Shown here: one piece after another, positions 1-64,000 of the stretch
Numbering within the stretch: the stretch's first letter is position 1
Layout: every line of letters begins with the position of its first letter
NCBI RefSeq assembly: GCF_002104995.1
Contig: NW_024468249.1
Location: forward strand, 2,914,001-2,978,000
Origin: Linderina pennispora
Taxonomy: Eukaryota > Kickxellomycota > Kickxellomycetes > Kickxellales > Kickxellaceae
DNA: 64,000 nt
Reading direction: 5' to 3'
Notes under the pieces: model-generated
The model's database searches: none
Told to the model about the DNA's origin: nothing
The model's input: the letters and a program-made list of their open reading frames with translations, nothing else
Position numbers and translations under genes: made by a program

Positions 1-530
1 TACGGCGGGCCCACAACAGGCAAAGAGATCGTGGCCATACCTTCCAGGGTTGGGTCAGGCATAGTCAGATGGTACGTGGGAGTGCCCTCATGGTGGCAGC
101 AGCAGCACGAGCATCCGTTGCTATCCGATCCTCCATCATGTGCTGCTTTGTTTTTGTGGCAGCCCTTGCGCACAACTCCTTTGACAGCAGCGTCTGATAC
201 CCCAGTGGTCGCTTTGGTCAGATCGGCTGCTATTTTAGACACTTCGGCGGATTCGGCGCCAGTATCAAGCGCCTCTGTAGGTTCAGATTCAGCATCAGGT
301 TTCCCAGAGGCTGCTACGCGGTTGTTTCCGGATGGGGAGGGTAACAACTCGAGGTCCGGATCACGTGTGGTAACATCAACATGTAACATGTCTTGTACAA
401 TGGTTTCGGGAAGGACGGCGCTGGATGTTACTGGCTCGGCATTCGATGCATGGTGGTGGTAAGGCAGGCTGGCTGTACCAAGCGTACCAAACAGCAGCGA
501 TACCAACAACAAGAGATGTGGTTTCCTCAT
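1..530 (-). CDS. Secreted Cys-cluster protein, C-terminus beyond window edge
   Basis: An open frame runs on the minus strand from ATG at 530 to the left edge without a stop (176 codons seen); I checked every codon. The N-terminus MRKPHLLLLVSLLFGTLGTA is a clear signal peptide with a basic start and a long hydrophobic core. The mature part is rich in Ser, Glu, Thr and Ala and looks disordered. It contains a short cluster GCSCCCCHHEG near residues 139-149, which could bind metal or form disulfides. No known family was recognised. It is probably a secreted or cell-surface protein. The C-terminus is missing, so domain content beyond residue 176 is unknown. Confidence 0.6.
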   Translation of the reverse strand, partial: MRKPHLLLLVSLLFGTLGTASLPYHHHASNAEPVTSSAVLPETIVQDMLHVDVTTRDPDLELLPSPSGNNRVAASGKPDAESEPTEALDTGAESAEVSKIAADLTKATTGVSDAAVKGVVRKGCHKNKAAHDGGSDSNGCSCCCCHHEGTPTYHLTMPDPTLEGMATISLPVVGPP

Positions 531-1103
531 TGTGTATTTACGTGTGGGGATCTGACCAGAATGTGCAAGGGCCAGAGATTGGAATTGAAAATAAAGAAAA
601 TGTGCTAGGGCTGGGATTTGTATTGCGGAACAGGTATGCCTTTCTGGGGAGTCATTGATATGGCTATTTATTGCACCGGTCAGCAGGCAGGTGTGCCATC
701 GCCGGTATGCATAAATGGACGCTCTAGGTATACGATAGACAAGTGGTTCACATGCGCACGCAGCATATTAAACTGTCCCTCCCAAAGCAATATAAACCTG
801 AGAAAACAAGGTGGCTGTGGCCGGTGCTTGCTCGATTTTTAGTGCGTAACGCAGCGGCCAGCAGCATGCTTTTCGGGCACAGCGATGGCTGGGGAAGTAT
901 AGGGATTGTAAACACCTGTCCCTCCACAGCAGCCTTCTTTATGCTGGATGAGAGCGATCTGACTACCAATGTCTCAGCACACACCCACTCGAAGCCGATG
1001 TCATAGATTGGGTAAAAGGAATGAGAAATTACAGACGTGCCAAAAGATTATGCGGGAAAATGGGGAAGATAAAAATAGCCTGCGCTTGCCAAGAGCCGGC
1101 CCC
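531..1103. other. Intergenic, upstream of the secreted protein gene
   Basis: The stretch separates the start of the minus-strand secreted gene from the stop of the minus-strand 7-TM gene. It should hold the promoter of the former and the 3' end of the latter. I see no convincing gene; the short frames here have no recognisable protein. Confidence 0.5.
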
Positions 1104-2447
1104 TCACTCGTATGCTCGATGGGGCTGCGGGCTTGGCTCCTGGTACTCGGCACCACTGCCTGGCGATGGCTGGAAATCGTGCTGTGTCTGGTACCCAAAG
1201 TATCCGTGGCCTGCAGGTGGTTGCGTGGCATAGGCATTGCTGGGCGCGTACGATACCTGCGGGGCAGGGTTTGCTGGCGGGTATGGCGTCTTGACAAAGG
1301 TGGAGTGGTGAGGGGCGCCACCAGCACTAGGGTAAGACGCGCCCGCATTCTGGTCGAACTGCACGCCAGTGCCATACGACGTGTTTCCATATGACTGCGA
1401 AAGCTGTGTAGTGGTAGTTATCTGCAGTGGCTGCTGTGGCGGTGGTTGTACATCATACGAGCTGTTGCTGACGGTGGCCCATGGATTGAACCCCTGCGGG
1501 CCGTCTTGTGCCATAGGCGTCTCATATGCGTAAGAGCTCTCAAATTGCACCTGCCCGGCTGTGTTTTGCTGCTGGCGGCCAGCGCTGTCAAACATGCTGT
1601 CGCGAGTCGGCTCCGTATCCAGCTTGTATGGATCTGTCCCCTCGCCGTGCGTCGGCACCACCACGGGGCGGAAGTCGGCGTCGGACGGCGGCAGTTCACC
1701 AATAGGCTCGACCCTTGTTGCCTTCAAGTCGCGCGCAACAAAAGTCAGTGCCCACACCAAGCACGATATGGTCTCAGGTACGGTCGTCAAAAAGAACAGG
1801 TACAGGCGACGCTTGTCCGTGTCCAGCTTTATGACACGCAGCGCTACCAGCATGTAAAACAGACTGCGCACAAACAGCAGGAATGCAGTGATGTAAAAGG
1901 ACATGCGCACACGCGGCGCCTGGTACACCATGGCCTCGTGGACAGTGAAGCGCACAACTGTGCCCAAGTACACAACCGACAGGACAAGGAAGCCGATTTC
2001 GGCCACCTTTAGCGTTGTTTTAGGCATGTCACTTGGAGTTTTGAGCCAGTCAATCTGGCCAGCAGCCTCCAGGCTGCCGAATACAACGCTGGCTACAGCC
2101 GACACTCCTGCCATCACAATGGTTATGCGGTTCCAGCTGACGCCCGAGCGGATAGCAGCCCACTTTGCGAGTAGCAGGAGCGCACCAAACATCAGGAACA
2201 TGAAGGATGCAGCGTAGACCTTGTGGCCCTGGTCGTTCATCGACTTGTCTTCCCGAATGGCGCCAATTGCTGATAGAAGCCAGCCGATGGCGCTGAGCAC
2301 GGTGAACAGAAGTGCGGGGAGCAGTGGGGTAAAGCGGAGGCGTACCACTTGCCACAGCAGCAACAGAAAGCTGGCAGCCAGCACGCCAGCCACGACAATG
2401 CCGCCGATTTTGTCAATGTTTTTCTCTATGGACGACTCAGCAGCCAT
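1104..2447 (-). CDS. Seven-transmembrane protein with Gln/Pro/Tyr-rich cytosolic tail
   Basis: The 447-residue protein has about seven hydrophobic segments in its first 240 residues (near 16-36, 41-62, 78-97, 106-125, 145-166, 181-205 and 216-240). A 200-residue hydrophilic tail rich in Pro, Gln, Tyr, Ser and Thr follows. This layout resembles fungal receptor-like or RTA1-like membrane proteins, but no family motif is decisive. I chose ATG 2447 because an acidic N-terminus leads directly into TM1. An in-frame upstream ATG at 2600 would add 51 residues including another hydrophobic patch and cannot be excluded. It is divergent from PRP43 across a 648-bp spacer. Confidence 0.75.
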   Translation of the reverse strand: MAAESSIEKNIDKIGGIVVAGVLAASFLLLLWQVVRLRFTPLLPALLFTVLSAIGWLLSAIGAIREDKSMNDQGHKVYAASFMFLMFGALLLLAKWAAIRSGVSWNRITIVMAGVSAVASVVFGSLEAAGQIDWLKTPSDMPKTTLKVAEIGFLVLSVVYLGTVVRFTVHEAMVYQAPRVRMSFYITAFLLFVRSLFYMLVALRVIKLDTDKRRLYLFFLTTVPETISCLVWALTFVARDLKATRVEPIGELPPSDADFRPVVVPTHGEGTDPYKLDTEPTRDSMFDSAGRQQQNTAGQVQFESSYAYETPMAQDGPQGFNPWATVSNSSYDVQPPPQQPLQITTTTQLSQSYGNTSYGTGVQFDQNAGASYPSAGGAPHHSTFVKTPYPPANPAPQVSYAPSNAYATQPPAGHGYFGYQTQHDFQPSPGSGAEYQEPSPQPHRAYE

Positions 2448-5405
<2,958 letters not shown>

Positions 5406-5660
5406 ATGGTCTTTGAAGTGTACATGTGAGCTTTCCCCATTCAGAATTACACTCTTGGCACATGCTGTGATCACGACAGTAATACTCACTGATCAGATCA
5501 GCTGTTTTTCTGGTGCACGATCCAAAGCGTGGTTTTACGATAAGTTTTTCAAATTCCACTCTTCTTTGCTTGCATTTGCAATTTGGCTCATTTTCGTTGA
5601 ATCGGTTTTGCACAGACCGTCGCTGCTGTAGAAACACGCTTTGATAACAAGGACACTGAT

Positions 5661-6365
5661 ATGCTCGCACAACGGACACTACGGTATGTGCTGGCGCGCC
5701 CGATCACGCCTCTGGCCCTCGGCAGAACCCAGCAACAGCGCCTGTACACAGACAAGCCCACAGAGCCCGCTGCCCCCACAGCCGAGCCCACCACAAAGGC
5801 CAACGAACCTGCGAAGAAGGGTGACGCAAGCACGGCGGCGTTTGGCTCGCTCCTGGACAGCCTCGGCAGCAGCAAGAGCGCGGGTCAGGCGCTGGGGCGG
5901 TACAGCAACCTGTTGAGCCGTGATGCGCCGATGAAGGGTGACTATGCTGGATTCAGCGGATCGGGAAAGTACGGCGGCGTCTCGCGGCAGGGCGAGGTTG
6001 AGGAGGATCCGATGGACACGCTGGTGCTGCATGTCCACGCGTCATCAAATAACACGATCCTGTCGCTGACGGACGCGAATGGCCGGGTGATTGTCAATGC
6101 CAGCGGCGGTACTGTCGGGTTCAAGAAGGCGCAGAGGGCTGGGTTTGAGCCTGCATATCAGGCCACGGTGCACATTGCGAACGCGGTCAGAGAGAAGGCG
6201 ATTCCCGTGAACAAGGTCGAGCTGAGGCTGAAGGGATTTGGCGCTGGACGTGATGCTGTGTTCAAGGCGGTGCACAGTGTTACTAACTGGGCTGTCTGCC
6301 GTGTCGTTGATACCACCCCAGTTCCGTTCAACGGGTGCCGTCCGAAGAAGGCGCGGCGTCTGTGA
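5661..6365 (+). CDS. MRPS18: Mitochondrial small-subunit ribosomal protein uS11m
   Basis: The C-terminal 120 residues are a typical uS11 domain. Features are the segment HASSNNTILSLTDANG, the Ala/Ser-Gly-Gly-x-x-Gly-Phe-Lys loop, the helix with LKGFGAGRDA and the terminal basic NGCRPKKARR. The first about 110 residues form an Arg/Thr/Ala-rich presequence and linker, as expected for import into mitochondria. ATG 5661 is the first in frame. The protein sits in the platform of the mitochondrial 30S-like subunit next to the mRNA exit. Its stop is only 46 bp from the end of mobile element copy 1. Confidence 0.93.
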   Translation: MLAQRTLRYVLARPITPLALGRTQQQRLYTDKPTEPAAPTAEPTTKANEPAKKGDASTAAFGSLLDSLGSSKSAGQALGRYSNLLSRDAPMKGDYAGFSGSGKYGGVSRQGEVEEDPMDTLVLHVHASSNNTILSLTDANGRVIVNASGGTVGFKKAQRAGFEPAYQATVHIANAVREKAIPVNKVELRLKGFGAGRDAVFKAVHSVTNWAVCRVVDTTPVPFNGCRPKKARRL

Positions 6366-6411
6366 CGAGTAGTTCACACTTTTTACGCTACCTCCCAAAA
6401 TGAAATCCATA

Positions 6412-6577
6412 CTAGAAATACTCTGCTCGCGATGCGAGCTCGGCTACTAGTCAGCATGGGCTGACACGTCGATAAGAGCACCACGGCGAACTGGTCATTT
6501 GAACATGTCGGATGGTTGTTGGTGCAATGGCGATCATGGACATCTCCCATCTTGATGGCCTACTCAGTGCAGGCGCT
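6412..6577 (-). ncRNA. Candidate guide-RNA scaffold at element 3' end, copy 1
   Basis: The segment between the Fanzor stop and the terminal hairpin/CTAG is strongly conserved in all four copies although the proteins are broken. In TnpB and Fanzor systems the guide RNA scaffold overlaps this end of the element and the guide comes from the flank. That this segment is transcribed is inference. Retention could also reflect only the transposase recognition end. Confidence 0.35.
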
Positions 6578-7139
6578 TCAGCGCTGGTTCGCTGCTACAT
6601 GCCTCTTGCGCGGCCTCTTTGTTGCCGGTGTGGTGCCAGAAGCATTGGCAGCAATGGCCGTAGACCGACAGAACCGTTCAGGAATACTGCCTGAATCACA
6701 GAGTGACTGGAAAATGAGTCTGAAGTTTAGAACTGCTGCGAGATCGCGGTTCAAGAGCCGAGACGAATAGGCCCGCCTGTATTGTGCCATGGCCCGCTTA
6801 CATGACTCGCTTGTACAGCGGAGAAGGCCATGGCACTTCACAGTTGGGTTTTTCGATCTCTGGTAGGGCCGCGGGTTGGGAACATGCCGGAATGTCTGCT
6901 GCTGCAGCCGATGCACCTGCAAGTGAATCGGCCGTTACTGCTGCAGGTGCTGCAGTGGCCTCTGTTTCATCTGATGGCATCTTCGCTGCTTCGCGTGCAG
7001 CCTTCTTGGCCAATTTTTCGCCCTTTTCTGCTGCTTTCCTTGCCTCTGTTGCTACCCTCTTTGCTGCACTGATCTTGGTAACCTGCTCGCGTGTTTTCGA
7101 AATAAACGCCTGCTTGATTATTTGCTTGTCTAAGCGCAC
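6578..7139 (-). pseudogene. Fanzor C-terminal fragment, copy 1, internally deleted
   Basis: Beyond the break, one frame reads RLDKQIIKQAFISK and an Ala/Lys-rich helix. After an internal deletion a second frame gives the second half of the zinc finger (CHGLLRC-x4-C) and the RuvC-III motif LLNRDLAAVLNF with its Asp. The segment with the RuvC-II Glu and the first CxxC of the finger (present in copies 2 and 3) is absent, as is any RuvC-I Asp. The fragment cannot be an active nuclease. It ends at a stop at 6578. Confidence 0.75.
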
Positions 7140-8014
7140 ATGGCCTGGGATCTATGATGTCCGCAGAGGCAAGCATTGGGGGGGGGAGACTTGCCAAGCT
7201 GCTCATTCTCGATAAGCTGGCATAGACGAATGTATGCACGCAGATGCTTAAGTGGATTTACCTTGGCATCATAGTATCGGCTGTCTTTGGCAAATCTGTA
7301 CTTGGCATCATAGGCATTGAGGACTGGTGCCAGCTTGTTGTAGATTGCAAGCATCGGTGGGGTGAGCACACTGAGGTCAGGGTGCCTAGAGGCAACTGCC
7401 TGGCGGAGCTTCTGTGCAGGTGTATAAATACACACTTGACATGCATTATTGAACTCAGCCTTGGACACATTGCCCATTGTACTGTGCAGTGTGTTTTTGC
7501 GGCTGCGAATATCAATCAATTTGGCCAGAATCCGCTGTAGGCAAGTGCCATAGTGCAACACAATATTGTTCTTGTATGCTGTTAGCAGCTCGGTATCAAC
7601 ATATGTTGCTACTTGATTCATGTCGCATACACCATGTAGCTCGATATCGCCATTATGCAATAGATAATCATAAATATGGTATCTAACTACATCACCGAAA
7701 TCTGCACTCGACAGTTTTGACTTGTCCTTCCGGTTGACGAAGTCCTCGGCAGATATGACAGTCTTCGCCTTCAGGTTGCAATAAATGAATAAATAAATAA
7801 AACGAAAAAAACCCTTTTTCACAAATGTTGCTGGGTCAAAAGCATCATTGTCAGCTAGTTGATGGAGTAGTATCCATCGTGCAAGCATGTATGTATGCTC
7901 TTTGATGATATTGACGCTGTGTACAAATTGCTCTAGGCGGGGCAACATAGAATAACCGAAGCCAATACCACCAAGTGATGTCTTTATGGCAGTAGTGCTG
8001 CAGGTAATGTTCAT
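7130..8014 (-). pseudogene. Fanzor N-terminal half, copy 1
   Basis: A 294-codon frame from ATG 8014 encodes the N-terminal recognition part of a Fanzor-like protein, about 91% identical to the frame at 40526-41407. It ends in a basic region (DSRYYDAKVNPLKHLRAY) that in Fanzors leads into a P-L-R-T-x-x-I-P segment. Here that segment is encoded in another frame just beyond a run of nine C, followed by TAG (P-L-R-T-S-stop-I-P-G-H-V-R-L-D). The frame therefore closes at a spurious stop in the wrong register. It may still make a truncated protein. Family assignment rests on my recognition of the C-terminal motifs downstream. Confidence 0.75.
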
Positions 8015-8770
8015 TTGAGAAATCCAATAGGCAAGTAAGAAGAGAAATGATGCTGTTCAGTTTTGCTTTATTGCGTATGCATAGCATCAAGAACTTTTTA
8101 TTAAAAATGATCTGGCTTGCATGGTTCTTGGGGCCCTTAGCACTGATACAGTCTCTTGAATAAGTCTATACAGACTGGGTCTATTGTGGCCCAAATACTA
8201 CCGCTTACGCATGTTCATAAGACAAATTAATTTATAAAATAAACCCACAAATATTGCATGGCCGCTAGAAGAGCTATATGGCCCTATTCAATAGGTGCTC
8301 ATAAACAAATATCCTAAGAGTGTTGCGCAGCCGGTGATGACCACCATGATGATGCCATGGAAGTTATCAGGCCAACCGACAATGAGAGCAGCTCTTGTGC
8401 TGAACCAATGGAGATATCTAGTAGAGACCTGTGACCACTACAATACCAGCTCGTCACCCTGGTTTCACCGATGAGGTCAGATACCGCACAAAATCAAAAG
8501 GAGTTTACAGAGCAAACCACCCAAACTCGTGTTGAAGCTCAAAAGAGTTTTATTTGTTTAATAAAAAGGTTCTAGCGGACGGCCGGACACTTTTTCGACT
8601 ATAAAATCTTATATATAGGTGAAGACACGGCGATGTGCATTATTTACGAAAGCACTGAGCAAGGCTGCCAGAACAAGTCCTGGGGAATAGCCTGTTCGGC
8701 ACTGGCAACACGATTTCATGGGGATACTGTCCATATCAGTTTTAACGACATATCTCGACGACATAACTAG

Positions 8771-9460
8771 CTACTCGATCCTGGTGACAGCGTTCTCGGT
8801 AATGATCTTGTACAGCCGACCGCTCTCGCATTTGTCCTGAGCACCTGCCCACTTGTACAGCAGCTGCGCGACATCCTCCAGCGGCGTCCACGACGAAGTA
8901 TCGGCACCTGGCATGCCAGCACGGTTTCCGGGGGTATCCAAAGTAACCGGCAGGATCCCCACCACGCTCCCGTCAACACCGCTGTCGGCCATAGCTAGGC
9001 TCTTCACCATCTGGTGCACAGCAGCCTTGGCCATTCCATAGCCGATCATGCCCGGGGTTCCGGCCAGCGCAGGCACGGCGCCGGTCAGCGCCAGCAGACC
9101 GCCCTGACGCATGTGCAGGGCAGCAAGATTGGCCGCGATGATTGACGTGTTGATAGACTGCTTGATCGAGAGGTCGGCGTTGGCCAGGAACTCGGCGCTC
9201 TTTGCGCTGCCGCCCTGCCAGCCGCCGGCCACGCACAGCACGGCGTCGACCTGGGAGCCTTGCAGGAATGCGGCTAGCTGGGTCTGCACGTGCTGGCCCT
9301 GCTGCGGCAGATCGTGGTCGGGCGACACGGTGATGCTGTGGTCAGCGGACACGTTGGCAGCAATGTCGATGCTGATGACCCTCCAGGCCTGCTGCTTGAA
9401 GTACTTGACGATGGCGGCTCCAAGCGCGCCGCGGCCTCCGTAGACGATCACTGACTGCAT
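8771..9460 (-). CDS. QDPR: Dihydropteridine reductase (QDPR-like short-chain dehydrogenase)
   Basis: This short-chain dehydrogenase of 229 residues should reduce quinonoid dihydropterin with NAD(P)H. The N-terminus has the nucleotide-binding YGGRGALG (residues 7-14), the mid-section has LCVAGGWQGG (75-84), and the catalytic pair is Y141-x3-K145. The compact length and the motif wording fit QDPR better than general SDRs. Start ATG 9460 places the Rossmann strand directly at the N-terminus; the frame opens at 9529 but without a better start. In fungi it may salvage pterins or folate-like compounds. Confidence 0.85.
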   Translation of the reverse strand: MQSVIVYGGRGALGAAIVKYFKQQAWRVISIDIAANVSADHSITVSPDHDLPQQGQHVQTQLAAFLQGSQVDAVLCVAGGWQGGSAKSAEFLANADLSIKQSINTSIIAANLAALHMRQGGLLALTGAVPALAGTPGMIGYGMAKAAVHQMVKSLAMADSGVDGSVVGILPVTLDTPGNRAGMPGADTSSWTPLEDVAQLLYKWAGAQDKCESGRLYKIITENAVTRIE

Positions 9461-9652
9461 GGTTGTGTTAGTATAGTGCGAGGCTGGGATGGAGTGAAGT
9501 AGAGATGCAAGGAGGGGTTTATTTGCCAATGGAGCTCAGGGGGTGGGGCTATTTAAGAAGGAAACGCGCGGCGGGCACCTGCTCCTGAGACTGCTGGTGT
9601 TTCCCACGGCCAGCGATCCGCCCTAAACCAGGAACCTGCCGCTTACGGTAGG

Positions 9653-10297
9653 TCACGCACGGCTCACATACATCGCCTGGTCGATGTCGACGATGATTGT
9701 CTCTCCTGGCTTGATAAAGTCGGGCACCGTCACCTTGGCGCCGTTCTCCAGGATAGCCGGCACATATGTGGCTCCCTTGTCCTTGGCAACGCGAACCTCG
9801 ACGCTGCGCACCTTGTACGCATGCCGTGCTGGCAGCCGCCACGAGATCGGTCCGAGCTCAGGATCCAGCACCTGCACCACCACGTCCATGCCGTCCTCCA
9901 GGAAGGCCATCTTGTCTTTGCCGCCCTCGAGGTTCTCCAGCGGCATGCTCAGCTCCTCGAACGTCTGCATGTCCATCAGATGTGCCTTCGACTCGTCGCT
10001 GTACAGGTGCTGGAAGTCCCGCTGGATCAGCGTCATCACCTCGAACTCGTCGCTGCCGCGGAACCGCACCTGGGTACGTGCGCCTGTCACCGCGTGCTTC
10101 ATTGTGAGCTTGATCACCGCCGCCCCGCGGCCTGTGCCGCCGTGGTCCTTGCCCACCACGATCTGGGGCGTGTTCTGGTAGTCGATCACCTGTCCGATGC
10201 GCACCGCATTGGGACCCACCATGAGGAACCGCCGCGCTGCTGTTGACGGTGCCCGCAGGGGAGTCCGTGGAAAGTGTGCCAAGGCCGAGCGGAACAT
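9653..10297 (-). CDS. Mitochondrial elongation factor P
   Basis: The 214-residue protein has an Arg/Ser-rich presequence (about 1-25). Three EF-P domains follow: KOW-like N-domain, central OB fold and C-terminal OB fold, with the signature WRLPARHAYKV and a conserved end VPDFIKPGETIIVDI. Bacterial EF-P relieves ribosome stalling at polyproline, and this copy presumably does so in mitochondria. The loop that carries modified Lys34 in E. coli reads HGGTGRGAA here, with Arg57 at the Lys position by my alignment. It is divergent from the C2 gene across 307 bp. Confidence 0.9.
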   Translation of the reverse strand: MFRSALAHFPRTPLRAPSTAARRFLMVGPNAVRIGQVIDYQNTPQIVVGKDHGGTGRGAAVIKLTMKHAVTGARTQVRFRGSDEFEVMTLIQRDFQHLYSDESKAHLMDMQTFEELSMPLENLEGGKDKMAFLEDGMDVVVQVLDPELGPISWRLPARHAYKVRSVEVRVAKDKGATYVPAILENGAKVTVPDFIKPGETIIVDIDQAMYVSRA

Positions 10298-10604
10298 GTT
10301 CGAATTGGAAGAAGCCGCTGATTTTGAAATAGTAGGGGAACTGCGCGTGAGATAAGCAACCGTCAGAAATCAGAAAACAAAAAAAAAACATCCCCTCGCA
10401 TTTGTGCGCTGCATCTTCAAACAATGGGGGCGATTTTTCGCTGCTGACAACCCACATGGCGCCCGCATTTTTGGTGAACCCTGCCTCTTTTTCCTCTTCT
10501 CCTTCGACCTCGTTAACCCGCCCTTTCTCGCACACCTTCTCTGCTCCGCCTTTTTTGTTTTCCACTTTACACTTCACACTGTTACTCGCAGAACGCAAAG
10601 AACC
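10298..10604. promoter_or_regulatory. Shared divergent promoter, EF-P / C2 protein
   Basis: The 307-bp spacer separates two divergent start codons and must serve both genes. An A-run lies at 10377-10388, and the side facing the C2 gene is a long pyrimidine-rich leader (about 10485-10600). No clear TATA box is seen. Confidence 0.5.
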
Positions 10605-12696
10605 ATGTCTTCCGCCGTTGCCAGTGCAGAGGGCAAGCTGGAGGTGCACATAATTGGCGGCCGCAATCTGCCCAACCGCACTCGCTTCGGCAAGCAGGAC
10701 TCGATAGTCGAGCTTGCCATCGGCACGACCAAGAAGCGGACCCAGGTCGACAAAAAGGGCGGTGCCACGCCGCAGTGGAACGACCGCCTGTTTTTCTCCA
10801 TCGGCGGGCTCGGGAAGACCCAGCTGATGGTCAGGGCGCTGGAGCTCGACGGCCCCCACAAGTTTGAGGATATTGGGTCGTGCGTGGTCGACCTGGCGAG
10901 GATCTTTGAGGAGGAGGAGGTTGACGGTAAGTCATTTTGGTGTGAGACCATTCCACGGCCCTTGGCTGCCAGTGGCCGAACCCCGCACAGGCTGTTCGAT
11001 GTGCAAGGGAGTTTGCCTAGAACGCTGCCAGAGGCACCTTGGATTTCATCCAGCGAGCATGCAGGTCCTGTTTGGAAGCTGGCCAAGCATCTATTTTGTC
11101 TCGGAAAGGAATTTACCTGAAGCTACGCAACATCTAACACGTTCCAGGCTATTTTTAGGATGGTATGCGCTGAAGCATAAAGAGAGGCCTGCTGGTCAGA
11201 TCTACATCGAGTTCACCTACACGCCAAGGGTAAGAGAGATGCATTCTGCAAGAGTGGCAACAGGAAATCACCGGTCTCGCTGGCGGACTCTGCAATGACA
11301 GCAGCAGTCACCCGCAAACATGTATTCTGACATGCACAATCTATCGCTGCTCGTGTAGGATGGCCGGAAACGACCCAGCAAAGCGGATCTTGCGGAGGAA
11401 GACGAGCTCGACACAACGATTCCGGCTGTGGCCCCGAAGGTCAGCACACCGGCCGATACATTGGCATCAGCGCCCTCGCCGCTGCCGCCCCAAACCCTCA
11501 ATGGTAATTCTCAGCCAGGCACGGCAAACACTGCCCCGTCAGGGAAGGCTTCTGGTGCCCCTGCGCGGCCAGCGCTGAGCGAGGTGCGGCCGTACTCGTC
11601 TGCCTCAGGGTACCGACCCGAGCTGGTTGCCCAGTACGCCAACAAGCACGGCAAGAAGCCACTGCCAGTGCCGGTGGCCAGCGGGACGATTTCAGGCGGC
11701 ATGCCACCGGCCATGATGCCCATGGGCACGCAGTTTGGCCAGACCATGCTGCCGGGCCAATTTGCTATGGGCCAGCCCAACATGTTCGGGACCATGGCCA
11801 ATAATGTGAGTCAGCCTGTGGTCCCCGTACCACCCATGGCCGGAATGCAAGGCCAGGTGCCGCAGCCCATGGGAACCCCGCAGCTAATGAACCTGTTCTC
11901 GCCCCCAAACTCTAGCGACATGGCTGTGCAGGGAAAGGTGCTGCCACAGCCGCCAGAGCCCGTGCCGGCATTCAACCCGGCGTATATGGGCGCCAGCATT
12001 GCTGCCCAGCCAGCGGCGGCTGCACCACCTGCCCCGTCAAAGGTCTTGCCTCAACCACCAGTCGCTCCCAACAGCCGAGTCACCAACATGGGTCTCGCTG
12101 ATCAGCCTGCCGGATATCCAGCGCCTAACCAGTCTCCAGGCCACATCCAGCAGCAGCCAATGGTTCAGCAGCAGCCACCGCCACAGCCACAGCAGATTAT
12201 GACGATGTCGCAGCCGGCCAACATGTCGAGTATCAGCCTGCCGCAGATGCAGTTTCCGAACGATTCAATGATGTTTGTGCCCGACCCGATGATGTCCAAT
12301 GCTGGCGGATTCATTCCTGGTGGTGCCACGCCTGTGCCTATGATGATGATGCAAGGCCAACCACAGATCCAGCAGATGACAGCGGCTTCACAAATGCAGC
12401 TACAACCGGCCATCTACGGCACTATGCAGCCGCAGATGCAGACCATGTACCAGCAAGCCGACCTGCAAATGCAGATGGTGCCCCCCCAGATGGTGCCCCC
12501 CCAGATGATGCAACCCCAGATGATGTACCCGCCCGGCGCCGTGCCTGATCCTAGTGCCCCACCAATGATGATGTCGTATGAGAACCTACAGTTCTCCCAG
12601 CCAAATTTCCAGCAACCGCAGCAGCCACAGCAGCCGCAGCCGCAATTCAACCCGGCTGCCTATGGAATGCAGCAGCAGTACTACCCGTCGTCATAG
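10605..12696 (+). CDS. C2-domain protein with Pro/Gln/Met-rich tail (Inn1/Fic1-like)
   Basis: Three exons: 10605-10926, 11159-11229 and 11359-12696 (GT-AG introns of 232 and 129 nt; the first has a CTAAC branch site near 11134), giving 576 residues. Exons 1-2 encode one C2 domain (KLEVHIIGGRNLPN through IYIEFTYTPR) that would bind membrane phospholipid. The rest is disordered and Pro/Gln/Met-rich with two KVLPQPP motifs. A C2 domain followed by a proline-rich tail is the plan of yeast Inn1 and fission yeast Fic1, which couple septum formation to the cytokinetic ring through SH3 partners. This assignment rests on architecture only. Confidence 0.75.
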
Positions 12697-13026
12697 GAAG
12701 TAGATAATCAAGACATACATGCACTGCCCCTTGTAGATGATATTTAAAATGCTGTTCTTTTTCTCCAAAACCTAAACCCCATCGTTCTTGCAATGCTATA
12801 CACCATAAACCATCGCCAATGCATCTGAAAAAGGGACCAGCCGAGTGCGCCTGGTGGCCCGTGAGCTGGAACAAGGCCGCGGCTCAGGCGGTTCGCGATG
12901 ACCGCATCGGGAGGATTGTGTGGCCATTTGGGCTGCTGATTTTCTCGCACTCTTTTCTGTCTCCGCAACTGCTCAAATTTCAGACCTTTTGCATTTACAA
13001 TCTCTGTTGACGCGTGCAGACGAAAA
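12697..13026. other. Spacer between C2 gene and VMA6
   Basis: The stretch should hold the 3' end of the C2 gene and the VMA6 promoter. A T-rich leader ends just before the VMA6 ATG. No other gene is supported. Confidence 0.5.
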
Positions 13027-14186
13027 ATGAACGAGATTTACTTCAACGTTGACGGTGGCTTCCTGGAAGGCATCCTGCGCGGGTACCGCGACGGCCTGCT
13101 GACCACGCACCAGTACATGAATCTGACCCAATGCGACACTATGGATGGTGAGTTTTATTTGAGGAGCCGGAAAGCCAGCATTCAGCTAGTCTCTTTGTCA
13201 TCAGCATACGCTCATGCCACCCACATTTCTCTGCCGTAGACTTGAAGCTGCAGCTTGCGACCACAGACTACGGACCGTTCCTGCAGAACGAGCCCTCACC
13301 CATGTCGACCTCCACGCTGTCGGCGCGGTGCACCGACGCGCTGGTTCAGGAGTTCCAGTTCCTGCAGCAGAACTCGGCCGAGCCGATCTCAAAGTTCCTT
13401 GACTATATCACATACGGGTACATGATCGACAACGTGATCCTGCTGATTACAGGCACGCTGCATGAACGCGACACCCACGACCTGCTGGACAAGTGCCATC
13501 CGCTCGGGTTCTTCGACACGATGCCTGCGCTGTGCGTGGCGACGACCGTCCAGGAGCTGTACAACACAGTGATGGTGGACTCGCCGCTGGCGGGGTATTT
13601 CCGCGAGTGCCTGTCAGCAGAGGATCTGAACGAGCTGAACATCGAGATCATCCGCAACACGCTCTACAAGGCATATCTGGAGGACTTTAACAGGTACTGC
13701 GAGACGCTGGGCGATCCGACGGCGTCGGTGATGGGCGAGGTGCTAAAGTTTGAGGCCGACCGCCGGACGGTCAACATTACGATCAATTCGTTCGGCACCG
13801 AGCTGTCCAAGGAGGAGCGCGCGAAGCTGTACCCGCGCCTAGGCAACATGTACCCCGAGGCGCAGACAAAGCTGGCCCGCGTCGACGACATGGACCAGGT
13901 GAAGGCTGTGCTGGAGCAGTACAGCGAGTACCGGATGATGCTGGCTGGTGTCAATCTGAATGCGTCGTCAGGTGGTGCTGGTGGCAATGATCTGTCGCTG
14001 GAGGACCGGTTCTTTGCGCGCGAGGTCCAGCTCAACAAAGAGTCGTTTGAGCAGCAGTTCCACTACGGTGTGTTCTACTCGTGGCTTCGCCTGAAGGAGC
14101 AGGAGATCCGCAACATCGTGTGGATTGCCGAGTGCATCTCCCAGCAGCAGAAGGACAAGGTCGGAAACTACACTGCCATCTACTAA
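13027..14186 (+). CDS. VMA6: V-type ATPase subunit d
   Basis: Subunit d sits on the membrane rotor of the vacuolar H+-ATPase and links the central stalk to the proteolipid ring. Exon 1 (13027-13147) encodes the classic start MNEIYFNVDGGFLEGILRGY. A 92-nt GT-AG intron follows, and exon 2 is 13240-14186 with GAC split across the junction. The 355-residue product covers the whole family length and ends normally with a short tail (NYTAIY). The DYITYGYMIDNV and PLGFFD segments are highly conserved across eukaryotes. Confidence 0.95.
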
Positions 14187-14325
14187 ACACCATATATAAC
14201 CACCTATATTCCCCATATCAGCTTTGGCGCTCTGGCTCCCCTCAGACCTGTTGCCTTTTCTTACCTAGTATCAATTTCTCTAACGTTTTCTTAATGTGGA
14301 ACACTACCATCGTATGCAAGACATG

Positions 14326-14424
14326 CTACGTGTGCAGAGGGCAAAGGCATTCGGTGCATCCGCCACTGTCCGATCCATTCGTGGGGCCACTAACGACATG
14401 CACATGTCCGCTTGGGATTCTGCG
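14326..14424 (-). pseudogene. Decayed RZ-type zinc finger beyond premature stop
   Basis: Reading on in frame past the TGA gives R-R-I-PSGH-VHVVSG, then a Gly/Ser stretch, CTEC and a stop. This lines up with RCPNGHQFSVGECG...CIEC in the upstream paralogue. The first Cys and the central GECG Cys have been lost, so relaxation followed or accompanied the stop mutation. Confidence 0.6.
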
Positions 14425-14727
14425 TCACTGATATGCTGACAGAGCCCTTTTGGCCATGGCTATCTCATCGTTTGACACCGGCAGATACTGCACCGCTCCT
14501 GCTGGTCCATTGCTAGAGGCTGAGTGTCCAGTTCTGCTGGTTTTGTCCACAATTGCTAGAAGACTGTCAAACTGCTTGTTGACTACCGTTGTGGTGTGCT
14601 CCAGCTCATTGCCCACCGCTTCCTTCACTGCCTGCTGGACCATGTCCTCAACACCGCCACTGGTAACTGGAAACCCGTTCAGGTCTGGGAGTTCCTTGCT
14701 GCATCTGGTTGACGCGCTAATGCACAT
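14425..14727 (-). CDS. Truncated paralogue of the RZ-finger coiled-coil protein
   Basis: This 100-residue frame (ATG 14727) is a paralogue of the next gene upstream. They share an N-terminal helix (IIQQAVK/MVQQAVK), a variable coiled coil and the segment AVQYLP(I/V)-x3-EI-x-M-(V/A)-K-(Q/R)-A. It ends at TGA 14427-14425, exactly where the paralogue has Trp (TGG) at the start of its zinc finger. In the same frame beyond the stop are a decayed finger with PSGH, CTEC and terminal LHT. It is therefore a recent truncation that lost its finger. Whether the short protein is still used is unknown. Confidence 0.6.
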   Translation of the reverse strand: MCISASTRCSKELPDLNGFPVTSGGVEDMVQQAVKEAVGNELEHTTTVVNKQFDSLLAIVDKTSRTGHSASSNGPAGAVQYLPVSNDEIAMAKRALSAYQ

Positions 14728-14908
14728 GGCGAGGAGATAAATGATATTGAAATTTGAAATGAGGCCTGAGAAAGAGTGTGTGGAGCGGTGTGTGGAAGAC
14801 CTTTATATAGCCCTGCCAAGCTGCACCCCTGTGATTCATCGAACTGAGCTGCTGCCACTAATGTCTTCAACATCATACTTGTGCACAGCTGCTGCCTAAA
14901 CACGCTAT

Positions 14909-15376
14909 CTAGTGCAGCAAAGCACGGCATTCTATGCAGCTAGCTGTCACGGCGACAGTACCGCACTCACCGACAGAAAACTGGTGTCCATTGGGACAGC
15001 GGTGCCAGGTAACACGGCCCATGGCCTGCTTCACCATGTTGATCTCGCTTGGCGTTATCGGCAGGTATTGCACAGCAGGAGGCACCGGCTTCTTGCTCTC
15101 CTCAGTGCGCGCCTTCTTCGAGTATCTGCGCTCCATGTCCAAGTCATCGCGAATCTCGTCCAACTTCTGGCCAAACACGCGGTTTTCCTCTTCAATCCGC
15201 TCCATGAACTTGTCGAGCTTCGTGGCAAGCCTTCCCAGCTCTCCCTTGACTGCTTCCTTGACGTTTTTCTTGACTGCCTGTTGTATAATCTCTTCGATGT
15301 AGCGGCGTCCTGATACACTGCTGACTAGGTCGTCAAGCTTCTCGCCACGTCCTGCGCTGTTTCTGGTGATTGGCAT
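14909..15376 (-). CDS. Small coiled-coil protein with C-terminal RZ-type zinc finger
   Basis: The 155-residue protein starts at ATG 15376. Residues 25-85 form an amphipathic coiled coil rich in Lys and Glu, followed by a basic KKARTEESKK patch. Residues about 122-155 fit an RZ-type finger (W-x2-CPNGH-x4-G-x-CG-x8-C-x2-C) as found at the C-terminus or inside RNF213 and ZNFX1. The finger lies at the very end and no ATPase or RING domain is present. In those large proteins it helps ubiquitin transfer or RNA granule functions; the role of this stand-alone form is unknown. It forms a tandem duplicate with the truncated gene downstream. Confidence 0.65.
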   Translation of the reverse strand: MPITRNSAGRGEKLDDLVSSVSGRRYIEEIIQQAVKKNVKEAVKGELGRLATKLDKFMERIEEENRVFGQKLDEIRDDLDMERRYSKKARTEESKKPVPPAVQYLPITPSEINMVKQAMGRVTWHRCPNGHQFSVGECGTVAVTASCIECRALLH

Positions 15377-16239
15377 GGTGAAATGAACGGTGTTAAAGAT
15401 GTTCAGCGCTGATACTCTGTAGATAGAAGGGACAGGTAGCTGCTGACTTGAAAGATGGCCCGCTCCTGACTCCTTTTAAGCTAGAGCTATACATCGGCAT
15501 GCTGCCTCAAGCACTGTCCATGATCAATCGAACTAAGGTCTGGCGCAATATATCGCATCCGAAGACATGCTTACATCACTGGCCATGTGAGCAGCTGCAA
15601 TCTGGTTGGTGGCGCATGCTGGTGCGTAGTCACTGGAAATTGTACATGTTAAGCAGCAGCACCAAAACACGCGTAGGTTTCCTGCGTATAAGCAATACAC
15701 TTCATCCACTTCAGTAATAGCGAGTACATAGAGGTGCCGCAACCTCTGCAGTATCCCTACCCCCTCCTGTAGTTTGTAAGCACTGCTTCCATTAAATCGC
15801 ATATTAGTCTAGAATATATGCATGTTGTCTATAGCTGCCTGCGCATCGCAACAATGATATTTTTATGACTGCCCAGGGCTAAAAAAAAAAAAAAAAGATC
15901 CCTCCCTCCGGCTGTGGCATCTGCAGTAGTCAACTTTTTTGACTGAATGGAACAACGCATTCTCTACCTTCTATTTATTTCGTAATTCCGCACCAGTCGG
16001 CCCGTGCTCAAACACGCTTATTGCCTGAATACAGTGCCAATCCTGCATCCTGATGGATGTGCAGGCATGTTCTCATGATTTTTTGGGCTACGCATTGGTT
16101 CCCGCGTGGTACGGATTCTTAGCGTTATAAAAAGGGAGGACAGTACGCCCAGAATCCTGGAATGAACCCCCTCTACTCTCCGCTTCTTTCTTTCTTATTG
16201 CAGCACAGCCCACCTTTTTACAGTACTCTCTTCACAGCC
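15377..16239. other. Spacer with duplicated promoter fragment and poly-A tract
   Basis: The first 150 bp upstream of the RZ gene share a short match (ATCGAACT context) with the region upstream of its paralogue, so the tandem duplication included promoter sequence. A 16-bp A tract lies at 15881-15896. The right part is the promoter of the LRR-like gene. No gene is supported in between. Confidence 0.45.
16126..16133 (+). promoter_or_regulatory. TATA box of the LRR-like gene
   Basis: TATAAAAA lies 107 bp before the proposed start codon in a correctly oriented, otherwise gene-free stretch. Confidence 0.5.
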
Positions 16240-17883
16240 ATGAGCCGACCCACCCTGCAACTGAACACACTAGCTAATGGCGATATTGTGCGAAGAACAC
16301 TGGCAATAGCCAGCAATACAATCCTCAATGGCAACTATGGCATTCAGGAGCACCGCTGCGTGGCCCTCCTTGCCACCGTCTGTCGCAAATGGGAGGAACA
16401 CCTGCGTCTCTGCCTTCACAGCACCGTCATCTTGGAGTACGTCAGTAACGAGCGCGCGGTAGACGACACTTGGGGGAAGTGGCTGCAGAATAGCTTATTC
16501 AGGCGTGAGGCGCGCTACCTATGGATGTCGAACTCGGGATCAGTTGAATACTCGTCTATGCAGGATTATTGCAAAGAATTGCGGATTGTCAATAAGACCG
16601 GCGAGAACACCTTTGAATTCGCGAGCGCACTTTTCCAGATTGGGTTCGCTGTTTCCTTGTGGCCAGGGATCAGGTCGCTCAGATTTGTTGGGTCATTTGT
16701 CGCGAGCTCCGGTGGGTTTGACGATAGCGCAGCCGAGGCAGCGAGCGCGCTCATCGCTCAGTGTCTCCCGGGCCTCACCGCCATCGACCATGCCTCATGC
16801 GCAGGGTACTCTAGCAGCCACCTCACAGAGGTAATTGACCGCCTGGCATGCCACTACCTCCCACAGCTCCAATCGCTCTCGTTGACTGGCATATACCCGC
16901 AGCGTCAGCTCAGGCTATCAGCTGAGGGTCTGACCAAAGTCGAATTTGACGCGTCGGCGATTGCAGACAAGATCGAGCCCTCATGTATCCCCGTCACCCA
17001 GCTCCACACGCTGCGCATCACAAACATGACCTGTGCATTCCCATGGCGCAACTTTGCCGACACAGGCTCGACACACATCGAGTTTACAAACCTGCAGCGG
17101 CTCGAACTGACATTTGCACGCAACACCAGCGAGCCTGTGCCCATCGGAGCCGACCTCAAGCGGCTGCAGTTCCCTCGACTGCGGCACCTTCACATCAGTC
17201 GCTCATTCGATGCGTTCACAAACTTTTACTCCGTCTTCAGTCCGTCATCGCTGGATTCATTCAATGCGCTTGAGAGCATGCGACATGTTGAGGAAATCGA
17301 CACGGACATCATTAGTTCATTGACCAGGCTCACACTGAACACAACAAAAGATACCGTGGCTCTGGATCCAAACTGGCTGGCAGCAATCGACAGATACCTC
17401 TCGACAGACTCAACAGTTCAGAATGCATGCATAGGTGGGTTCCCGTATGCGTTCACAGGCGCCATTTGCTGGCCTGGGTTGAAGCGGCTAACGCTGGAAG
17501 TCCACTCGATAGACTGGCAGAGCGTTGGACACCTTCTCGCCCAGCTTCCTTCACTGTGGTATTTGGAGGTCTGGTACAACCACCTGCAGCCATTCTGTAG
17601 TCAGCCCGAACGGCAAACTGAAGGAACTGCACCACTCCTGCGCACCACTGCTACACCAAAACCACTCAGCACAAGTCTCCAAGAACTCATTGTATACATC
17701 GACGATCCGTGGACAGTCGCTCTTGATATGGCCACGCTGTGCAGCCTCATCTCGCGGCTTCCATCTCTACTGAAAGTCAAAGTCCCAGAGGATACTGTTG
17801 CTGAAATGGAGGACTATGTGCAGACGAACAGCAGAGCATTCGACACCCAGCCGACATTTCTCAGAGCCACTTTTGCTACATAA
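16240..17883 (+). CDS. F-box/LRR-like protein
   Basis: This 547-residue protein has an F-box-like helical N-terminus followed by irregular leucine-rich repeats (for example LPQLQSLSLTGI, LQRLELTF, FPRLRHLHIS, WPGLKRLTLEV, LPSLWYLEVWYN). Such proteins form large families in early-diverging fungi and usually recruit substrates to SCF ubiquitin ligases, but the N-terminal F-box is not clear enough to be sure. I chose ATG 16240; an ATG at 16162 would add 26 hydrophobic residues that look like leader sequence. No introns are apparent. Confidence 0.7.
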   Translation: MSRPTLQLNTLANGDIVRRTLAIASNTILNGNYGIQEHRCVALLATVCRKWEEHLRLCLHSTVILEYVSNERAVDDTWGKWLQNSLFRREARYLWMSNSGSVEYSSMQDYCKELRIVNKTGENTFEFASALFQIGFAVSLWPGIRSLRFVGSFVASSGGFDDSAAEAASALIAQCLPGLTAIDHASCAGYSSSHLTEVIDRLACHYLPQLQSLSLTGIYPQRQLRLSAEGLTKVEFDASAIADKIEPSCIPVTQLHTLRITNMTCAFPWRNFADTGSTHIEFTNLQRLELTFARNTSEPVPIGADLKRLQFPRLRHLHISRSFDAFTNFYSVFSPSSLDSFNALESMRHVEEIDTDIISSLTRLTLNTTKDTVALDPNWLAAIDRYLSTDSTVQNACIGGFPYAFTGAICWPGLKRLTLEVHSIDWQSVGHLLAQLPSLWYLEVWYNHLQPFCSQPERQTEGTAPLLRTTATPKPLSTSLQELIVYIDDPWTVALDMATLCSLISRLPSLLKVKVPEDTVAEMEDYVQTNSRAFDTQPTFLRATFAT

Positions 17884-18833
17884 ATACACCAATTTGCTTC
17901 CTTTGTACACACTGATGAAAGCTATCGGCCTACGAAGGTCTCCCAGGATCCTTTTGGCTTGCCAGATATATTCGCCGTATTCTTTTTTGCCTTCCAAAAG
18001 TACTCACGGGGAACACTGGCCATAGCGACACCAACATCCAAAAATCGACTCCAGGACTGTCACTCCAGCGCTCAGCCCAGGAACCACCACCCGATCTGGA
18101 CAGCCACAAGCAGCTCTTGTGCAGTGGGCTAGCGCAGTGGGACCCCTCGCGTGTGCTGCATGCATAAAGTTGATGGCAGCCTGCACCACATCCAGCCAAT
18201 AACCGACTGTACCCGGTCATACGATCTGGGATAACTCTGTAAAATATAGGCCCAGTCAACATCCGACCCGGACGGAACGCAAGTGGAACCACAAAGTGGC
18301 CAGCGTATCCATGCAAGGATACAGAGTGTGCTGACCATGACCGCCCCCAAAGGCTCCCCCATCCTGGCTCACCAGACAGACCACATCAGCACAAATACTC
18401 TTCATTTGTGCTGAATACGGAAGCTCGTCTGGAGATGGTCTGAAGTCGTCACTGGAACTACTCGACCCAATTGCCCAGTGCTGCCCTCACGCAGCCCAGG
18501 CGTCGCCCGACCTTTGCTCTAGCGAGTAGAAAAAGTTGCGGGTGCCAGTGTAACAGACCTGATTTCTAGAACACCTATTTTTCGCTGTCATGACTTGTGC
18601 TAGGCGCAGACACAGGCCCCTCACAAATATGCGCGAGTACAAACTTTGCTGGTTTCCGACATGTACATCTCAAGACAAAATCGATATAAAACGTCAGCAC
18701 CATGGCCTGTAAAATACCTGAATTCTCCATCCTACAACACCAAAAAAGCGGCCATGCCCTACTAATACCAACTATTCCCTCTACGACTACCTATTTGTAT
18801 ACCTTTATTGCTACCATTTAAACTCTGTTAACC
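17884..18833. other. Spacer before the sugar transporter gene
   Basis: The 950-bp stretch contains the 3' end of the LRR-like gene and the transporter promoter. A possible TATA (gatataaa) lies near 18683. The last 60 bp are a C/T/A-rich leader. Short open frames here show no protein-like composition. Confidence 0.45.
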
Positions 18834-20339
18834 ATGTCTGTTGACTCGCGTACGCTCAGCGTGACAAAGTACCAGTGCTTCTGTGCCATGATGGCAGCCC
18901 TGGGCAGTGTCAACTTTGGCTGGAACATTGGTGTCATCAACATTCCCGGCGACGTTATCTCCAACTGTGTGACCGGCGAGAAGCACTACAACGGACCCTT
19001 CCCCTCGTGTATCCCGACCGAGTCCACCATCTGGGGTGTGGCTGTCGGCTGCTTTGCTATCGGCGCTCTGATCGGCACCATTGCCGGCAACCCTATCTCC
19101 GACAAGTTTGGTCGCAAGTTCGTGCTCACCTGGGGCCCGCTGCTTGCCCTGGTCGGCGGTGTCCTTCTCTCGACCACCACATCTCTGGGCCAGCTGATTG
19201 TCGGCCGCCTGTTTGTCGGTTTCGCTGCTGGCTTCTGTAACGGTGCCCTGTCGGTCTATGTCGGCGAAATCACCACTCCCAAGGCTCGCGATATCCTCGG
19301 CGGAACCCTCCAGCTGGCCACCAATGTGGGTATTCTGCTGGCCAACGCCGTCTCGCTCGGCCTCGCCAAGCCCCCTCTGTGGCGCATCCTATTCGGTATC
19401 ACTGGTGTCATTGGCGTTGCCACCACCCTGCTGTTCCCCATCTGTGTCGAGTCGCCCAAGTGGCTCGTCTCTCATGGCCGCGTCGAGGAGGCCCGTGCTG
19501 CTCTGATTAAGCTGCGCAAGGGCGCTGACATCGAGCAGGAGCTTCAGGACATGGTTGACGACGATGCCAAGGCACAGGCTCGCGCTGAAGAGGCCCCCAA
19601 GGTGAATGTCATGGATCTCATTCTTGGCCACACTCCCGACAACCTCCGCCACCAGTTCATCGTTGTCTGTATGCTCATGTTCTTCCAGCAGATGTCCGGT
19701 ATCAATGCTGTCATTTTCTACTCGACCCAGATCTTCAACCGCACCACCAAGGACGACCCGTCGCAGATCCCGACCACTGCCCAGATCCTGTCGTGCGTCA
19801 TTTCGATTGTTGCTGCCATTTTCACGTTCGTCGGCATGCTGTTGGGCGCTCGCTTCGGCCGTCGTACCCTGATGCTGCTGTCGCACGGTACCATGGCTCT
19901 CTTCTCGATGCTGATGGCTGTTGGCTCCATCAAGGGCATTGACGGCCTTGTCATCACTATGGTCTTCCTGTACAACGTGTTCTTCAACTTTGGTGTCGGT
20001 CCCCTGCCCTGGGCTGCTGCTGCCGAGATGACCCCGGCCTACGCCATGTCGGCCATGGCTGCCATTGGCGGTGCAGTCAATTACCTGTTCACCTTCGCTA
20101 TCGGTGTCTACTTCTCGCCGATGCAGGAGGCTATGGGCGACTACACCTTTTTCTTCTTCATGGGCTTCAACATCGCTGCCTTTGTCTTCTGCTTCTTCTT
20201 CCTGCCTGAGACCAAGGGGCTCAAGGCTGAGGACGTTGTCGCTGTCCACTCGGTTGGCTTCCACTGTGTCCTCGGCAGCCGCTACCAGATCCGCGCCTCC
20301 AAAGACAACGACGATATCAGCAAGACCGAGTATGCCTAA
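18834..20339 (+). CDS. MFS sugar porter (hexose transporter)
   Basis: The 501-residue protein has twelve transmembrane helices in two halves. It shows sugar porter signatures: GRLFVGFAAGF, the SDKFGRK and ARFGRR loops between helices 2-3 and 8-9, PESPKWL-like ESPKWL at the end of helix 6, the helix-7 motif QQMSGINAVIFYST, and PETKG after helix 12. The QQ-x2-G-x-NA-x2-YYS type motif points to hexose. The protein acts at the plasma membrane or vacuole. Codon use is strongly biased to C-ending codons, which suggests high expression. No introns. Confidence 0.93.
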   Translation: MSVDSRTLSVTKYQCFCAMMAALGSVNFGWNIGVINIPGDVISNCVTGEKHYNGPFPSCIPTESTIWGVAVGCFAIGALIGTIAGNPISDKFGRKFVLTWGPLLALVGGVLLSTTTSLGQLIVGRLFVGFAAGFCNGALSVYVGEITTPKARDILGGTLQLATNVGILLANAVSLGLAKPPLWRILFGITGVIGVATTLLFPICVESPKWLVSHGRVEEARAALIKLRKGADIEQELQDMVDDDAKAQARAEEAPKVNVMDLILGHTPDNLRHQFIVVCMLMFFQQMSGINAVIFYSTQIFNRTTKDDPSQIPTTAQILSCVISIVAAIFTFVGMLLGARFGRRTLMLLSHGTMALFSMLMAVGSIKGIDGLVITMVFLYNVFFNFGVGPLPWAAAAEMTPAYAMSAMAAIGGAVNYLFTFAIGVYFSPMQEAMGDYTFFFFMGFNIAAFVFCFFFLPETKGLKAEDVVAVHSVGFHCVLGSRYQIRASKDNDDISKTEYA

Positions 20340-20882
20340 GCTACTCTCTTTCTTTCCTGTAGACTATGTATCTCTTTTGTTTTCCTACTGTCTTGATAAT
20401 AAAGCAGCTCTCCTTCAAAGCTACATGCGGGCTAGCACCTGTCTTTGCAAAACATCAGTGTGGACAATCACGACAACAACCAGCAATCGGTTGAGCTGGC
20501 CAAGAGATAATGATTACTACATACATCTGTAGCATTTGACATCCAGTAATAACCGGTATGGTACTTGCGATCCTGATTTGCTTCTAAAAATAATTTGGCT
20601 ACATCCAAAACAAGATGCGCTGGTTCCTTGCACAATAGAGCACACATAAGCGAGCTGTGATTTCCTGCAAGTATTCTGCAGACGATCTATTTTTAGTACC
20701 GGCCAAGTATCGAGAAGAAGCATGCCATGAAAATGCGTTTGCCATGTTCCAAAGCAGCCGATGGTATAAAAGCTCGGTACAAAGGCCGCCCAGCACCACT
20801 GCACAACAGTGTACTTCAGCAACCCTCTTCTGCCTTCCTCCCACGACCAAGGTAAAATCCTACATTTTGATAGCTGCTAGCC
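20340..20882. other. Spacer between transporter and S1-homologue genes
   Basis: It contains a polyadenylation-like AATAAA at 20398-20403 for the transporter and the promoter of the following gene. No gene is seen. Confidence 0.5.
20765..20772 (+). promoter_or_regulatory. TATA box of the S1-homologue gene
   Basis: TATAAAAG lies 111 bp before the start codon, a typical fungal spacing to a transcription start near 20800. Confidence 0.55.
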
Positions 20883-21734
20883 ATGAATATTTTGACTGTC
20901 GCGGTATCGCTTGCACTTGCCTCTGCCCAGGTACAGGCGCTCGGCTGGAGCTTCAACAAGCGTGTTATTGGCGGCGGAAGTGCCTCGCCTGAAGAGTTTC
21001 CCTTTCTTGTAACAATCTCGCGCACCACCGACAAAGGGATCGAGTTCATCTGCGGCGGATCGATAATCCACAAGCACGTCATTGTCACAGCAGCCAGCTG
21101 CTTCACCAACGGAACCACTGGCGATGTGGTATCACCGAGCAGACTGCTGGTCGGATTCGGAAACCACAACCGTAAAAAGCAGCTACTATACCCTGCCATT
21201 GACCTTGTTGTTCACCCAGAATATGAGCCAAAGGGAAACGCGAACAATATTGCCCTGGTTTCCGTCCCAGCTTTGCCACTGGATAACAGCAACGTTGCAA
21301 AGATCCCTGTATTCAAGGGCAAGGTTGTTGATGGCTCGGCAATGAACTTTGCTGGCTGGGGAAGCAGGACCAACGCTACCAAAAATGACACATCGTCAGA
21401 CATTCTGAGAAAAACCATCGTCAAGGTGGGCTCATCCGACAAGTGCAGGAAGTATCTCAAGGGATTCCAGACCAGCAACGGCCCGCAGACATGTACACAG
21501 AACAGCCTGACACCGAACTCTGGTGCATGTGGGCGCGACTGGGGATCGGGTCTTGTTGGTTTCGTGAAGAACAAGCCGTACCTGATTGGGTTGGCAAGTC
21601 ACGGAACTGATCCTGATCAGAAAGGCAGCCAGGCTTGTGCTCAGCCCACGGGCTTTGGAGTGTACACGCATGTAAATTACTACATTGGCTTTATCGCCAA
21701 CACTACGAACCTCCCTGCCTCGACATTTTACTAA
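20883..21734 (+). CDS. Secreted chymotrypsin-fold protein lacking all catalytic residues
   Basis: The 283-residue protein has a signal peptide (1-19), a short propeptide and the S1 activation junction KR27-VIGGG. The fold markers are present: FICGGSIIHKHVIVTAASCF, the GWG strand and GVYTHVNYYIGFI. Each catalytic position is changed. TAAHC is TAASC (His to Ser72), NNDI is ANNI (Asp to Asn122), and GDSGG is RDWGS (Ser to Trp220). It is therefore a secreted pseudoprotease. Comparable dead S1 proteins act as binding or regulatory proteins. The intact frame, signal and cysteines argue for a used protein rather than decay. Confidence 0.88.
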   Translation: MNILTVAVSLALASAQVQALGWSFNKRVIGGGSASPEEFPFLVTISRTTDKGIEFICGGSIIHKHVIVTAASCFTNGTTGDVVSPSRLLVGFGNHNRKKQLLYPAIDLVVHPEYEPKGNANNIALVSVPALPLDNSNVAKIPVFKGKVVDGSAMNFAGWGSRTNATKNDTSSDILRKTIVKVGSSDKCRKYLKGFQTSNGPQTCTQNSLTPNSGACGRDWGSGLVGFVKNKPYLIGLASHGTDPDQKGSQACAQPTGFGVYTHVNYYIGFIANTTNLPASTFY

Positions 21735-21810
21735 TTGTTTTTTGTATAAAGAATCCAGCACCTGCGAAAACAACCAGTAAAAGGCCGCATCATGTGATAC
21801 CCATATATCT

Positions 21811-21818
21811 TATAAAAA
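21811..21818 (+). promoter_or_regulatory. TATA box of SSU72
   Basis: TATAAAAA lies 130 bp upstream of the SSU72 ATG in the short spacer after the S1-homologue gene. Confidence 0.45.
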
Positions 21819-21940
21819 AACCAACCACATGTATATATGAGAAGCAAAACGTTTTCGAATCGTTTTGTTTTTGGTTTATCATTACATCTCCCACACCTTA
21901 CCCTATACTCCACGTACTACTTCATTTGCAGCCTTTGAAA

Positions 21941-22513
21941 ATGGTAAAATTTGCTGTAATCTGCGCGAGTAACATGAATCGCAGCATGGAGGGCCACTAC
22001 CAGCTGAAGAAGCACGGCTACAACATCTGCTCGTACGGCACAGGCACACAGGTGCGCCTCCCCGGCCCGTCGCAAGACAGGCCGAACGTGTACGAATTCG
22101 GCACACCGTACAACCGCATCTACAGCGAGCTGAAAATGCAGGACCAGAACCTGTATACCCGCAACGGGCTGCTGATGATGCTCGACCGCAACCGCAAGGT
22201 GAAGGAGGCACCGCAGCGGTTCCAGCTAGAGCGTGACTCGCACGACATTATTTTTACGTGCGAGGAGAAGGTTTTTGATGCGGTGTGCGAGGAGATTTTC
22301 TCCAGAGGCGGGACGCTGAGTCGGCCGGTGCATGTTATTAATATTGAGATTAAAGATAACCACGATGAGGCGGTTAAGGGCGGGAAGACGATCCTGGAGC
22401 TGGCGCGGCTGATCATCGAGTCGGACGACTTGGAGCGTGACATGGACAGCATTGTTGAGGATGTGCAGAGCAGGTTCCCGCACAAGCTTCTGTACACGGT
22501 TGCGTTCTACTGA
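21941..22513 (+). CDS. SSU72: RNA polymerase II CTD phosphatase Ssu72
   Basis: Ssu72 removes phosphate from Ser5 and Ser7 of the polymerase II CTD and is part of the cleavage and polyadenylation factor. The 190-residue protein carries the phosphatase loop C8-A-S-N-M-N-R14-S at its N-terminus. Other conserved parts are SYGTGTQVRLPG, PNVYEFGTPY and the C-terminal FPHKLLYTVAFY. Length is that of the family. ATG 21941 gives the usual start MVKFAVICAS; the open frame extends upstream but without homology. Confidence 0.96.
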   Translation: MVKFAVICASNMNRSMEGHYQLKKHGYNICSYGTGTQVRLPGPSQDRPNVYEFGTPYNRIYSELKMQDQNLYTRNGLLMMLDRNRKVKEAPQRFQLERDSHDIIFTCEEKVFDAVCEEIFSRGGTLSRPVHVINIEIKDNHDEAVKGGKTILELARLIIESDDLERDMDSIVEDVQSRFPHKLLYTVAFY

Positions 22514-22711
22514 GAGCAGTGCCTTTTCTTGGCTGAGAAGAATATATGTAGTTTTGCCTTGTGTCAACACAAGTTGTGAGCGCGGGTGTGCCAGTTTCCA
22601 TATTTCAGACCGATCAGGCTTCCAAACTAAATAAGCACAGTAGTTTTTTTTGCAGGATTTTAGAGTTTTCAGCAAAGACAAAAAATTCGTACACAATTCA
22701 GAGACGCAAGA

Positions 22712-23595
22712 ATGGAGCATAGAGTCACAGCAGACGAGCTAGAATACATGGAGATTGCGGCACAGATGCTGGAGCTGCCGACGGCAGCGGTATTGTCTGG
22801 CATGGCGCTGTTACACAGGTATCGGCGGAATGTCAGCAAGAGCGGGCTGGCAGCCGACCCCCTGGACCCCAAGGCACGTACAACATTATATGGGCCTGAC
22901 CACGCAGCCCTGGCATAACAGCAATTCTCATACACCAAGGCATACGTGTGCTCTTTCTTGTATTGTAGATATGTATGATGGTGTGCATCTACTTGGCAAC
23001 GAAGATCACGGAAGAGCCACGCAAACAGCGCGACATCATCAACGTTGGGTACAAAATAGCGAATCCCTCACAGGCATTCCTGGCAGTTGGCGACACACTG
23101 AACGCGCTGCGCGAGACCATGGACAAGGCAGAGCTGGTCGTGCTACGTGTGCTTGGATTCAATGTGGACGTGGATCTGCCACACCGGTGGATAGTGCAGA
23201 TTGTGTACGGCATGGCGTGGTGGGCGGACAAGGGCATCCCGCCAGACGACACCGGTAAGTGGCAAATGGCATGCCAAGTAAAGCTGCAATAACGAGACAT
23301 GCTCAAGCAGAACAAACATGTGGTGGCCGTAGAACGTATTGGTGTGCAAGTCAAGAATGTGGCACGCACGGCATGGCGTATGGCTAGCGATGCAGTCAGG
23401 GCCGGGCTGCTGGACGATTCGGGGTCATCGCGGAGACTCGGGGCAGCATGCGTGGTGCTGGCGATGGAAATCAACGGGGTTCCGCTGCCAGCGCGCGACC
23501 TCAGCGAGTGGGCAGACATGTGGGCCAAGACATCCAGCCGGCGACTCAGCGAGACTTGCGGTGTGCTGGAGCAAAAGATCCGACTGCGCATATAG
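22712..23595 (+). CDS. Cyclin, cyclin-Q (FAM58)-like
   Basis: Three exons are proposed: 22712-22873, 22969-23254 and 23333-23595 (236 residues). The first intron seems to use a GC donor (AAG|GCACGT), because only that junction keeps the frame and gives a helix of exact length (DPKICMMVCIYLATK). The second intron is GT-AG; its acceptor could also be at 23350. The two cyclin folds show RDIINVGYKIANPS and LRVLGFNVDVDLPHRW, close to human cyclin-Q and cyclin L. Cyclin-Q partners with CDK10. The gene converges on NFS1 with only 45 bp between stops. Confidence 0.78.
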
Positions 23596-23640
23596 GAGAT
23601 TTGGAATATATTTTTATGTGGCAGTGGACGAACTAGTCAT

Positions 23641-24999
23641 TTAGTGCTGCGACCACTCGATGCTCTTCAGGTCGATGCCCTCCTGGAACATCTCCCACAG
23701 CGGGCTCATCTCGCGCAGACGCTCGACGTGAGCAGCGACGTTCTGCACGACATAGTCAACCTCGCTCTCGGTGGTGAAGCGGCCGAGGCCAAAGCGAATG
23801 GACGAGTGGGCCATGTCGTCCTCGGCGCCCAGAGCACGCAGCACATAGGACGGCTCGAGCGACGCCGACGTGCAGGCAGAGCCAGACGACAGGGCAACGT
23901 TCTTGAGTGCCATCAGCAGCGACTCGCCCTCAACGAAGGAGAAGGACAGGTTGACGCAGCCCGGGTACATGTGGTTGGGGTTGCCATTGCGCACCACGTG
24001 CGAAACACGCGACTGGATGCCGTCGATGAGGCGGCAGGCGAGGCTGGAGATGTGGGCGTAGTCATACGCAGCCTCGCGCTGAGCCAGGGCAGCAGCAGCA
24101 CCCATGCCGACCACTAGCGGCGACGGAACCGTGCCGCTGCGCAGCCCGCGCTCCTGACCACCGCCGGTCATGATTGGCTCGAGCCGCACGCGCGGGCGGC
24201 GACGCACAAACATAGCGCCGACGCCCTTGGGGCCGTAGAGCTTGTGGCCCGAGATGCTCATCAGGTCGATGTTCATCTCGTTGACGTCCAGCGGGATCTT
24301 GCCAGCAGCCTGCGCGGCGTCGGTGTGGAAGAACACGCGGCGCTCGCGGCACAGGCGGCCGATCTCCTTGATGTCCTGGACCACGCCGATCTCGTTGTTG
24401 ACGGCCATGATCGAGACCAGCGATGTGGTGGGCCGGATCTCGCGCTTCAGCTGATCCAGATCAATGCGTCCGCCCTTGTCGACCGGCAGATACGTCACCT
24501 CGATGCCCTCCTCCTGCAGCACGCGGCACGAGTCCAGCACGCACTTGTGCTCGGTCTGGCTGGTAATGACGTGGTTCTTCTTGCCCTTGTAGAACCGCGC
24601 CACGCCCTTGATCGCCGTGTTGTTCGCCTCCGTGGCTCCCGACGTGAAGATGATTTCTTTGGGGTGGGCTCCGATCAGATTAGCCACCTGCTCGCGCGCT
24701 GTGTCCACCGCATGCTCAGTCTCCCATCCGTACTTGTGCGTGCGCGAGTGCGGGTTGCCGTACTCCTCGGTCATATACGGCATCATGGCATCCAGCACGC
24801 GCGGGTCCAGCGGCGTCGTTGCCTGTGCGTCCAGGTAGATCGGCATCGTGTTTGAGTCCAGCGCTTCAGTGGGCTTGTTGTGGTTGGCCACCGGCTCGGC
24901 TGCATAGCGAGTGCGCGTCGTGGTCGACAGCAGTCTCGATGTGCGCAGGCCGGCGGTGCGGACCCGAGGCGCAAGTGTCCTCAGTGCATTTGTCAACAT
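23641..24999 (-). CDS. NFS1: Mitochondrial cysteine desulfurase Nfs1
   Basis: Nfs1 takes sulfur from cysteine for Fe-S cluster assembly and tRNA thiolation. The 452-residue protein has an Arg/Thr/Ser-rich mitochondrial presequence (about 1-45). It then has [18 protein letters not shown], the substrate His region [13 protein letters not shown], the PLP lysine K253 in [10 protein letters not shown] and the catalytic loop Cys (C376) in [10 protein letters not shown]. It ends with the standard EWSQH tail. ATG 24999 supplies the presequence. It is divergent from the RRM gene across 1.86 kb. Confidence 0.97.
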
Positions 25000-26858
25000 T
25001 GCTTGGTGTTAATAGTGAGTGCCTACGAGCAAGAAAAAAAAAAAACGGAATTTGGGTGGGCAATAGGAAATGGAATGGAAAAGAACAGCCTGTCAGACGA
25101 TAAGAGGAGAAAAATCCGGAGCTGGCAGCGGCGAATAGTCACAGCACGGCTTATTTTTTTGCCATCGCTGACAAAAGCCTGCACCCATGCTTGGCAGCGG
25201 AGCCGAAGCAAAAAGCGAGCCGCTGAGCCGGCGAGCCGCATGCACAAGGTACCCGGCTCGTGCAGAGGGACTGGCGTCCCTGAATGGGTTGGGTGCTGCC
25301 CTCACATGACAGCATGCCTGGCTCATTAAACGTGACGCTGCCAGCCCAAAGCCATCTGGGAGAAAAATATCCGCCGTGTGGCAGCAGTTCACTGAAGCTG
25401 GTGCGGCGGCGAGCTAGGCCAGGACTAGCAGGCTGAAGTGGGAAATTGCGGGAGTGTGTCCCATGTGGCTTCCTCTATTTACCTTCTGGGCCGGATGTTG
25501 TTGTTGTTGTCAGTGCCTGCTGTGGGTGGATCAAGAAGTTTAAAAATAACGATTTGTTGTGGACGGAGCAGGCACACCAGTCTTTTCCTAATTTAGACAG
25601 ATGTACATTGAAGCGAGGTGGGCGGGCCACCGGTTCAGCAAAACCGATGTTTGCGTGTTTATGGCCCGCAATTCAAGCTCCGACAGGAGGGAAACCGGGC
25701 GGCAACTACGACGATACACAATAAACGCAGTGCCGCCGATTACTTCCTGTTCCCAGGAACCCGAGTCCTATTTTTAATTAGGCACGTCATCGGGTCGCCC
25801 AGAACAGCACGGAGCGGAGGGACTGGGGCCTGCTGCTCACAGTGGGAATTGGACGAGGGGAGGGAACAGTGCGCCTTGCATGGCTCGCCGCTTGTCGACT
25901 GCGAGAAAAAGCAATACAGCAATAGGAATGTTTGTACTCCGTCGTGTGCGCTTTTACTCGGGGTTCCTTTTTGGACGCCGGCGTGTTTGACTCGAGGCGA
26001 AACGGAAACAACACGGGCGCAAGCCGCCACTCCTGGGGCTTACTTGTCCGATGGCAGAGCCTTGCTCTCCCCCAAGAGCACACCCCTCAACAGAAAATTG
26101 GATGATAGAATCGCTTCAAATAAACGTGCAGGCGGAAATTTCCTCCTTTTGCTGGCCCACCTTTTCTCCTCTTGGCTTCTTGTTCAAGCTGGCATCCTGT
26201 ATTCATTCTTTCTCCTCTTCTCTGCCGCCCTACTACTTATTGTTTATCCACACGAAAAGAATAAACCCAGCGCGCGCAGACCTTTGCTCCGCAATACTCC
26301 TCCAGGGCCCCTCGTTCTGCCCTCGTATTCCCCTCGCTGTAATCCCGCAATCGCTCGTATTCATTTTCAACACACAATCTCTCTTTGGCTGAGGGGCAAA
26401 TCATCGTAGCACATACGCTCCCCCTCCTCCTCGTTATTTGTTAGATTTCCAACCCGCGCCCCACCACGCAGGCTCTAACTTTCTGCTTTCCCTCTCCATA
26501 CGTACTGTGCATCCTCCAAGTATTTTCAAACTCCACACCGGCCCTGCAAGAAAAGCTTTTTTGTAGGGAGCAGGGTTTAACAAACATTCCTGCTCGTCCT
26601 TTTTATCTGCACACGCATTTTTCTTTGCTTTCTTTTCCTTCTGTCGCTTCGATTCACTCTTTCTCAACCGCCGCCTTTCTTTTTCACTCTCTTCCCATCC
26701 CTTGCCACACATACACAAATCACTCGCCCCGTTCCAGTTACAAGTATCCTCATCCTTTTTCCTTGATTTTTTCACAAGCGGCTGCGTATATTCCATCCCA
26801 TCCCTTTTTATATTCTTACTGACAGTATAGACACCCCCCGTTCACCTATTTCCAGCTG
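25000..26858. other. Long spacer between NFS1 and the RRM gene
   Basis: The 1.86-kb stretch contains both promoters. The right 600 bp (about 26160-26850) are strongly pyrimidine-rich, as expected for a long leader of a highly expressed or regulated gene. Open frames here (for example on the plus strand 25618-26409) are of low complexity and do not look like proteins. No RNA gene was recognised. Confidence 0.4.
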
Positions 26859-27129
26859 ATGGCATACTCGACGCCATATCTGCATCAGACTGCCACCGCA
26901 GCGGGTGGTGCCAGCGGTGGTGGTGGTGGTAGCGGTGCCAGCGCCAGTGAATTCAAATTCGGCCCGGGGCAAGACTTCCGGCGCCTGTCCTTGTTTGATC
27001 CCGCAAGGATTGACACCTCTGGTGTGACACCGCCGCCACTGTCAAACAATGCCGCCGCCCCATCTACTATAGGCTGGAGTGGGCAGTCTGCGGCTGCGCA
27101 GTACAAGGCCATCAGCAGCACTACACTCG

Positions 27130-27162
<33 letters not shown>

Positions 27163-29153
27163 CGTCAGCAAGCCAGCTGTGGATGGGCGACATTGAGCCG
27201 TGGATGGACGAGGAGTGTGTGCGGCCAGATCTGGGCGCGCATGGGCGAGCACGTGGCGGTGAAGATGATCCGGGACCGGCTAACAGGCGGGCCGGCCAAT
27301 TACTGCTTCGTGGAGGTCGCCTCGCCTGCAGACGCCGAGCGGCTGCTAGCCACACACAACGGCGCGCCGATGCCAATGCCGTTCCTGCGCGCCTTCCGCC
27401 TCAACCGGGCGGCAGGCGCCATGGTGCCTGGCAGCAGGCGCCGCGCCGCTGGCATCCAGCCATGTAGGTGATGCGGCCGAGTTCTCGCTGTTTGTCGGCG
27501 ACCTGGCTCCTGAGGTCTCCGATGTGTTGCTGGCCAGCGAGTTCCGCAGCCGCTATGCATCGGTGCGCACAGCCAAGGTCGTGGTGGACCCTGTGACAGC
27601 GGTGCCGCGTGGGTACGGCTTCGTGCGGTTCGCCGACGAGCATGAGCACCAGCGCGCGCTGGTTGAGATGCAGGGCTGGCTGATTGGCTCGCGCCCGGTG
27701 CGTGTCTCGGCAGCGACGCCCAAGCGCGGAACGGTAGCAGTCGAGCCGGTGCGCGACGGAGCCGGTTCGCCGGCGTCGTCGGCGTCGAGCGACGGCAGCA
27801 ACGAGTCGTACAACCCGGCCAACCGACCCGTTCAACACCACCAGTGTTTGTGGGCGGGCTGATGGGGCCGGTGAGCGAGCACGAGCTGCACGACTTCTTT
27901 GCCACGCACGGCGAGGTTGTCTACTGCAAGATCCCGCCGAACCGCGGCTGCGGCTTCGTCACCTTCGCCAAGCGCTGCGTGTGCTGAGGCCGCCATGCGG
28001 GCTCTCAACGGCCACCTACTGGGCGGCTCGCGCGTGCGGCTCAGCTGGGGCCGGATCACAGAGCCATGCCCGGCACAACCACCGGCGGAACCAGATCCAC
28101 CACCGTGCCAGCTGTCAGCGGTGCTGATGCTACGCCAGTCCGTCGCTCGGCCAGCTTTGGTAAGCACCCCGCGCAGCAGCTGGGGCTGGGGCTCACCTCT
28201 GCCGATGCTTGTGCCGTGCAACGCCCGCTGCAGCTGGCCATGCCGCTGCTGGCTGCCAATGCTCCGCCGCCCGCGCTGCTGGTTCCACCCGGCCCACCGT
28301 ACCAGCATCCGCCTGAGACGTATACACCGCAGGGCTTCTACAATGCATCACCCATGCATGCTGGCGCCCTCGAGTTCTTTGCCACGCCTACCACACCACA
28401 CGCCCCGCATCCACAGCAGCAGCACTGCTACTACGAGCCGTCGATGCTGTCGACTCCCGTGGCAGGTGCTCTTGACTCGCCGCTGTACTTTTCCTCCAGC
28501 CAGCACGTACTGGGCCCAGCCCACGCCCGCAACGCCAGCGCGCAGCTCGACTCGAGCATGCCGTTCCTTGCCGGACGACCATCACGCCCCGCGCTACGAC
28601 TCCCACCGCCTGTCGGCCCCTGGAATGCTGGTGCCCAGCCCCGGTGAGTTCCTAAGCCGCCGCCTGAGTGTGCTGGCCCTCAGCTCCCACCGTAGCTCCA
28701 CCAACAGCCCCGAGGCTGCTAAGCAGCAACAGCAGCAACAGCAGCAACAGCCGCAGCAACAGCAACAGCCACCACCCATTGAGCGCCGCCCCAGCGTCGG
28801 CGTCATAGGCCAGCGCCGTCTGTCTGTCCGCCCCACGCTGCAGCACTCGCAGAGCCTGATCTTCCCATCGTCTTCCAGCGACAAGCCGGCTGCTGCCTTT
28901 GGTGCCTTCGACGCTGTGGGGCTCTCTCACCGGCAACCCGCCTGGATACTCGCCAACCCTGAACCCACAGCCCGGCGACGCTGCAAACAAGTCGGCTGCG
29001 CTGTCGACGCCTGTGTCGTCCACTCGCTCGTCGACCTCGTCGCTGTCGCTGCTTGCCGTCAAGCCCCATGCTGTCAGTGCCGTGGACTCGGCCATTGGCT
29101 TTGCCGACAATGCCGAGCATGCGTCGCTGACCGGGTCCTTTAGAATCCTCTAG
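26859..29153 (+). pseudogene. Three-RRM RNA-binding protein (Nam8/Ngr1/Csx1 type) with multiple frameshifts
   Basis: Good protein sequence continues across the three frames with no gap: RRM1 starts LWMGDIEPWMDEE and goes on IWARMGEHVAVKMIRD, RRM2 starts SLFVGDLAPEVSD, the linker reads DPFNTT, RRM3 starts VFVGGLMGPVSE, then a long Pro/Gln/Ser tail follows. This order and wording is that of yeast Nam8/Ngr1 and fission yeast Csx1, which bind U-rich RNA. Joining the segments needs shifts near 27222, 27435, 27824, 27843, 27975, 28055 (the only apparent deletion), 28570 and 28910; the others are single extra bases. Either the assembly is faulty here or the gene decayed very recently. CAG runs encode polyGln at 27132-27161 and about 28722-28770. 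Confidence 0.78.
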
Positions 29154-29702
29154 ATAGCTGTCCGGGATATCCTCCGCCATTGTCCACCCCTGGCAGTCCC
29201 TATTTGGCAAGCGAGGGGTCGTCCCGTGTTGCCCGGTTTACTACGACTCGGCATGCACCTGCTAAGCCTCGTTCCGCTCCTGCCTTCTGTGCTTTGTTTC
29301 CATTGTCTCTCCCACCCACTACACGTTCTCAACTTCTGGCATATCCTCTTACCCCCCACCATTTGACTTATTACTTTTTCTTTTGTACAAGTTTTCTTCT
29401 CGCTCTCACAATTTGCTTTTGTTTGCGCTTCAGCCCGAAATTCCACGTAGCGTCAATATTTTTGAACAACCCCCCAATGCCTTTCATACTACCAACCATA
29501 CAAAAAAATAAAAAATTTTACCTGATGATCGGCCTTGCAGTCTTGGCAGCTTTCAGACTCCGCTCTTTCTGCATAGGATACCAGGTGATCTCGAATACTG
29601 TGCGCTCAAAAAGCGGAACACTTTCAGAGGAAAGCGACTTTGCCGCGTGAATCATTCCTCATCCCCAGAACGGCCTGCACCATGAATAGGCGTGTCCAAT
29701 GC
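29154..29702. other. Spacer between RRM gene and secreted protein gene
   Basis: The convergent 3' regions meet here. The sequence is pyrimidine-rich with an A/T-rich patch near 29500-29520. No gene is supported. Confidence 0.45.
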
Positions 29703-30431
29703 TCAGCACCTTGCTCCCCACCGCTGTGCTATGCCTGGTTCTGGATGACAATGGTTTTTTTGCCCGCTCTGCTCTGCTACCATCGGGTGGATAGTGGCCA
29801 GGGCAAACTGGGGGCCAGCGAATCCGCCATAACCACTGCCGGCAACAGCGCTGGCCTGACGCTGGCCATTCGCAAACAAAACATCGCTGCTGCGCCTGTG
29901 GGTCCCATTTATTATGCCGTTGTTGACAGCTCTAGGAGGAACAAAGGCAGAGCCCCCGACCGGGGTAGCGAACCTGCCGGAGACAAATCCGGGCGGAACA
30001 AACCGAGAAATATCGGGAGCTGCCTTACCGCCATTATTGCTAAGAACAACATCATTGCTGCAGTGAATGAACCCACCAGCACTGGATGTGCTATGCACTG
30101 GGCCGAGCTGGTTAGTCTCGCCGCTGGCCGCCCATCCATCGCCACCTTTGATATGCGACTGTGACGGATTGTTGATTGTATTTCCTCTAGACACATCGCT
30201 AGTCTTTATGTTCGAGATCGACGACCCAATAATGCTATTGAAGCCATTACTGCTCTGTCCGGGCCTGGATCCCTCAGCGAAGAGTGATCCACCTGACTGC
30301 CAGCCAAAGTTGACATTAGGGCCCGAGATTGCATTTGGGCTGGCGATTATGCTAGGACCATTGGCGGAACTGATCTCTTGGGCGATGGCAGTGGTGGAGG
30401 CAAAAGAAAGGAGGACAGTGGCCGAGCGCAT
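29703..30431 (-). CDS. Small secreted Ser/Gly/Asn-rich protein
   Basis: The 242-residue protein begins with MRSATVLLSFASTTAIAQ, a good signal peptide with a cleavage site after AIA-Q. The mature part is rich in Ser, Gly, Asn and Pro with no repeat unit and two pairs of Cys, one at the C-terminus. It resembles secreted wall or effector-type proteins, but no family is recognised. ATG 30431 is chosen because it starts the signal peptide. Mobile element copy 2 ends 130 bp upstream and so lies in its promoter. Confidence 0.65.
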   Translation of the reverse strand: MRSATVLLSFASTTAIAQEISSANGPSIIASPNAISGPNVNFGWQSGGSLFAEGSRPGQSSNGFNSIIGSSISNIKTSDVSRGNTINNPSQSHIKGGDGWAASGETNQLGPVHSTSSAGGFIHCSNDVVLSNNGGKAAPDISRFVPPGFVSGRFATPVGGSAFVPPRAVNNGIINGTHRRSSDVLFANGQRQASAVAGSGYGGFAGPQFALATIHPMVAEQSGQKNHCHPEPGIAQRWGARC

Positions 30432-30560
30432 ATCTGAGAAGTGCAATTAGGACATGGGTGAGCAGGTGGCAAGAAGTGACTTTTTTTGCTAATAGGAAGA
30501 GCTACCAAGTTTCTTGAGGGGCCTTTGCTGTAACTCATAGCTGTAACCTTTTATACAATA

Positions 30561-30726
30561 TTAGACCTACTTTGCACGCGATGTGAGCTCGGCTGCTGGT
30601 CAGCATGGTTTGACACGTCGATAAAAGCATCACAGCGAACCGGTCATTTGAACGTGTCGGATGGTTGTTGGTGCAATGTCGATCATGGACATCTCCCACC
30701 TTGGTGGCCTGCTCAGCGCGGGCGTT
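30561..30726 (-). ncRNA. Candidate guide-RNA scaffold, copy 2
   Basis: This copy of the conserved 3' segment shows two changes in the terminal hairpin stem (relative to copies 1, 3 and 4) that break pairs. If the hairpin is needed for activity this copy is likely inert. Transcription is not shown. Confidence 0.25.
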
Positions 30727-31167
30727 TCAGCGCTGGTTCGCTGCTGCTGGCAACAGAATCGCCTGCTGCTGTACGCCTCTTGCGCAGCCTCTTTGTTGCC
30801 GGAGTGGTGCCAGAAGCATTGGCAGCAATGGCCGTAGAACGGTGGAACTATTCAGAAACACCTCCTGAATCACAGAGTGACTGGAAACGAGTCTGAAGTT
30901 TAGAACTGCTGCGAGATCGCGGTTCAAGAGCCGAGACGAATAGGCCCGCCTGTATTGTGCCATGGCCCGCTTACATGACTCGCTTGTACAGCGGAGAAGG
31001 CCATGGCACTTCACAGTTGGGTTCTTCGATTTCTGGTAGGGCCGCGGGTTGGGAACATACCAGAATATCTGCAGCAACTTTTCGCAGCAGAACGGGCACA
31101 TCGACGATGTCCGGAATTCGTCGATCCACAATATACGAAGGAGTAAAGGCAAATAAGGCTTTAACAT
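30727..31167 (-). pseudogene. Fanzor C-terminal domain, copy 2
   Basis: This frame keeps the RuvC-II Glu in IDEFRTSSMCPFC, all zinc-finger cysteines (CPFC ... CHGLLRC-x4-C) and the RuvC-III Asp in NRDLAAVLNF. It lacks the whole N-terminal half and RuvC-I. After the RuvC-III motif the frame diverges from copies 1 and 3, which indicates a frameshift. It cannot be an active nuclease. Confidence 0.75.
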
Positions 31168-31387
31168 ATGGCTCCAGGTTCGATTTTACCAGTGGCTTTA
31201 ATATATATTTAACCCCTCAAGGTCTGAATCCATTTACTTAAAGAGAGGCTGCTATTTTTAAGAGTTCACAGAGCGAGCCATGCATACTCACTGTGAGGCT
31301 CAAAAGAGCATAAATCCTTCCAGTCAATAAAAAATACTCTAGCGGACGGTTGAACATTTTTTTGGAGTATAAAGCTTATATTGCGGA

Positions 31388-31611
31388 GTTATCTCGGACG
31401 TAGCCTTTCTGCTGCTTAGAACCAACCTTTCACACCTCAGAAACTACTGCGTATTAATACAACAATCAATGAATATTGCCTAATGTTGACTGCCCAGTTG
31501 CACTGCTTTGCAGGCACAATGCGGATTTAATAACCAGCACAAGAACGTTGGTGATAAAAATACTCTTGGTTTGGCTATATGCTCTGTGTGCTAATTCAAC
31601 CGAGCAGCAGA
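31388..31611. other. Short spacer after element copy 2
   Basis: AT-moderate sequence between the mobile element and the stop of the LPMO-like pseudogene. Nothing recognised. Confidence 0.4.
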
Positions 31612-32291
31612 CTACGTTCCAGTCGAGGTCATCGTGACAGGCTGTGAGCCATCATAGTACTGAAGTCCGGTTTTGGGGTTGCCGCCAAACTCCAGAATCG
31701 TCGGATATCCAGAATGGCAGACAGTTGCCATCATTTTACCAGTATAGGAACCTGATCTTCCCCTGATAGCAACATCAGCACAATTCATTTAAAACTCACG
31801 GTTGCCAATAGTGCTGACCCATGCCCACACAAATGCAGCCTTGTTTGGCCCTGGGATATTCGAGGGAAGCGCAAAGGAGAATGTGCGAAAATCGTTGGTC
31901 CCAGCATTGATAAGCACTTGCCGAGTCCCTGGTGCACAGCCGCGAACGTCCTGCCACCATCATACGACAGCGAGAACTCACAGTGACCACCCTCATGCGG
32001 AGCACCTCCAAGAGAGAACTTGACAGTTACGGTTTGGCTGGCAGTCCAGGTCCCAGCGGGCGACAACCACAGGATGGTATGCCTACATAGGGGCTGGTGG
32101 TAGCCAAAGGGGTGGCTATCGGGTAATCCAACAATATACCCGAAGGAAGGGAAGGGAAGGGAAGGGAAGGGAAGGGAAGGGCACTTCTCTCCACGTGGAT
32201 AATATCTCGGGCATGGGGAAATCATCGCCATATGGGCGGAGGTGCTAGCAACCATGGATGCAATAAGGAGGGGTGAAGTTTGAATTTCCAG
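31612..32291 (-). pseudogene. Decayed secreted LPMO-like (histidine-brace) protein gene
   Basis: On the minus strand a signal peptide-like stretch (PLLIASMVASTSA) is followed by HMAMISPCPRYYPRG, whose first His would be the copper-binding N-terminus. Then come WTASQTVTVKF, APHEGGHCEFSLSYDGGRTF, AAFVWAWVSTIGNREF and MNCADVAI, all typical of fungal secreted LPMO-like proteins. It is broken in several places. The ATG seems to be CTG, a GAAGG repeat replaced a coding part, one base is missing near 31907, and TAC before MNCAD is TAA. The exact LPMO family is not certain. Confidence 0.65.
32142..32181. repeat. GAAGG microsatellite inside the LPMO-like pseudogene
   Basis: About eight copies of a 5-bp unit (gaagg on the plus strand). 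It lies in the former coding region and encodes Ser-Leu-Pro-Phe-Pro repeats on the minus strand. Confidence 0.85.
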
Positions 32292-33001
32292 CGTATACCT
32301 GGGAATCAAGGATCCTGGTAAATACAAAGACACGGTCATCCTCATGCTGGCACCGCGTGGTTCCCTTAAAAGCATTTTCAAAACTAGCATATACATTGAC
32401 CGCCAGAAAATAGCTCAAGCGCAGCAGATATGAGGTAGCGAGCAAGGAGGACAGTGATAGCTGCTGCTGTAGATACCATCCTGTAGATACCTGCACACTA
32501 CGAAAAACTCGGCAGCAGCACCTAGGCACTCAGGCTATATCGTACTACTGCTAACTTTCCATGTCCTGCCAAGCATTACATATTTTGTCTAGCTATTAAT
32601 TGGTAGAACCTCTAACACTAAGGCTAGGGACAGACTCCAAGCGCTAGAGTAACTCCCTCAGACTCTGCCCTTGTAACCTCTTTATCCCGAATAACCGGTC
32701 GGATTTCTGAAGAGTGGTTATATTAGCGCTGGATGGCACGTGTTGACATTGGAGTGTCGATCCACTCCCACGTCACCATGCCAACAACCAAACCACATAA
32801 AATCAGACCTCAGGCCGACCGGACCCTCCCCTTTTCCTTCAGTCAATCTTGTTTCATTTTTGATTTTAGCTCACATACACGCTCGTAAACACTCGTCCCA
32901 TTCCTAAGGTTAACAGCACGCACTAGCCAGCAAAAGTAAAAGAAATAAGCGAATTATGAAAGGCTGAAGTGTGAAAAGCCGAAGTGTGAAATGGAAATTG
33001 C
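32292..33001. other. Spacer between LPMO-like pseudogene and P5 ATPase gene
   Basis: This holds the former promoter of the pseudogene and the 3' end of the P5 ATPase gene. No other gene is recognised. Confidence 0.4.
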
Positions 33002-36000
33002 TCAGAGCTTCAGCTTCAAACGGCGCAAAGGCCTCTTCTTCTGCAGCCATGCGCGGACAGGACCGTACACTACAAGGATCTGCCACAGGTTGCCTGCGAC
33101 CATATTGCCGAGTGAATAGCCCCACAACTTCCACTTGAAGTCAGAAGGCAAGATGTTGTGGCCAGTTGGGTTCTGGTACTCTTCGATAGACCAGGTCGGG
33201 CGCTTGTAGCCTTGGGCCACGATTGCATCGGGGTTGCCACAGTTTAGACGGAACGTGCACGAGAGACGGCTGGGCGGACCAAGCTCGGCGTACGAAAACA
33301 TGATCAGCAGCAATGCAAACATGCCTAGCAGAGCCGGGTTATAGTACCACGCCCGGCGGTGGCGGTAGCCGTAGTTGACCAAGAACCCGTTGTTCATGAA
33401 CTGGTAAATCAGCACATATGTCATGATTGCTGCCTCGTAGTTGTCACCAAGCAGATACCACTTCATCAAGTCCGAGGACGACGAGTCAAACTCGTGACAG
33501 CGGAACCACGGCTGCTGGTATGTCCACACCCACACGCACGCCATGAAGAGCCAGTTGATCACCACGACACCAATGACAGACGACATGATTTCGGGGCCCA
33601 AAAGACGCGCTGTGGGACGGAAGGGCGAGAGCTTCTTGGCCGGCGGCAGGAACGTGACGGTGATGGCCATGCTGGTAGCAATCAGCGAATCAATAACCAT
33701 CCAGATCGGCTGTGACATGGAGTCGGCGTGGTAGAACGAGATCAGCTTCCCCATGGTCATTGTGGTGCCGTACAGAATCAGTGCGCGATAGTTGGCAAAC
33801 GACGTTGACAGACCGGCACGGCTCTGGATCAGAAGCTCCACGCACGAGAAGATAGAGCGGTTGCTGGACGAGAACGGCGATACAATCGATGCCTCAGCAT
33901 CCGACAGAGCCAGGCCAACATGAGCAGCACGCAATGCCCCGCAGTCGTTGCCACCATCGCCACACATAGCCGTGATACCGTGACCCATGTGCAGCTGCAC
34001 GCAGCGTACCTTGTCGTTGGGCTTCATGCGCGCAAAGATACGCGTGTTGAGCAGAATAGGTGCCAGCTCGCCGGTCGAATCCATGTGCTGGAAGGCAGCG
34101 CTAGTCAGCGCCAGCTCGGTGGTCGGATACCCGTCAGGGCCAAGCTCGTTCGTGAGCGGTGCGATATCAGCCACCTCCTCGTCAGTGTCGACATCAGTCC
34201 ATACTAATGTGCGTGTCTTTTTGTTGATATCGCCGAGCAGAACCTTGTTGTTCGGTGGGACCATACCGCACTGCCGCGCAATGTACACGCCAGTGAGGGC
34301 AGTGTCGCCAGTGATCATGACTGTGCGGGTGGACCCGTGCTTGAGCTCAGCAATAGCATCGGCTGTATCCTCCTTGAGCAGGTTCTTGAATACCAGCAGT
34401 CCGATCAAATCACAGCAGTCCTCGATTTCGTCCTGGGTCAGATCCTTAAGCTTCTCCAGAGTGATGTCCAGCTCCTTGTGTGCAACCGACAAAACATAGC
34501 AGCCCTCACGAGCCAGATTGGCGCATTGCTTGTCGTAGTCTGCAGGGATCGAGGGAGATCTAGCCGCCTGCTTGATGCGCTCAAACGAGCCCTTAACAAA
34601 CACATGCAGCCTACCAGTCGTTTCATCCATGACAACGACTGACATCGAGGCGCGGGCATGGACAAACTCGAAGCGGCGGACGACATGCAGCTTGCCCAAG
34701 GACGAGCCGTCGGCAGGGATGATGGTGTCAAGGTACTTGGGGGCCGGATCGATGGTAGATTTTGACGCCCGGAACTGCTCAATGTCGACTGGATTTCCAA
34801 TAAGCTGTCCGTTAAGGTCGGTGACAGCATGGCAGCTGGCAACGGCTTGCTGGAACAGGATACTGGTGTTTGGCAAGGCATTCTCGAAGCCTTGGAAAGC
34901 ATTGCCGTCCACGCACTGGCCGCCGTAGAATTCCAGACCCTCCTTGGTCAGCGTGCCGGTCTTGTCGAAGCAGAAGATCTGCACCTTGCCGGCCATCATG
35001 ATGCGCTGTGGGTCGACACAGAATATGCGCTTCTTCTTCAGCCGATACGCAGCCATCGACTGGCCAGCTACCAGACCGGCAGGCAGCAGCGGCGAGATGG
35101 CCTGCATTCCACAGAACGAGAAGTAGAACCACGTAGCCACAGGCGAGCCCTGGTAGAAGTAGATGGCAAAAGTCAGGCAGATGGCCAGAGTGTATATCAG
35201 CAGGATGACGAAGACGACCTTGAGCTGCTCGTTGAAAATAAACGACAGCGGCTGCGGGAACAGGATCTTGCGCACAAGCTTACCCTTGTCGGAGGCAGTA
35301 CCAGTGCGGTGCACCAGCCCAAGCACGTGCTGGTCGGTCAGGAAGTCACCAGCCGAGTTTCCGACAGGCTGCACCTGGCTGATCACAGTGCCAGCATACA
35401 GCTGGTTGTTTTTGTTGGCCTCGACGCTGAATGGGGTGTCGTCGTTGCGAAGCGGGAACTTGCGCACAGGCAGGGGCTCGCCAGTCAGCGAGGACTCGTT
35501 GACGACGGCATTTCCGGAAATCAGAATGCAGTCGCACGACATGTGCATGCCGGTGGTTAGCTGGATGACGTCGCCTGGGACAAGATCACGTGAAGATATT
35601 TGCACCCAGTTGCCGTTGCGACGCACATGCACCTGATCGTCCTGCTCGGCCATGCGCTTGAGGCGTTCCTCGGACAGCTTGCGCACAGCGACCTTGAAGG
35701 TCATGGATAGTAGGATAATGCCGGTGTCGACAATGCCCACCTGCCAGTAGAAGTCGTAGTAGAACAGCAGGAGCGCCAGGACCTGGTAGAGCGAGATGAA
35801 GCTGGTGATCTCGCGCAGGAATGCGAAGAACCAGTTGGGAACCGACACCTCGATGAAGTTGGACCCCAGCAGCTCGGCGCGGTATTCGGCCTCCTCGGCC
35901 GTCAGACCGGTGTGCTTGGCAACGTAGTCGGCGTTGGTACGGCCTAGCTCGAACGAGAATGGTGCAAACTGGCCAGCCTCGTCGTCATACACAAAGCGCG

Positions 36001-37340
36001 TGCACTGGTATGTGAAGTACTTGCGGCCCTGAGCCGTCAGCTTCATCGGGACCGTTGCCACGTTCCAGTCCCAGCCAACAAAACGCTTGAAGATCTTGGC
36101 CAGGTAACGCACATTGTCGACCAGCACGCTGCGCTCGCTCTGCAGCATGATCTGGGGCTCCACACGGTGCTCGACACACACAACATGTCCGTCAATCGGC
36201 GCGGCGCGCAGGCGGAAGAAGTTACGCAGGCGGAACCGGTACACAGTCACAGTGACGATCATGAACACGAAGAAGCACCACAGGAAGATGAACGTCTGGT
36301 TGCCCAGCACGCAGTCGTTGTATGACAGGACACACGATGTCTTGTTTGCCTTGCCCGGCGGGAGGCTGCCGTAGTAGTCGGTTGTCAGTACAAACAGCCA
36401 GACCAGCCACACGAATCCCAGCGCCAGAAGCAGCCATGTCATAGCCGTGCCAAATATGTTGTTGCGGTATCCGGTCAAGCGCGTATTGTCCGAGTCAAAT
36501 GATGTGTCGTCCTCATCCGACCCGACATCCGACCCGGCCGACGATTTGAGCTGAGTCTTCTCGGCTGATGTGCCAGCAGAGTTGCTCGCCTCGTCTGTGG
36601 GTGAGCTGCGGAAACCACGCTCACGGAACAGCTTGAAGGCATACCAGATGGCCAGCAGGCCAACATAGCCGAACAGGACTGTAAACGTGGCAATCCACAT
36701 GGGCTCGCGGAACGTGTACATATGCTGCGGCTTCTTTTTCGGGCACTTGGCCCAGACACCCAGGAATCCAGAGTCGCTGGCAGACTGCTGCGGCCAGTTG
36801 GAGCCCCAGATTCCGTAGTCGTTGTTGTTGGAGAGCTCGGCGCTGGCAACGCACGCGTCAAACACCGTGTCGGTCGAGTTGAACGAGTAGAGGTTGGCAA
36901 TGGTGACATTGGCAAACAGCGGGCACGGGACCAGGTCCTTGGCCGCTGACGGGAGGATTCCAGAGTCCCAGCCGCACGTGCACGGGTTAGTCTCGTCGAT
37001 TTCCGCGGTGCAAGAGTCGTGGCATTTTCCGTCCTTACACAGCTGCTGGTTGTCGGGGCAAACAGCCTCGTTCGGACAGTTGCTAAGATCGTACACGCAA
37101 ACCGCAGGGCACGCCCTTGACTGGTCCGTCTTTGGCGGGCAGAGGTCACCATTCGACTGATACTTGTTCACTATAGCACAGAAATCGCGACGGGTTAGCA
37201 TCAGTGCTATGTACAAACAAATGGTGCAGTGCTATAGCAGTAGCCATCGATGACACCTTACCTTCATTCCACATCGGTTTACCCGACACTGTGGAGACAG
37301 CAGCCAGCAGTAGCAGCATGTGAAGTACAGCGGACCACAT
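33002..37340 (-). CDS. P5B-type ATPase (Ypk9/ATP13A-like) with Cys-rich luminal N-domain
   Basis: Two exons, 37340-37262 and 37170-33002, flank a 91-nt GT-AG intron (1415 residues). P5B pumps move polyamines or related cations out of lysosome or vacuole. Motifs: TGEPLPV, phosphorylation site D762 in FDKTGTLTKEG, MITGDTALTG and the P5 hallmark GDGGNDCGALRAAHVGLAL. The membrane motif reads SPLLPAGL, in the place of PPALP of other P5B pumps. Exon 1 encodes a signal peptide (MWSAVLHMLLLLAAVSTVSG). It is followed by about 130 residues with about 13 cysteines before the first core helix, an extra luminal domain. An upstream ATG at 37409 is possible. Confidence 0.9.
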
Positions 37341-38400
37341 GCTGTGCCGGGCCAGCGGTGCACCAGAGTGCAGGCGACTAGAGCCGCCAGCACGAAGAGG
37401 TAATAACATTTCTTATGGAAAAAGGTCCCTGATAGTGTGCAATAAATAAAGAGGAAAAGGGGCGTCGTGGTGGGAACGAGGGACTCTTACAATGCACAGC
37501 CGGGAGCCGCTGAAAGCTTTTATATATATGTTCGCCACACCCCCTCTTCTTGCCTCCCTCCCTCCCCACTTGCCATTCCCATGAGATCCATTAAAGAGAT
37601 TCTTCTGCAGCACCTTCCGCTGCATTTACTCCCAAACATGCCTATGAGAAAATGCTCAAAATCAGAACACCAGGCATTCTATAGAGCCAAATCCTTATGC
37701 ATCAGGACAGGTAGGAGAATACAGCACTGGTGTCGATCGTGTCCGGTTTTTGAAACGGCTTTAAACCCCCCGTGCGACCCACGCTATGTTGCCCAGCATG
37801 CACTATGCGGTCATGGCTTGTGCCTGAGCGGCAATCAACTACGTCATGCTTGATTTTGTTAACGACTTTTGCTGGGTGCTGATTTGTCCAGAAAATCGAT
37901 TTTGGCCTAAAGCAATCAGCAGCTAATTCCCTGATTCTGATTGGCTGGACCCGAGTCTGTGGCAATGACCGAGTGTAGGGCAGGTATACGACTCCCCCAA
38001 AAGCCGGTGTTTGGGGACATGACTACGCGGTGGATAGCCCTCAACATGCTAGACAGAGATTATAATGTGCGGTGGAAGAAAAGAGTAGCTATGCTTGCAA
38101 ATACCCAGTATGCTTTCTTCGGTCGGATTCGCCAGTGTAATTGATGTCGTGCAACTACAGCAGCATCGGCACACTGGGCAAATTCCTATACTATGCTAGT
38201 ATATACCGACCAATACTATACCACCAGTTCTTCCTGTATATTTTATACCTTTTGCGCAATATCATAAACTTTCAACGGTGGAAATGGCACAAAGAACTAT
38301 GCAATTTGTTGTGTCTTGGGTATGATACTCTTAGATAGACAGCTTCCTGCAACTGTCTGGAATACGTTTACTCTCCAGGCGCCTTTCCACAGCATATATT
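37341..38400. other. Gene-poor spacer upstream of the P5 ATPase
   Basis: The part next to 37341 is the ATPase promoter. Around 37710-37830 a short frame reads R-R-I-Q-H-W-C-R-S-C-P-V-F-E, which resembles the Cys/His end of LINE reverse transcriptases, but it is too short to call. No intact gene. Confidence 0.35.
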
Positions 38401-38784
38401 GAACGTATGAAATATGGTATATGAAAGAACGAAGGAGGAATCGCCAGGCGAAAAGGGTGGGTGCCTATCTAAATAGTGGTGCTGGCTGCCTGGAATAGTA
38501 TAGCTGGCCATTGTGGCCTAAGGGTCTTGATCCATGGGTTCTTGAAATCATAAGGATTTAGAACTATATTTTTGCTTGTAGTATAGTAAAGAAATCTGTG
38601 CCAACTATGAGCATAGACCACTTGTGGCTAGATTTAAATAAACACTATATGGTACAGCAGAAACATATAAGCCATATTGATTGCCATTGCTAGTGCTTCC
38701 TTTCTGAACACATAATTCTCTATTAAGATGCTTATAACTATTATGCTTAGGCTTTTGTCTTTTCAAGTGAACAGAGAGAGAGAG

Positions 38785-38815
<31 letters not shown>

Positions 38816-39585
38816 ACTGATGTTAATAAGGATATTCCTAGGCTATATACTAGTATAATTTTATATCTGATATATGCCCAGAGTCCTAAGACTATACATA
38901 CTTTATTTATAAAAGGAACTAAATCCTAGTTATATTCTTACTATGAACATTTTCTATTATTAGAAGCAATTTGTATATAGCTATATATTAGCCTCACTGA
39001 TATATAAGGAATAGCTATTAACCTAGAGGATGAGTAGTTAATAGGTATATAGACAAAGCAACTCTATAAAAATAACTAATTAGAAGTAGGGAAGATAATA
39101 ATCTGTCTAGGATATTATATATATTAGCCTTATCTATAATGACATAAAGGGACTCTAGACCCTAAATTTCAATAGTAATACTATTATATCAGTCAACTGT
39201 ATAGGGGTTTTTAAAAGGTATATTTAATACTAAAGAAAAGAGAGAAAAGGGAATAGACAAGTTATGCAGGGGAGTTTTTAATACTGCTATCTATGCAACT
39301 TATCAGAGGCTAGACTCTACCTCTATATCATAGGCTGTAGCAGGGCTCTTATTGGCACCTGGATTTCTATCACCTGATTCGGCTGACATGTTAATGTTAG
39401 GGACAGCCACATTAGGCATGCAACAATACTAAGATTATCAATTAATTATTTATACTAGGATGCTATTAGTATATGTGAGGTAATCAAATATATAGTTTTA
39501 TAAGAATAGTATATAAAAAGTAAGCAAGTAGTGAATAGTAGCCTTATAGCTTATTAGTTTTATAAAAGCAGCTTGAATCAATATA
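38401..39585. repeat. AT-rich decayed block
   Basis: The GC content drops sharply compared with the rest of the window; TA, TAT and ATA steps dominate and no frame longer than 60 codons exists. It includes an (AG)n(AT)n microsatellite. It looks like old repeat sequence decayed by C-to-T change, but the source element cannot be named. Confidence 0.6.
38773..38815. repeat. (AG)n(AT)n microsatellite
   Basis: About eight AG units followed directly by about thirteen AT units. Confidence 0.95.
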
Positions 39586-40045
39586 GGAGGTCATTCAGAG
39601 TTAGTTATCTGCATAAAAATTATATATACATGTTTAAACTATTGGCAATTTCAGTGAAATAAAAATTTCACCCAAACTGCTATTGGCATCTTAGAAAAGT
39701 TTCAGTGAATATAATTTCCTTATGATTGCTTAGCTACATCTATTGAGATATTGACTTTTGTTACCCAATGATAATTAACCCCTAATATGCAAAATTTTTC
39801 TTTCTAGTTGAAATTATATTCACTAAAACTTTTCCAAGATGCCAATGGTAGTTTGGGTAAAATGGCAAAAAAAATATTTGTATTTTTAAAATCAATTATA
39901 CTCACAAAAACATTCTGGACACAGTAATTAATAATAACTATGAAAAAATAATTAGTAGTAAAAAATAGTTCTGAAAATGATTATTTAAAAATCTATCCAA
40001 CAAAATTGAAAATTACTAAAATTTACAAATCCTAGAATGACCCCC
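39586..40045. mobile_element. Fold-back MITE
   Basis: Ends are GGAGGTCATTC (39586-39596) and its near-perfect inverse GAATGACCCCC (40035-40045), flanked on both sides by ATA as a possible target duplication. Inside are two long inverted arms, 39671-39718 and 39810-39857 (48 bp, four mismatches), which would fold into a hairpin with a loop of about 90 nt. There is no coding capacity. It is a non-autonomous DNA element of unknown superfamily. A further GAGGTCATTC lies at 40056-40065, next to the start of Fanzor copy 3. Confidence 0.75.
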
Positions 40046-40525
40046 ATAATATATAGAGGTCATTCATAACACTAAACTAGGGTGATAAGTTATTATTATA
40101 GTAGTCACAGGTTTCTACTAGATACCTTCATTGATTCAGCATAAGAGCTGTTCTCATTATTAGTCAGCCTAATTACTTCTATGGAATCATCATAGTAGTC
40201 ATCATTAGCTATATAATACTCTTAAGATATTTATTTATATGCATCTATTGAATAAGGACATATGGCTCTTCTAGCAGTCATGTAATATTTGTGGATTTAT
40301 CTTATAAATTAATTTGTCTTATGAACATGTGTAAGCAGTAGTATTTGGGCTATAATGGACCCAGTCTGTATAGACTGATTCAAGAGACTGTATCAGTGCT
40401 AAGGGCCCTATGAACCATGCAAGCCAGATCATTATTAATAAAAAGTTCTTAATGCTATGCATACGCAATAAAGCAAAACTGAACAGCATCATTTCTCTTC
40501 TTACTTTGCCTACCGAATTTCTCAA

Positions 40526-41407
40526 ATGAATATTACCCGCAGCACTACTGTCATAAAGACATCACTTGGTGGTATTGGCTTCCGTGATTCTATGTTGCCC
40601 CGCCTAGAGCAATTTGTACACAGCGTCAATATCATCAAAGAGCATACATACATGCTTGCACGATGGATATTACTCCATCAACTAGCTTATGATGATGCTT
40701 TTGACCATTCAATACTTGTGAAAAAGGGATTATTTCGTTTTATTTATTTATTCATATACCACAACCTGAAGGCGAAGACTGTCATATCTACCAAGGATTT
40801 CGTCAACCGGAAGGACAAGTCAGAACTGTCGAGCGCAGATTTTGGTGATGTAGTTAGATATCATATTTATGATTATCTATTGCATAATGGCGATATCGAG
40901 CTACATGGTGTACGTGAAATGAATCAAGTAGCAACATACGTGGATACCAAGCTGATGACAGCATACAAGAACAATATTGTGTTGCACTATGGCACTTGCA
41001 TACAGCGGATTCTGGCCAAATTGATTGATGTTCGCAGCCGTAAAAACACACTGCACAATACAATGGGCAATGTGTCCAATGCTGAGTTCAATAACGCATG
41101 TCAAGTGTGTATCTATACACCTGCACAGAAGCTCCGCCAGGCAGTTGCCTCTAGGCACCCTGATCTCAGTGTGCTCGCCCCGCCGATGCTTGCAATCTAC
41201 AACAAGCTGGCACCAGTCCTTAATGCCTATGATGCCAAGTACACATTCGCCAAAGATAGCCGATACTATGATGCCAAGGTAAATCCACTTAAGCATCTGC
41301 GTGCATACATTCACCTATGCCAGCTTATTGAGAATGAGCAGCTTGGCAAGTCTCCCCCCAATGGTTGCCTCTGCGGACATCATAGATCCCAGGCCATGTG
41401 CGCTTAG
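40526..41407 (+). pseudogene. Fanzor N-terminal half, copy 3
   Basis: A 293-codon frame, about 91% identical to copy 1 and ending at the same wrong-register stop after LCGHHRSQAMCA. The C run before the break has six C here and nine in copy 1, so the difference is a whole codon and both are out of frame. The P-L-R-T-S-TAG-I-P context is identical. A truncated protein could be made. The high protein identity despite decayed flanks is worth a selection test. Confidence 0.75.
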
Positions 41408-41975
41408 ACAAGCAAATAATCAAGCAGGTGTTTATTTCGAAAACACGTGAGGAGGTTATCAAGATCAATGCAGCAAAGAGGGCAGCAACAGAGGCAAGGA
41501 AAGCAGCAGAAAGGGGAGAAAATTGGCCAAGAAGGCTGCACACAACTTTGAAGTCTATCTGATCGACGAATTCCGGACATCGTCGATGTGCCCGTTCTGC
41601 TGCGAAAGGTCGCTGCAGACATTCCGGCATGTTCACAATCTACGGCCCTACCAGAGATCGAAGAACCCAACTGTAAAGTGCCATGGCCTTCTCCGCTGTA
41701 CAAGCGAGTCATGTAAGCGGGCCATGGCACAATACAGGCGAGCCTATTCGTCTCGGCTCGTGAACCGCGATCTTGCAGCAGTTCTAAACTTCAGACTCGT
41801 TTTCCAGTCACTCTGTGATTCAGGCAGTATTCCTGAACGGTTCTGTCGTTCTACGGCCATTGCTGCCAATGCTTCCGGCACCACCCCTGCAACAAAGAGG
41901 TCGCGCAAGAGGCGTGCAGCAGCAGGCGATTCTGTTGCCAGCAGCAGCGAACCAGCACTGAAACGCCTGCCCTGA
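41408..41975 (+). pseudogene. Fanzor C-terminal part, copy 3
   Basis: After RLDKQIIKQ and a Lys/Ala helix, one base is missing near 41518 compared with copy 1. The frame then reads VYLIDEFRTSSMCPFC (RuvC-II Glu and first zinc pair), CHGLLRC-x4-C and VNRDLAAVLNF (RuvC-III Asp). It ends in a basic tail RSRKRR that may be a nuclear signal. The middle part with RuvC-I is missing; compared with copy 1 a different internal piece has been deleted. Confidence 0.75.
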
Positions 41976-42127
41976 GCAGGCTATCAAGATGGGAGATGTC
42001 CATGATCGCCACTGCACCAACAACCATCCGACACGTTCAAATGACCAGTTCGCCGTGATGCTCGTATCGACATGTCAACCCATGCTGACTAGCAGCCGAG
42101 CTCGCATCGCGAGCAGGGCAATTCTAG
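41976..42127 (+). ncRNA. Candidate guide-RNA scaffold, copy 3
   Basis: Best preserved 3' segment, 152 nt from the stop codon to CTAG with a perfect terminal hairpin. Matches copy 4 closely over its full length. In Fanzor and TnpB loci this is where the scaffold lies, with the guide read from the right flank. Here the element end would place the guide from 42128 on. Inference only. Confidence 0.35.
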
Positions 42128-42374
42128 TAGGAATATTATTGTTTTGAGCTAGGCAATTCAAAAATGATGCGGAAATGCATTGTGCTCCTCTGTATAGTGC
42201 AAAACTGGATTTTCCTGGAAAAAATCCAAGGGTGGCGGCTTGCTCATAAGATTGTTCACTCCTCTAACCATCACACCTAGGAGTTCATAAAGGCAGTGCT
42301 TGCTTGAAAAAATCCGTGCGAGCAGCGCATTCCTCTTTCCTTCCAACAATTTCCAGGCGCAAATAACACCATAC

Positions 42375-43184
42375 ATGACTTCTGAGGAATACCCTTCAGC
42401 TGGTGATGTGTGCACCAGCAACGGCGAGCCAATTTCTAACAAGCAGGCGGACATGAACGAAGCATACTCTGCACTCGCTTCGGTGTATGACAAGTATAAT
42501 AGCGAATCCTCCATTCCACTGGCTGCAATTGCAAAGAGAAGAGGCATGGAAATAATTGCACCAGCGCCAGGAGTAGCGTTTTTGGATATGGCAGCTGGAA
42601 CCGGGGATATGGCCATGTGTTTTTTTGAGTATCAAGACATAACCAACCACGACGCGCCATCCACTGCTACCCTTGTTGACCTAAATGCCGATATGCTTGA
42701 TATTGCCAAGAGACGACTCGGAAACACCAAGTGGGTCAAGGACGGCCGCGTCGAGTTTATAGAGGGAAATGCCGAGCACATATCTGATATTCAGAACTGC
42801 ACTTTTGACATTTATTGTTGCTACCTCGGGATGCACAATATGGTTTACCGCGACAGGGCGCTGAGTGAGGCCATGCGGGTGCTAAAGCCAGGGGGGAAGA
42901 TATATGTTGCAGAGTTTAATACCGGGTCCTGGTGCATTGGGAAGGTTGTTAGGAGGCTACTCGTCCAGTTTGTTCTGTACCTTATCACTGGGACCATAGG
43001 GGATCGGACCATGTCGCTGCGTCTGAATAGAAGTGCACTCTCATTTCCGTCGCCGCCTGAATTCCTGCAGGAGCTGAAGACCGCAGGGTTCCAGGTGGAG
43101 GGCCAGGGGTATCGCAGCATAGCGTATGGATTGGCTGCCCTATTCTCGGGCACAAAGCCGGTCGAGTGTGGCAATGTATTGTAG
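42375..43184 (+). CDS. UbiE/COQ5-family C-methyltransferase, divergent
   Basis: The 269-residue protein has the class I methyltransferase fold: motif I FLDMAAGTGDMA, the acidic end of strand 2 LVDLNADML, YLGMHNMVYRDRALSEAMRVLKPGGKIYVAEF around motifs II-III, and a C-terminal GFQVEGQGY-x-SIAYGLAA. This arrangement is that of COQ5, which methylates ubiquinone precursors in mitochondria. It differs from orthodox COQ5 in the DVAGGTGDIAF and SFGIRN equivalents and lacks a clear presequence from ATG 42375. A non-AUG start at 42300 would add 25 residues. It may be a paralogue rather than the essential COQ5. Confidence 0.8.
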   Translation: MTSEEYPSAGDVCTSNGEPISNKQADMNEAYSALASVYDKYNSESSIPLAAIAKRRGMEIIAPAPGVAFLDMAAGTGDMAMCFFEYQDITNHDAPSTATLVDLNADMLDIAKRRLGNTKWVKDGRVEFIEGNAEHISDIQNCTFDIYCCYLGMHNMVYRDRALSEAMRVLKPGGKIYVAEFNTGSWCIGKVVRRLLVQFVLYLITGTIGDRTMSLRLNRSALSFPSPPEFLQELKTAGFQVEGQGYRSIAYGLAALFSGTKPVECGNVL

Positions 43185-44347
43185 TTCCTTGGCACCTATT
43201 ATATATCGACAACATACAGGCAAGGAAGCAGTGCGAGCGAGAGTGAATCCCAGCGAGTGCAGTCAATTCAGCAGTTGTAGTGATGCGTGTAGGCTGCCAT
43301 GACAGGCACAAAAGCGCAGCAAGTCTGCGCTGACATCGCAGGCACACCATAGCCACTAGGCTGCCAGCCAGGTGCGGCATTCTCGCCAATGCCACTGGGC
43401 CATGGTGTGTCACCGAGTCAGCTTTCATGCACTGATCGGATGGATCACCGAATGCTGATCCGCGGATCAGTGCTTGCAGCCTATTCTCTGCTGTGGACAG
43501 CGCCACCGCCTCCCCAGCAATTTTGGCATGGATGGAGCACAGCAGGCGGGCACAGCGCTTTCTTCTCTGCATCTGCTCTCCTCCGCCTCTTCTAATAAAA
43601 GTGTTTTAATACCTCTTCCCAATGTCTTCGTCCTCCCCGTGATAGACCCGCCGAGGGTCGCCCAAGACATCCCCTGGTAGCCTCAGAGGATATCCTCCAT
43701 GTCCTTCCCCTCCTCGTCCCTTGCACCGCGACCTGCGCTTCTGCCGGTTGTGCTTTCTTCGCTGCCACTCTTCATCGCCCCACACGTGATGGGGGCTGTG
43801 CTGTTCCCCCAATCGCTGTGCCGCTTTGCTGCGAAACGCCAATTGTTTTGGCGCAGCCAATCAGGACGCGACATATCTGGCTCTCTCGTCTCCCCTCTCG
43901 CCCCAAAAAAATCAAAAATTTTCTCCATTACTGACATTGGGCCAGAAAAAAGCCCACTTGCTCGCCATAAGTGCGTGGGCGGCGCGAGTATAAAAGGGCC
44001 CAGCCGCGCCCGCCAAAATCTGGCTCGCTTTATAAAGGCGCCAACTTCCCCATCACGAATCTCTTTCCCCCTTCATTCCCCCATCCCTTAGCACTCGCAT
44101 TTTTCGAGTACTTTGCAGTTGCTGGCACGAGAAAGCGCGTTTTTCTCTCTTCAACTAGAGCCTCGTCACTCCCTCATTCCCTGTGGCCATAAATTATTTT
44201 TGTGGACTGCTTGTCTCCCGTAAACCCAGCCCGCGTCAAACTGGACTGCCAATTTGTTTTGACGAGTCCTCAGTGGCGGGTGTAAGCACTATCCTGTAAT
44301 TAGCACACGCGTATATTTCCCTCAGTTTACATACAAAAGCACATACC
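43185..44347. other. Spacer and promoter region of the TBP gene
   Basis: The left part is the 3' end of the COQ5-like gene. The right part carries two strong TATA boxes and a C/T-rich leader before the TBP ATG. No gene is supported in between. Confidence 0.5.
43989..44038 (+). promoter_or_regulatory. Two TATA boxes upstream of the TBP gene
   Basis: TATAAAAG at 43989-43996 and TATAAAGG at 44031-44038, both in GC-rich context and on the correct strand, 359 and 317 bp before the TBP start codon. Two canonical sites upstream of the gene for the TATA-binding protein suggest possible self-regulation. Confidence 0.5.
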
Positions 44348-45374
44348 ATGGCCTTCGTCACGCCCCCCAACACACAGAGCGCAGTGCAGGGCGACCAGTC
44401 GCTGAGCCTGCCAAAGTCGCCGAACGGCAACGGGAGCAACAGCGTTGCGGCCATCACCAACCCGTCGGATGCAGCGCCAGCAGAGGCCGGGCCGTCAGCT
44501 GCTGGTGGCGACGACGCCGCTGCAGAGAACGGCATCGTTGGTGTCGCAGGCATCGTGCCTACATTACAGTAAGTGTTGCAGAGGAGAGGAGACGGGTGTG
44601 TTGTCGGTTGGTAGGACTGTTTCTCAAAAGCCCATCTTTGCCAATACTGTTTAGAAACATTGTTGCAACGGTCAACCTGGACTGCCGTCTTGACCTCAAG
44701 ACGATTGCGCTCCATGCGCGCAACGCCGAGTACAATCCAAAGGTAATTATTGCGGGCCAAGAGGCGCAGCGGGCGGGGGAGGCGGCACGCGGGTAGTGGT
44801 CGTCTCTCCCTCCCCATGTGTGTGGAGTGGGGGCGCGTCCTTGCATGCTCCAGCTCTCTGGGGCCAGCCCACGCACGGCGCATCCATGTTTCACATTTCA
44901 TCCACCCAACTCTATGCTGACGGTGCTGTGTGTACTGAGTAGCGTTTTGCGGCCGTCATCATGCGAATCCGCGAGCCCAAGACCACAGCGCTGATTTTCG
45001 CGTCGGGCAAGATGGTGGTGACCGGCGCAAAGTCGGAGGACGACTCAAAGCTGGCGGCACGCAAGTACGCGCGGATTGTGCAAAAGCTCGGGTTCCCGGC
45101 CAAGTTCACAGACTTCAAGATCCAGAACATCGTCGGGTCGTGTGATGTCAAGTTCCCGATCCGGCTCGAGGGCCTGGCATACTCGCACGGGACGTTCTCG
45201 AGCTATGAGCCGGAGCTGTTCCCTGGCCTCATCTACCGCATGGTCAAACCCAAGATCGTGCTGCTGATTTTTGTGTCGGGCAAGATTGTGCTGACCGGCG
45301 CCAAGGTGCGTGGCGAAATCTACCAGGCGTTCGAGGCCATTTACCCGGTGCTGACCGAGTTCCGGAAGCCGTAA
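44348..45374 (+). CDS. SPT15: TATA-binding protein (TBP)
   Basis: TBP nucleates transcription by all three nuclear RNA polymerases. Exons are 44348-44568, 44655-44742 and 44943-45374, with GT-AG introns of 86 and 200 nt; 246 residues. The first 65 residues are a variable Ser/Ala/Asn-rich N-terminus. The conserved saddle has two repeats, [31 protein letters not shown]... and [17 protein letters not shown]..., with the DNA-contact strands [17 protein letters not shown] and [13 protein letters not shown]. The exon junctions restore the universal sequence exactly. It lies between the COQ5-like gene and CSN6. Confidence 0.97.
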
Positions 45375-45653
45375 CGCAGCGGCCGCAGCATCTACAAGAG
45401 CCCTCGCTTTCGACTAGAGTCCATTTCGACGCAAAATAAAATAAACTTGTATTCTATGCGACGATTTCGCCGGGGGCATGGGGCAGGCGCTGTTGACATC
45501 AGCACTCCAGGCAGAGCTGCAGCTCCATCACAGCAGCGGACTGGCTGGCCAGGGGTCACTCTTCTCTGTTGTTCCTCCCGCAGCAGAAAGCCCGAATTGA
45601 CACCTTTTTCAGTTTTAAGACCATTTTCAGCAATCCACACAGCCTACTGACAA

Positions 45654-46826
45654 ATGACCTCGCGAAACGCAGCTACGGCCGCAGTGCACCCGCTGGTGCT
45701 GCTGAACATCTCAGAGCACGCGACGCGCACGCTGGCGCAGACCAAGCACGGCAAGCAGGAGCCCGGGCTTGTGTGCGGGGCCCTACTGGGGCGGCAGAAG
45801 GAGAGCCGTACCGAGCTGTTCCACTCGTTTGAGCTGGTGTTCCGGCAGCCGCGCAACGACGGCACGTACGAGCTTGACAGCACCCACTACCTGAAGCGCA
45901 TGGACCACATGCGGCAGATTTTCCCCGAGGACGACCTTGTTGGGTGGTACTTTGTGTCGTCCAGCCTGCGGGTGACGCGGCTGATGTGTACGCTGCACCA
46001 GCAGATCATGAATCTGAATGCAACACCGCTGCTCCTGGTGTTTGACGCGGCAATGGCGGGGGAGGGCGACGAGGAGGGCGGCAGCAGTGGGCTGGCTCTG
46101 CCGGTGGCCGTGTATGAGACGCAGGCGCCAGCGGCAGTGCCGCGGGCAGCGCTGTATGGTGACGCGATGGATGACGAGGAGCCGGCCATTTACGTGGAGG
46201 GTCTGGACACCAGCAATACACCAGCCAACGACCAAATCGCATGGGCATCGCGCCTGGAGCCGCTACGGATCGCTGTAGAGACCGGTGAGGCCGAGCGCGT
46301 GGCCATTGATCATGTGGCGAACGTGTCTACAATGGTATCTGATGAGACCATGGTGGGCGGAGCGGCGGCCAAGACACTGGCAGATGCATCCAAGATCGCT
46401 ATGTTCCTGACCGGCCAGCGCAACGCACTGGAGATGCTGCACAAGGACATCCGTATTCTTCAGGCGTATGTTTCCCAGGTCATCGCTGGTACGGCGCCGT
46501 ACGACCCTGACGTGCTGCAGCTGGTGAAGCGCGTGCTGTGCAACAGGCCTGTGGTGCTGGACGATGCACTGTTCAACAAGGCGATGGCGCAGGAAGAGAC
46601 CAACTACGAGATTGCCGCGTACCTAGGCGCCATCACCAGCGCTGTGGGCTCCGTGCGCAATGTGGCCCAGCGTGCCAATTCTGCACTGCAGGCCGGTCGC
46701 AACAAGCACATGCCACTGGTGAGCCATGGCCCGGGCGGCTCCATGTTTGACGGCTTCGACATGATGCACACCATGGGCGGGTTTGGCCGGTCTGCCCGGT
46801 CCCACGGCTTTGGCAGCCTCCGCTGA
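45654..46826 (+). CDS. CSN6: COP9 signalosome subunit 6
   Basis: CSN6 pairs with the catalytic subunit CSN5 in the complex that removes Nedd8 from cullins. The 390-residue protein has an MPN domain from VHPLVLLNISEHATR to about residue 180, without the JAMM zinc ligands, as expected of CSN6. The C-terminal part is helical and ends in a Gly/Phe/Met-rich tail. CGALLGRQ and VGWYFVSSSLRVT are conserved family stretches. An alternative is proteasome subunit Rpn8 or eIF3f, but sequence order and length fit CSN6 better. Start ATG 45654 is the first in frame. Confidence 0.88.
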   Translation: MTSRNAATAAVHPLVLLNISEHATRTLAQTKHGKQEPGLVCGALLGRQKESRTELFHSFELVFRQPRNDGTYELDSTHYLKRMDHMRQIFPEDDLVGWYFVSSSLRVTRLMCTLHQQIMNLNATPLLLVFDAAMAGEGDEEGGSSGLALPVAVYETQAPAAVPRAALYGDAMDDEEPAIYVEGLDTSNTPANDQIAWASRLEPLRIAVETGEAERVAIDHVANVSTMVSDETMVGGAAAKTLADASKIAMFLTGQRNALEMLHKDIRILQAYVSQVIAGTAPYDPDVLQLVKRVLCNRPVVLDDALFNKAMAQEETNYEIAAYLGAITSAVGSVRNVAQRANSALQAGRNKHMPLVSHGPGGSMFDGFDMMHTMGGFGRSARSHGFGSLR

Positions 46827-46960
46827 TGCTGCAAGATAATGATGCCAGCAAGCTTTTTTGAAATCCAGGCAATACCACAAGGTGCAAAGTGGCCACGTCG
46901 GCTTGAAATATATTTCCGTGAAAATTCTGCTTTTGTGAATCTGCATATTTATTCATAGCC

Positions 46961-47758
46961 ATGGCCGCGATACCACCCAACCAGACGCTGTACATACGGA
47001 ACCTGAACGACAAAATCCAGAAGCCTGTGCTCAAGGAGACTCTCTACAGTCTCTGCGTCTCGTACGGCCGCGTCCTGGACATTGTTGCTCTGAAGACCAC
47101 AAAAATGCGCGGCCAGGCGTTTATAGTATTCTCAGACATCGCCAGCGCAACCACAGCCATGCGGCACCTGAGCGGCCGCACAGTCTTTGGCCGACCACTT
47201 TGCATAGAATATGCCCTCAGCAAGTCGGACGTGGTTGCGCAAAAGGACGGCACGTACAAATATGGCGAGAAGCGCGAGCACACGAGCGCCGAGCAGCGGA
47301 AACGCCTGCTGGGGATCACCGAAGGTGCCAAGCGGCAAGCCAGCGAGGAAGCAGAGGAGCGTGAGGCGAAGCGGAGAGCTGTTGGGGACGCGGACGAGGA
47401 ATCTGATGGCGAGCAGGATATGCGTGACGACGACAGCGACGACGACAGCGACATTGGGCCCATGCCGCCAGCCGAGGAAGCGCCAGAGCAGGAGATCGGA
47501 CCGCAGGGTGCAGATGCAGAGGGGGTGTCGGCGCCCACGCTGTTTGTCGCCAACCTGCCCGAGGACTTGTCGGTCGATGTGCTTGCAGGCCTGTTCCAGC
47601 AGTATGCTGGCTTCCGCCAGGTGCGCCAGATCGAGGGCAAGCAGGGCATTGCGTTTGTTGATTACGAGTCAGCGCGCGATGCCGCAGCCGCTCGCGATGT
47701 GCTCGATGGATTCAGGATCGCGGCAGACCGTGCCATGCAGATAAAATTTTCTCGCTGA
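46961..47758 (+). CDS. U1A/U2B''-family spliceosomal protein
   Basis: The 265-residue protein has two RRMs separated by an acidic linker. RRM1 (about 8-88) has TLYIRNLNDK, the RNP1-like RGQAFIVF and the conserved IEYALSKSDVVAQKDGTY, which binds a U1 or U2 snRNA loop in U1A and U2B''. RRM2 (about 190-265) has LFVANLPEDLS and IAFVDYESARDAAAARDVLDGF. Many fungi and animals such as Drosophila have one protein (SNF) serving both particles, which may hold here. The linker has a DDDSDDDSD stretch. No introns. Confidence 0.93.
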   Translation: MAAIPPNQTLYIRNLNDKIQKPVLKETLYSLCVSYGRVLDIVALKTTKMRGQAFIVFSDIASATTAMRHLSGRTVFGRPLCIEYALSKSDVVAQKDGTYKYGEKREHTSAEQRKRLLGITEGAKRQASEEAEEREAKRRAVGDADEESDGEQDMRDDDSDDDSDIGPMPPAEEAPEQEIGPQGADAEGVSAPTLFVANLPEDLSVDVLAGLFQQYAGFRQVRQIEGKQGIAFVDYESARDAAAARDVLDGFRIAADRAMQIKFSR

Positions 47759-49188
47759 TGATATCTTTTCCCTTGTTGAGCAACTAGAGCAGCCTTGATA
47801 CGAACTGGATACGCCTGCCCATTTTCCAAGCCTCCTCCGCACAGCGCCCTCACTTGGGCGAGCTCTGGAGAATGCGCTTGATTGCATGATTGGCTGCGTG
47901 GCCCATTTTCAAAACAACCTTTTCCTTTGGCCTGGAGAAAAAACTGTTGTTTATCATTTTCACCCGTGTTCTCGTTGGTTTCTCTATGCTATCCGCATTC
48001 TGTCCCCTTTAGCTCCACCCTCCTGCGTTGTCTCTACACGCCACTAGCTCTTCCTCTTATTATCATACCCTCGCACGCTTGCTTCCTTTGAATTTCGGTC
48101 GCGGCCTTGAGTACATTCCGTATTTTTATTGTCAACAAAGGCGCTCTGTCTCACGTCGACCCTCGGACTCCCCGGCTCTGTCCCCTTTTCTCTTTATATC
48201 CTTTGTTGCCATTATCTCTGGGTGTCTTTTTTCTTTTTTTTTTTTGGCGCCAAGCACCTGGACGCTGGTTGTTTAGCACAAAGAAGGGGAAGCGCCTGCT
48301 CTGCACAGTCATTCGGGTTCGCGGCATTCACAAGTGTACTGGCTGTTGCCACTAGACTACACTTGCAGTGTCTACATTCAGGTACGCTAGAAATTTGCCA
48401 GCACAGTGCAATTTGAGCTTTTCTGCATACTGCAAAACCGCCGTGCTACGGGTATTCTCATGTCTGGGCATCGCTGGACACCTGTTTGGATTTGACAGAG
48501 GATAGTACTGCGAGCCGCGCACGCATGACCAACTACGCAGATAACTGCCAGCCTGTTTGCACCCACGCCCTGTGCCTTTCTCGCGAAAAAACTGCACTCG
48601 ACCTGTAAATGACTTTGCTGTTTCTCTTCCCCAGCAGTACACCGTAGCATGGAAAGGAATTTGCTGCCTCTCTGTTTACTTGTATAGTGGAAGAGGGGTG
48701 GTGCGTTTGCAAATCAAGCTTGTGTTCCTGCATCTTCTTGTCCATTTCTCGTTTTGTTCTTCGACTCACTTTATGTACCACCGCACACGACCTGCCGAAT
48801 AGAGTGCTTCTATTGATCTGTAAGGAGAATAGTGCAATGGCCGGCCGCTTTACCCACAGGGGGATAGCCGAACTCTTGCATTCCGGCAGCACCATTTTTT
48901 GCTGCTTTCGTGTTCCTTGCTGGCTCCTCTTTCCAGCCCAATCTGCAGCCTTGGCGAAGTTTTTGTCTACTAACGCACAGACGCTTTTGCCGCTGTTAGG
49001 ACTAGAGACATTGTAGATCGCAAATTGTATTGCATCGATCGGCCAAAGAAACTCAAAAATAGACATAGACACACAAAGGCAATGAAAGAAGCCACACCAG
49101 TTCGCAAGCACAGCTCTATCAATCAAGGTAACGCATTGGCAAAGCGGTTGCATATCATACAGAATCCATAAAGTTTGCTGCTAATGCC
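47759..49188. other. Spacer upstream of the disordered protein gene
   Basis: 1.43 kb with a long pyrimidine-rich part (about 47940-48250), including T-runs near 48224-48244. It probably contains the promoter and a long leader of the following gene. A 206-codon minus-strand frame (48533-49153) shows no protein-like features and was not called. Confidence 0.4.
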
Positions 49189-51888
49189 ATGGCCTTATAT
49201 GTAGACGCCACCGAGAGTCCACTTGGAATCCTGGCATCGCTGGCATCTCCGCCAGTCATGACCAGCACGTCAAAGCAGCAGCACGAGTCGGAGATGCCAG
49301 CAATGCTGCATGTCGAGTCGCGGCGAGGCTCGCTTGGTACGCATTCTGGATCACCGTCGCCGCCCAACTCACCCAGCACACGGGCTGCAATGCGGCTGGA
49401 CCAAAAAACACCCAAACCACACCTCTCGCACGCTATCAGCGAAGGTACGGGTTTGCAGGAAGCAAAAGCGGACAGCGCAGCAGTGGACATCGCACACAAC
49501 GTGTCAGAGCCTGGGTCGCTAGTGCCAGTGTCAGTGGCGTCTGCAATTCCAGCTAGTCAGCTGGATGTGTTAGCGCTTGTCACAGCAACAAGCCCACCAC
49601 TACCAGGACGCCGGCGGTGGATGGCACACAACACACCAAAGCCTGCGTTTGCAAGATCTGGCTTGTCGCAGAATGTCACCCCAGCACGGTTGCTAACTAG
49701 AAATGGTGATGGTGCTGAGGACAGCGGTAGCGATACAGTATCGGAGGACGAACAGACATTGCGGTCGTATAGCGCGCGGCTGAGATCCCGATACCACAGT
49801 GCGAATCTGCGGCCATCACCTAGTATGCCTAGGGGATCATCAAGGGAGCCGTCAGAGGGGACATCTGATCTGCAGCTGGCTGAGCCAGCTATGCCTGCTA
49901 GTGACCGGATAGCCAGAAATCGCACCGTTTATTCCATTACTGGTATTGGGAGGCCCCCGCTGCCCATGTCGGCTACTGCGTTGCGCACAAGTAGACGAGG
50001 CGGGTACCCGCAAAACACCAGTGGTTACCAGCAGCAGAGACCCGGCAATGGCGAATCAACAGATGATGAAGACGAGCCAGTACTGATGCAAGCCCTGACC
50101 ACCCCGCGACGTAATATCACTCCGACGCACCGGATGCACGAATTAAGCGAACCGCCAAGACTCCCAACATCAGCTGAGCGACGCACATACCGCACACCAG
50201 CCCACCCATCAGCACGCGGCCTGCAGATGCTACCACGGTCCTTGAATCCATCTTTGGGCAGCTTCATTGAGTCACCAGCATCGGAGCCCGTGATGCGCCG
50301 GCGGCTGCCTCGGTACCGTCATCGCGTGCATGCAGAGGGAACTGAGAATGTCAGCGCACTTCCAGGCACAAGCACAGAGGAGGTAGAGGGCTACTACGAT
50401 GATGATGACGACGACGACGATGGGTATTCAAACGGTTCACCAATGCCGCTGTCGCCATCATGTCGGCAGCAGAGCATGGAAGTTCCGCGCGCATACAGAC
50501 ACGCAAGAGCGCATCGATCATTGGTTGCAGAAATCGGTTCCAATGTGTCTAACCAGTTTCTAGGCTCGGAGACCGATCAGTCCATGGCCACGAGTGCCAT
50601 AGACGAGGCAGGCGTCGATGTAATCACGGCGGATGACAGCGACCAGCTAGAGCCACCTCACAACACCACAATATCTGGTGAGACCACCGAGAGTGCCGAC
50701 ATGCAGTTCTTTGTCAATCGACCATACACCACGGTCCGACGATCCATTGGCAGTCTGATAGACCAGACCAACGGCCTGCAGCCCACTGCTGAATCCCCGC
50801 ATAGCGGAAACTCTATTAGCGCAGAACGACTTGAGCTCAGGCGTCCGATAGATGTAGCGAATGGCTACGAGGATGATGGGTCCACTACTGAGACCGACGA
50901 CGAATTCTTTACACGTCCAAAGCGTGCTCTGCATGCCAGTATTCGTCCACCACGACGGGTTGTACGCCACTTGGAGACACTGCGATCCCACCATCCTCCG
51001 CCGGCAGTCTTGCGCTTGCAGCAAATGAAAATACCAGCACATTACTCCATGGTGCAGAAGCAGCACCTGCCGCTGCTGGGGCGCAGTCGCATGGGTTCGG
51101 TGGGGTCCATGTGCCCGCCTGCCTCACGCACTGCGCCATCGACCAGCGGGTTTGGACTGGGTGTTAGCAACGCTGACAGTCTCTCCAACACTGAGCCCGC
51201 GCAGCGTGTGTCGTCGGTGCCGTCGTCAAATTCTGCAACTGCGGCCTTAGCTGCCATGGCACAGGCTGACGACAGACGTAGCCCAGAGCGTATCCCACGA
51301 TACATTCGCCGGCAGCAACATCAGCCATCAATAGTCGTGCAGACAAGCTATGTGCCACAGCGACCCGAGGGCATAGATAGGTCAACGGAGGCTAGCCGCA
51401 AGCGCGCACTGACTGCCCCATCGTTGCTCGAGTCGCCAATGGCTAAGCGGTCACGCTACATTGGCACCGAGCCTACGCTGCATTCGTCAGATGAAGAGTC
51501 CGCCAACCCGCAGTCGCCACTGGCGCTGCGCACTCCGCTGGCTAGTCGAGTGAGTATGCCAGGCGTATCGCCAGTGTCCTCGCTGCGGTCGTCTCTGGTC
51601 AGCAGCAGGGGCCCACCGCAGCCCCGACTGAATCACACTGGCTCTCCGATCTGCCAGAATAAGGACGCTCAACAAGACTCTGGGGGCTCGCCCAGCATTA
51701 GCACCGCCCAGCATCTGCCCAAGCGCACACATTCACAGGCCAGCCGGTCACCGTGTAGCGCGCACTCGCCGGGCAGCGAGTCAAGAGACAGGGTCAGCCC
51801 CAAGTCGGCAACGCCGTCGTCACCATCACTAGTGTCAAATGTGTCGAGTGATGCGCTGTTACCGCCAATCAGCCCGGCTGACGACTAA
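49189..51888 (+). CDS. Large disordered Ser/Pro/Thr-rich protein of unknown function
   Basis: The 899-residue protein has no recognisable fold. The N-terminus has a short hydrophobic motif, ESPLGILASLASPP, of a kind seen in transcription regulators. A poly-Asp run (about residues 403-410) and many S-P and T-P sites suggest phosphorylation by CDK or MAPK. Basic patches (RRRLPRYRHR, AKRSRY) may act as nuclear signals. The continuous, intact frame of this length and its codon use support a true gene. Nuclear regulator is a guess. A hidden upstream exon cannot be excluded. Confidence 0.7.
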   Translation: MALYVDATESPLGILASLASPPVMTSTSKQQHESEMPAMLHVESRRGSLGTHSGSPSPPNSPSTRAAMRLDQKTPKPHLSHAISEGTGLQEAKADSAAVDIAHNVSEPGSLVPVSVASAIPASQLDVLALVTATSPPLPGRRRWMAHNTPKPAFARSGLSQNVTPARLLTRNGDGAEDSGSDTVSEDEQTLRSYSARLRSRYHSANLRPSPSMPRGSSREPSEGTSDLQLAEPAMPASDRIARNRTVYSITGIGRPPLPMSATALRTSRRGGYPQNTSGYQQQRPGNGESTDDEDEPVLMQALTTPRRNITPTHRMHELSEPPRLPTSAERRTYRTPAHPSARGLQMLPRSLNPSLGSFIESPASEPVMRRRLPRYRHRVHAEGTENVSALPGTSTEEVEGYYDDDDDDDDGYSNGSPMPLSPSCRQQSMEVPRAYRHARAHRSLVAEIGSNVSNQFLGSETDQSMATSAIDEAGVDVITADDSDQLEPPHNTTISGETTESADMQFFVNRPYTTVRRSIGSLIDQTNGLQPTAESPHSGNSISAERLELRRPIDVANGYEDDGSTTETDDEFFTRPKRALHASIRPPRRVVRHLETLRSHHPPPAVLRLQQMKIPAHYSMVQKQHLPLLGRSRMGSVGSMCPPASRTAPSTSGFGLGVSNADSLSNTEPAQRVSSVPSSNSATAALAAMAQADDRRSPERIPRYIRRQQHQPSIVVQTSYVPQRPEGIDRSTEASRKRALTAPSLLESPMAKRSRYIGTEPTLHSSDEESANPQSPLALRTPLASRVSMPGVSPVSSLRSSLVSSRGPPQPRLNHTGSPICQNKDAQQDSGGSPSISTAQHLPKRTHSQASRSPCSAHSPGSESRDRVSPKSATPSSPSLVSNVSSDALLPPISPADD

Positions 51889-52353
51889 GTGCCGCTCTAG
51901 GATCACTAAGAGCCACACTATTCTTTCGCTCTAGATGGACATGCAATTTGGATATCCTCATCAGCGAAAAAAGAGTATCGAAAAAAAGGTCAGCTTCAAG
52001 TAAAGAGTCGTCATGAACCCCGTTTGTCTAGGGTCCTTTCCGAGCTTGACTCATAAATGACTCATCATCCCCAGAGCTGGCATCGAACGCCCGATCTCCA
52101 CCGACCAGAGCGGCGGAGCGCGCGCGCAACCAGTCCCTGGTAGAATTTCAGGACAGAGTGATATCAATGCCTCGCTGGAAAAGGAGAAATGTAGAGTATA
52201 TCAAGGGCAAGGTCGGGGGTTGAGCGGAGACTTGGACAAACCATATTCCTCCGACCGCGGCTGACAACGGCAAAAGAATGCCAGCATTGGATTTTGGCAT
52301 GCACCACAATAGCACAGTATTTTATCCTGTATCAGTGGCTTCCCTTCACTAGC
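51889..52353. other. Spacer between disordered protein gene and PPT1
   Basis: Contains the 3' end of the former and the PPT1 promoter. A tRNA-like stretch near 52080-52150 was checked and rejected. No gene is supported. Confidence 0.45.
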
Positions 52354-53289
52354 ATGCAGCTCTTTTCTACCCTTTCACTTTCGTACGCCCTGGCAGTGAC
52401 ATCAGCAGCAGCAGCAGGCTTATCTGGAATGCATGCGCCGGTCATTCTCTGGCATGGCATGGGAGATACCTGCTGCAATAATGATACGATGGGCTGGGTC
52501 GCACAAATAGTCTCAGACGAGCTTCCTGGTGCCTTTGTGCACTCAGTGCGGATCGGCAACAGCGAGAATGCTGATCAGAATGCTGGATTCTTCGGCAACC
52601 TGAACACCCAGCTTGAGCAGGTGTGCAACGACTTGGCTGGCATCCCAGAGCTACACCAGGACGTCAATATGATAGGATTCTCGCAAGGTGGGCTGTTTCT
52701 GCGTGCCTTGGTCCAGCGCTGTACTTGGCTGCAGCCCAAGGTTCTTCTAACGTTTGGATCTCCGCATATGGGTGTGGCTAAAGTTCCTGAGTGCACCGAT
52801 CCAAGCTCAGCCATGTGCCGGTGGATGCGCCAGCTGGCCAGCAAGGGTGTGTACTCGTGGTATATCCGTGACCATGTGGTTCAGGCACAGTACTTTAAAG
52901 ATCCTGCTCGCCTCAGCCAGTACTTGCAGTACAGCATATTTTTGCCCGACATCAACAACGAGCTCGACAAGAAGAATGAGCAATATAAGAAGCGCCTGAG
53001 TAGCCTCGAAGGACTCGTGCTCGTGCAGTTCAGCGAAGAGCAGATGATCTCTCCGCCTGGGTCAGCATGGTTTGGGTTCACTGACGAAGATGGAAACGAT
53101 ATACCTGTGCAGAATACGACCATGTACAAGGAAGACTGGCTTGGACTACGCAAGCTTCATCAGGCAAACAAAGTCGAGTTTGAGATGATCGATGGCCCGC
53201 ATATGAGCATCGCAGAAGATGTTTTGCGCAGGCTGGTCTCCAAGCACTTTGCTGCCAACAAGGATTCTCACCTATTCCGCATCCAATAA
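52354..53289 (+). CDS. PPT1: Palmitoyl-protein thioesterase
   Basis: PPT1 cleaves palmitate from cysteines of proteins in the lysosome or vacuole. The 311-residue precursor has a signal peptide (1-20, ending near SAAAA), followed by the alpha/beta-hydrolase fold: VILWHGMGDTCC, nucleophile S110 in IGFSQGG, FGSPHMGV, and the catalytic His at 283 in DGPHMS. EDWLGLRKL near the C-terminal third holds the likely Asp. Six or more Cys fit disulfides of the secreted enzyme. ATG 52354 begins the signal peptide. No introns. Confidence 0.95.
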   Translation: MQLFSTLSLSYALAVTSAAAAGLSGMHAPVILWHGMGDTCCNNDTMGWVAQIVSDELPGAFVHSVRIGNSENADQNAGFFGNLNTQLEQVCNDLAGIPELHQDVNMIGFSQGGLFLRALVQRCTWLQPKVLLTFGSPHMGVAKVPECTDPSSAMCRWMRQLASKGVYSWYIRDHVVQAQYFKDPARLSQYLQYSIFLPDINNELDKKNEQYKKRLSSLEGLVLVQFSEEQMISPPGSAWFGFTDEDGNDIPVQNTTMYKEDWLGLRKLHQANKVEFEMIDGPHMSIAEDVLRRLVSKHFAANKDSHLFRIQ

Positions 53290-53512
53290 ATTCTAAAACA
53301 GATTATGCTGGTGGCCTAGAGCACATCGTGGAAGATGTAGGGCGGTAGATAGCGGCAATGCCAAATGAGAGGAAAGAGATTAATAACGTGAGCACCTGAC
53401 ATGGGTATGTATTTACTTTCGTGTAATGCGAGTCCCGAATGTGTCTTTGAACAGTGGCTAATATGCCCTTGCACCTCTATCAGAGACTGAAGAGCTCAGT
53501 GGTGGAGGGAGT
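53290..53512. other. Short spacer between PPT1 and element copy 4
   Basis: 223 bp of unremarkable sequence; the 3' end of PPT1. Confidence 0.4.
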
Positions 53513-53946
53513 GTCATGGCCTTCTCCGCTGTACAAGCGAGTCATGTAAGCGGGCCATGGCACAATACAGGCGGGCCTATTCGTCTCGGCTCTTGAACCG
53601 CAGTCTCGCAGCAGTTCTAAACTTCAGACTCATTTTCCAGTCACTCTATGATTCAGGCGGTGTTTCTGGATAGTTCTGCCGTTCTACGGCTATTGCTGCC
53701 GATGCTTCTGGCACCACCCCGGCAACGAAGAGGCCGCGCAAGAGGCGTGCAGCAGCAGGCGATTCTGTTGCCAGCAGCAGCGAGCCAGCGCTGAGCAGAC
53801 CATCAAGACAGGAGATGTCCAAGATCACCGTTCCACTAACAACAGTCGAACACGTTCAAATGATCGGTTCGCCGTGATGCTCTTATCGACGTGTCAACCC
53901 ATGCTGACTAGCAGCCGAGCTCGCATCGCGAGCAAAGTAATCCCAG
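53513..53946 (+). mobile_element. Helitron-like Fanzor element, copy 4, 3' fragment
   Basis: A 434-bp 3' fragment that starts abruptly inside the zinc-finger region. It has a perfect terminal hairpin (53919-53933), the same 9-nt spacer length and CCAG at 53943-53946 in place of CTAG, followed by T. The protein remnant (LLNRSLAAVLNF) has lost the RuvC-III Asp (to Ser), and a stop soon follows. The 3' non-coding segment is nearly as well kept as in copy 3. Confidence 0.8.
53795..53946 (+). ncRNA. Candidate guide-RNA scaffold, copy 4
   Basis: Copy of the conserved 3' segment with an intact hairpin, in a fragment that encodes no usable protein. It would be a trans-acting scaffold at most. Expression unknown. 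Confidence 0.25.
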
Positions 53947-54031
53947 TGGTTCCTAGAACGGTAATAATAAGCGTCAAACAAGCAAGAGGGGATCATTGGA
54001 GAATATAGTTGGAAATATGAAAGGAAAATGG

Positions 54032-57000
54032 CTACTCGTCAACATCCATGCCGTCTGACGTGGGCATCTCAAGCACGGGCTCAGTAGCTGCACGCACCTC
54101 AGCCATGCGCGCATTAATAGCGCTCAGCTTTGCCAGCTCCTTGTCCAGAGCCTTCTGGTAGGACGCAACCGCATTAATCGCGTGCTCACAGTCCTCAGCC
54201 GTATCGTCGCTGCCTTGGATCAGCCTGTGCTTTTTGAGCTCCGCATCCAGGTGCCGATTCAGGGTTTCGGCATGGCGCGGTCTCAGAATGCCTGCAACAG
54301 TCTGGCTCAGAGCGACAAACCACGGCGCTGCCTTGGTCTCCCAGGTCTCACTGCTGGCAGGTTCCCGGGACTGAATGCCGGCATCACCGTTCTCCGCCTC
54401 AGCTGCCGCAGGAATTGCGAGCGAGAGACCGAAATCAATGGCTTGCTTGTGGTGCTTGACCCACTCGTTGCCGATAACCACGGGTGCAAGCACGAAACTC
54501 GGAGCATCCGCAGCTGTAGCACGGCTAGTGGCTGGTGAGACAGTCTTCAGCGCAGTGGCTATAAAGCGAGCCAGCGTTGCCACGTTGACAGAGTCTGCCA
54601 TAGGTGAATCGGCAGTCGCTAAATTTGTCTGGTGGCACGCACGCATAGCTGATTCGTAAGCGGTCATAGCTGATTCGCGACTGCTCTGGACGACCAGAGT
54701 CGGCTTCAGTGCGTCCACGGCTGCCTGAACGATATGGTCAAATGCAGACAGTGTGACGAATCCAGCAATACGCCGCGGCCTGTGGTGGTGCTTGGCCTGG
54801 TCACCATCCACCGCATACTGCTGCCTCTTCTCTAATGGCTCGAGTCCGAGCATGCCGGTATGAGCGGCAAGCAGCGAGAGCTGTGCAGCAGGCACGATGC
54901 GCGCACCGAGCCACTGGGCCCAATCGGCCGACTGCCCGCAGAACCGTGCGTAAGCTGTGCTCCACGATGATGGCGCTGCCTGGTACCAAGGTGCAGTGGC
55001 AGCCAGGTCTCCAGAAAGCTCAGGCTCATATCCTGACAGCGACGACAGCAGGCCAGACCACGTCGACACCTTGTGGCCAAAGAACTGTGCGAGTCGCTGC
55101 TGCACTGAGAAGCTGCTGGGCATGCTCAGCGTGCGACGCAGTGCTGCAGTGTGGCGGATGGCCGCAGATTCGACAGCCGGCTCTGCAGGGCGGCGTGCCA
55201 GACTGCCAGTAAACAGCTTGGTCGTGTTGCCCAGCACGGTGAATGCCAGCTCGCGCAGCCGCCGGTAGTTTGTACCAGTGATGTCGGCCAGCTCCATGCA
55301 GTTTGCAACAAGTGTGTCGCGATCGCACACAAGTTGTTTGGCAGATGCGTCGACGCGCTGCCAGAATGGCGTCGGGTCAGCATCGCTGTAGGGTTTGCCA
55401 GATCCTTGTACAAGCAGCCTGTCAAGATTCAGCGCGCGCCAGAGCAGGAAGTGATACGCAGTGTCGAGTGCGGCCAAAGCTGTGCTCTCAGGCACTGTTT
55501 GCGAGCTGAGGCTCCGTGCTGCCGAGGCGAGTAACGCAAAAACTTGCTCAATGGCACACTCGGGAGAGCGATCGCAGATGTCCATGTGCTCATTCATGGT
55601 TCCAGGAGACTCGCCGCTGGCGGCCATCAGCGCCGAAATGTCTTTGGTATGGATAAACGAGCGCAGGGCGACAACGCGGGCGTAAACGTCGGCATATGCA
55701 GAGGAGCTGGCGCGAACACCAGTCTCAGGCACAGCAGCTACAGCTGTTGACAGCGCAGCAACGGTCGACTGCGCTGCCTTGCTGACCAGCGGACCGGGCG
55801 TAGTGGCTGCCGGTGTCCGCCCTTGGCCATCAGTGTCCTCGGCCATTTCATCGGCTACACGCAGAATCTTAGTCGCATCGACACGCTCCAAGAAGCCGAC
55901 AACCAGCCGCGCCAGCCGCACGTTGCCACCATAGCGATCGAGCACCAGCATCAGGTTCCTGGCAATGTCCTGCAGCGCTGCTGTCCTGTTTGCGTCAAAC
56001 AGAACCTGTGGATCCAGCGACTCAGCGGCCAAGAAAACCAGCGGAAGGAGCCTGGCTGGGCTGTCAATGTTACGCTCAAGCAATGGTACCATTGTCGATT
56101 GCCACTGCTTGGACGGCGCCCGCAGCTCGTCCTCCAAATCAGCCTTCTCCTTCTTGTTGCGCACCCGCTTGAGCTTGTCGCTGATTGTTTTGCTGCGCTC
56201 CAGCACCCATACCGCATACGACTGCAGCAGCGCCGTCTCCTCAGCCGGGGCTAATGAGAAGCGCGAGAGTGCTACTGGCTCTCCGCTGCTAGTAGCCCGT
56301 GTCGAGTGGTCCCAGGTCAAGAATGACGAGATGGTATCGACATCAGCGAGCTCAGGCAGCTTGTGGTAGAGTGCCTGCGCCGCTGCAACCAGCCGCGGGA
56401 GCACTGTTCCGGTGTTGGCGCCCACAGCCCTTTCGATCTCCGCATCAAGAGGCGTTGCCGGAGTATCTCCGATGGTACAGCCCGCGAGGGCAGCCACAGT
56501 CTCCTCGCTCAGCGAAAACCCAAGAGACGAAGCGGGTGTGGACCAGATCTCCTCGATGCGTGACGCCGCCTGCTCAAGCACCCACTGCTGCTTGGCCTCA
56601 GCATCCATCCCATCGACGTCGGCTGTGTCACTGGTATCGCGCGCTTTCTGCTGATCTGCATACGCCAGGCGCCATAGGAAGGCACCCAGCGACTTGTACA
56701 GAAGCCATTTCTTAGCGCGCTTCCTTCTGGCCGGAGTCTCGAGAATATCGGTGATGGTGGCGCTGGCGTCGCCCTCCAGACCGCCCATGTCGTCAGTCAC
56801 CTGCGGCATGTCCTCGTCGTCATCGGCATCCCTGGCTGGCTCCACCTCTTCACTTTCGTCATCGAGGTTCAGTCCGCTACCATTTAATGCCGAATCAACA
56901 CCAAAGGCCATAGTGTGCGCTGAAGTAATCCAGTCCTGCCTGATCCACCATGCAACCATATCTGCAGCCGCTGCACGAACCGTGGCGTGTGTGTGTGCGA

Positions 57001-58894
57001 CAAGCGGTGCCAGGTACGTCATTACCGTGTGGTGCGGGCAAGGCAGCGCATTATCCTCCAAGTCCTCGTTGTTGCTGTACAGTGTCTGCAGATGCAGCAT
57101 GCTGGGATCCGCGTCGCTCAGGTTGTTGGTGGCCGTGTTGTTATCCTCGCCTTCACCTTCTTCGTCGTCATCGCTGTCGCTCTCACTGCTTGACTCCTCG
57201 AGCATTTGCTGTGACAGCGAGTTCTTGTACGATCCGCGGCTGCGCTTGCTCGCCTTGCGCTTGCTGGTGCTCTTCTTCTTGGGTTTGGTCGAGCCTTCCC
57301 CATTGCTGCCCGCCTGGCGCTTCGCATACCGGATATCGCCGATACGTGCGGTCGGATCAAGGTAGTCGTGCTTACCCAGAAGCGACAACAGTTTGAGTGC
57401 AGCAACTTGCACCCTGGTGTCCACGTCGCCCACGGCTATCTGAACCAGCCGGGGCAGGAACCGCACAATGAACGGTCGGATGCCCTCGGTAATCGAGTCC
57501 TCAGAAACCGAGTCGACGCCGCTCAGCGTGCCCACACCGCTACCCACTGTTCCCTGGTTGCTGGTGCTGGGCCTTCCCTGGATCAGTGGACCGGCAATCG
57601 CCAGCAGTGCGACTTCGCGCACACGAGGGTCTCTGTCGTTGAGCGACCAGCCCATGTAGCGCAAATACTCGGTATCCAGATAAGATGCCGGGTAGGCGCG
57701 GCACCACGACGCTAGCGGCACCAGACATTCCGAGCGGATGATCGCATGTACATCGCGGTAGCGGTAGATAAACACGGTGTCGTAGAACGCCTTGAATGCA
57801 GCCTCTGCCAGCTCGTCCTGCTCTGTCAGGGTGGCGACACGCGTGCGCAGCTGTTCGCCACGAGCCGACTCGCGGTTGCTGCGTCTGGACTTGAACAAGC
57901 GACTCTGCTCTGCCTCAAGCTGACGGTGCGTCGTCTGCTGCTCAGCGCTGATGCGCACACGAATGCCCACCAGCGCCGATTGAACAGCCATGGTGATCAG
58001 CGTTGCGATGTGCCTGAATGGGCGATACGAGGACCCAGCCATATTGACCAGCCACTGCAGCAGGATCTCGGTGAACGTCGACAGGCTGTTCTCCTCGTTG
58101 ATCTGGTCAAAGACAAGCTGGTGCTGGCCGATCTCAACCACCTTGGCCACAAACTGAAGCGTGTTCTTGCGAAACTTGCGCTGCTCTTTGGTCTTGCCCA
58201 TCAGTAGCCCGTCGGCAATCTCCGCGCTCGACGCCCCGCCTTGCTTCAGCACCGCGATGCACTGCTTCTGCAAGCCTTCGAGCACCGAGCCAATCTCGTC
58301 GGCATCGTACACCGCCCCTTCGGCGATCTTGCTGGGGCAGCCCGCGAGCTTGAGCACAAAGTTGATAAGCTCGCATAGCGCCTCATCAATGTTGTCGCGG
58401 TACGAGTCAATCCAGTCGGATGCAACCTGGGCCAACGCGACTTTGTCGTCCTGGATCGTCGAAAGCAGCAGCGACTCGTCGGCTGTGATCTCCATGTCTG
58501 CGCCAGTCGGAGCCTCGGCGGCCTTGTCTGCCTGCTTCTTCTTCTTCTTCTTCTGCTGCTGCTGTTGCTGCGGCGTGGCCCTCGGCTTCTTTGCTGCAGT
58601 TATCTGCTTGCGAGGAGTGCGTGAAGCCAGCTTCGACCTGGCCTCATAATCGCTGGTCTCGTCAAGATCATCCTCGTTATCCGAATCGGCTACCTCTGAC
58701 GCGCTCTCGTCGTCATCGTCGTCGCTGACGCGGCTCTGCTGCGCAGCCGTGCGTCTCGGCGTCTTTTGGCGCTTGTTGCTGGTGGTGGCCCTTGCTGAAC
58801 GCGTCTTGCTTGCACGCTTTTTGGGCGTGGCTGGCGTGGAATCAAGCCGCTCAGGGGCCTTGGCGGCACGCGTAGAACGGCGTCTTGAGCTCAT
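54032..58894 (-). CDS. SCC3: Cohesin subunit Scc3/STAG
   Basis: Scc3 binds the Scc1 kleisin and DNA and is needed for cohesin loading. The 1620-residue protein starts with about 130 basic and acidic disordered residues, including poly-Gln and poly-Lys runs. Helical repeats follow, with the stromalin conservative domain around AAFKAFYDTVFIYRYRDVH, IIRSECLVPLASWC and YLDTEYLRYMGWSLNDRDP. A second acidic insertion (ESDSDDDEEGEGED) follows a basic KPKKKSTSKRK stretch. ATG 58894 is the first in frame. It is larger than typical fungal Scc3 (about 1000-1150) owing to insertions and a long C-terminal helical part. Divergent from ALG11. Confidence 0.92.
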   Translation of the reverse strand: MSSRRRSTRAAKAPERLDSTPATPKKRASKTRSARATTSNKRQKTPRRTAAQQSRVSDDDDDESASEVADSDNEDDLDETSDYEARSKLASRTPRKQITAAKKPRATPQQQQQQKKKKKKQADKAAEAPTGADMEITADESLLLSTIQDDKVALAQVASDWIDSYRDNIDEALCELINFVLKLAGCPSKIAEGAVYDADEIGSVLEGLQKQCIAVLKQGGASSAEIADGLLMGKTKEQRKFRKNTLQFVAKVVEIGQHQLVFDQINEENSLSTFTEILLQWLVNMAGSSYRPFRHIATLITMAVQSALVGIRVRISAEQQTTHRQLEAEQSRLFKSRRSNRESARGEQLRTRVATLTEQDELAEAAFKAFYDTVFIYRYRDVHAIIRSECLVPLASWCRAYPASYLDTEYLRYMGWSLNDRDPRVREVALLAIAGPLIQGRPSTSNQGTVGSGVGTLSGVDSVSEDSITEGIRPFIVRFLPRLVQIAVGDVDTRVQVAALKLLSLLGKHDYLDPTARIGDIRYAKRQAGSNGEGSTKPKKKSTSKRKASKRSRGSYKNSLSQQMLEESSSESDSDDDEEGEGEDNNTATNNLSDADPSMLHLQTLYSNNEDLEDNALPCPHHTVMTYLAPLVAHTHATVRAAAADMVAWWIRQDWITSAHTMAFGVDSALNGSGLNLDDESEEVEPARDADDDEDMPQVTDDMGGLEGDASATITDILETPARRKRAKKWLLYKSLGAFLWRLAYADQQKARDTSDTADVDGMDAEAKQQWVLEQAASRIEEIWSTPASSLGFSLSEETVAALAGCTIGDTPATPLDAEIERAVGANTGTVLPRLVAAAQALYHKLPELADVDTISSFLTWDHSTRATSSGEPVALSRFSLAPAEETALLQSYAVWVLERSKTISDKLKRVRNKKEKADLEDELRAPSKQWQSTMVPLLERNIDSPARLLPLVFLAAESLDPQVLFDANRTAALQDIARNLMLVLDRYGGNVRLARLVVGFLERVDATKILRVADEMAEDTDGQGRTPAATTPGPLVSKAAQSTVAALSTAVAAVPETGVRASSSAYADVYARVVALRSFIHTKDISALMAASGESPGTMNEHMDICDRSPECAIEQVFALLASAARSLSSQTVPESTALAALDTAYHFLLWRALNLDRLLVQGSGKPYSDADPTPFWQRVDASAKQLVCDRDTLVANCMELADITGTNYRRLRELAFTVLGNTTKLFTGSLARRPAEPAVESAAIRHTAALRRTLSMPSSFSVQQRLAQFFGHKVSTWSGLLSSLSGYEPELSGDLAATAPWYQAAPSSWSTAYARFCGQSADWAQWLGARIVPAAQLSLLAAHTGMLGLEPLEKRQQYAVDGDQAKHHHRPRRIAGFVTLSAFDHIVQAAVDALKPTLVVQSSRESAMTAYESAMRACHQTNLATADSPMADSVNVATLARFIATALKTVSPATSRATAADAPSFVLAPVVIGNEWVKHHKQAIDFGLSLAIPAAAEAENGDAGIQSREPASSETWETKAAPWFVALSQTVAGILRPRHAETLNRHLDAELKKHRLIQGSDDTAEDCEHAINAVASYQKALDKELAKLSAINARMAEVRAATEPVLEMPTSDGMDVDE

Positions 58895-59358
58895 GTAAAT
58901 TTGTCTCAGGCTCAAGGCAAATGTCAGAAAGGAGGGGAGGGTGAGAGTATGAGTGGAGGTGGAAGTGGAAGTGAGCAGCAGCTATCTGCTGTGGAATACA
59001 GTGGAGCAGCACACCGAAGGAAGGAGGGCTAGGTGCTGGAGCCGATTGGCGACGCCACACGCGTTTTCTTTCAATGGCCGCTACGCGTCGCCGCTAGATC
59101 CGATCACCGGTGATCCAGCGATGATTGGTGGTTGCACACTGGCACACGTGGTCGACTCGGCTTGCTGGCCGCGCTCTTGCTTTTTCCGGCTGAATCGCCA
59201 ATCTCTCGCCCGCCTAAACATCCACGTCAAAGCTCTTTTTCCTTCTTCCATCTTCGGTTCTCTTGCAAGCTGGTTCTGCTCTCTATTGCTCCCTCCCCAC
59301 CCATCTCCCTTCCACCTGCCCTCTGCTATATTGCACTGTTTTTTTTTTTTTTTTAACA
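58895..59358. promoter_or_regulatory. Divergent promoter region SCC3/ALG11
   Basis: 464 bp between two divergent start codons. The side toward ALG11 is a pyrimidine-rich leader ending in a run of fifteen T just before the ATG. No clear TATA box. Confidence 0.5.
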
Positions 59359-61041
59359 ATGCCGACGCTTGAGCAGGCTATCCACAACTGCTTTGTGTTT
59401 GGCGTGGTCGTGATGGTCGTCTTCATCGGCTTCATGACGATCCGGTTTCTGACAACCGGCACCGACGCACACCAGAACGAGTGCAAGGCGAAGGTCCAGG
59501 CTGCGACAAAGCCTGATACCTCCGAGCATGAAGCGTACTATGCGGGATTCTTCCACCCGTACCCGAATGCGGGCGGCGGCGGCGAGCGCGTTCTATGGAC
59601 AATGATCAAGGCTATCCAGAACAAGTATCCGTTTGTGGTGTGTGTGATTTACTCTGGCGACAAGGTCGACCGCGACACGCTGCTACAGAACGTCAAAAGC
59701 AAGTTTGGAATGGACATCAAGCCCGAAACAATCTACGTGGTCGAGCTGGCGGGCCGGTCGTGGGTTGACAACAAGTACCCTCGGCTCACGCTGCTTCTGC
59801 AGAGCATTGGATCAGTTGTGCTGGCCAGCGAGGCACTGAACAAGTTCATGCCGGACATCTTCATTGAAACCGTTGGATATGCGTTCACATACCCGCTAGT
59901 GCGCCTGGTGACAGCCAAAATCCCCGCTGTCTCGTACACGCACTACCCGTCGATATCAAGCGACATGCAGACTATGGTTAGCTCGCGCGAGTCTGGCTTC
60001 AATAATGACGCCAAGATCGCCCAGAGCCCGGTGCTGACATATCTCAAATCCGTGTACTATCAGGCATTTGCGCACGCGTATGCATTTGCAGGATCTTTTG
60101 CAGCGACCATCATGACCAACTCGTCATGGACACATGGGCACATTGTCAAGCTGTTCGGCAAGCCCAAGATGACCCAGGTTTTGTATCCGCCCTGCGACAC
60201 CAAGGCGCTGGTCGAGTTTCCAACATCCAACCGCATGCCATTTGTGGTCTCGCTGGCACAGTTCCGACCCGAGAAGAACCACAAGACGCAGGTCGAGGCA
60301 TTTGCAAAGTTCCTGGATAGCAACACTGGCTTGAAGCTGCCAACTACGAGCGTGGCGCCGACGCCAGAGTCTTTGCTCAGCAGCGCAAGACAGTACGAGG
60401 CGTCGGGTACGAAGCCAGACATTGCGCAGTACCCGATGATGATCATGCTGGGCGGTGCGCGCAACATTGAGGATGAGGCCCGCGCCGAGGAGCTGCGCCA
60501 GCTGGCCAAGCGGCTTGGTATCGAGCGCCAGGTCCACGTCATTGTCAATGCTCCGTGGAGCCAGGTCCTCGAATGGCTAAAGTTTGGCCGTGTCGGCATG
60601 CATACCATGAAGGACGAGCACTTTGGAATCAACGTCGTCGAGATGCTGGCTGCTGGCTTGCTGACTGTCGGTCACGACTCTGCTGGACCCAAGCTGGACA
60701 TTATCACGCCGGCTGTCCGCATCTCCGAGGATGGCGAGCCAGAGGTGCCGAGCGAGCAGGATGCGAAGGCATTCTTGGGCAGCGCCGACAGTGAGGAGGA
60801 GAAGACGTTCCCGGTGGGCATGGTGGCCAAGTCTGCTGACGAGTTTGCAAAGATGATCCAGCTCGGGCTCGGGATGCCTGAGATCACTGCCAGCGCCATG
60901 CGCAAGGCGGCCAGACATGCAGCGGCGACCAAGTTCTCTGAAGCGGCGTTTGTCGCCGGGTTCTACAAGCGGTTCAATCCGGTTATCCGTTGGCTCGACT
61001 ACCAGCGCTCAGATGAGGATGACGACGACGAGTACGAGTAG
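59359..61041 (+). CDS. ALG11: ALG11 alpha-1,2-mannosyltransferase
   Basis: Alg11 adds the fourth and fifth mannose to the dolichol-linked oligosaccharide on the cytosolic face of the ER. The 560-residue protein has one N-terminal membrane helix (about 13-32), then the GT4 fold with HPYPNAGGGGERVLW, the Tyr/His-rich YTHYPSISSDM and the C-terminal nucleotide-sugar site GMHTMKDEHFGINVVEMLAAG with its E-x7-E motif. Length is close to yeast Alg11 (548). The C-terminus ends in an acidic SDEDDDDEYE tail. ATG 59359 immediately follows a T run. Confidence 0.96.
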   Translation: MPTLEQAIHNCFVFGVVVMVVFIGFMTIRFLTTGTDAHQNECKAKVQAATKPDTSEHEAYYAGFFHPYPNAGGGGERVLWTMIKAIQNKYPFVVCVIYSGDKVDRDTLLQNVKSKFGMDIKPETIYVVELAGRSWVDNKYPRLTLLLQSIGSVVLASEALNKFMPDIFIETVGYAFTYPLVRLVTAKIPAVSYTHYPSISSDMQTMVSSRESGFNNDAKIAQSPVLTYLKSVYYQAFAHAYAFAGSFAATIMTNSSWTHGHIVKLFGKPKMTQVLYPPCDTKALVEFPTSNRMPFVVSLAQFRPEKNHKTQVEAFAKFLDSNTGLKLPTTSVAPTPESLLSSARQYEASGTKPDIAQYPMMIMLGGARNIEDEARAEELRQLAKRLGIERQVHVIVNAPWSQVLEWLKFGRVGMHTMKDEHFGINVVEMLAAGLLTVGHDSAGPKLDIITPAVRISEDGEPEVPSEQDAKAFLGSADSEEEKTFPVGMVAKSADEFAKMIQLGLGMPEITASAMRKAARHAAATKFSEAAFVAGFYKRFNPVIRWLDYQRSDEDDDDEYE

Positions 61042-61143
61042 ACCAGACAGCCAGTTTCAACAAAAATATATTCAGAGTTTTTCTAGGAATAGCGAGGTGC
61101 TTGCGCGACAGCCACCTGTCGTTTGCTGTGGCCAGAAGGCGGG

Positions 61144-61980
61144 CTAGTTTGTGTCGGGGACGGCGCTCTTGATAGCCTCGCTGATCTTCTCGTTGAGCTC
61201 CTCGACCTTTGTCAGCGCCAGCTGCGTGCATCTGTCAATCTGCTCCTGGTCCAGTGGCACACCGCCTGCCTTGCTCAGCGCGCATATCTCGCGGTGGGCA
61301 TTGAGCGTGATGGTGAAGCTGGACACCTGCACCTGCTCCTCCAGCAGGCTCGGATCAACGACCATCAGCTCGCCGTCGCCCAGGAATCCAAATGTCACGC
61401 AGATTGGTGTGTGGTGGATGCTAAGCGGTACCGGATTGCGGTCGCGCGGGTCGTGGATGATCGCCTCCTCGCCGTCAACCGTCACGTCGGGCCGCTTGAA
61501 ATGCTTCAGCGCCGTGATAGCCGCAATCGACGCTGCGTCGATAAGGTTGCCGCTGTGCGACAGGAAATGCAGGTCAACACGCACGGCCCACACCTTGTCG
61601 CCAGCCAAAATGCATAGCGCCTCGGCATCGATCGCCCGGCTCTGCTTCACAGTGCGCTCGATCATGCGTGCCACCGCGACTTCCTGCGTAGACGGCCTGC
61701 CAGAGTCAAAGCCGGGGGCTGCCATGGAGGAGAGCTCGGCATTGAACTGCACGATTCCTTCGGTGGGACGATCCGGGAACGGCCGCGACACCTCGCAGGA
61801 AACACGTGCCAGAACCCGCGTCTCCCCCAGCTGCACCTCGACGAGTCCGGGAGTCGGCCCGCAGGCGATTTTAAGTGTGCGGTAGTCGTAGATCCCGCGT
61901 CCGTCGACCCGGATCCCCTGCCGCAGTGCGTCGAGCGCAAACTGCGATTCTATGTTTGACGGCCCGATCTCGACAACCAT
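61144..61980 (-). CDS. RRP45: Exosome subunit Rrp45 (EXOSC9)
   Basis: Rrp45 is one of the six RNase PH-like ring subunits of the RNA exosome, inactive but structural. The 278-residue protein opens with the conserved IRVDGRGIYDYRTLKI and continues with GLVEVQLGETRVLARVSCEV, FPDRPTEGIVQFNAELS and a second domain with PICVTFGFLGDGELMVVDPSLLEEQ, which is the Rrp45 wording rather than Rrp42 or Rrp43. It lacks the long C-terminal extension of the human protein. It is convergent with ALG11 across 102 bp. Confidence 0.95.
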   Translation of the reverse strand: MVVEIGPSNIESQFALDALRQGIRVDGRGIYDYRTLKIACGPTPGLVEVQLGETRVLARVSCEVSRPFPDRPTEGIVQFNAELSSMAAPGFDSGRPSTQEVAVARMIERTVKQSRAIDAEALCILAGDKVWAVRVDLHFLSHSGNLIDAASIAAITALKHFKRPDVTVDGEEAIIHDPRDRNPVPLSIHHTPICVTFGFLGDGELMVVDPSLLEEQVQVSSFTITLNAHREICALSKAGGVPLDQEQIDRCTQLALTKVEELNEKISEAIKSAVPDTN

Positions 61981-62163
61981 CCTTTGATTCAGCGCGTGTG
62001 ATGTGTATTTGTAACGAGCGCAAAAATGCAGGAAAGAGTTTTGAAAACAAAAAATAAAATTCGAAGTGATGGTTTTCAGGGACCACGGCCATTAGCAATC
62101 AGAGCCAGTTTATGGAGACTGCTCACCGATCCCTTGCAACCGCTGATTTTCTTGTACAGTATC

Positions 62164-62243
62164 TCAGAACTCGACTGGTTCAGAACTCCACTGGTTTAGA
62201 ACTCCCCTGGTTCAGAACTCCCCTGGTTCAGAACTCCACTGGT
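62164..62243. repeat. Five tandem 16-bp units, each with a stop codon
   Basis: Units at 62164-79, 62180-95, 62196-211, 62212-27 and 62228-43 (plus strand ttcagaactcc/cctggt type). On the minus strand each reads ACCAGTGGAGTTCTGA or a variant; the innermost unit contains the last codons and stop of the SGNH-fold gene. The array duplicates the gene's own end. Confidence 0.92.
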
Positions 62244-63649
62244 GCCGGACGCATGGGGCAGGCATATCCGAGCATCTCCTCTTCGAGCTCCTTCAGCCGT
62301 GTTGAGTTCTTCATGGCTGTATCCAAGCTTCCGTGGGCGACACGGTAGTGCCACATCCTCAAGCGCACATTCAGATCGCGCGCCATCCAGTAGTGCACTG
62401 CAGTGTTCAAGTTGGTGTCGTCCATCCACACGCGATCAAAGCAGCCCTGCGGCTCATCACCACATGTCTGGTTGACCGCCGACGGGTTGAAGTCAAAGCA
62501 CTGCGGGTTCTTTTGGGCATGCTTGATGAAGTGGTAGGCGTCATACACCATTATGTGCAGCTTGGCTTGTGGCGCAGCGGGAGCTGCCATGGCTGGCTTG
62601 CTGCGCCTGTGCAGTCTCAGCAGCGGACGGTGCAGATCGTCGGGGGGTGATGTCTTGGAGTGGATTGACAGAGTGCTCTTTGGCGGCGTCGCCAGGGCTG
62701 GTGCGGTGGTGTTGGCTTTGGTCCAGCCATTATGCTCGTGCGGCAGCGTGTGCGAGTAATCTTTGGGTAGGTCAACAGAGAGGAAGTGCGAGATCGGCGA
62801 GTCGGTCCTGGTTCTGTGGTTCGGCAGAACTCTCTGCCCTGTTGACGGTGTCAGCTGGAACGTATCGGTCATGGTCGCGTAGCCAACTTGGTTGAACTTG
62901 TCAAGAAGTAAGCTGGGCAGCTCCTGTACAATGCTCTGCACAGCGCTCTGCACAAGCAGGCGCTTCTCTGACTTTTCGTTGCGCACCATCGGCATGTCCT
63001 CGACCGGCGGCGGCGTCAAAAGAACCACAAAGTTGACCTTGTTGTGAGACTCGTGCTCCATCTGGATGATGTCCTGGAATACACTGTCGATGATATCTTC
63101 GGTGGTGAAGTTTCGATTCCGGTTTGGCGACCCAATCCCGCCCAAAGCCAGGCAGTCATTCATGCCGGTCCACACTGTGTATAGCGTGGTGTCTGTCTCT
63201 GGGTATGCGGCATGCCGTGATTTCAACATGAACCCGCGCACTTGCTGGTGCGTGCTTGGGATGTAATGGCCAAGCAGGCTCCCTGGCAGCAGAGCATTAT
63301 CGGTGGTGGCCCCGCCGTGGGCAAAATTGCGCATCTTGACCTTCTCCAGCCCGCCAAAGTTTGTAATCAGGTTGTCGATCCAGTTTGGTCCGTTGCTGAA
63401 CCGGTGGTGCCAGTAGGAATGGTCGTTCGGGTATTTCCCACCGGTGATGTGAGCGCCGTTGCCGCAGTCCGTCAGCTCGTCGCCGAACGACACGACTGTG
63501 GTCCAGGGCGACGGGAAGTCGTGGTGCCGGAAATGGGATAGGGCTATGATGCGACTGATGATTATTGCCAGAGTGGCAATGGTGATCAGCGGGTAGAACG
63601 CATAGGAGTGTTCGGCGAGCGGCTTCTGCAGCTGGTGGTAGTACCCCAT
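62228..63649 (-). CDS. Membrane-anchored SGNH/GDSL-fold protein with altered catalytic Ser
   Basis: The 473-residue protein has one N-terminal membrane anchor (about 18-37). The GDSL/SGNH fold follows with the block I sequence VVSFGDELTDCGN, block III WTGMND (N164-D165) and a block V-like DDTNLNTAVH (D410/D411...H419). Fungal and plant lipases of this clan read FGDSL in block I; here the Ser is Glu58 (GAG codon, checked). Either the nucleophile is lost or another residue serves. The segment 310-370 is low in complexity and disordered. It is the last gene before the right edge. Confidence 0.8.
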   Translation of the reverse strand: MGYYHQLQKPLAEHSYAFYPLITIATLAIIISRIIALSHFRHHDFPSPWTTVVSFGDELTDCGNGAHITGGKYPNDHSYWHHRFSNGPNWIDNLITNFGGLEKVKMRNFAHGGATTDNALLPGSLLGHYIPSTHQQVRGFMLKSRHAAYPETDTTLYTVWTGMNDCLALGGIGSPNRNRNFTTEDIIDSVFQDIIQMEHESHNKVNFVVLLTPPPVEDMPMVRNEKSEKRLLVQSAVQSIVQELPSLLLDKFNQVGYATMTDTFQLTPSTGQRVLPNHRTRTDSPISHFLSVDLPKDYSHTLPHEHNGWTKANTTAPALATPPKSTLSIHSKTSPPDDLHRPLLRLHRRSKPAMAAPAAPQAKLHIMVYDAYHFIKHAQKNPQCFDFNPSAVNQTCGDEPQGCFDRVWMDDTNLNTAVHYWMARDLNVRLRMWHYRVAHGSLDTAMKNSTRLKELEEEMLGYACPMRPAPVEF

Positions 63650-64000
63650 CGGCGTGAGTCGGGTTGTGCTGGTCGAAAAGGAATATACAAGAGGATATTG
63701 GCTGTTGCTGGAATATTCAAGACGCCGTTATATGGGCCAGGCACACCCGTCCGCCGGTAGATGTGCACGCTTTATACACCATCCACTAGTTGCCAGAAAT
63801 AACCGTCAGCTTCCAAGGGCCATCACCATGCGCGCATTTGACACCCCGGGCATATTATTAGACCGCTCTTCCAGGGATCGCGGGACAGGGAGCAGAGGAG
63901 GGAAAATAGCAAACTCCTGGCGCGTTACTGCGCACCAGCAAACAGGGCCATCTCGACATGTGAAGGTAGCCCTAAAAAAAGCACAGGCGACATTTCTCCT
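63650..64000. other. Right-edge spacer, promoter of the SGNH-fold gene
   Basis: This should hold the promoter; a TATA-like ctttatac lies near 63768-63775 on the plus strand. No other gene reaches this edge that I can see. Confidence 0.4.

What the first reader, a model, noticed from the sequence alone, without database searches (positions are those of the whole stretch)
6412..53946. Four copies of a Fanzor-carrying Helitron family in one window
All four copies carry pieces of a protein with the Fanzor/TnpB C-terminal pattern (IDEFRTSSMCPFC, CHGLLRC-x4-C, NRDLAAVLNF). All share a 3' end made of the hairpin GCTCGC-ATC-GCGAGC, exactly 9 nt, then CTAG, CTAG, CTAA or CCAG, each followed by T. Hairpin plus CTRR-T is the Helitron 3' signature. 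Fanzor1 proteins are known to be captured by several DNA transposon superfamilies; I believe Helitrons are among them. A Fanzor/Helitron family with this set of ends in such a fungus seems worth describing, and the four aligned ends here give the right boundary to the base.
Basis: partly seen in the sequence, partly recalled or inferred. Interest (0 to 1): 0.85.

Follow-up and report, generated by a model that had tools for sequence, protein, structure and literature searches.

The report
Fanzor-carrying Helitron family in a fungus
This fungal genome holds a large family of rolling-circle jumping genes (Helitrons) that carry a Fanzor, the eukaryotic relative of CRISPR nucleases, together with a matching transposase element joined to it end to end, which makes it a good place to ask what Fanzors do for jumping genes.

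Summary
The four copies are real, partial members of a large family. The 3' hairpin occurs 224 times in the 26.2-Mb genome (reversed control 1); the host is Linderina pennispora or close to it. Full copies are 3.2-3.4 kb: A|TC(TTTACC)...hairpin-(8 or 9 nt)-CTAG|TA. Two of three joined-flank searches found uninterrupted empty sites: insertion into A|T without target duplication, canonical Helitron1 behaviour. The gene is a Fanzor1: 9 full-length stop-free frames among 52 scored candidates, D/E/D triad and C4 zinc finger, Parasitella Fanzor1 as best match by sequence (E=2e-83) and fold, dN/dS 0.23-0.39 in 21 of 27 pairs. A RepHel partner has HUH and Y2 motifs, the same 5' motif and a like hairpin end; all 8 RepHel-type 3' ends found abut a Fanzor element at CTAG|T. 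The layout resembles IS605 tnpA+tnpB, by analogy only. Fanzor1 in Helitrons is known (Chlamydomonas, Helitron2 type); the canonical-end, RepHel-joined arrangement looks new. Fanzor-driven homing is plausible but inferred; no conserved omega-RNA fold was found.

The parts
6412..8625 (-). Copy 1: both ends kept (5' G|TCTTCACC at 8625, 3' CTAG at 6412-6415, next base T), with an internal deletion of about 1 kb near 6893 that removes RuvC-I and the IDEF motif
6425..6439 (-). 3' hairpin GCTCGC-ATC-GCGAGC of copy 1
7130..8014 (-). Fanzor1 N-terminal frame, 294 codons, in copy 1; begins like the intact L072 protein
30561..31395 (-). Copy 2: decayed short copy; 3' end CTAA|T; hairpin with 2 mismatches at 30574-30588; 5' end diverged, placed by eye (similarity reaches 31381)
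40074..42127 (+). Copy 3: 3' end CTAG at 42124-42127, next base T; 5' end not identified, the first 450 bp are heavily C-to-T / G-to-A changed; internal deletion of about 1 kb with breakpoints other than in copy 1
40526..41407 (+). Fanzor1 N-terminal frame (293 codons) in copy 3
41523..41975 (+). Fanzor1 C-terminal frame (IDEF, CPFC, CHGLLRC, NRDLAAVLNF) in copy 3
42100..42114 (+). 3' hairpin of copy 3
53471..53946 (+). Copy 4: 5'-truncated copy (similarity begins between about 53471 and 53510); hairpin 53919-53933; 3' end CCAG at 53943-53946, next base T

Best explanation
A canonical (Helitron1-type) Helitron family with three kinds of member: (1) RepHel elements (about 5.5-5.6 kb in three copies), (2) Fanzor1 elements (3.2-3.4 kb when full) joined directly behind them or, mostly, alone, and (3) short derivatives. 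Shown: the ends, A|T insertion without target duplication at two sites, a RepHel with HUH/Y2/helicase domains and the same 5' motif, a Fanzor1 with catalytic and zinc residues kept under purifying selection, and a RepHel-CTAG|T-Fanzor joint at all 8 RepHel-type 3' ends found. Inferred: RepHel peels and pastes all members, in trans or as a composite; the internal 5' end lets the Fanzor half move on its own. Inferred with less certainty: the Fanzor uses an RNA from the element's 3' end whose guide starts right after CTAG (TA...), and cuts the empty allele next to the short left-flank motif (T)A, so that repair copies the element back. Because the insertion splits that motif from the guide match, the occupied allele would be spared.
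For: Ends. Flanks: A at -1 in 31 of 36 parsed 5' ends (43 found, 5 unparsed, 2 near-duplicates dropped; of the five non-A, L025 and L038 are parsing shifts and L015 is a RepHel joint); T at +1 in 44 of 45 and A at +2 in 43 of 45 3' ends. Empty sites: L042 on C221 (220 aligned to 220, 94%) and L046 on C136 (220 aligned to 221, 92%). RepHel: PF14214 then PF05970 on one strand; EFQKRGLPHTHILL (HUH) and VKYLFKYVYKG (Y2) in L082 (motif names recalled). The 30-base 5' motif stands, without mismatch, 1.7-1.9 kb before the Rep match in 6 of 6 family loci. Joint: 8 of 8 RepHel-type 3' ends lie 11-15 nt before a Fanzor-type 5' motif, 5 of them 15 nt, the length of an undamaged end; three were read in letters (L015, L016, L079), five by coordinates. 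A composite with an internally deleted RepHel has a left border CCA|TCTTTACC (L016). Fanzor. Selection: dN/dS 0.23-0.39 in 21 of 27 pairs.
Against: No conserved RNA fold at the 3' end: of 20 z-scores (4 copies, 5 lengths) 19 lie between -1.7 and +0.7, one at -2.6; only 1-3 pairs with changes on both sides in 25 copies. No RepHel copy was shown to be intact: each of the six family loci has a stop in a scored stretch, no helicase match, or a gap of over 5 kb inside. Shared 5' sequence is short: a motif about 75-110 nt in is found 56 times and at none of the 6 RepHel 5' ends, and the outermost 15 bases of a RepHel unit were read only in L016. Movement of the composite as one unit rests on one border read in letters; segmental duplication is not excluded for the other seven joints. 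dN/dS was 0.41-0.46 in the two pairs with L063 and 0.62-0.68 in the four with L054 or L077, which I take for misalignment over deletions; pairs are not independent. The 3' end of L060 is followed by C, and the 5' end of window copy 1 is preceded by G. All guide and TAM statements are by analogy with published Fanzor and TnpB.
Confidence: 0.75

Rival explanations
1. The Fanzor is a passenger: a captured gene amplified by RepHel with no role in mobility; most copies are decaying fossils.
For: Of 16 long copies scanned for frames only 2 had a full one, and most rows of the genome search are partial or carry stops; no conserved 3' RNA fold; Helitrons capture genes (PMC4289320, start of abstract in a listing).
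Against: 9 full-length stop-free frames, L072 itself and eight at 93-95% identity to it, catalytic D/E/D and C4 kept in L072 and dN/dS 0.23-0.39 in 21 of 27 pairs mean the protein was selected for while the family spread. No RepHel-type 3' end was found without a Fanzor element behind it.
Confidence: 0.2
2. The RepHel-Fanzor joints are dead tandem insertions or segmental duplicates, not a mobile unit; Fanzor elements are moved only in trans as separate elements.
For: Each half has its own 5' motif and 3' hairpin end; tandem Helitrons are known from bat, fly, rice and maize (PMC5148889 passages); contigs 92-100% alike suggest duplicated or alternative-haplotype sequence.
Against: 8 of 8 RepHel-type 3' ends found are joined; where the joint was read undamaged (L015) the base before the Fanzor TC is the G of CTAG, not the A of ordinary insertions; the L016 composite has its own A|TC left border.
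Confidence: 0.35
3. A cut-and-paste DNA transposon with TA target duplication (Tc1/mariner-like), since TA often stands on both sides.
For: A follows the T in 43 of 45 3' ends and T precedes the A in many 5' ends (T at -2 in 23 of 36); Fanzor1 is known in Mariner elements (PMC3627910, passages).
Against: Empty sites keep both TAs: about 220 bp, not 218. No terminal inverted repeat: the longest inverted word shared by first 40 and last 90 nt is 5 nt in 5 of 5 copies tested. The partner is a RepHel.
Confidence: 0.02

Closest known systems
CRe-1, CRe-2, CRe-3 of Chlamydomonas reinhardtii (Fanzor1 in non-autonomous Helitron2; Bao and Jurka 2013, PMC3627910, passages read)
   Same: Fanzor1-only elements sharing ends with Helitrons of the same genome; many copies; many 5'-truncated and internally deleted copies with intact 3' ends
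   Different: Those are Helitron2: insertion after TTTT, 5' hairpin, asymmetric terminal inverted repeats, frequent target duplications of about 7-19 bp, Fanzor in 5 or 10 exons. Here: Helitron1 ends (TC...CTRR), A|T, no duplication at two tested sites, Fanzor in one frame, RepHel directly joined to the Fanzor element
Mothra family of rice (Helitron carrying RPA but no RepHel; PMC4683698, passages read)
   Same: An accessory-gene Helitron that shares termini with an autonomous sister family; TC and CTAG ends
   Different: Accessory gene is RPA, not an RNA-guided nuclease; no fixed end-to-end joint in the passages read
Parasitella parasitica Fanzor1 (PpFz1, PDB 9cf0-9cf3; PMC11423790, passages read)
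   Same: Closest solved relative (E=2e-83; Foldseek 1.8e-40 and 1.1e-38); same triad; published TAM 5'-ATN-3' is short and AT-rich
   Different: Our protein has an Ala-rich and a Gly/Asp repeat insert of its own; the FRI cyclophilin-binding insertion was not tested for
IS200/IS605 with tnpA and tnpB, and tnpB-only relatives (recalled, and as described in PMC10432273, passages read)
   Same: HUH transposase plus TnpB-family nuclease next to each other, and nuclease-only elements with the same ends
   Different: Y2 RepHel with helicase against Y1 TnpA; each half here has its own ends; eukaryotic; analogy, not membership
FoHeli elements of Fusarium oxysporum (PMC5148889, passages read)
   Same: Fungal Helitrons with multiple or duplicated 5' termini
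   Different: Helitron2-like termini; no Fanzor in the passages read

Membership tests
Helitron1 (canonical Helitron) | 5' end TC | tested here: met
   5' border A|TCTTT(T)ACC in most copies read
Helitron1 (canonical Helitron) | 3' subterminal hairpin followed by CTRR | tested here: met
   119 exact hairpin + 9 nt + CTRR-T, control 0; of 45 3' ends read CTAG 36, CTGG 6, CTAA 1, CTTG 1, CCAG 1; spacer 9 nt in 41, 8 nt in 4
Helitron1 (canonical Helitron) | Insertion between A and T, no target duplication | tested here: met
   2 empty sites from 3 searches; the third was uninformative; letters of the empty sites could not be read
Helitron1 (canonical Helitron) | RepHel protein (HUH, Y2 Rep and PIF1-like helicase) in a partner with the same ends | tested here: met
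   a fully intact autonomous copy was not demonstrated
Helitron1 (canonical Helitron) | RepHel falls in the Helitron1 clade of a phylogeny | not tested
   only parts of RepHel could be read
Helitron2 | 5' hairpin, asymmetric terminal inverted repeats, TTTT target | tested here: not met
   5' 60-nt folds -0.2 to -2.8 kcal/mol with DNA parameters, longest 5'/3' inverted word 5 nt in 5 of 5 copies; target A|TA
Fanzor1 | D-X(125,275)-[TS][TS]xx-C4 zinc finger-X(5,50)-RD (as given in PMC3627910) | tested here: met
   L072: D526, then T734-S735, C738/C742/C774/C779, R797-D798; E731 invariant; D798 is D in 17 and N in 5 of 22 aligned proteins
Fanzor1 | Sequence and fold of solved Fanzor1 | tested here: met
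   the model has mean pLDDT 73
Fanzor1 | Pfam TNB or NCBIfam TnpB profile over its cut-off | tested here: not met
   L072 16.6 bits against 26.3, L074 no match; window piece 13.6 against 100 in NCBIfam. Relatives P0002, P0042 and P0001 also stay below the Pfam cut-off (17.8, 14.9, 16.9), so it does not separate
Fanzor1 | Omega-RNA from the 3' end of the element | tested here: inconclusive
   no z-score or covariation support; expression data not available
Fanzor1 | RNA-guided DNA cleavage | not testable with these tools
   needs biochemistry

The most novel reading that the evidence does not exclude
The family is a eukaryotic counterpart of IS605: an HUH transposase (RepHel) and an RNA-guided nuclease (Fanzor1) joined into one mobile unit through an internal CTAG|TC end, from which nuclease-only elements are launched. 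The Helitron's own insertion rule, A|TA, doubles as the Fanzor's target rule (TAM = left flank, guide = right flank), so the nuclease cuts exactly the sites where the element could be lost and copies it back.
Probability: 0.35. Interest if true: 0.85.

Novelty: new variant of a known kind. Interest (0 to 1): 0.62.

Why it matters
The biological role of Fanzor is stated as unknown in the 2023 Nature paper, which itself points to Helitrons as a possible parallel to IS605 peel-and-paste (PMC10432273, passages read). This genome offers what that question needs: exact ends, a RepHel partner, nine full-length stop-free Fanzor frames, and occupied and empty versions of the same sites in one assembly. 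It also puts canonical Helitron ends with Fanzor in a fungus, whereas the Helitron example in the passages I read is an alga with Helitron2 ends.

Tried and rejected
Tc1/mariner with TA duplication: spoken against by empty sites. Helitron2: ends do not fit. Target duplications in 12 5'-truncated or short copies: longest shared words 5-7 nt, or none of 5 or more. Conserved omega-RNA fold in 25 copies: no clear support. Pfam and NCBIfam naming of the window fragments: below cut-off. Empty site for L077: its left flank is itself a repeat, no spanning match. The first protein search, with words from the N-terminal 500 residues, found one relative; residues 500-866 found 140 (120 listed), the named ones mainly Coemansia and Mucorales. 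My first parse of 3' ends required T after the tetranucleotide, which made T at +1 circular; I recounted without that rule. Literature: Fanzor with Helitron in 4 papers, Fanzor with Coemansia in 0, other searches; in the listings and passages seen I found no description of this family, but only open-licence papers are held and I did not search Repbase.
Full report
What was checked. The window is C1:2914001-2978000 of an unnamed 26.2-Mb genome in 222 contigs. A window gene (59359-61038 +) is 98% identical, over 55% of its length, to a Linderina pennispora protein, next best Martensiomyces at 72%, so the host is that fungus (Kickxellales, lineage recalled) or close to it. The hairpin GCTCGCATCGCGAGC occurs at four places in the window allowing 2 mismatches, three exact, and 224 times in the genome allowing 1 mismatch, against 1 for the reversed pattern. 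Hairpin, any 9 bases and CTRR-T occur exactly 119 times, control 0.

Anatomy of the element. I fetched 40 of the 224 hairpin places with about 3.9 kb upstream; 30 5' places and 8 hairpin places came as loci of searches. Alignment to one full copy (L043) gives a sharp 5' border and a 3' border after CTAG. In 23 copies with both ends placed, element lengths run from about 1.7 to 3.4 kb, full ones 3.2-3.4 kb. The window copies are all shorter: copies 1 and 3 lack about 1 kb in the middle with different breakpoints, copies 2 and 4 keep little more than the 3' part.

Borders. The 5' border reads A|TCTTT(T)ACC, sometimes with extra TCTTTA units. Among 36 distinct parsed 5' ends (43 found, 5 not parsed, 2 near-duplicates dropped) the base before TC is A in 31; of the other five, L025 and L038 are parsing shifts, L015 is a RepHel joint, L009 is window copy 1 (G), and L059 has T. 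Among 45 3' ends read, the tetranucleotide is CTAG in 36, CTGG in 6, and CTAA, CTTG, CCAG once each; the next base is T in 44 (C in L060) and the one after is A in 43. The positions after that look like background.

Empty sites. Joining the two flanks of L042 gives a 220-base query that matches C221:17536-17755 end to end at 94% with equal length; the flanks of L046 match C136:2258-2478 (221 bases) over 1-220 at 92%. The flanks of L077 gave no spanning match, because its left flank is a repeat.

The protein. Two natural copies read here, L072 (866 aa) and L074 (867 aa), are uninterrupted. A genome search with L072 scored 52 of 570 first-look candidates and listed 9 full-length stop-free frames, L072's own among them, plus one with a single stop. 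By sequence the closest solved proteins are Parasitella parasitica Fanzor1 (E=2e-83) and Spizellomyces Fanzor1 (3.5e-35). An AlphaFold2 model (mean pLDDT 73) matches the same structures first, then Guillardia Fanzor1, then far weaker Cas12. D526 and E731 are invariant in 22 aligned proteins, D798 is D in 17 and N in 5; zinc ligands C738 and C742 are invariant, C774 and C779 miss in 1 of 22 each. N at the third position is known from GtFz1 (PMC11423790, passages). dN/dS by a simple Nei-Gojobori count was 0.23-0.39 in 21 of 27 pairs, 0.41-0.46 in the two with L063, and 0.62-0.68 in the four with L054 or L077, where deletions disturb the alignment. Pairs are not independent, but the direction is clear: purifying selection.

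The transposase partner. Rep (PF14214) gave 13 rows at 7 loci, helicase (PF05970) 10 rows. One Rep locus (C68, 1,989-codon frame) and one helicase locus (C179) score much lower and have none of this family's end motifs listed beside them; I leave them out. L082 shows the HUH motif and the Y2 motif (motif names recalled). A 30-base motif from the Fanzor element's 5' end occurs 131 times with up to 3 mismatches, control 0; 100 are listed, and among them are exact matches 1.7-1.9 kb upstream of the Rep match at all six family loci (C2, C112, C157 twice, C171, C212) on the same strand. A motif about 75-110 nt further in is found 56 times and at none of those six. So the two element kinds share the stretch up to about base 45 and the hairpin type, not more; the outermost 15 bases of a RepHel unit were read only in L016, where they are TCTTTACCTTTATAT.

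The joint. In L015 the helicase frame ends, then comes GCTTGCATCGCAAGC, 9 nt, CTAG and, with no base between, TCTTTACC of a Fanzor element. L016 and L079 show the same with worn 5' ends. A pattern for this RepHel-type 3' end (up to 3 mismatches) finds 8 places, control 0, and all 8 stand 11-15 nt before a Fanzor-type 5' motif; in 5 the gap is 15 nt, the length of an undamaged end. No free RepHel-type 3' end was found; more diverged ones would be missed. At C212 the Fanzor frame behind the joint is full length and stop-free, though the RepHel in front is split by about 13 kb. L016 is a composite whose RepHel is internally deleted, and its left border is again A|TC (CCA|TCTTTACC). RepHel length from 5' motif to joint is about 5.5-5.6 kb in three copies (C2, both C157).

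How it most likely works. RepHel nicks and peels any member with the shared ends and pastes it between A and T; this follows from the ends, the empty sites and the known chemistry of Helitrons (recalled). The joint looks like a head-to-tail rolling-circle product in which the second unit was replaced by a Fanzor element through the shared 5' bases (inference). The Fanzor then most likely acts as a homing nuclease: guide from the right flank, target motif from the left flank (inference by analogy with TnpB and with the suggestion made in PMC10432273). I looked for the expected 3' RNA and found no fold clearly better than shuffled sequence in 19 of 20 tests; this is a result against the reading, though omega-RNAs are said to vary considerably in length across species (PMC11423790, start of abstract in listing).

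What is known. Bao and Jurka described Fanzor1 in Helitron2 elements of Chlamydomonas and in other superfamilies. In the listings and passages from the open papers searched I saw no Fanzor in canonical Helitron1 with a joined RepHel, but subscription journals and Repbase reports are not held. I therefore rate it a new variant of a known kind.

Noticed in passing
window 38000-40520: AT-rich tract (GC 0.33 in 38001-40000) running into copy 3, whose first 450 bp carry 39 C-to-T/G-to-A changes against 5 of the reverse kind, most often at CpG (11 of 17) and CpA (20 of 71): a RIP-like or deamination signature.
   Followed up: partly
window 39665-39718 and 39810-39863: 54-bp inverted repeat at 91% inside the AT-rich tract, perhaps the ends of another small transposon.
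   Followed up: no
5' ends of L072, L035, L041, L042, L053, L076: The extreme 5' end is a variable array of TCTTTA hexamers (up to about 5 units); L072 and L035, which share their left flank, have 3 and 4 units. Each unit restores A|TC, so it may give several usable 5' ends.
   Followed up: partly
5' ends of L021, L029, L011: 5' ends in which the first 14-26 nt of the element are repeated before the start, like the multiple 5' termini reported for FoHeli.
   Followed up: no
L050 about 2953-3929: A ~1-kb element with the same 5' end and hairpin but no Fanzor match and a different 9-nt spacer; the 3' ~107 bp of L078 resemble those of L050 (80%) and L061 (84%).
   Followed up: partly
C68:196071-198650: A second RepHel with a 1,989-codon open frame, apparently of another family; not examined further.
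   Followed up: no
L070/L075, L014/L074, L049/L013, L052/L038, window copy 1/L012: Pairs of loci on different contigs, about 93-100% alike in the flank, that share an insertion, suggesting alternative haplotypes or duplications in the assembly.
   Followed up: partly
L072 protein residues about 444-501: A Gly/Asp/Ala repeat of variable length (GGDATGDAVGG...) lies between conserved stretches before RuvC-I and has pLDDT under 50 in the model.
   Followed up: no
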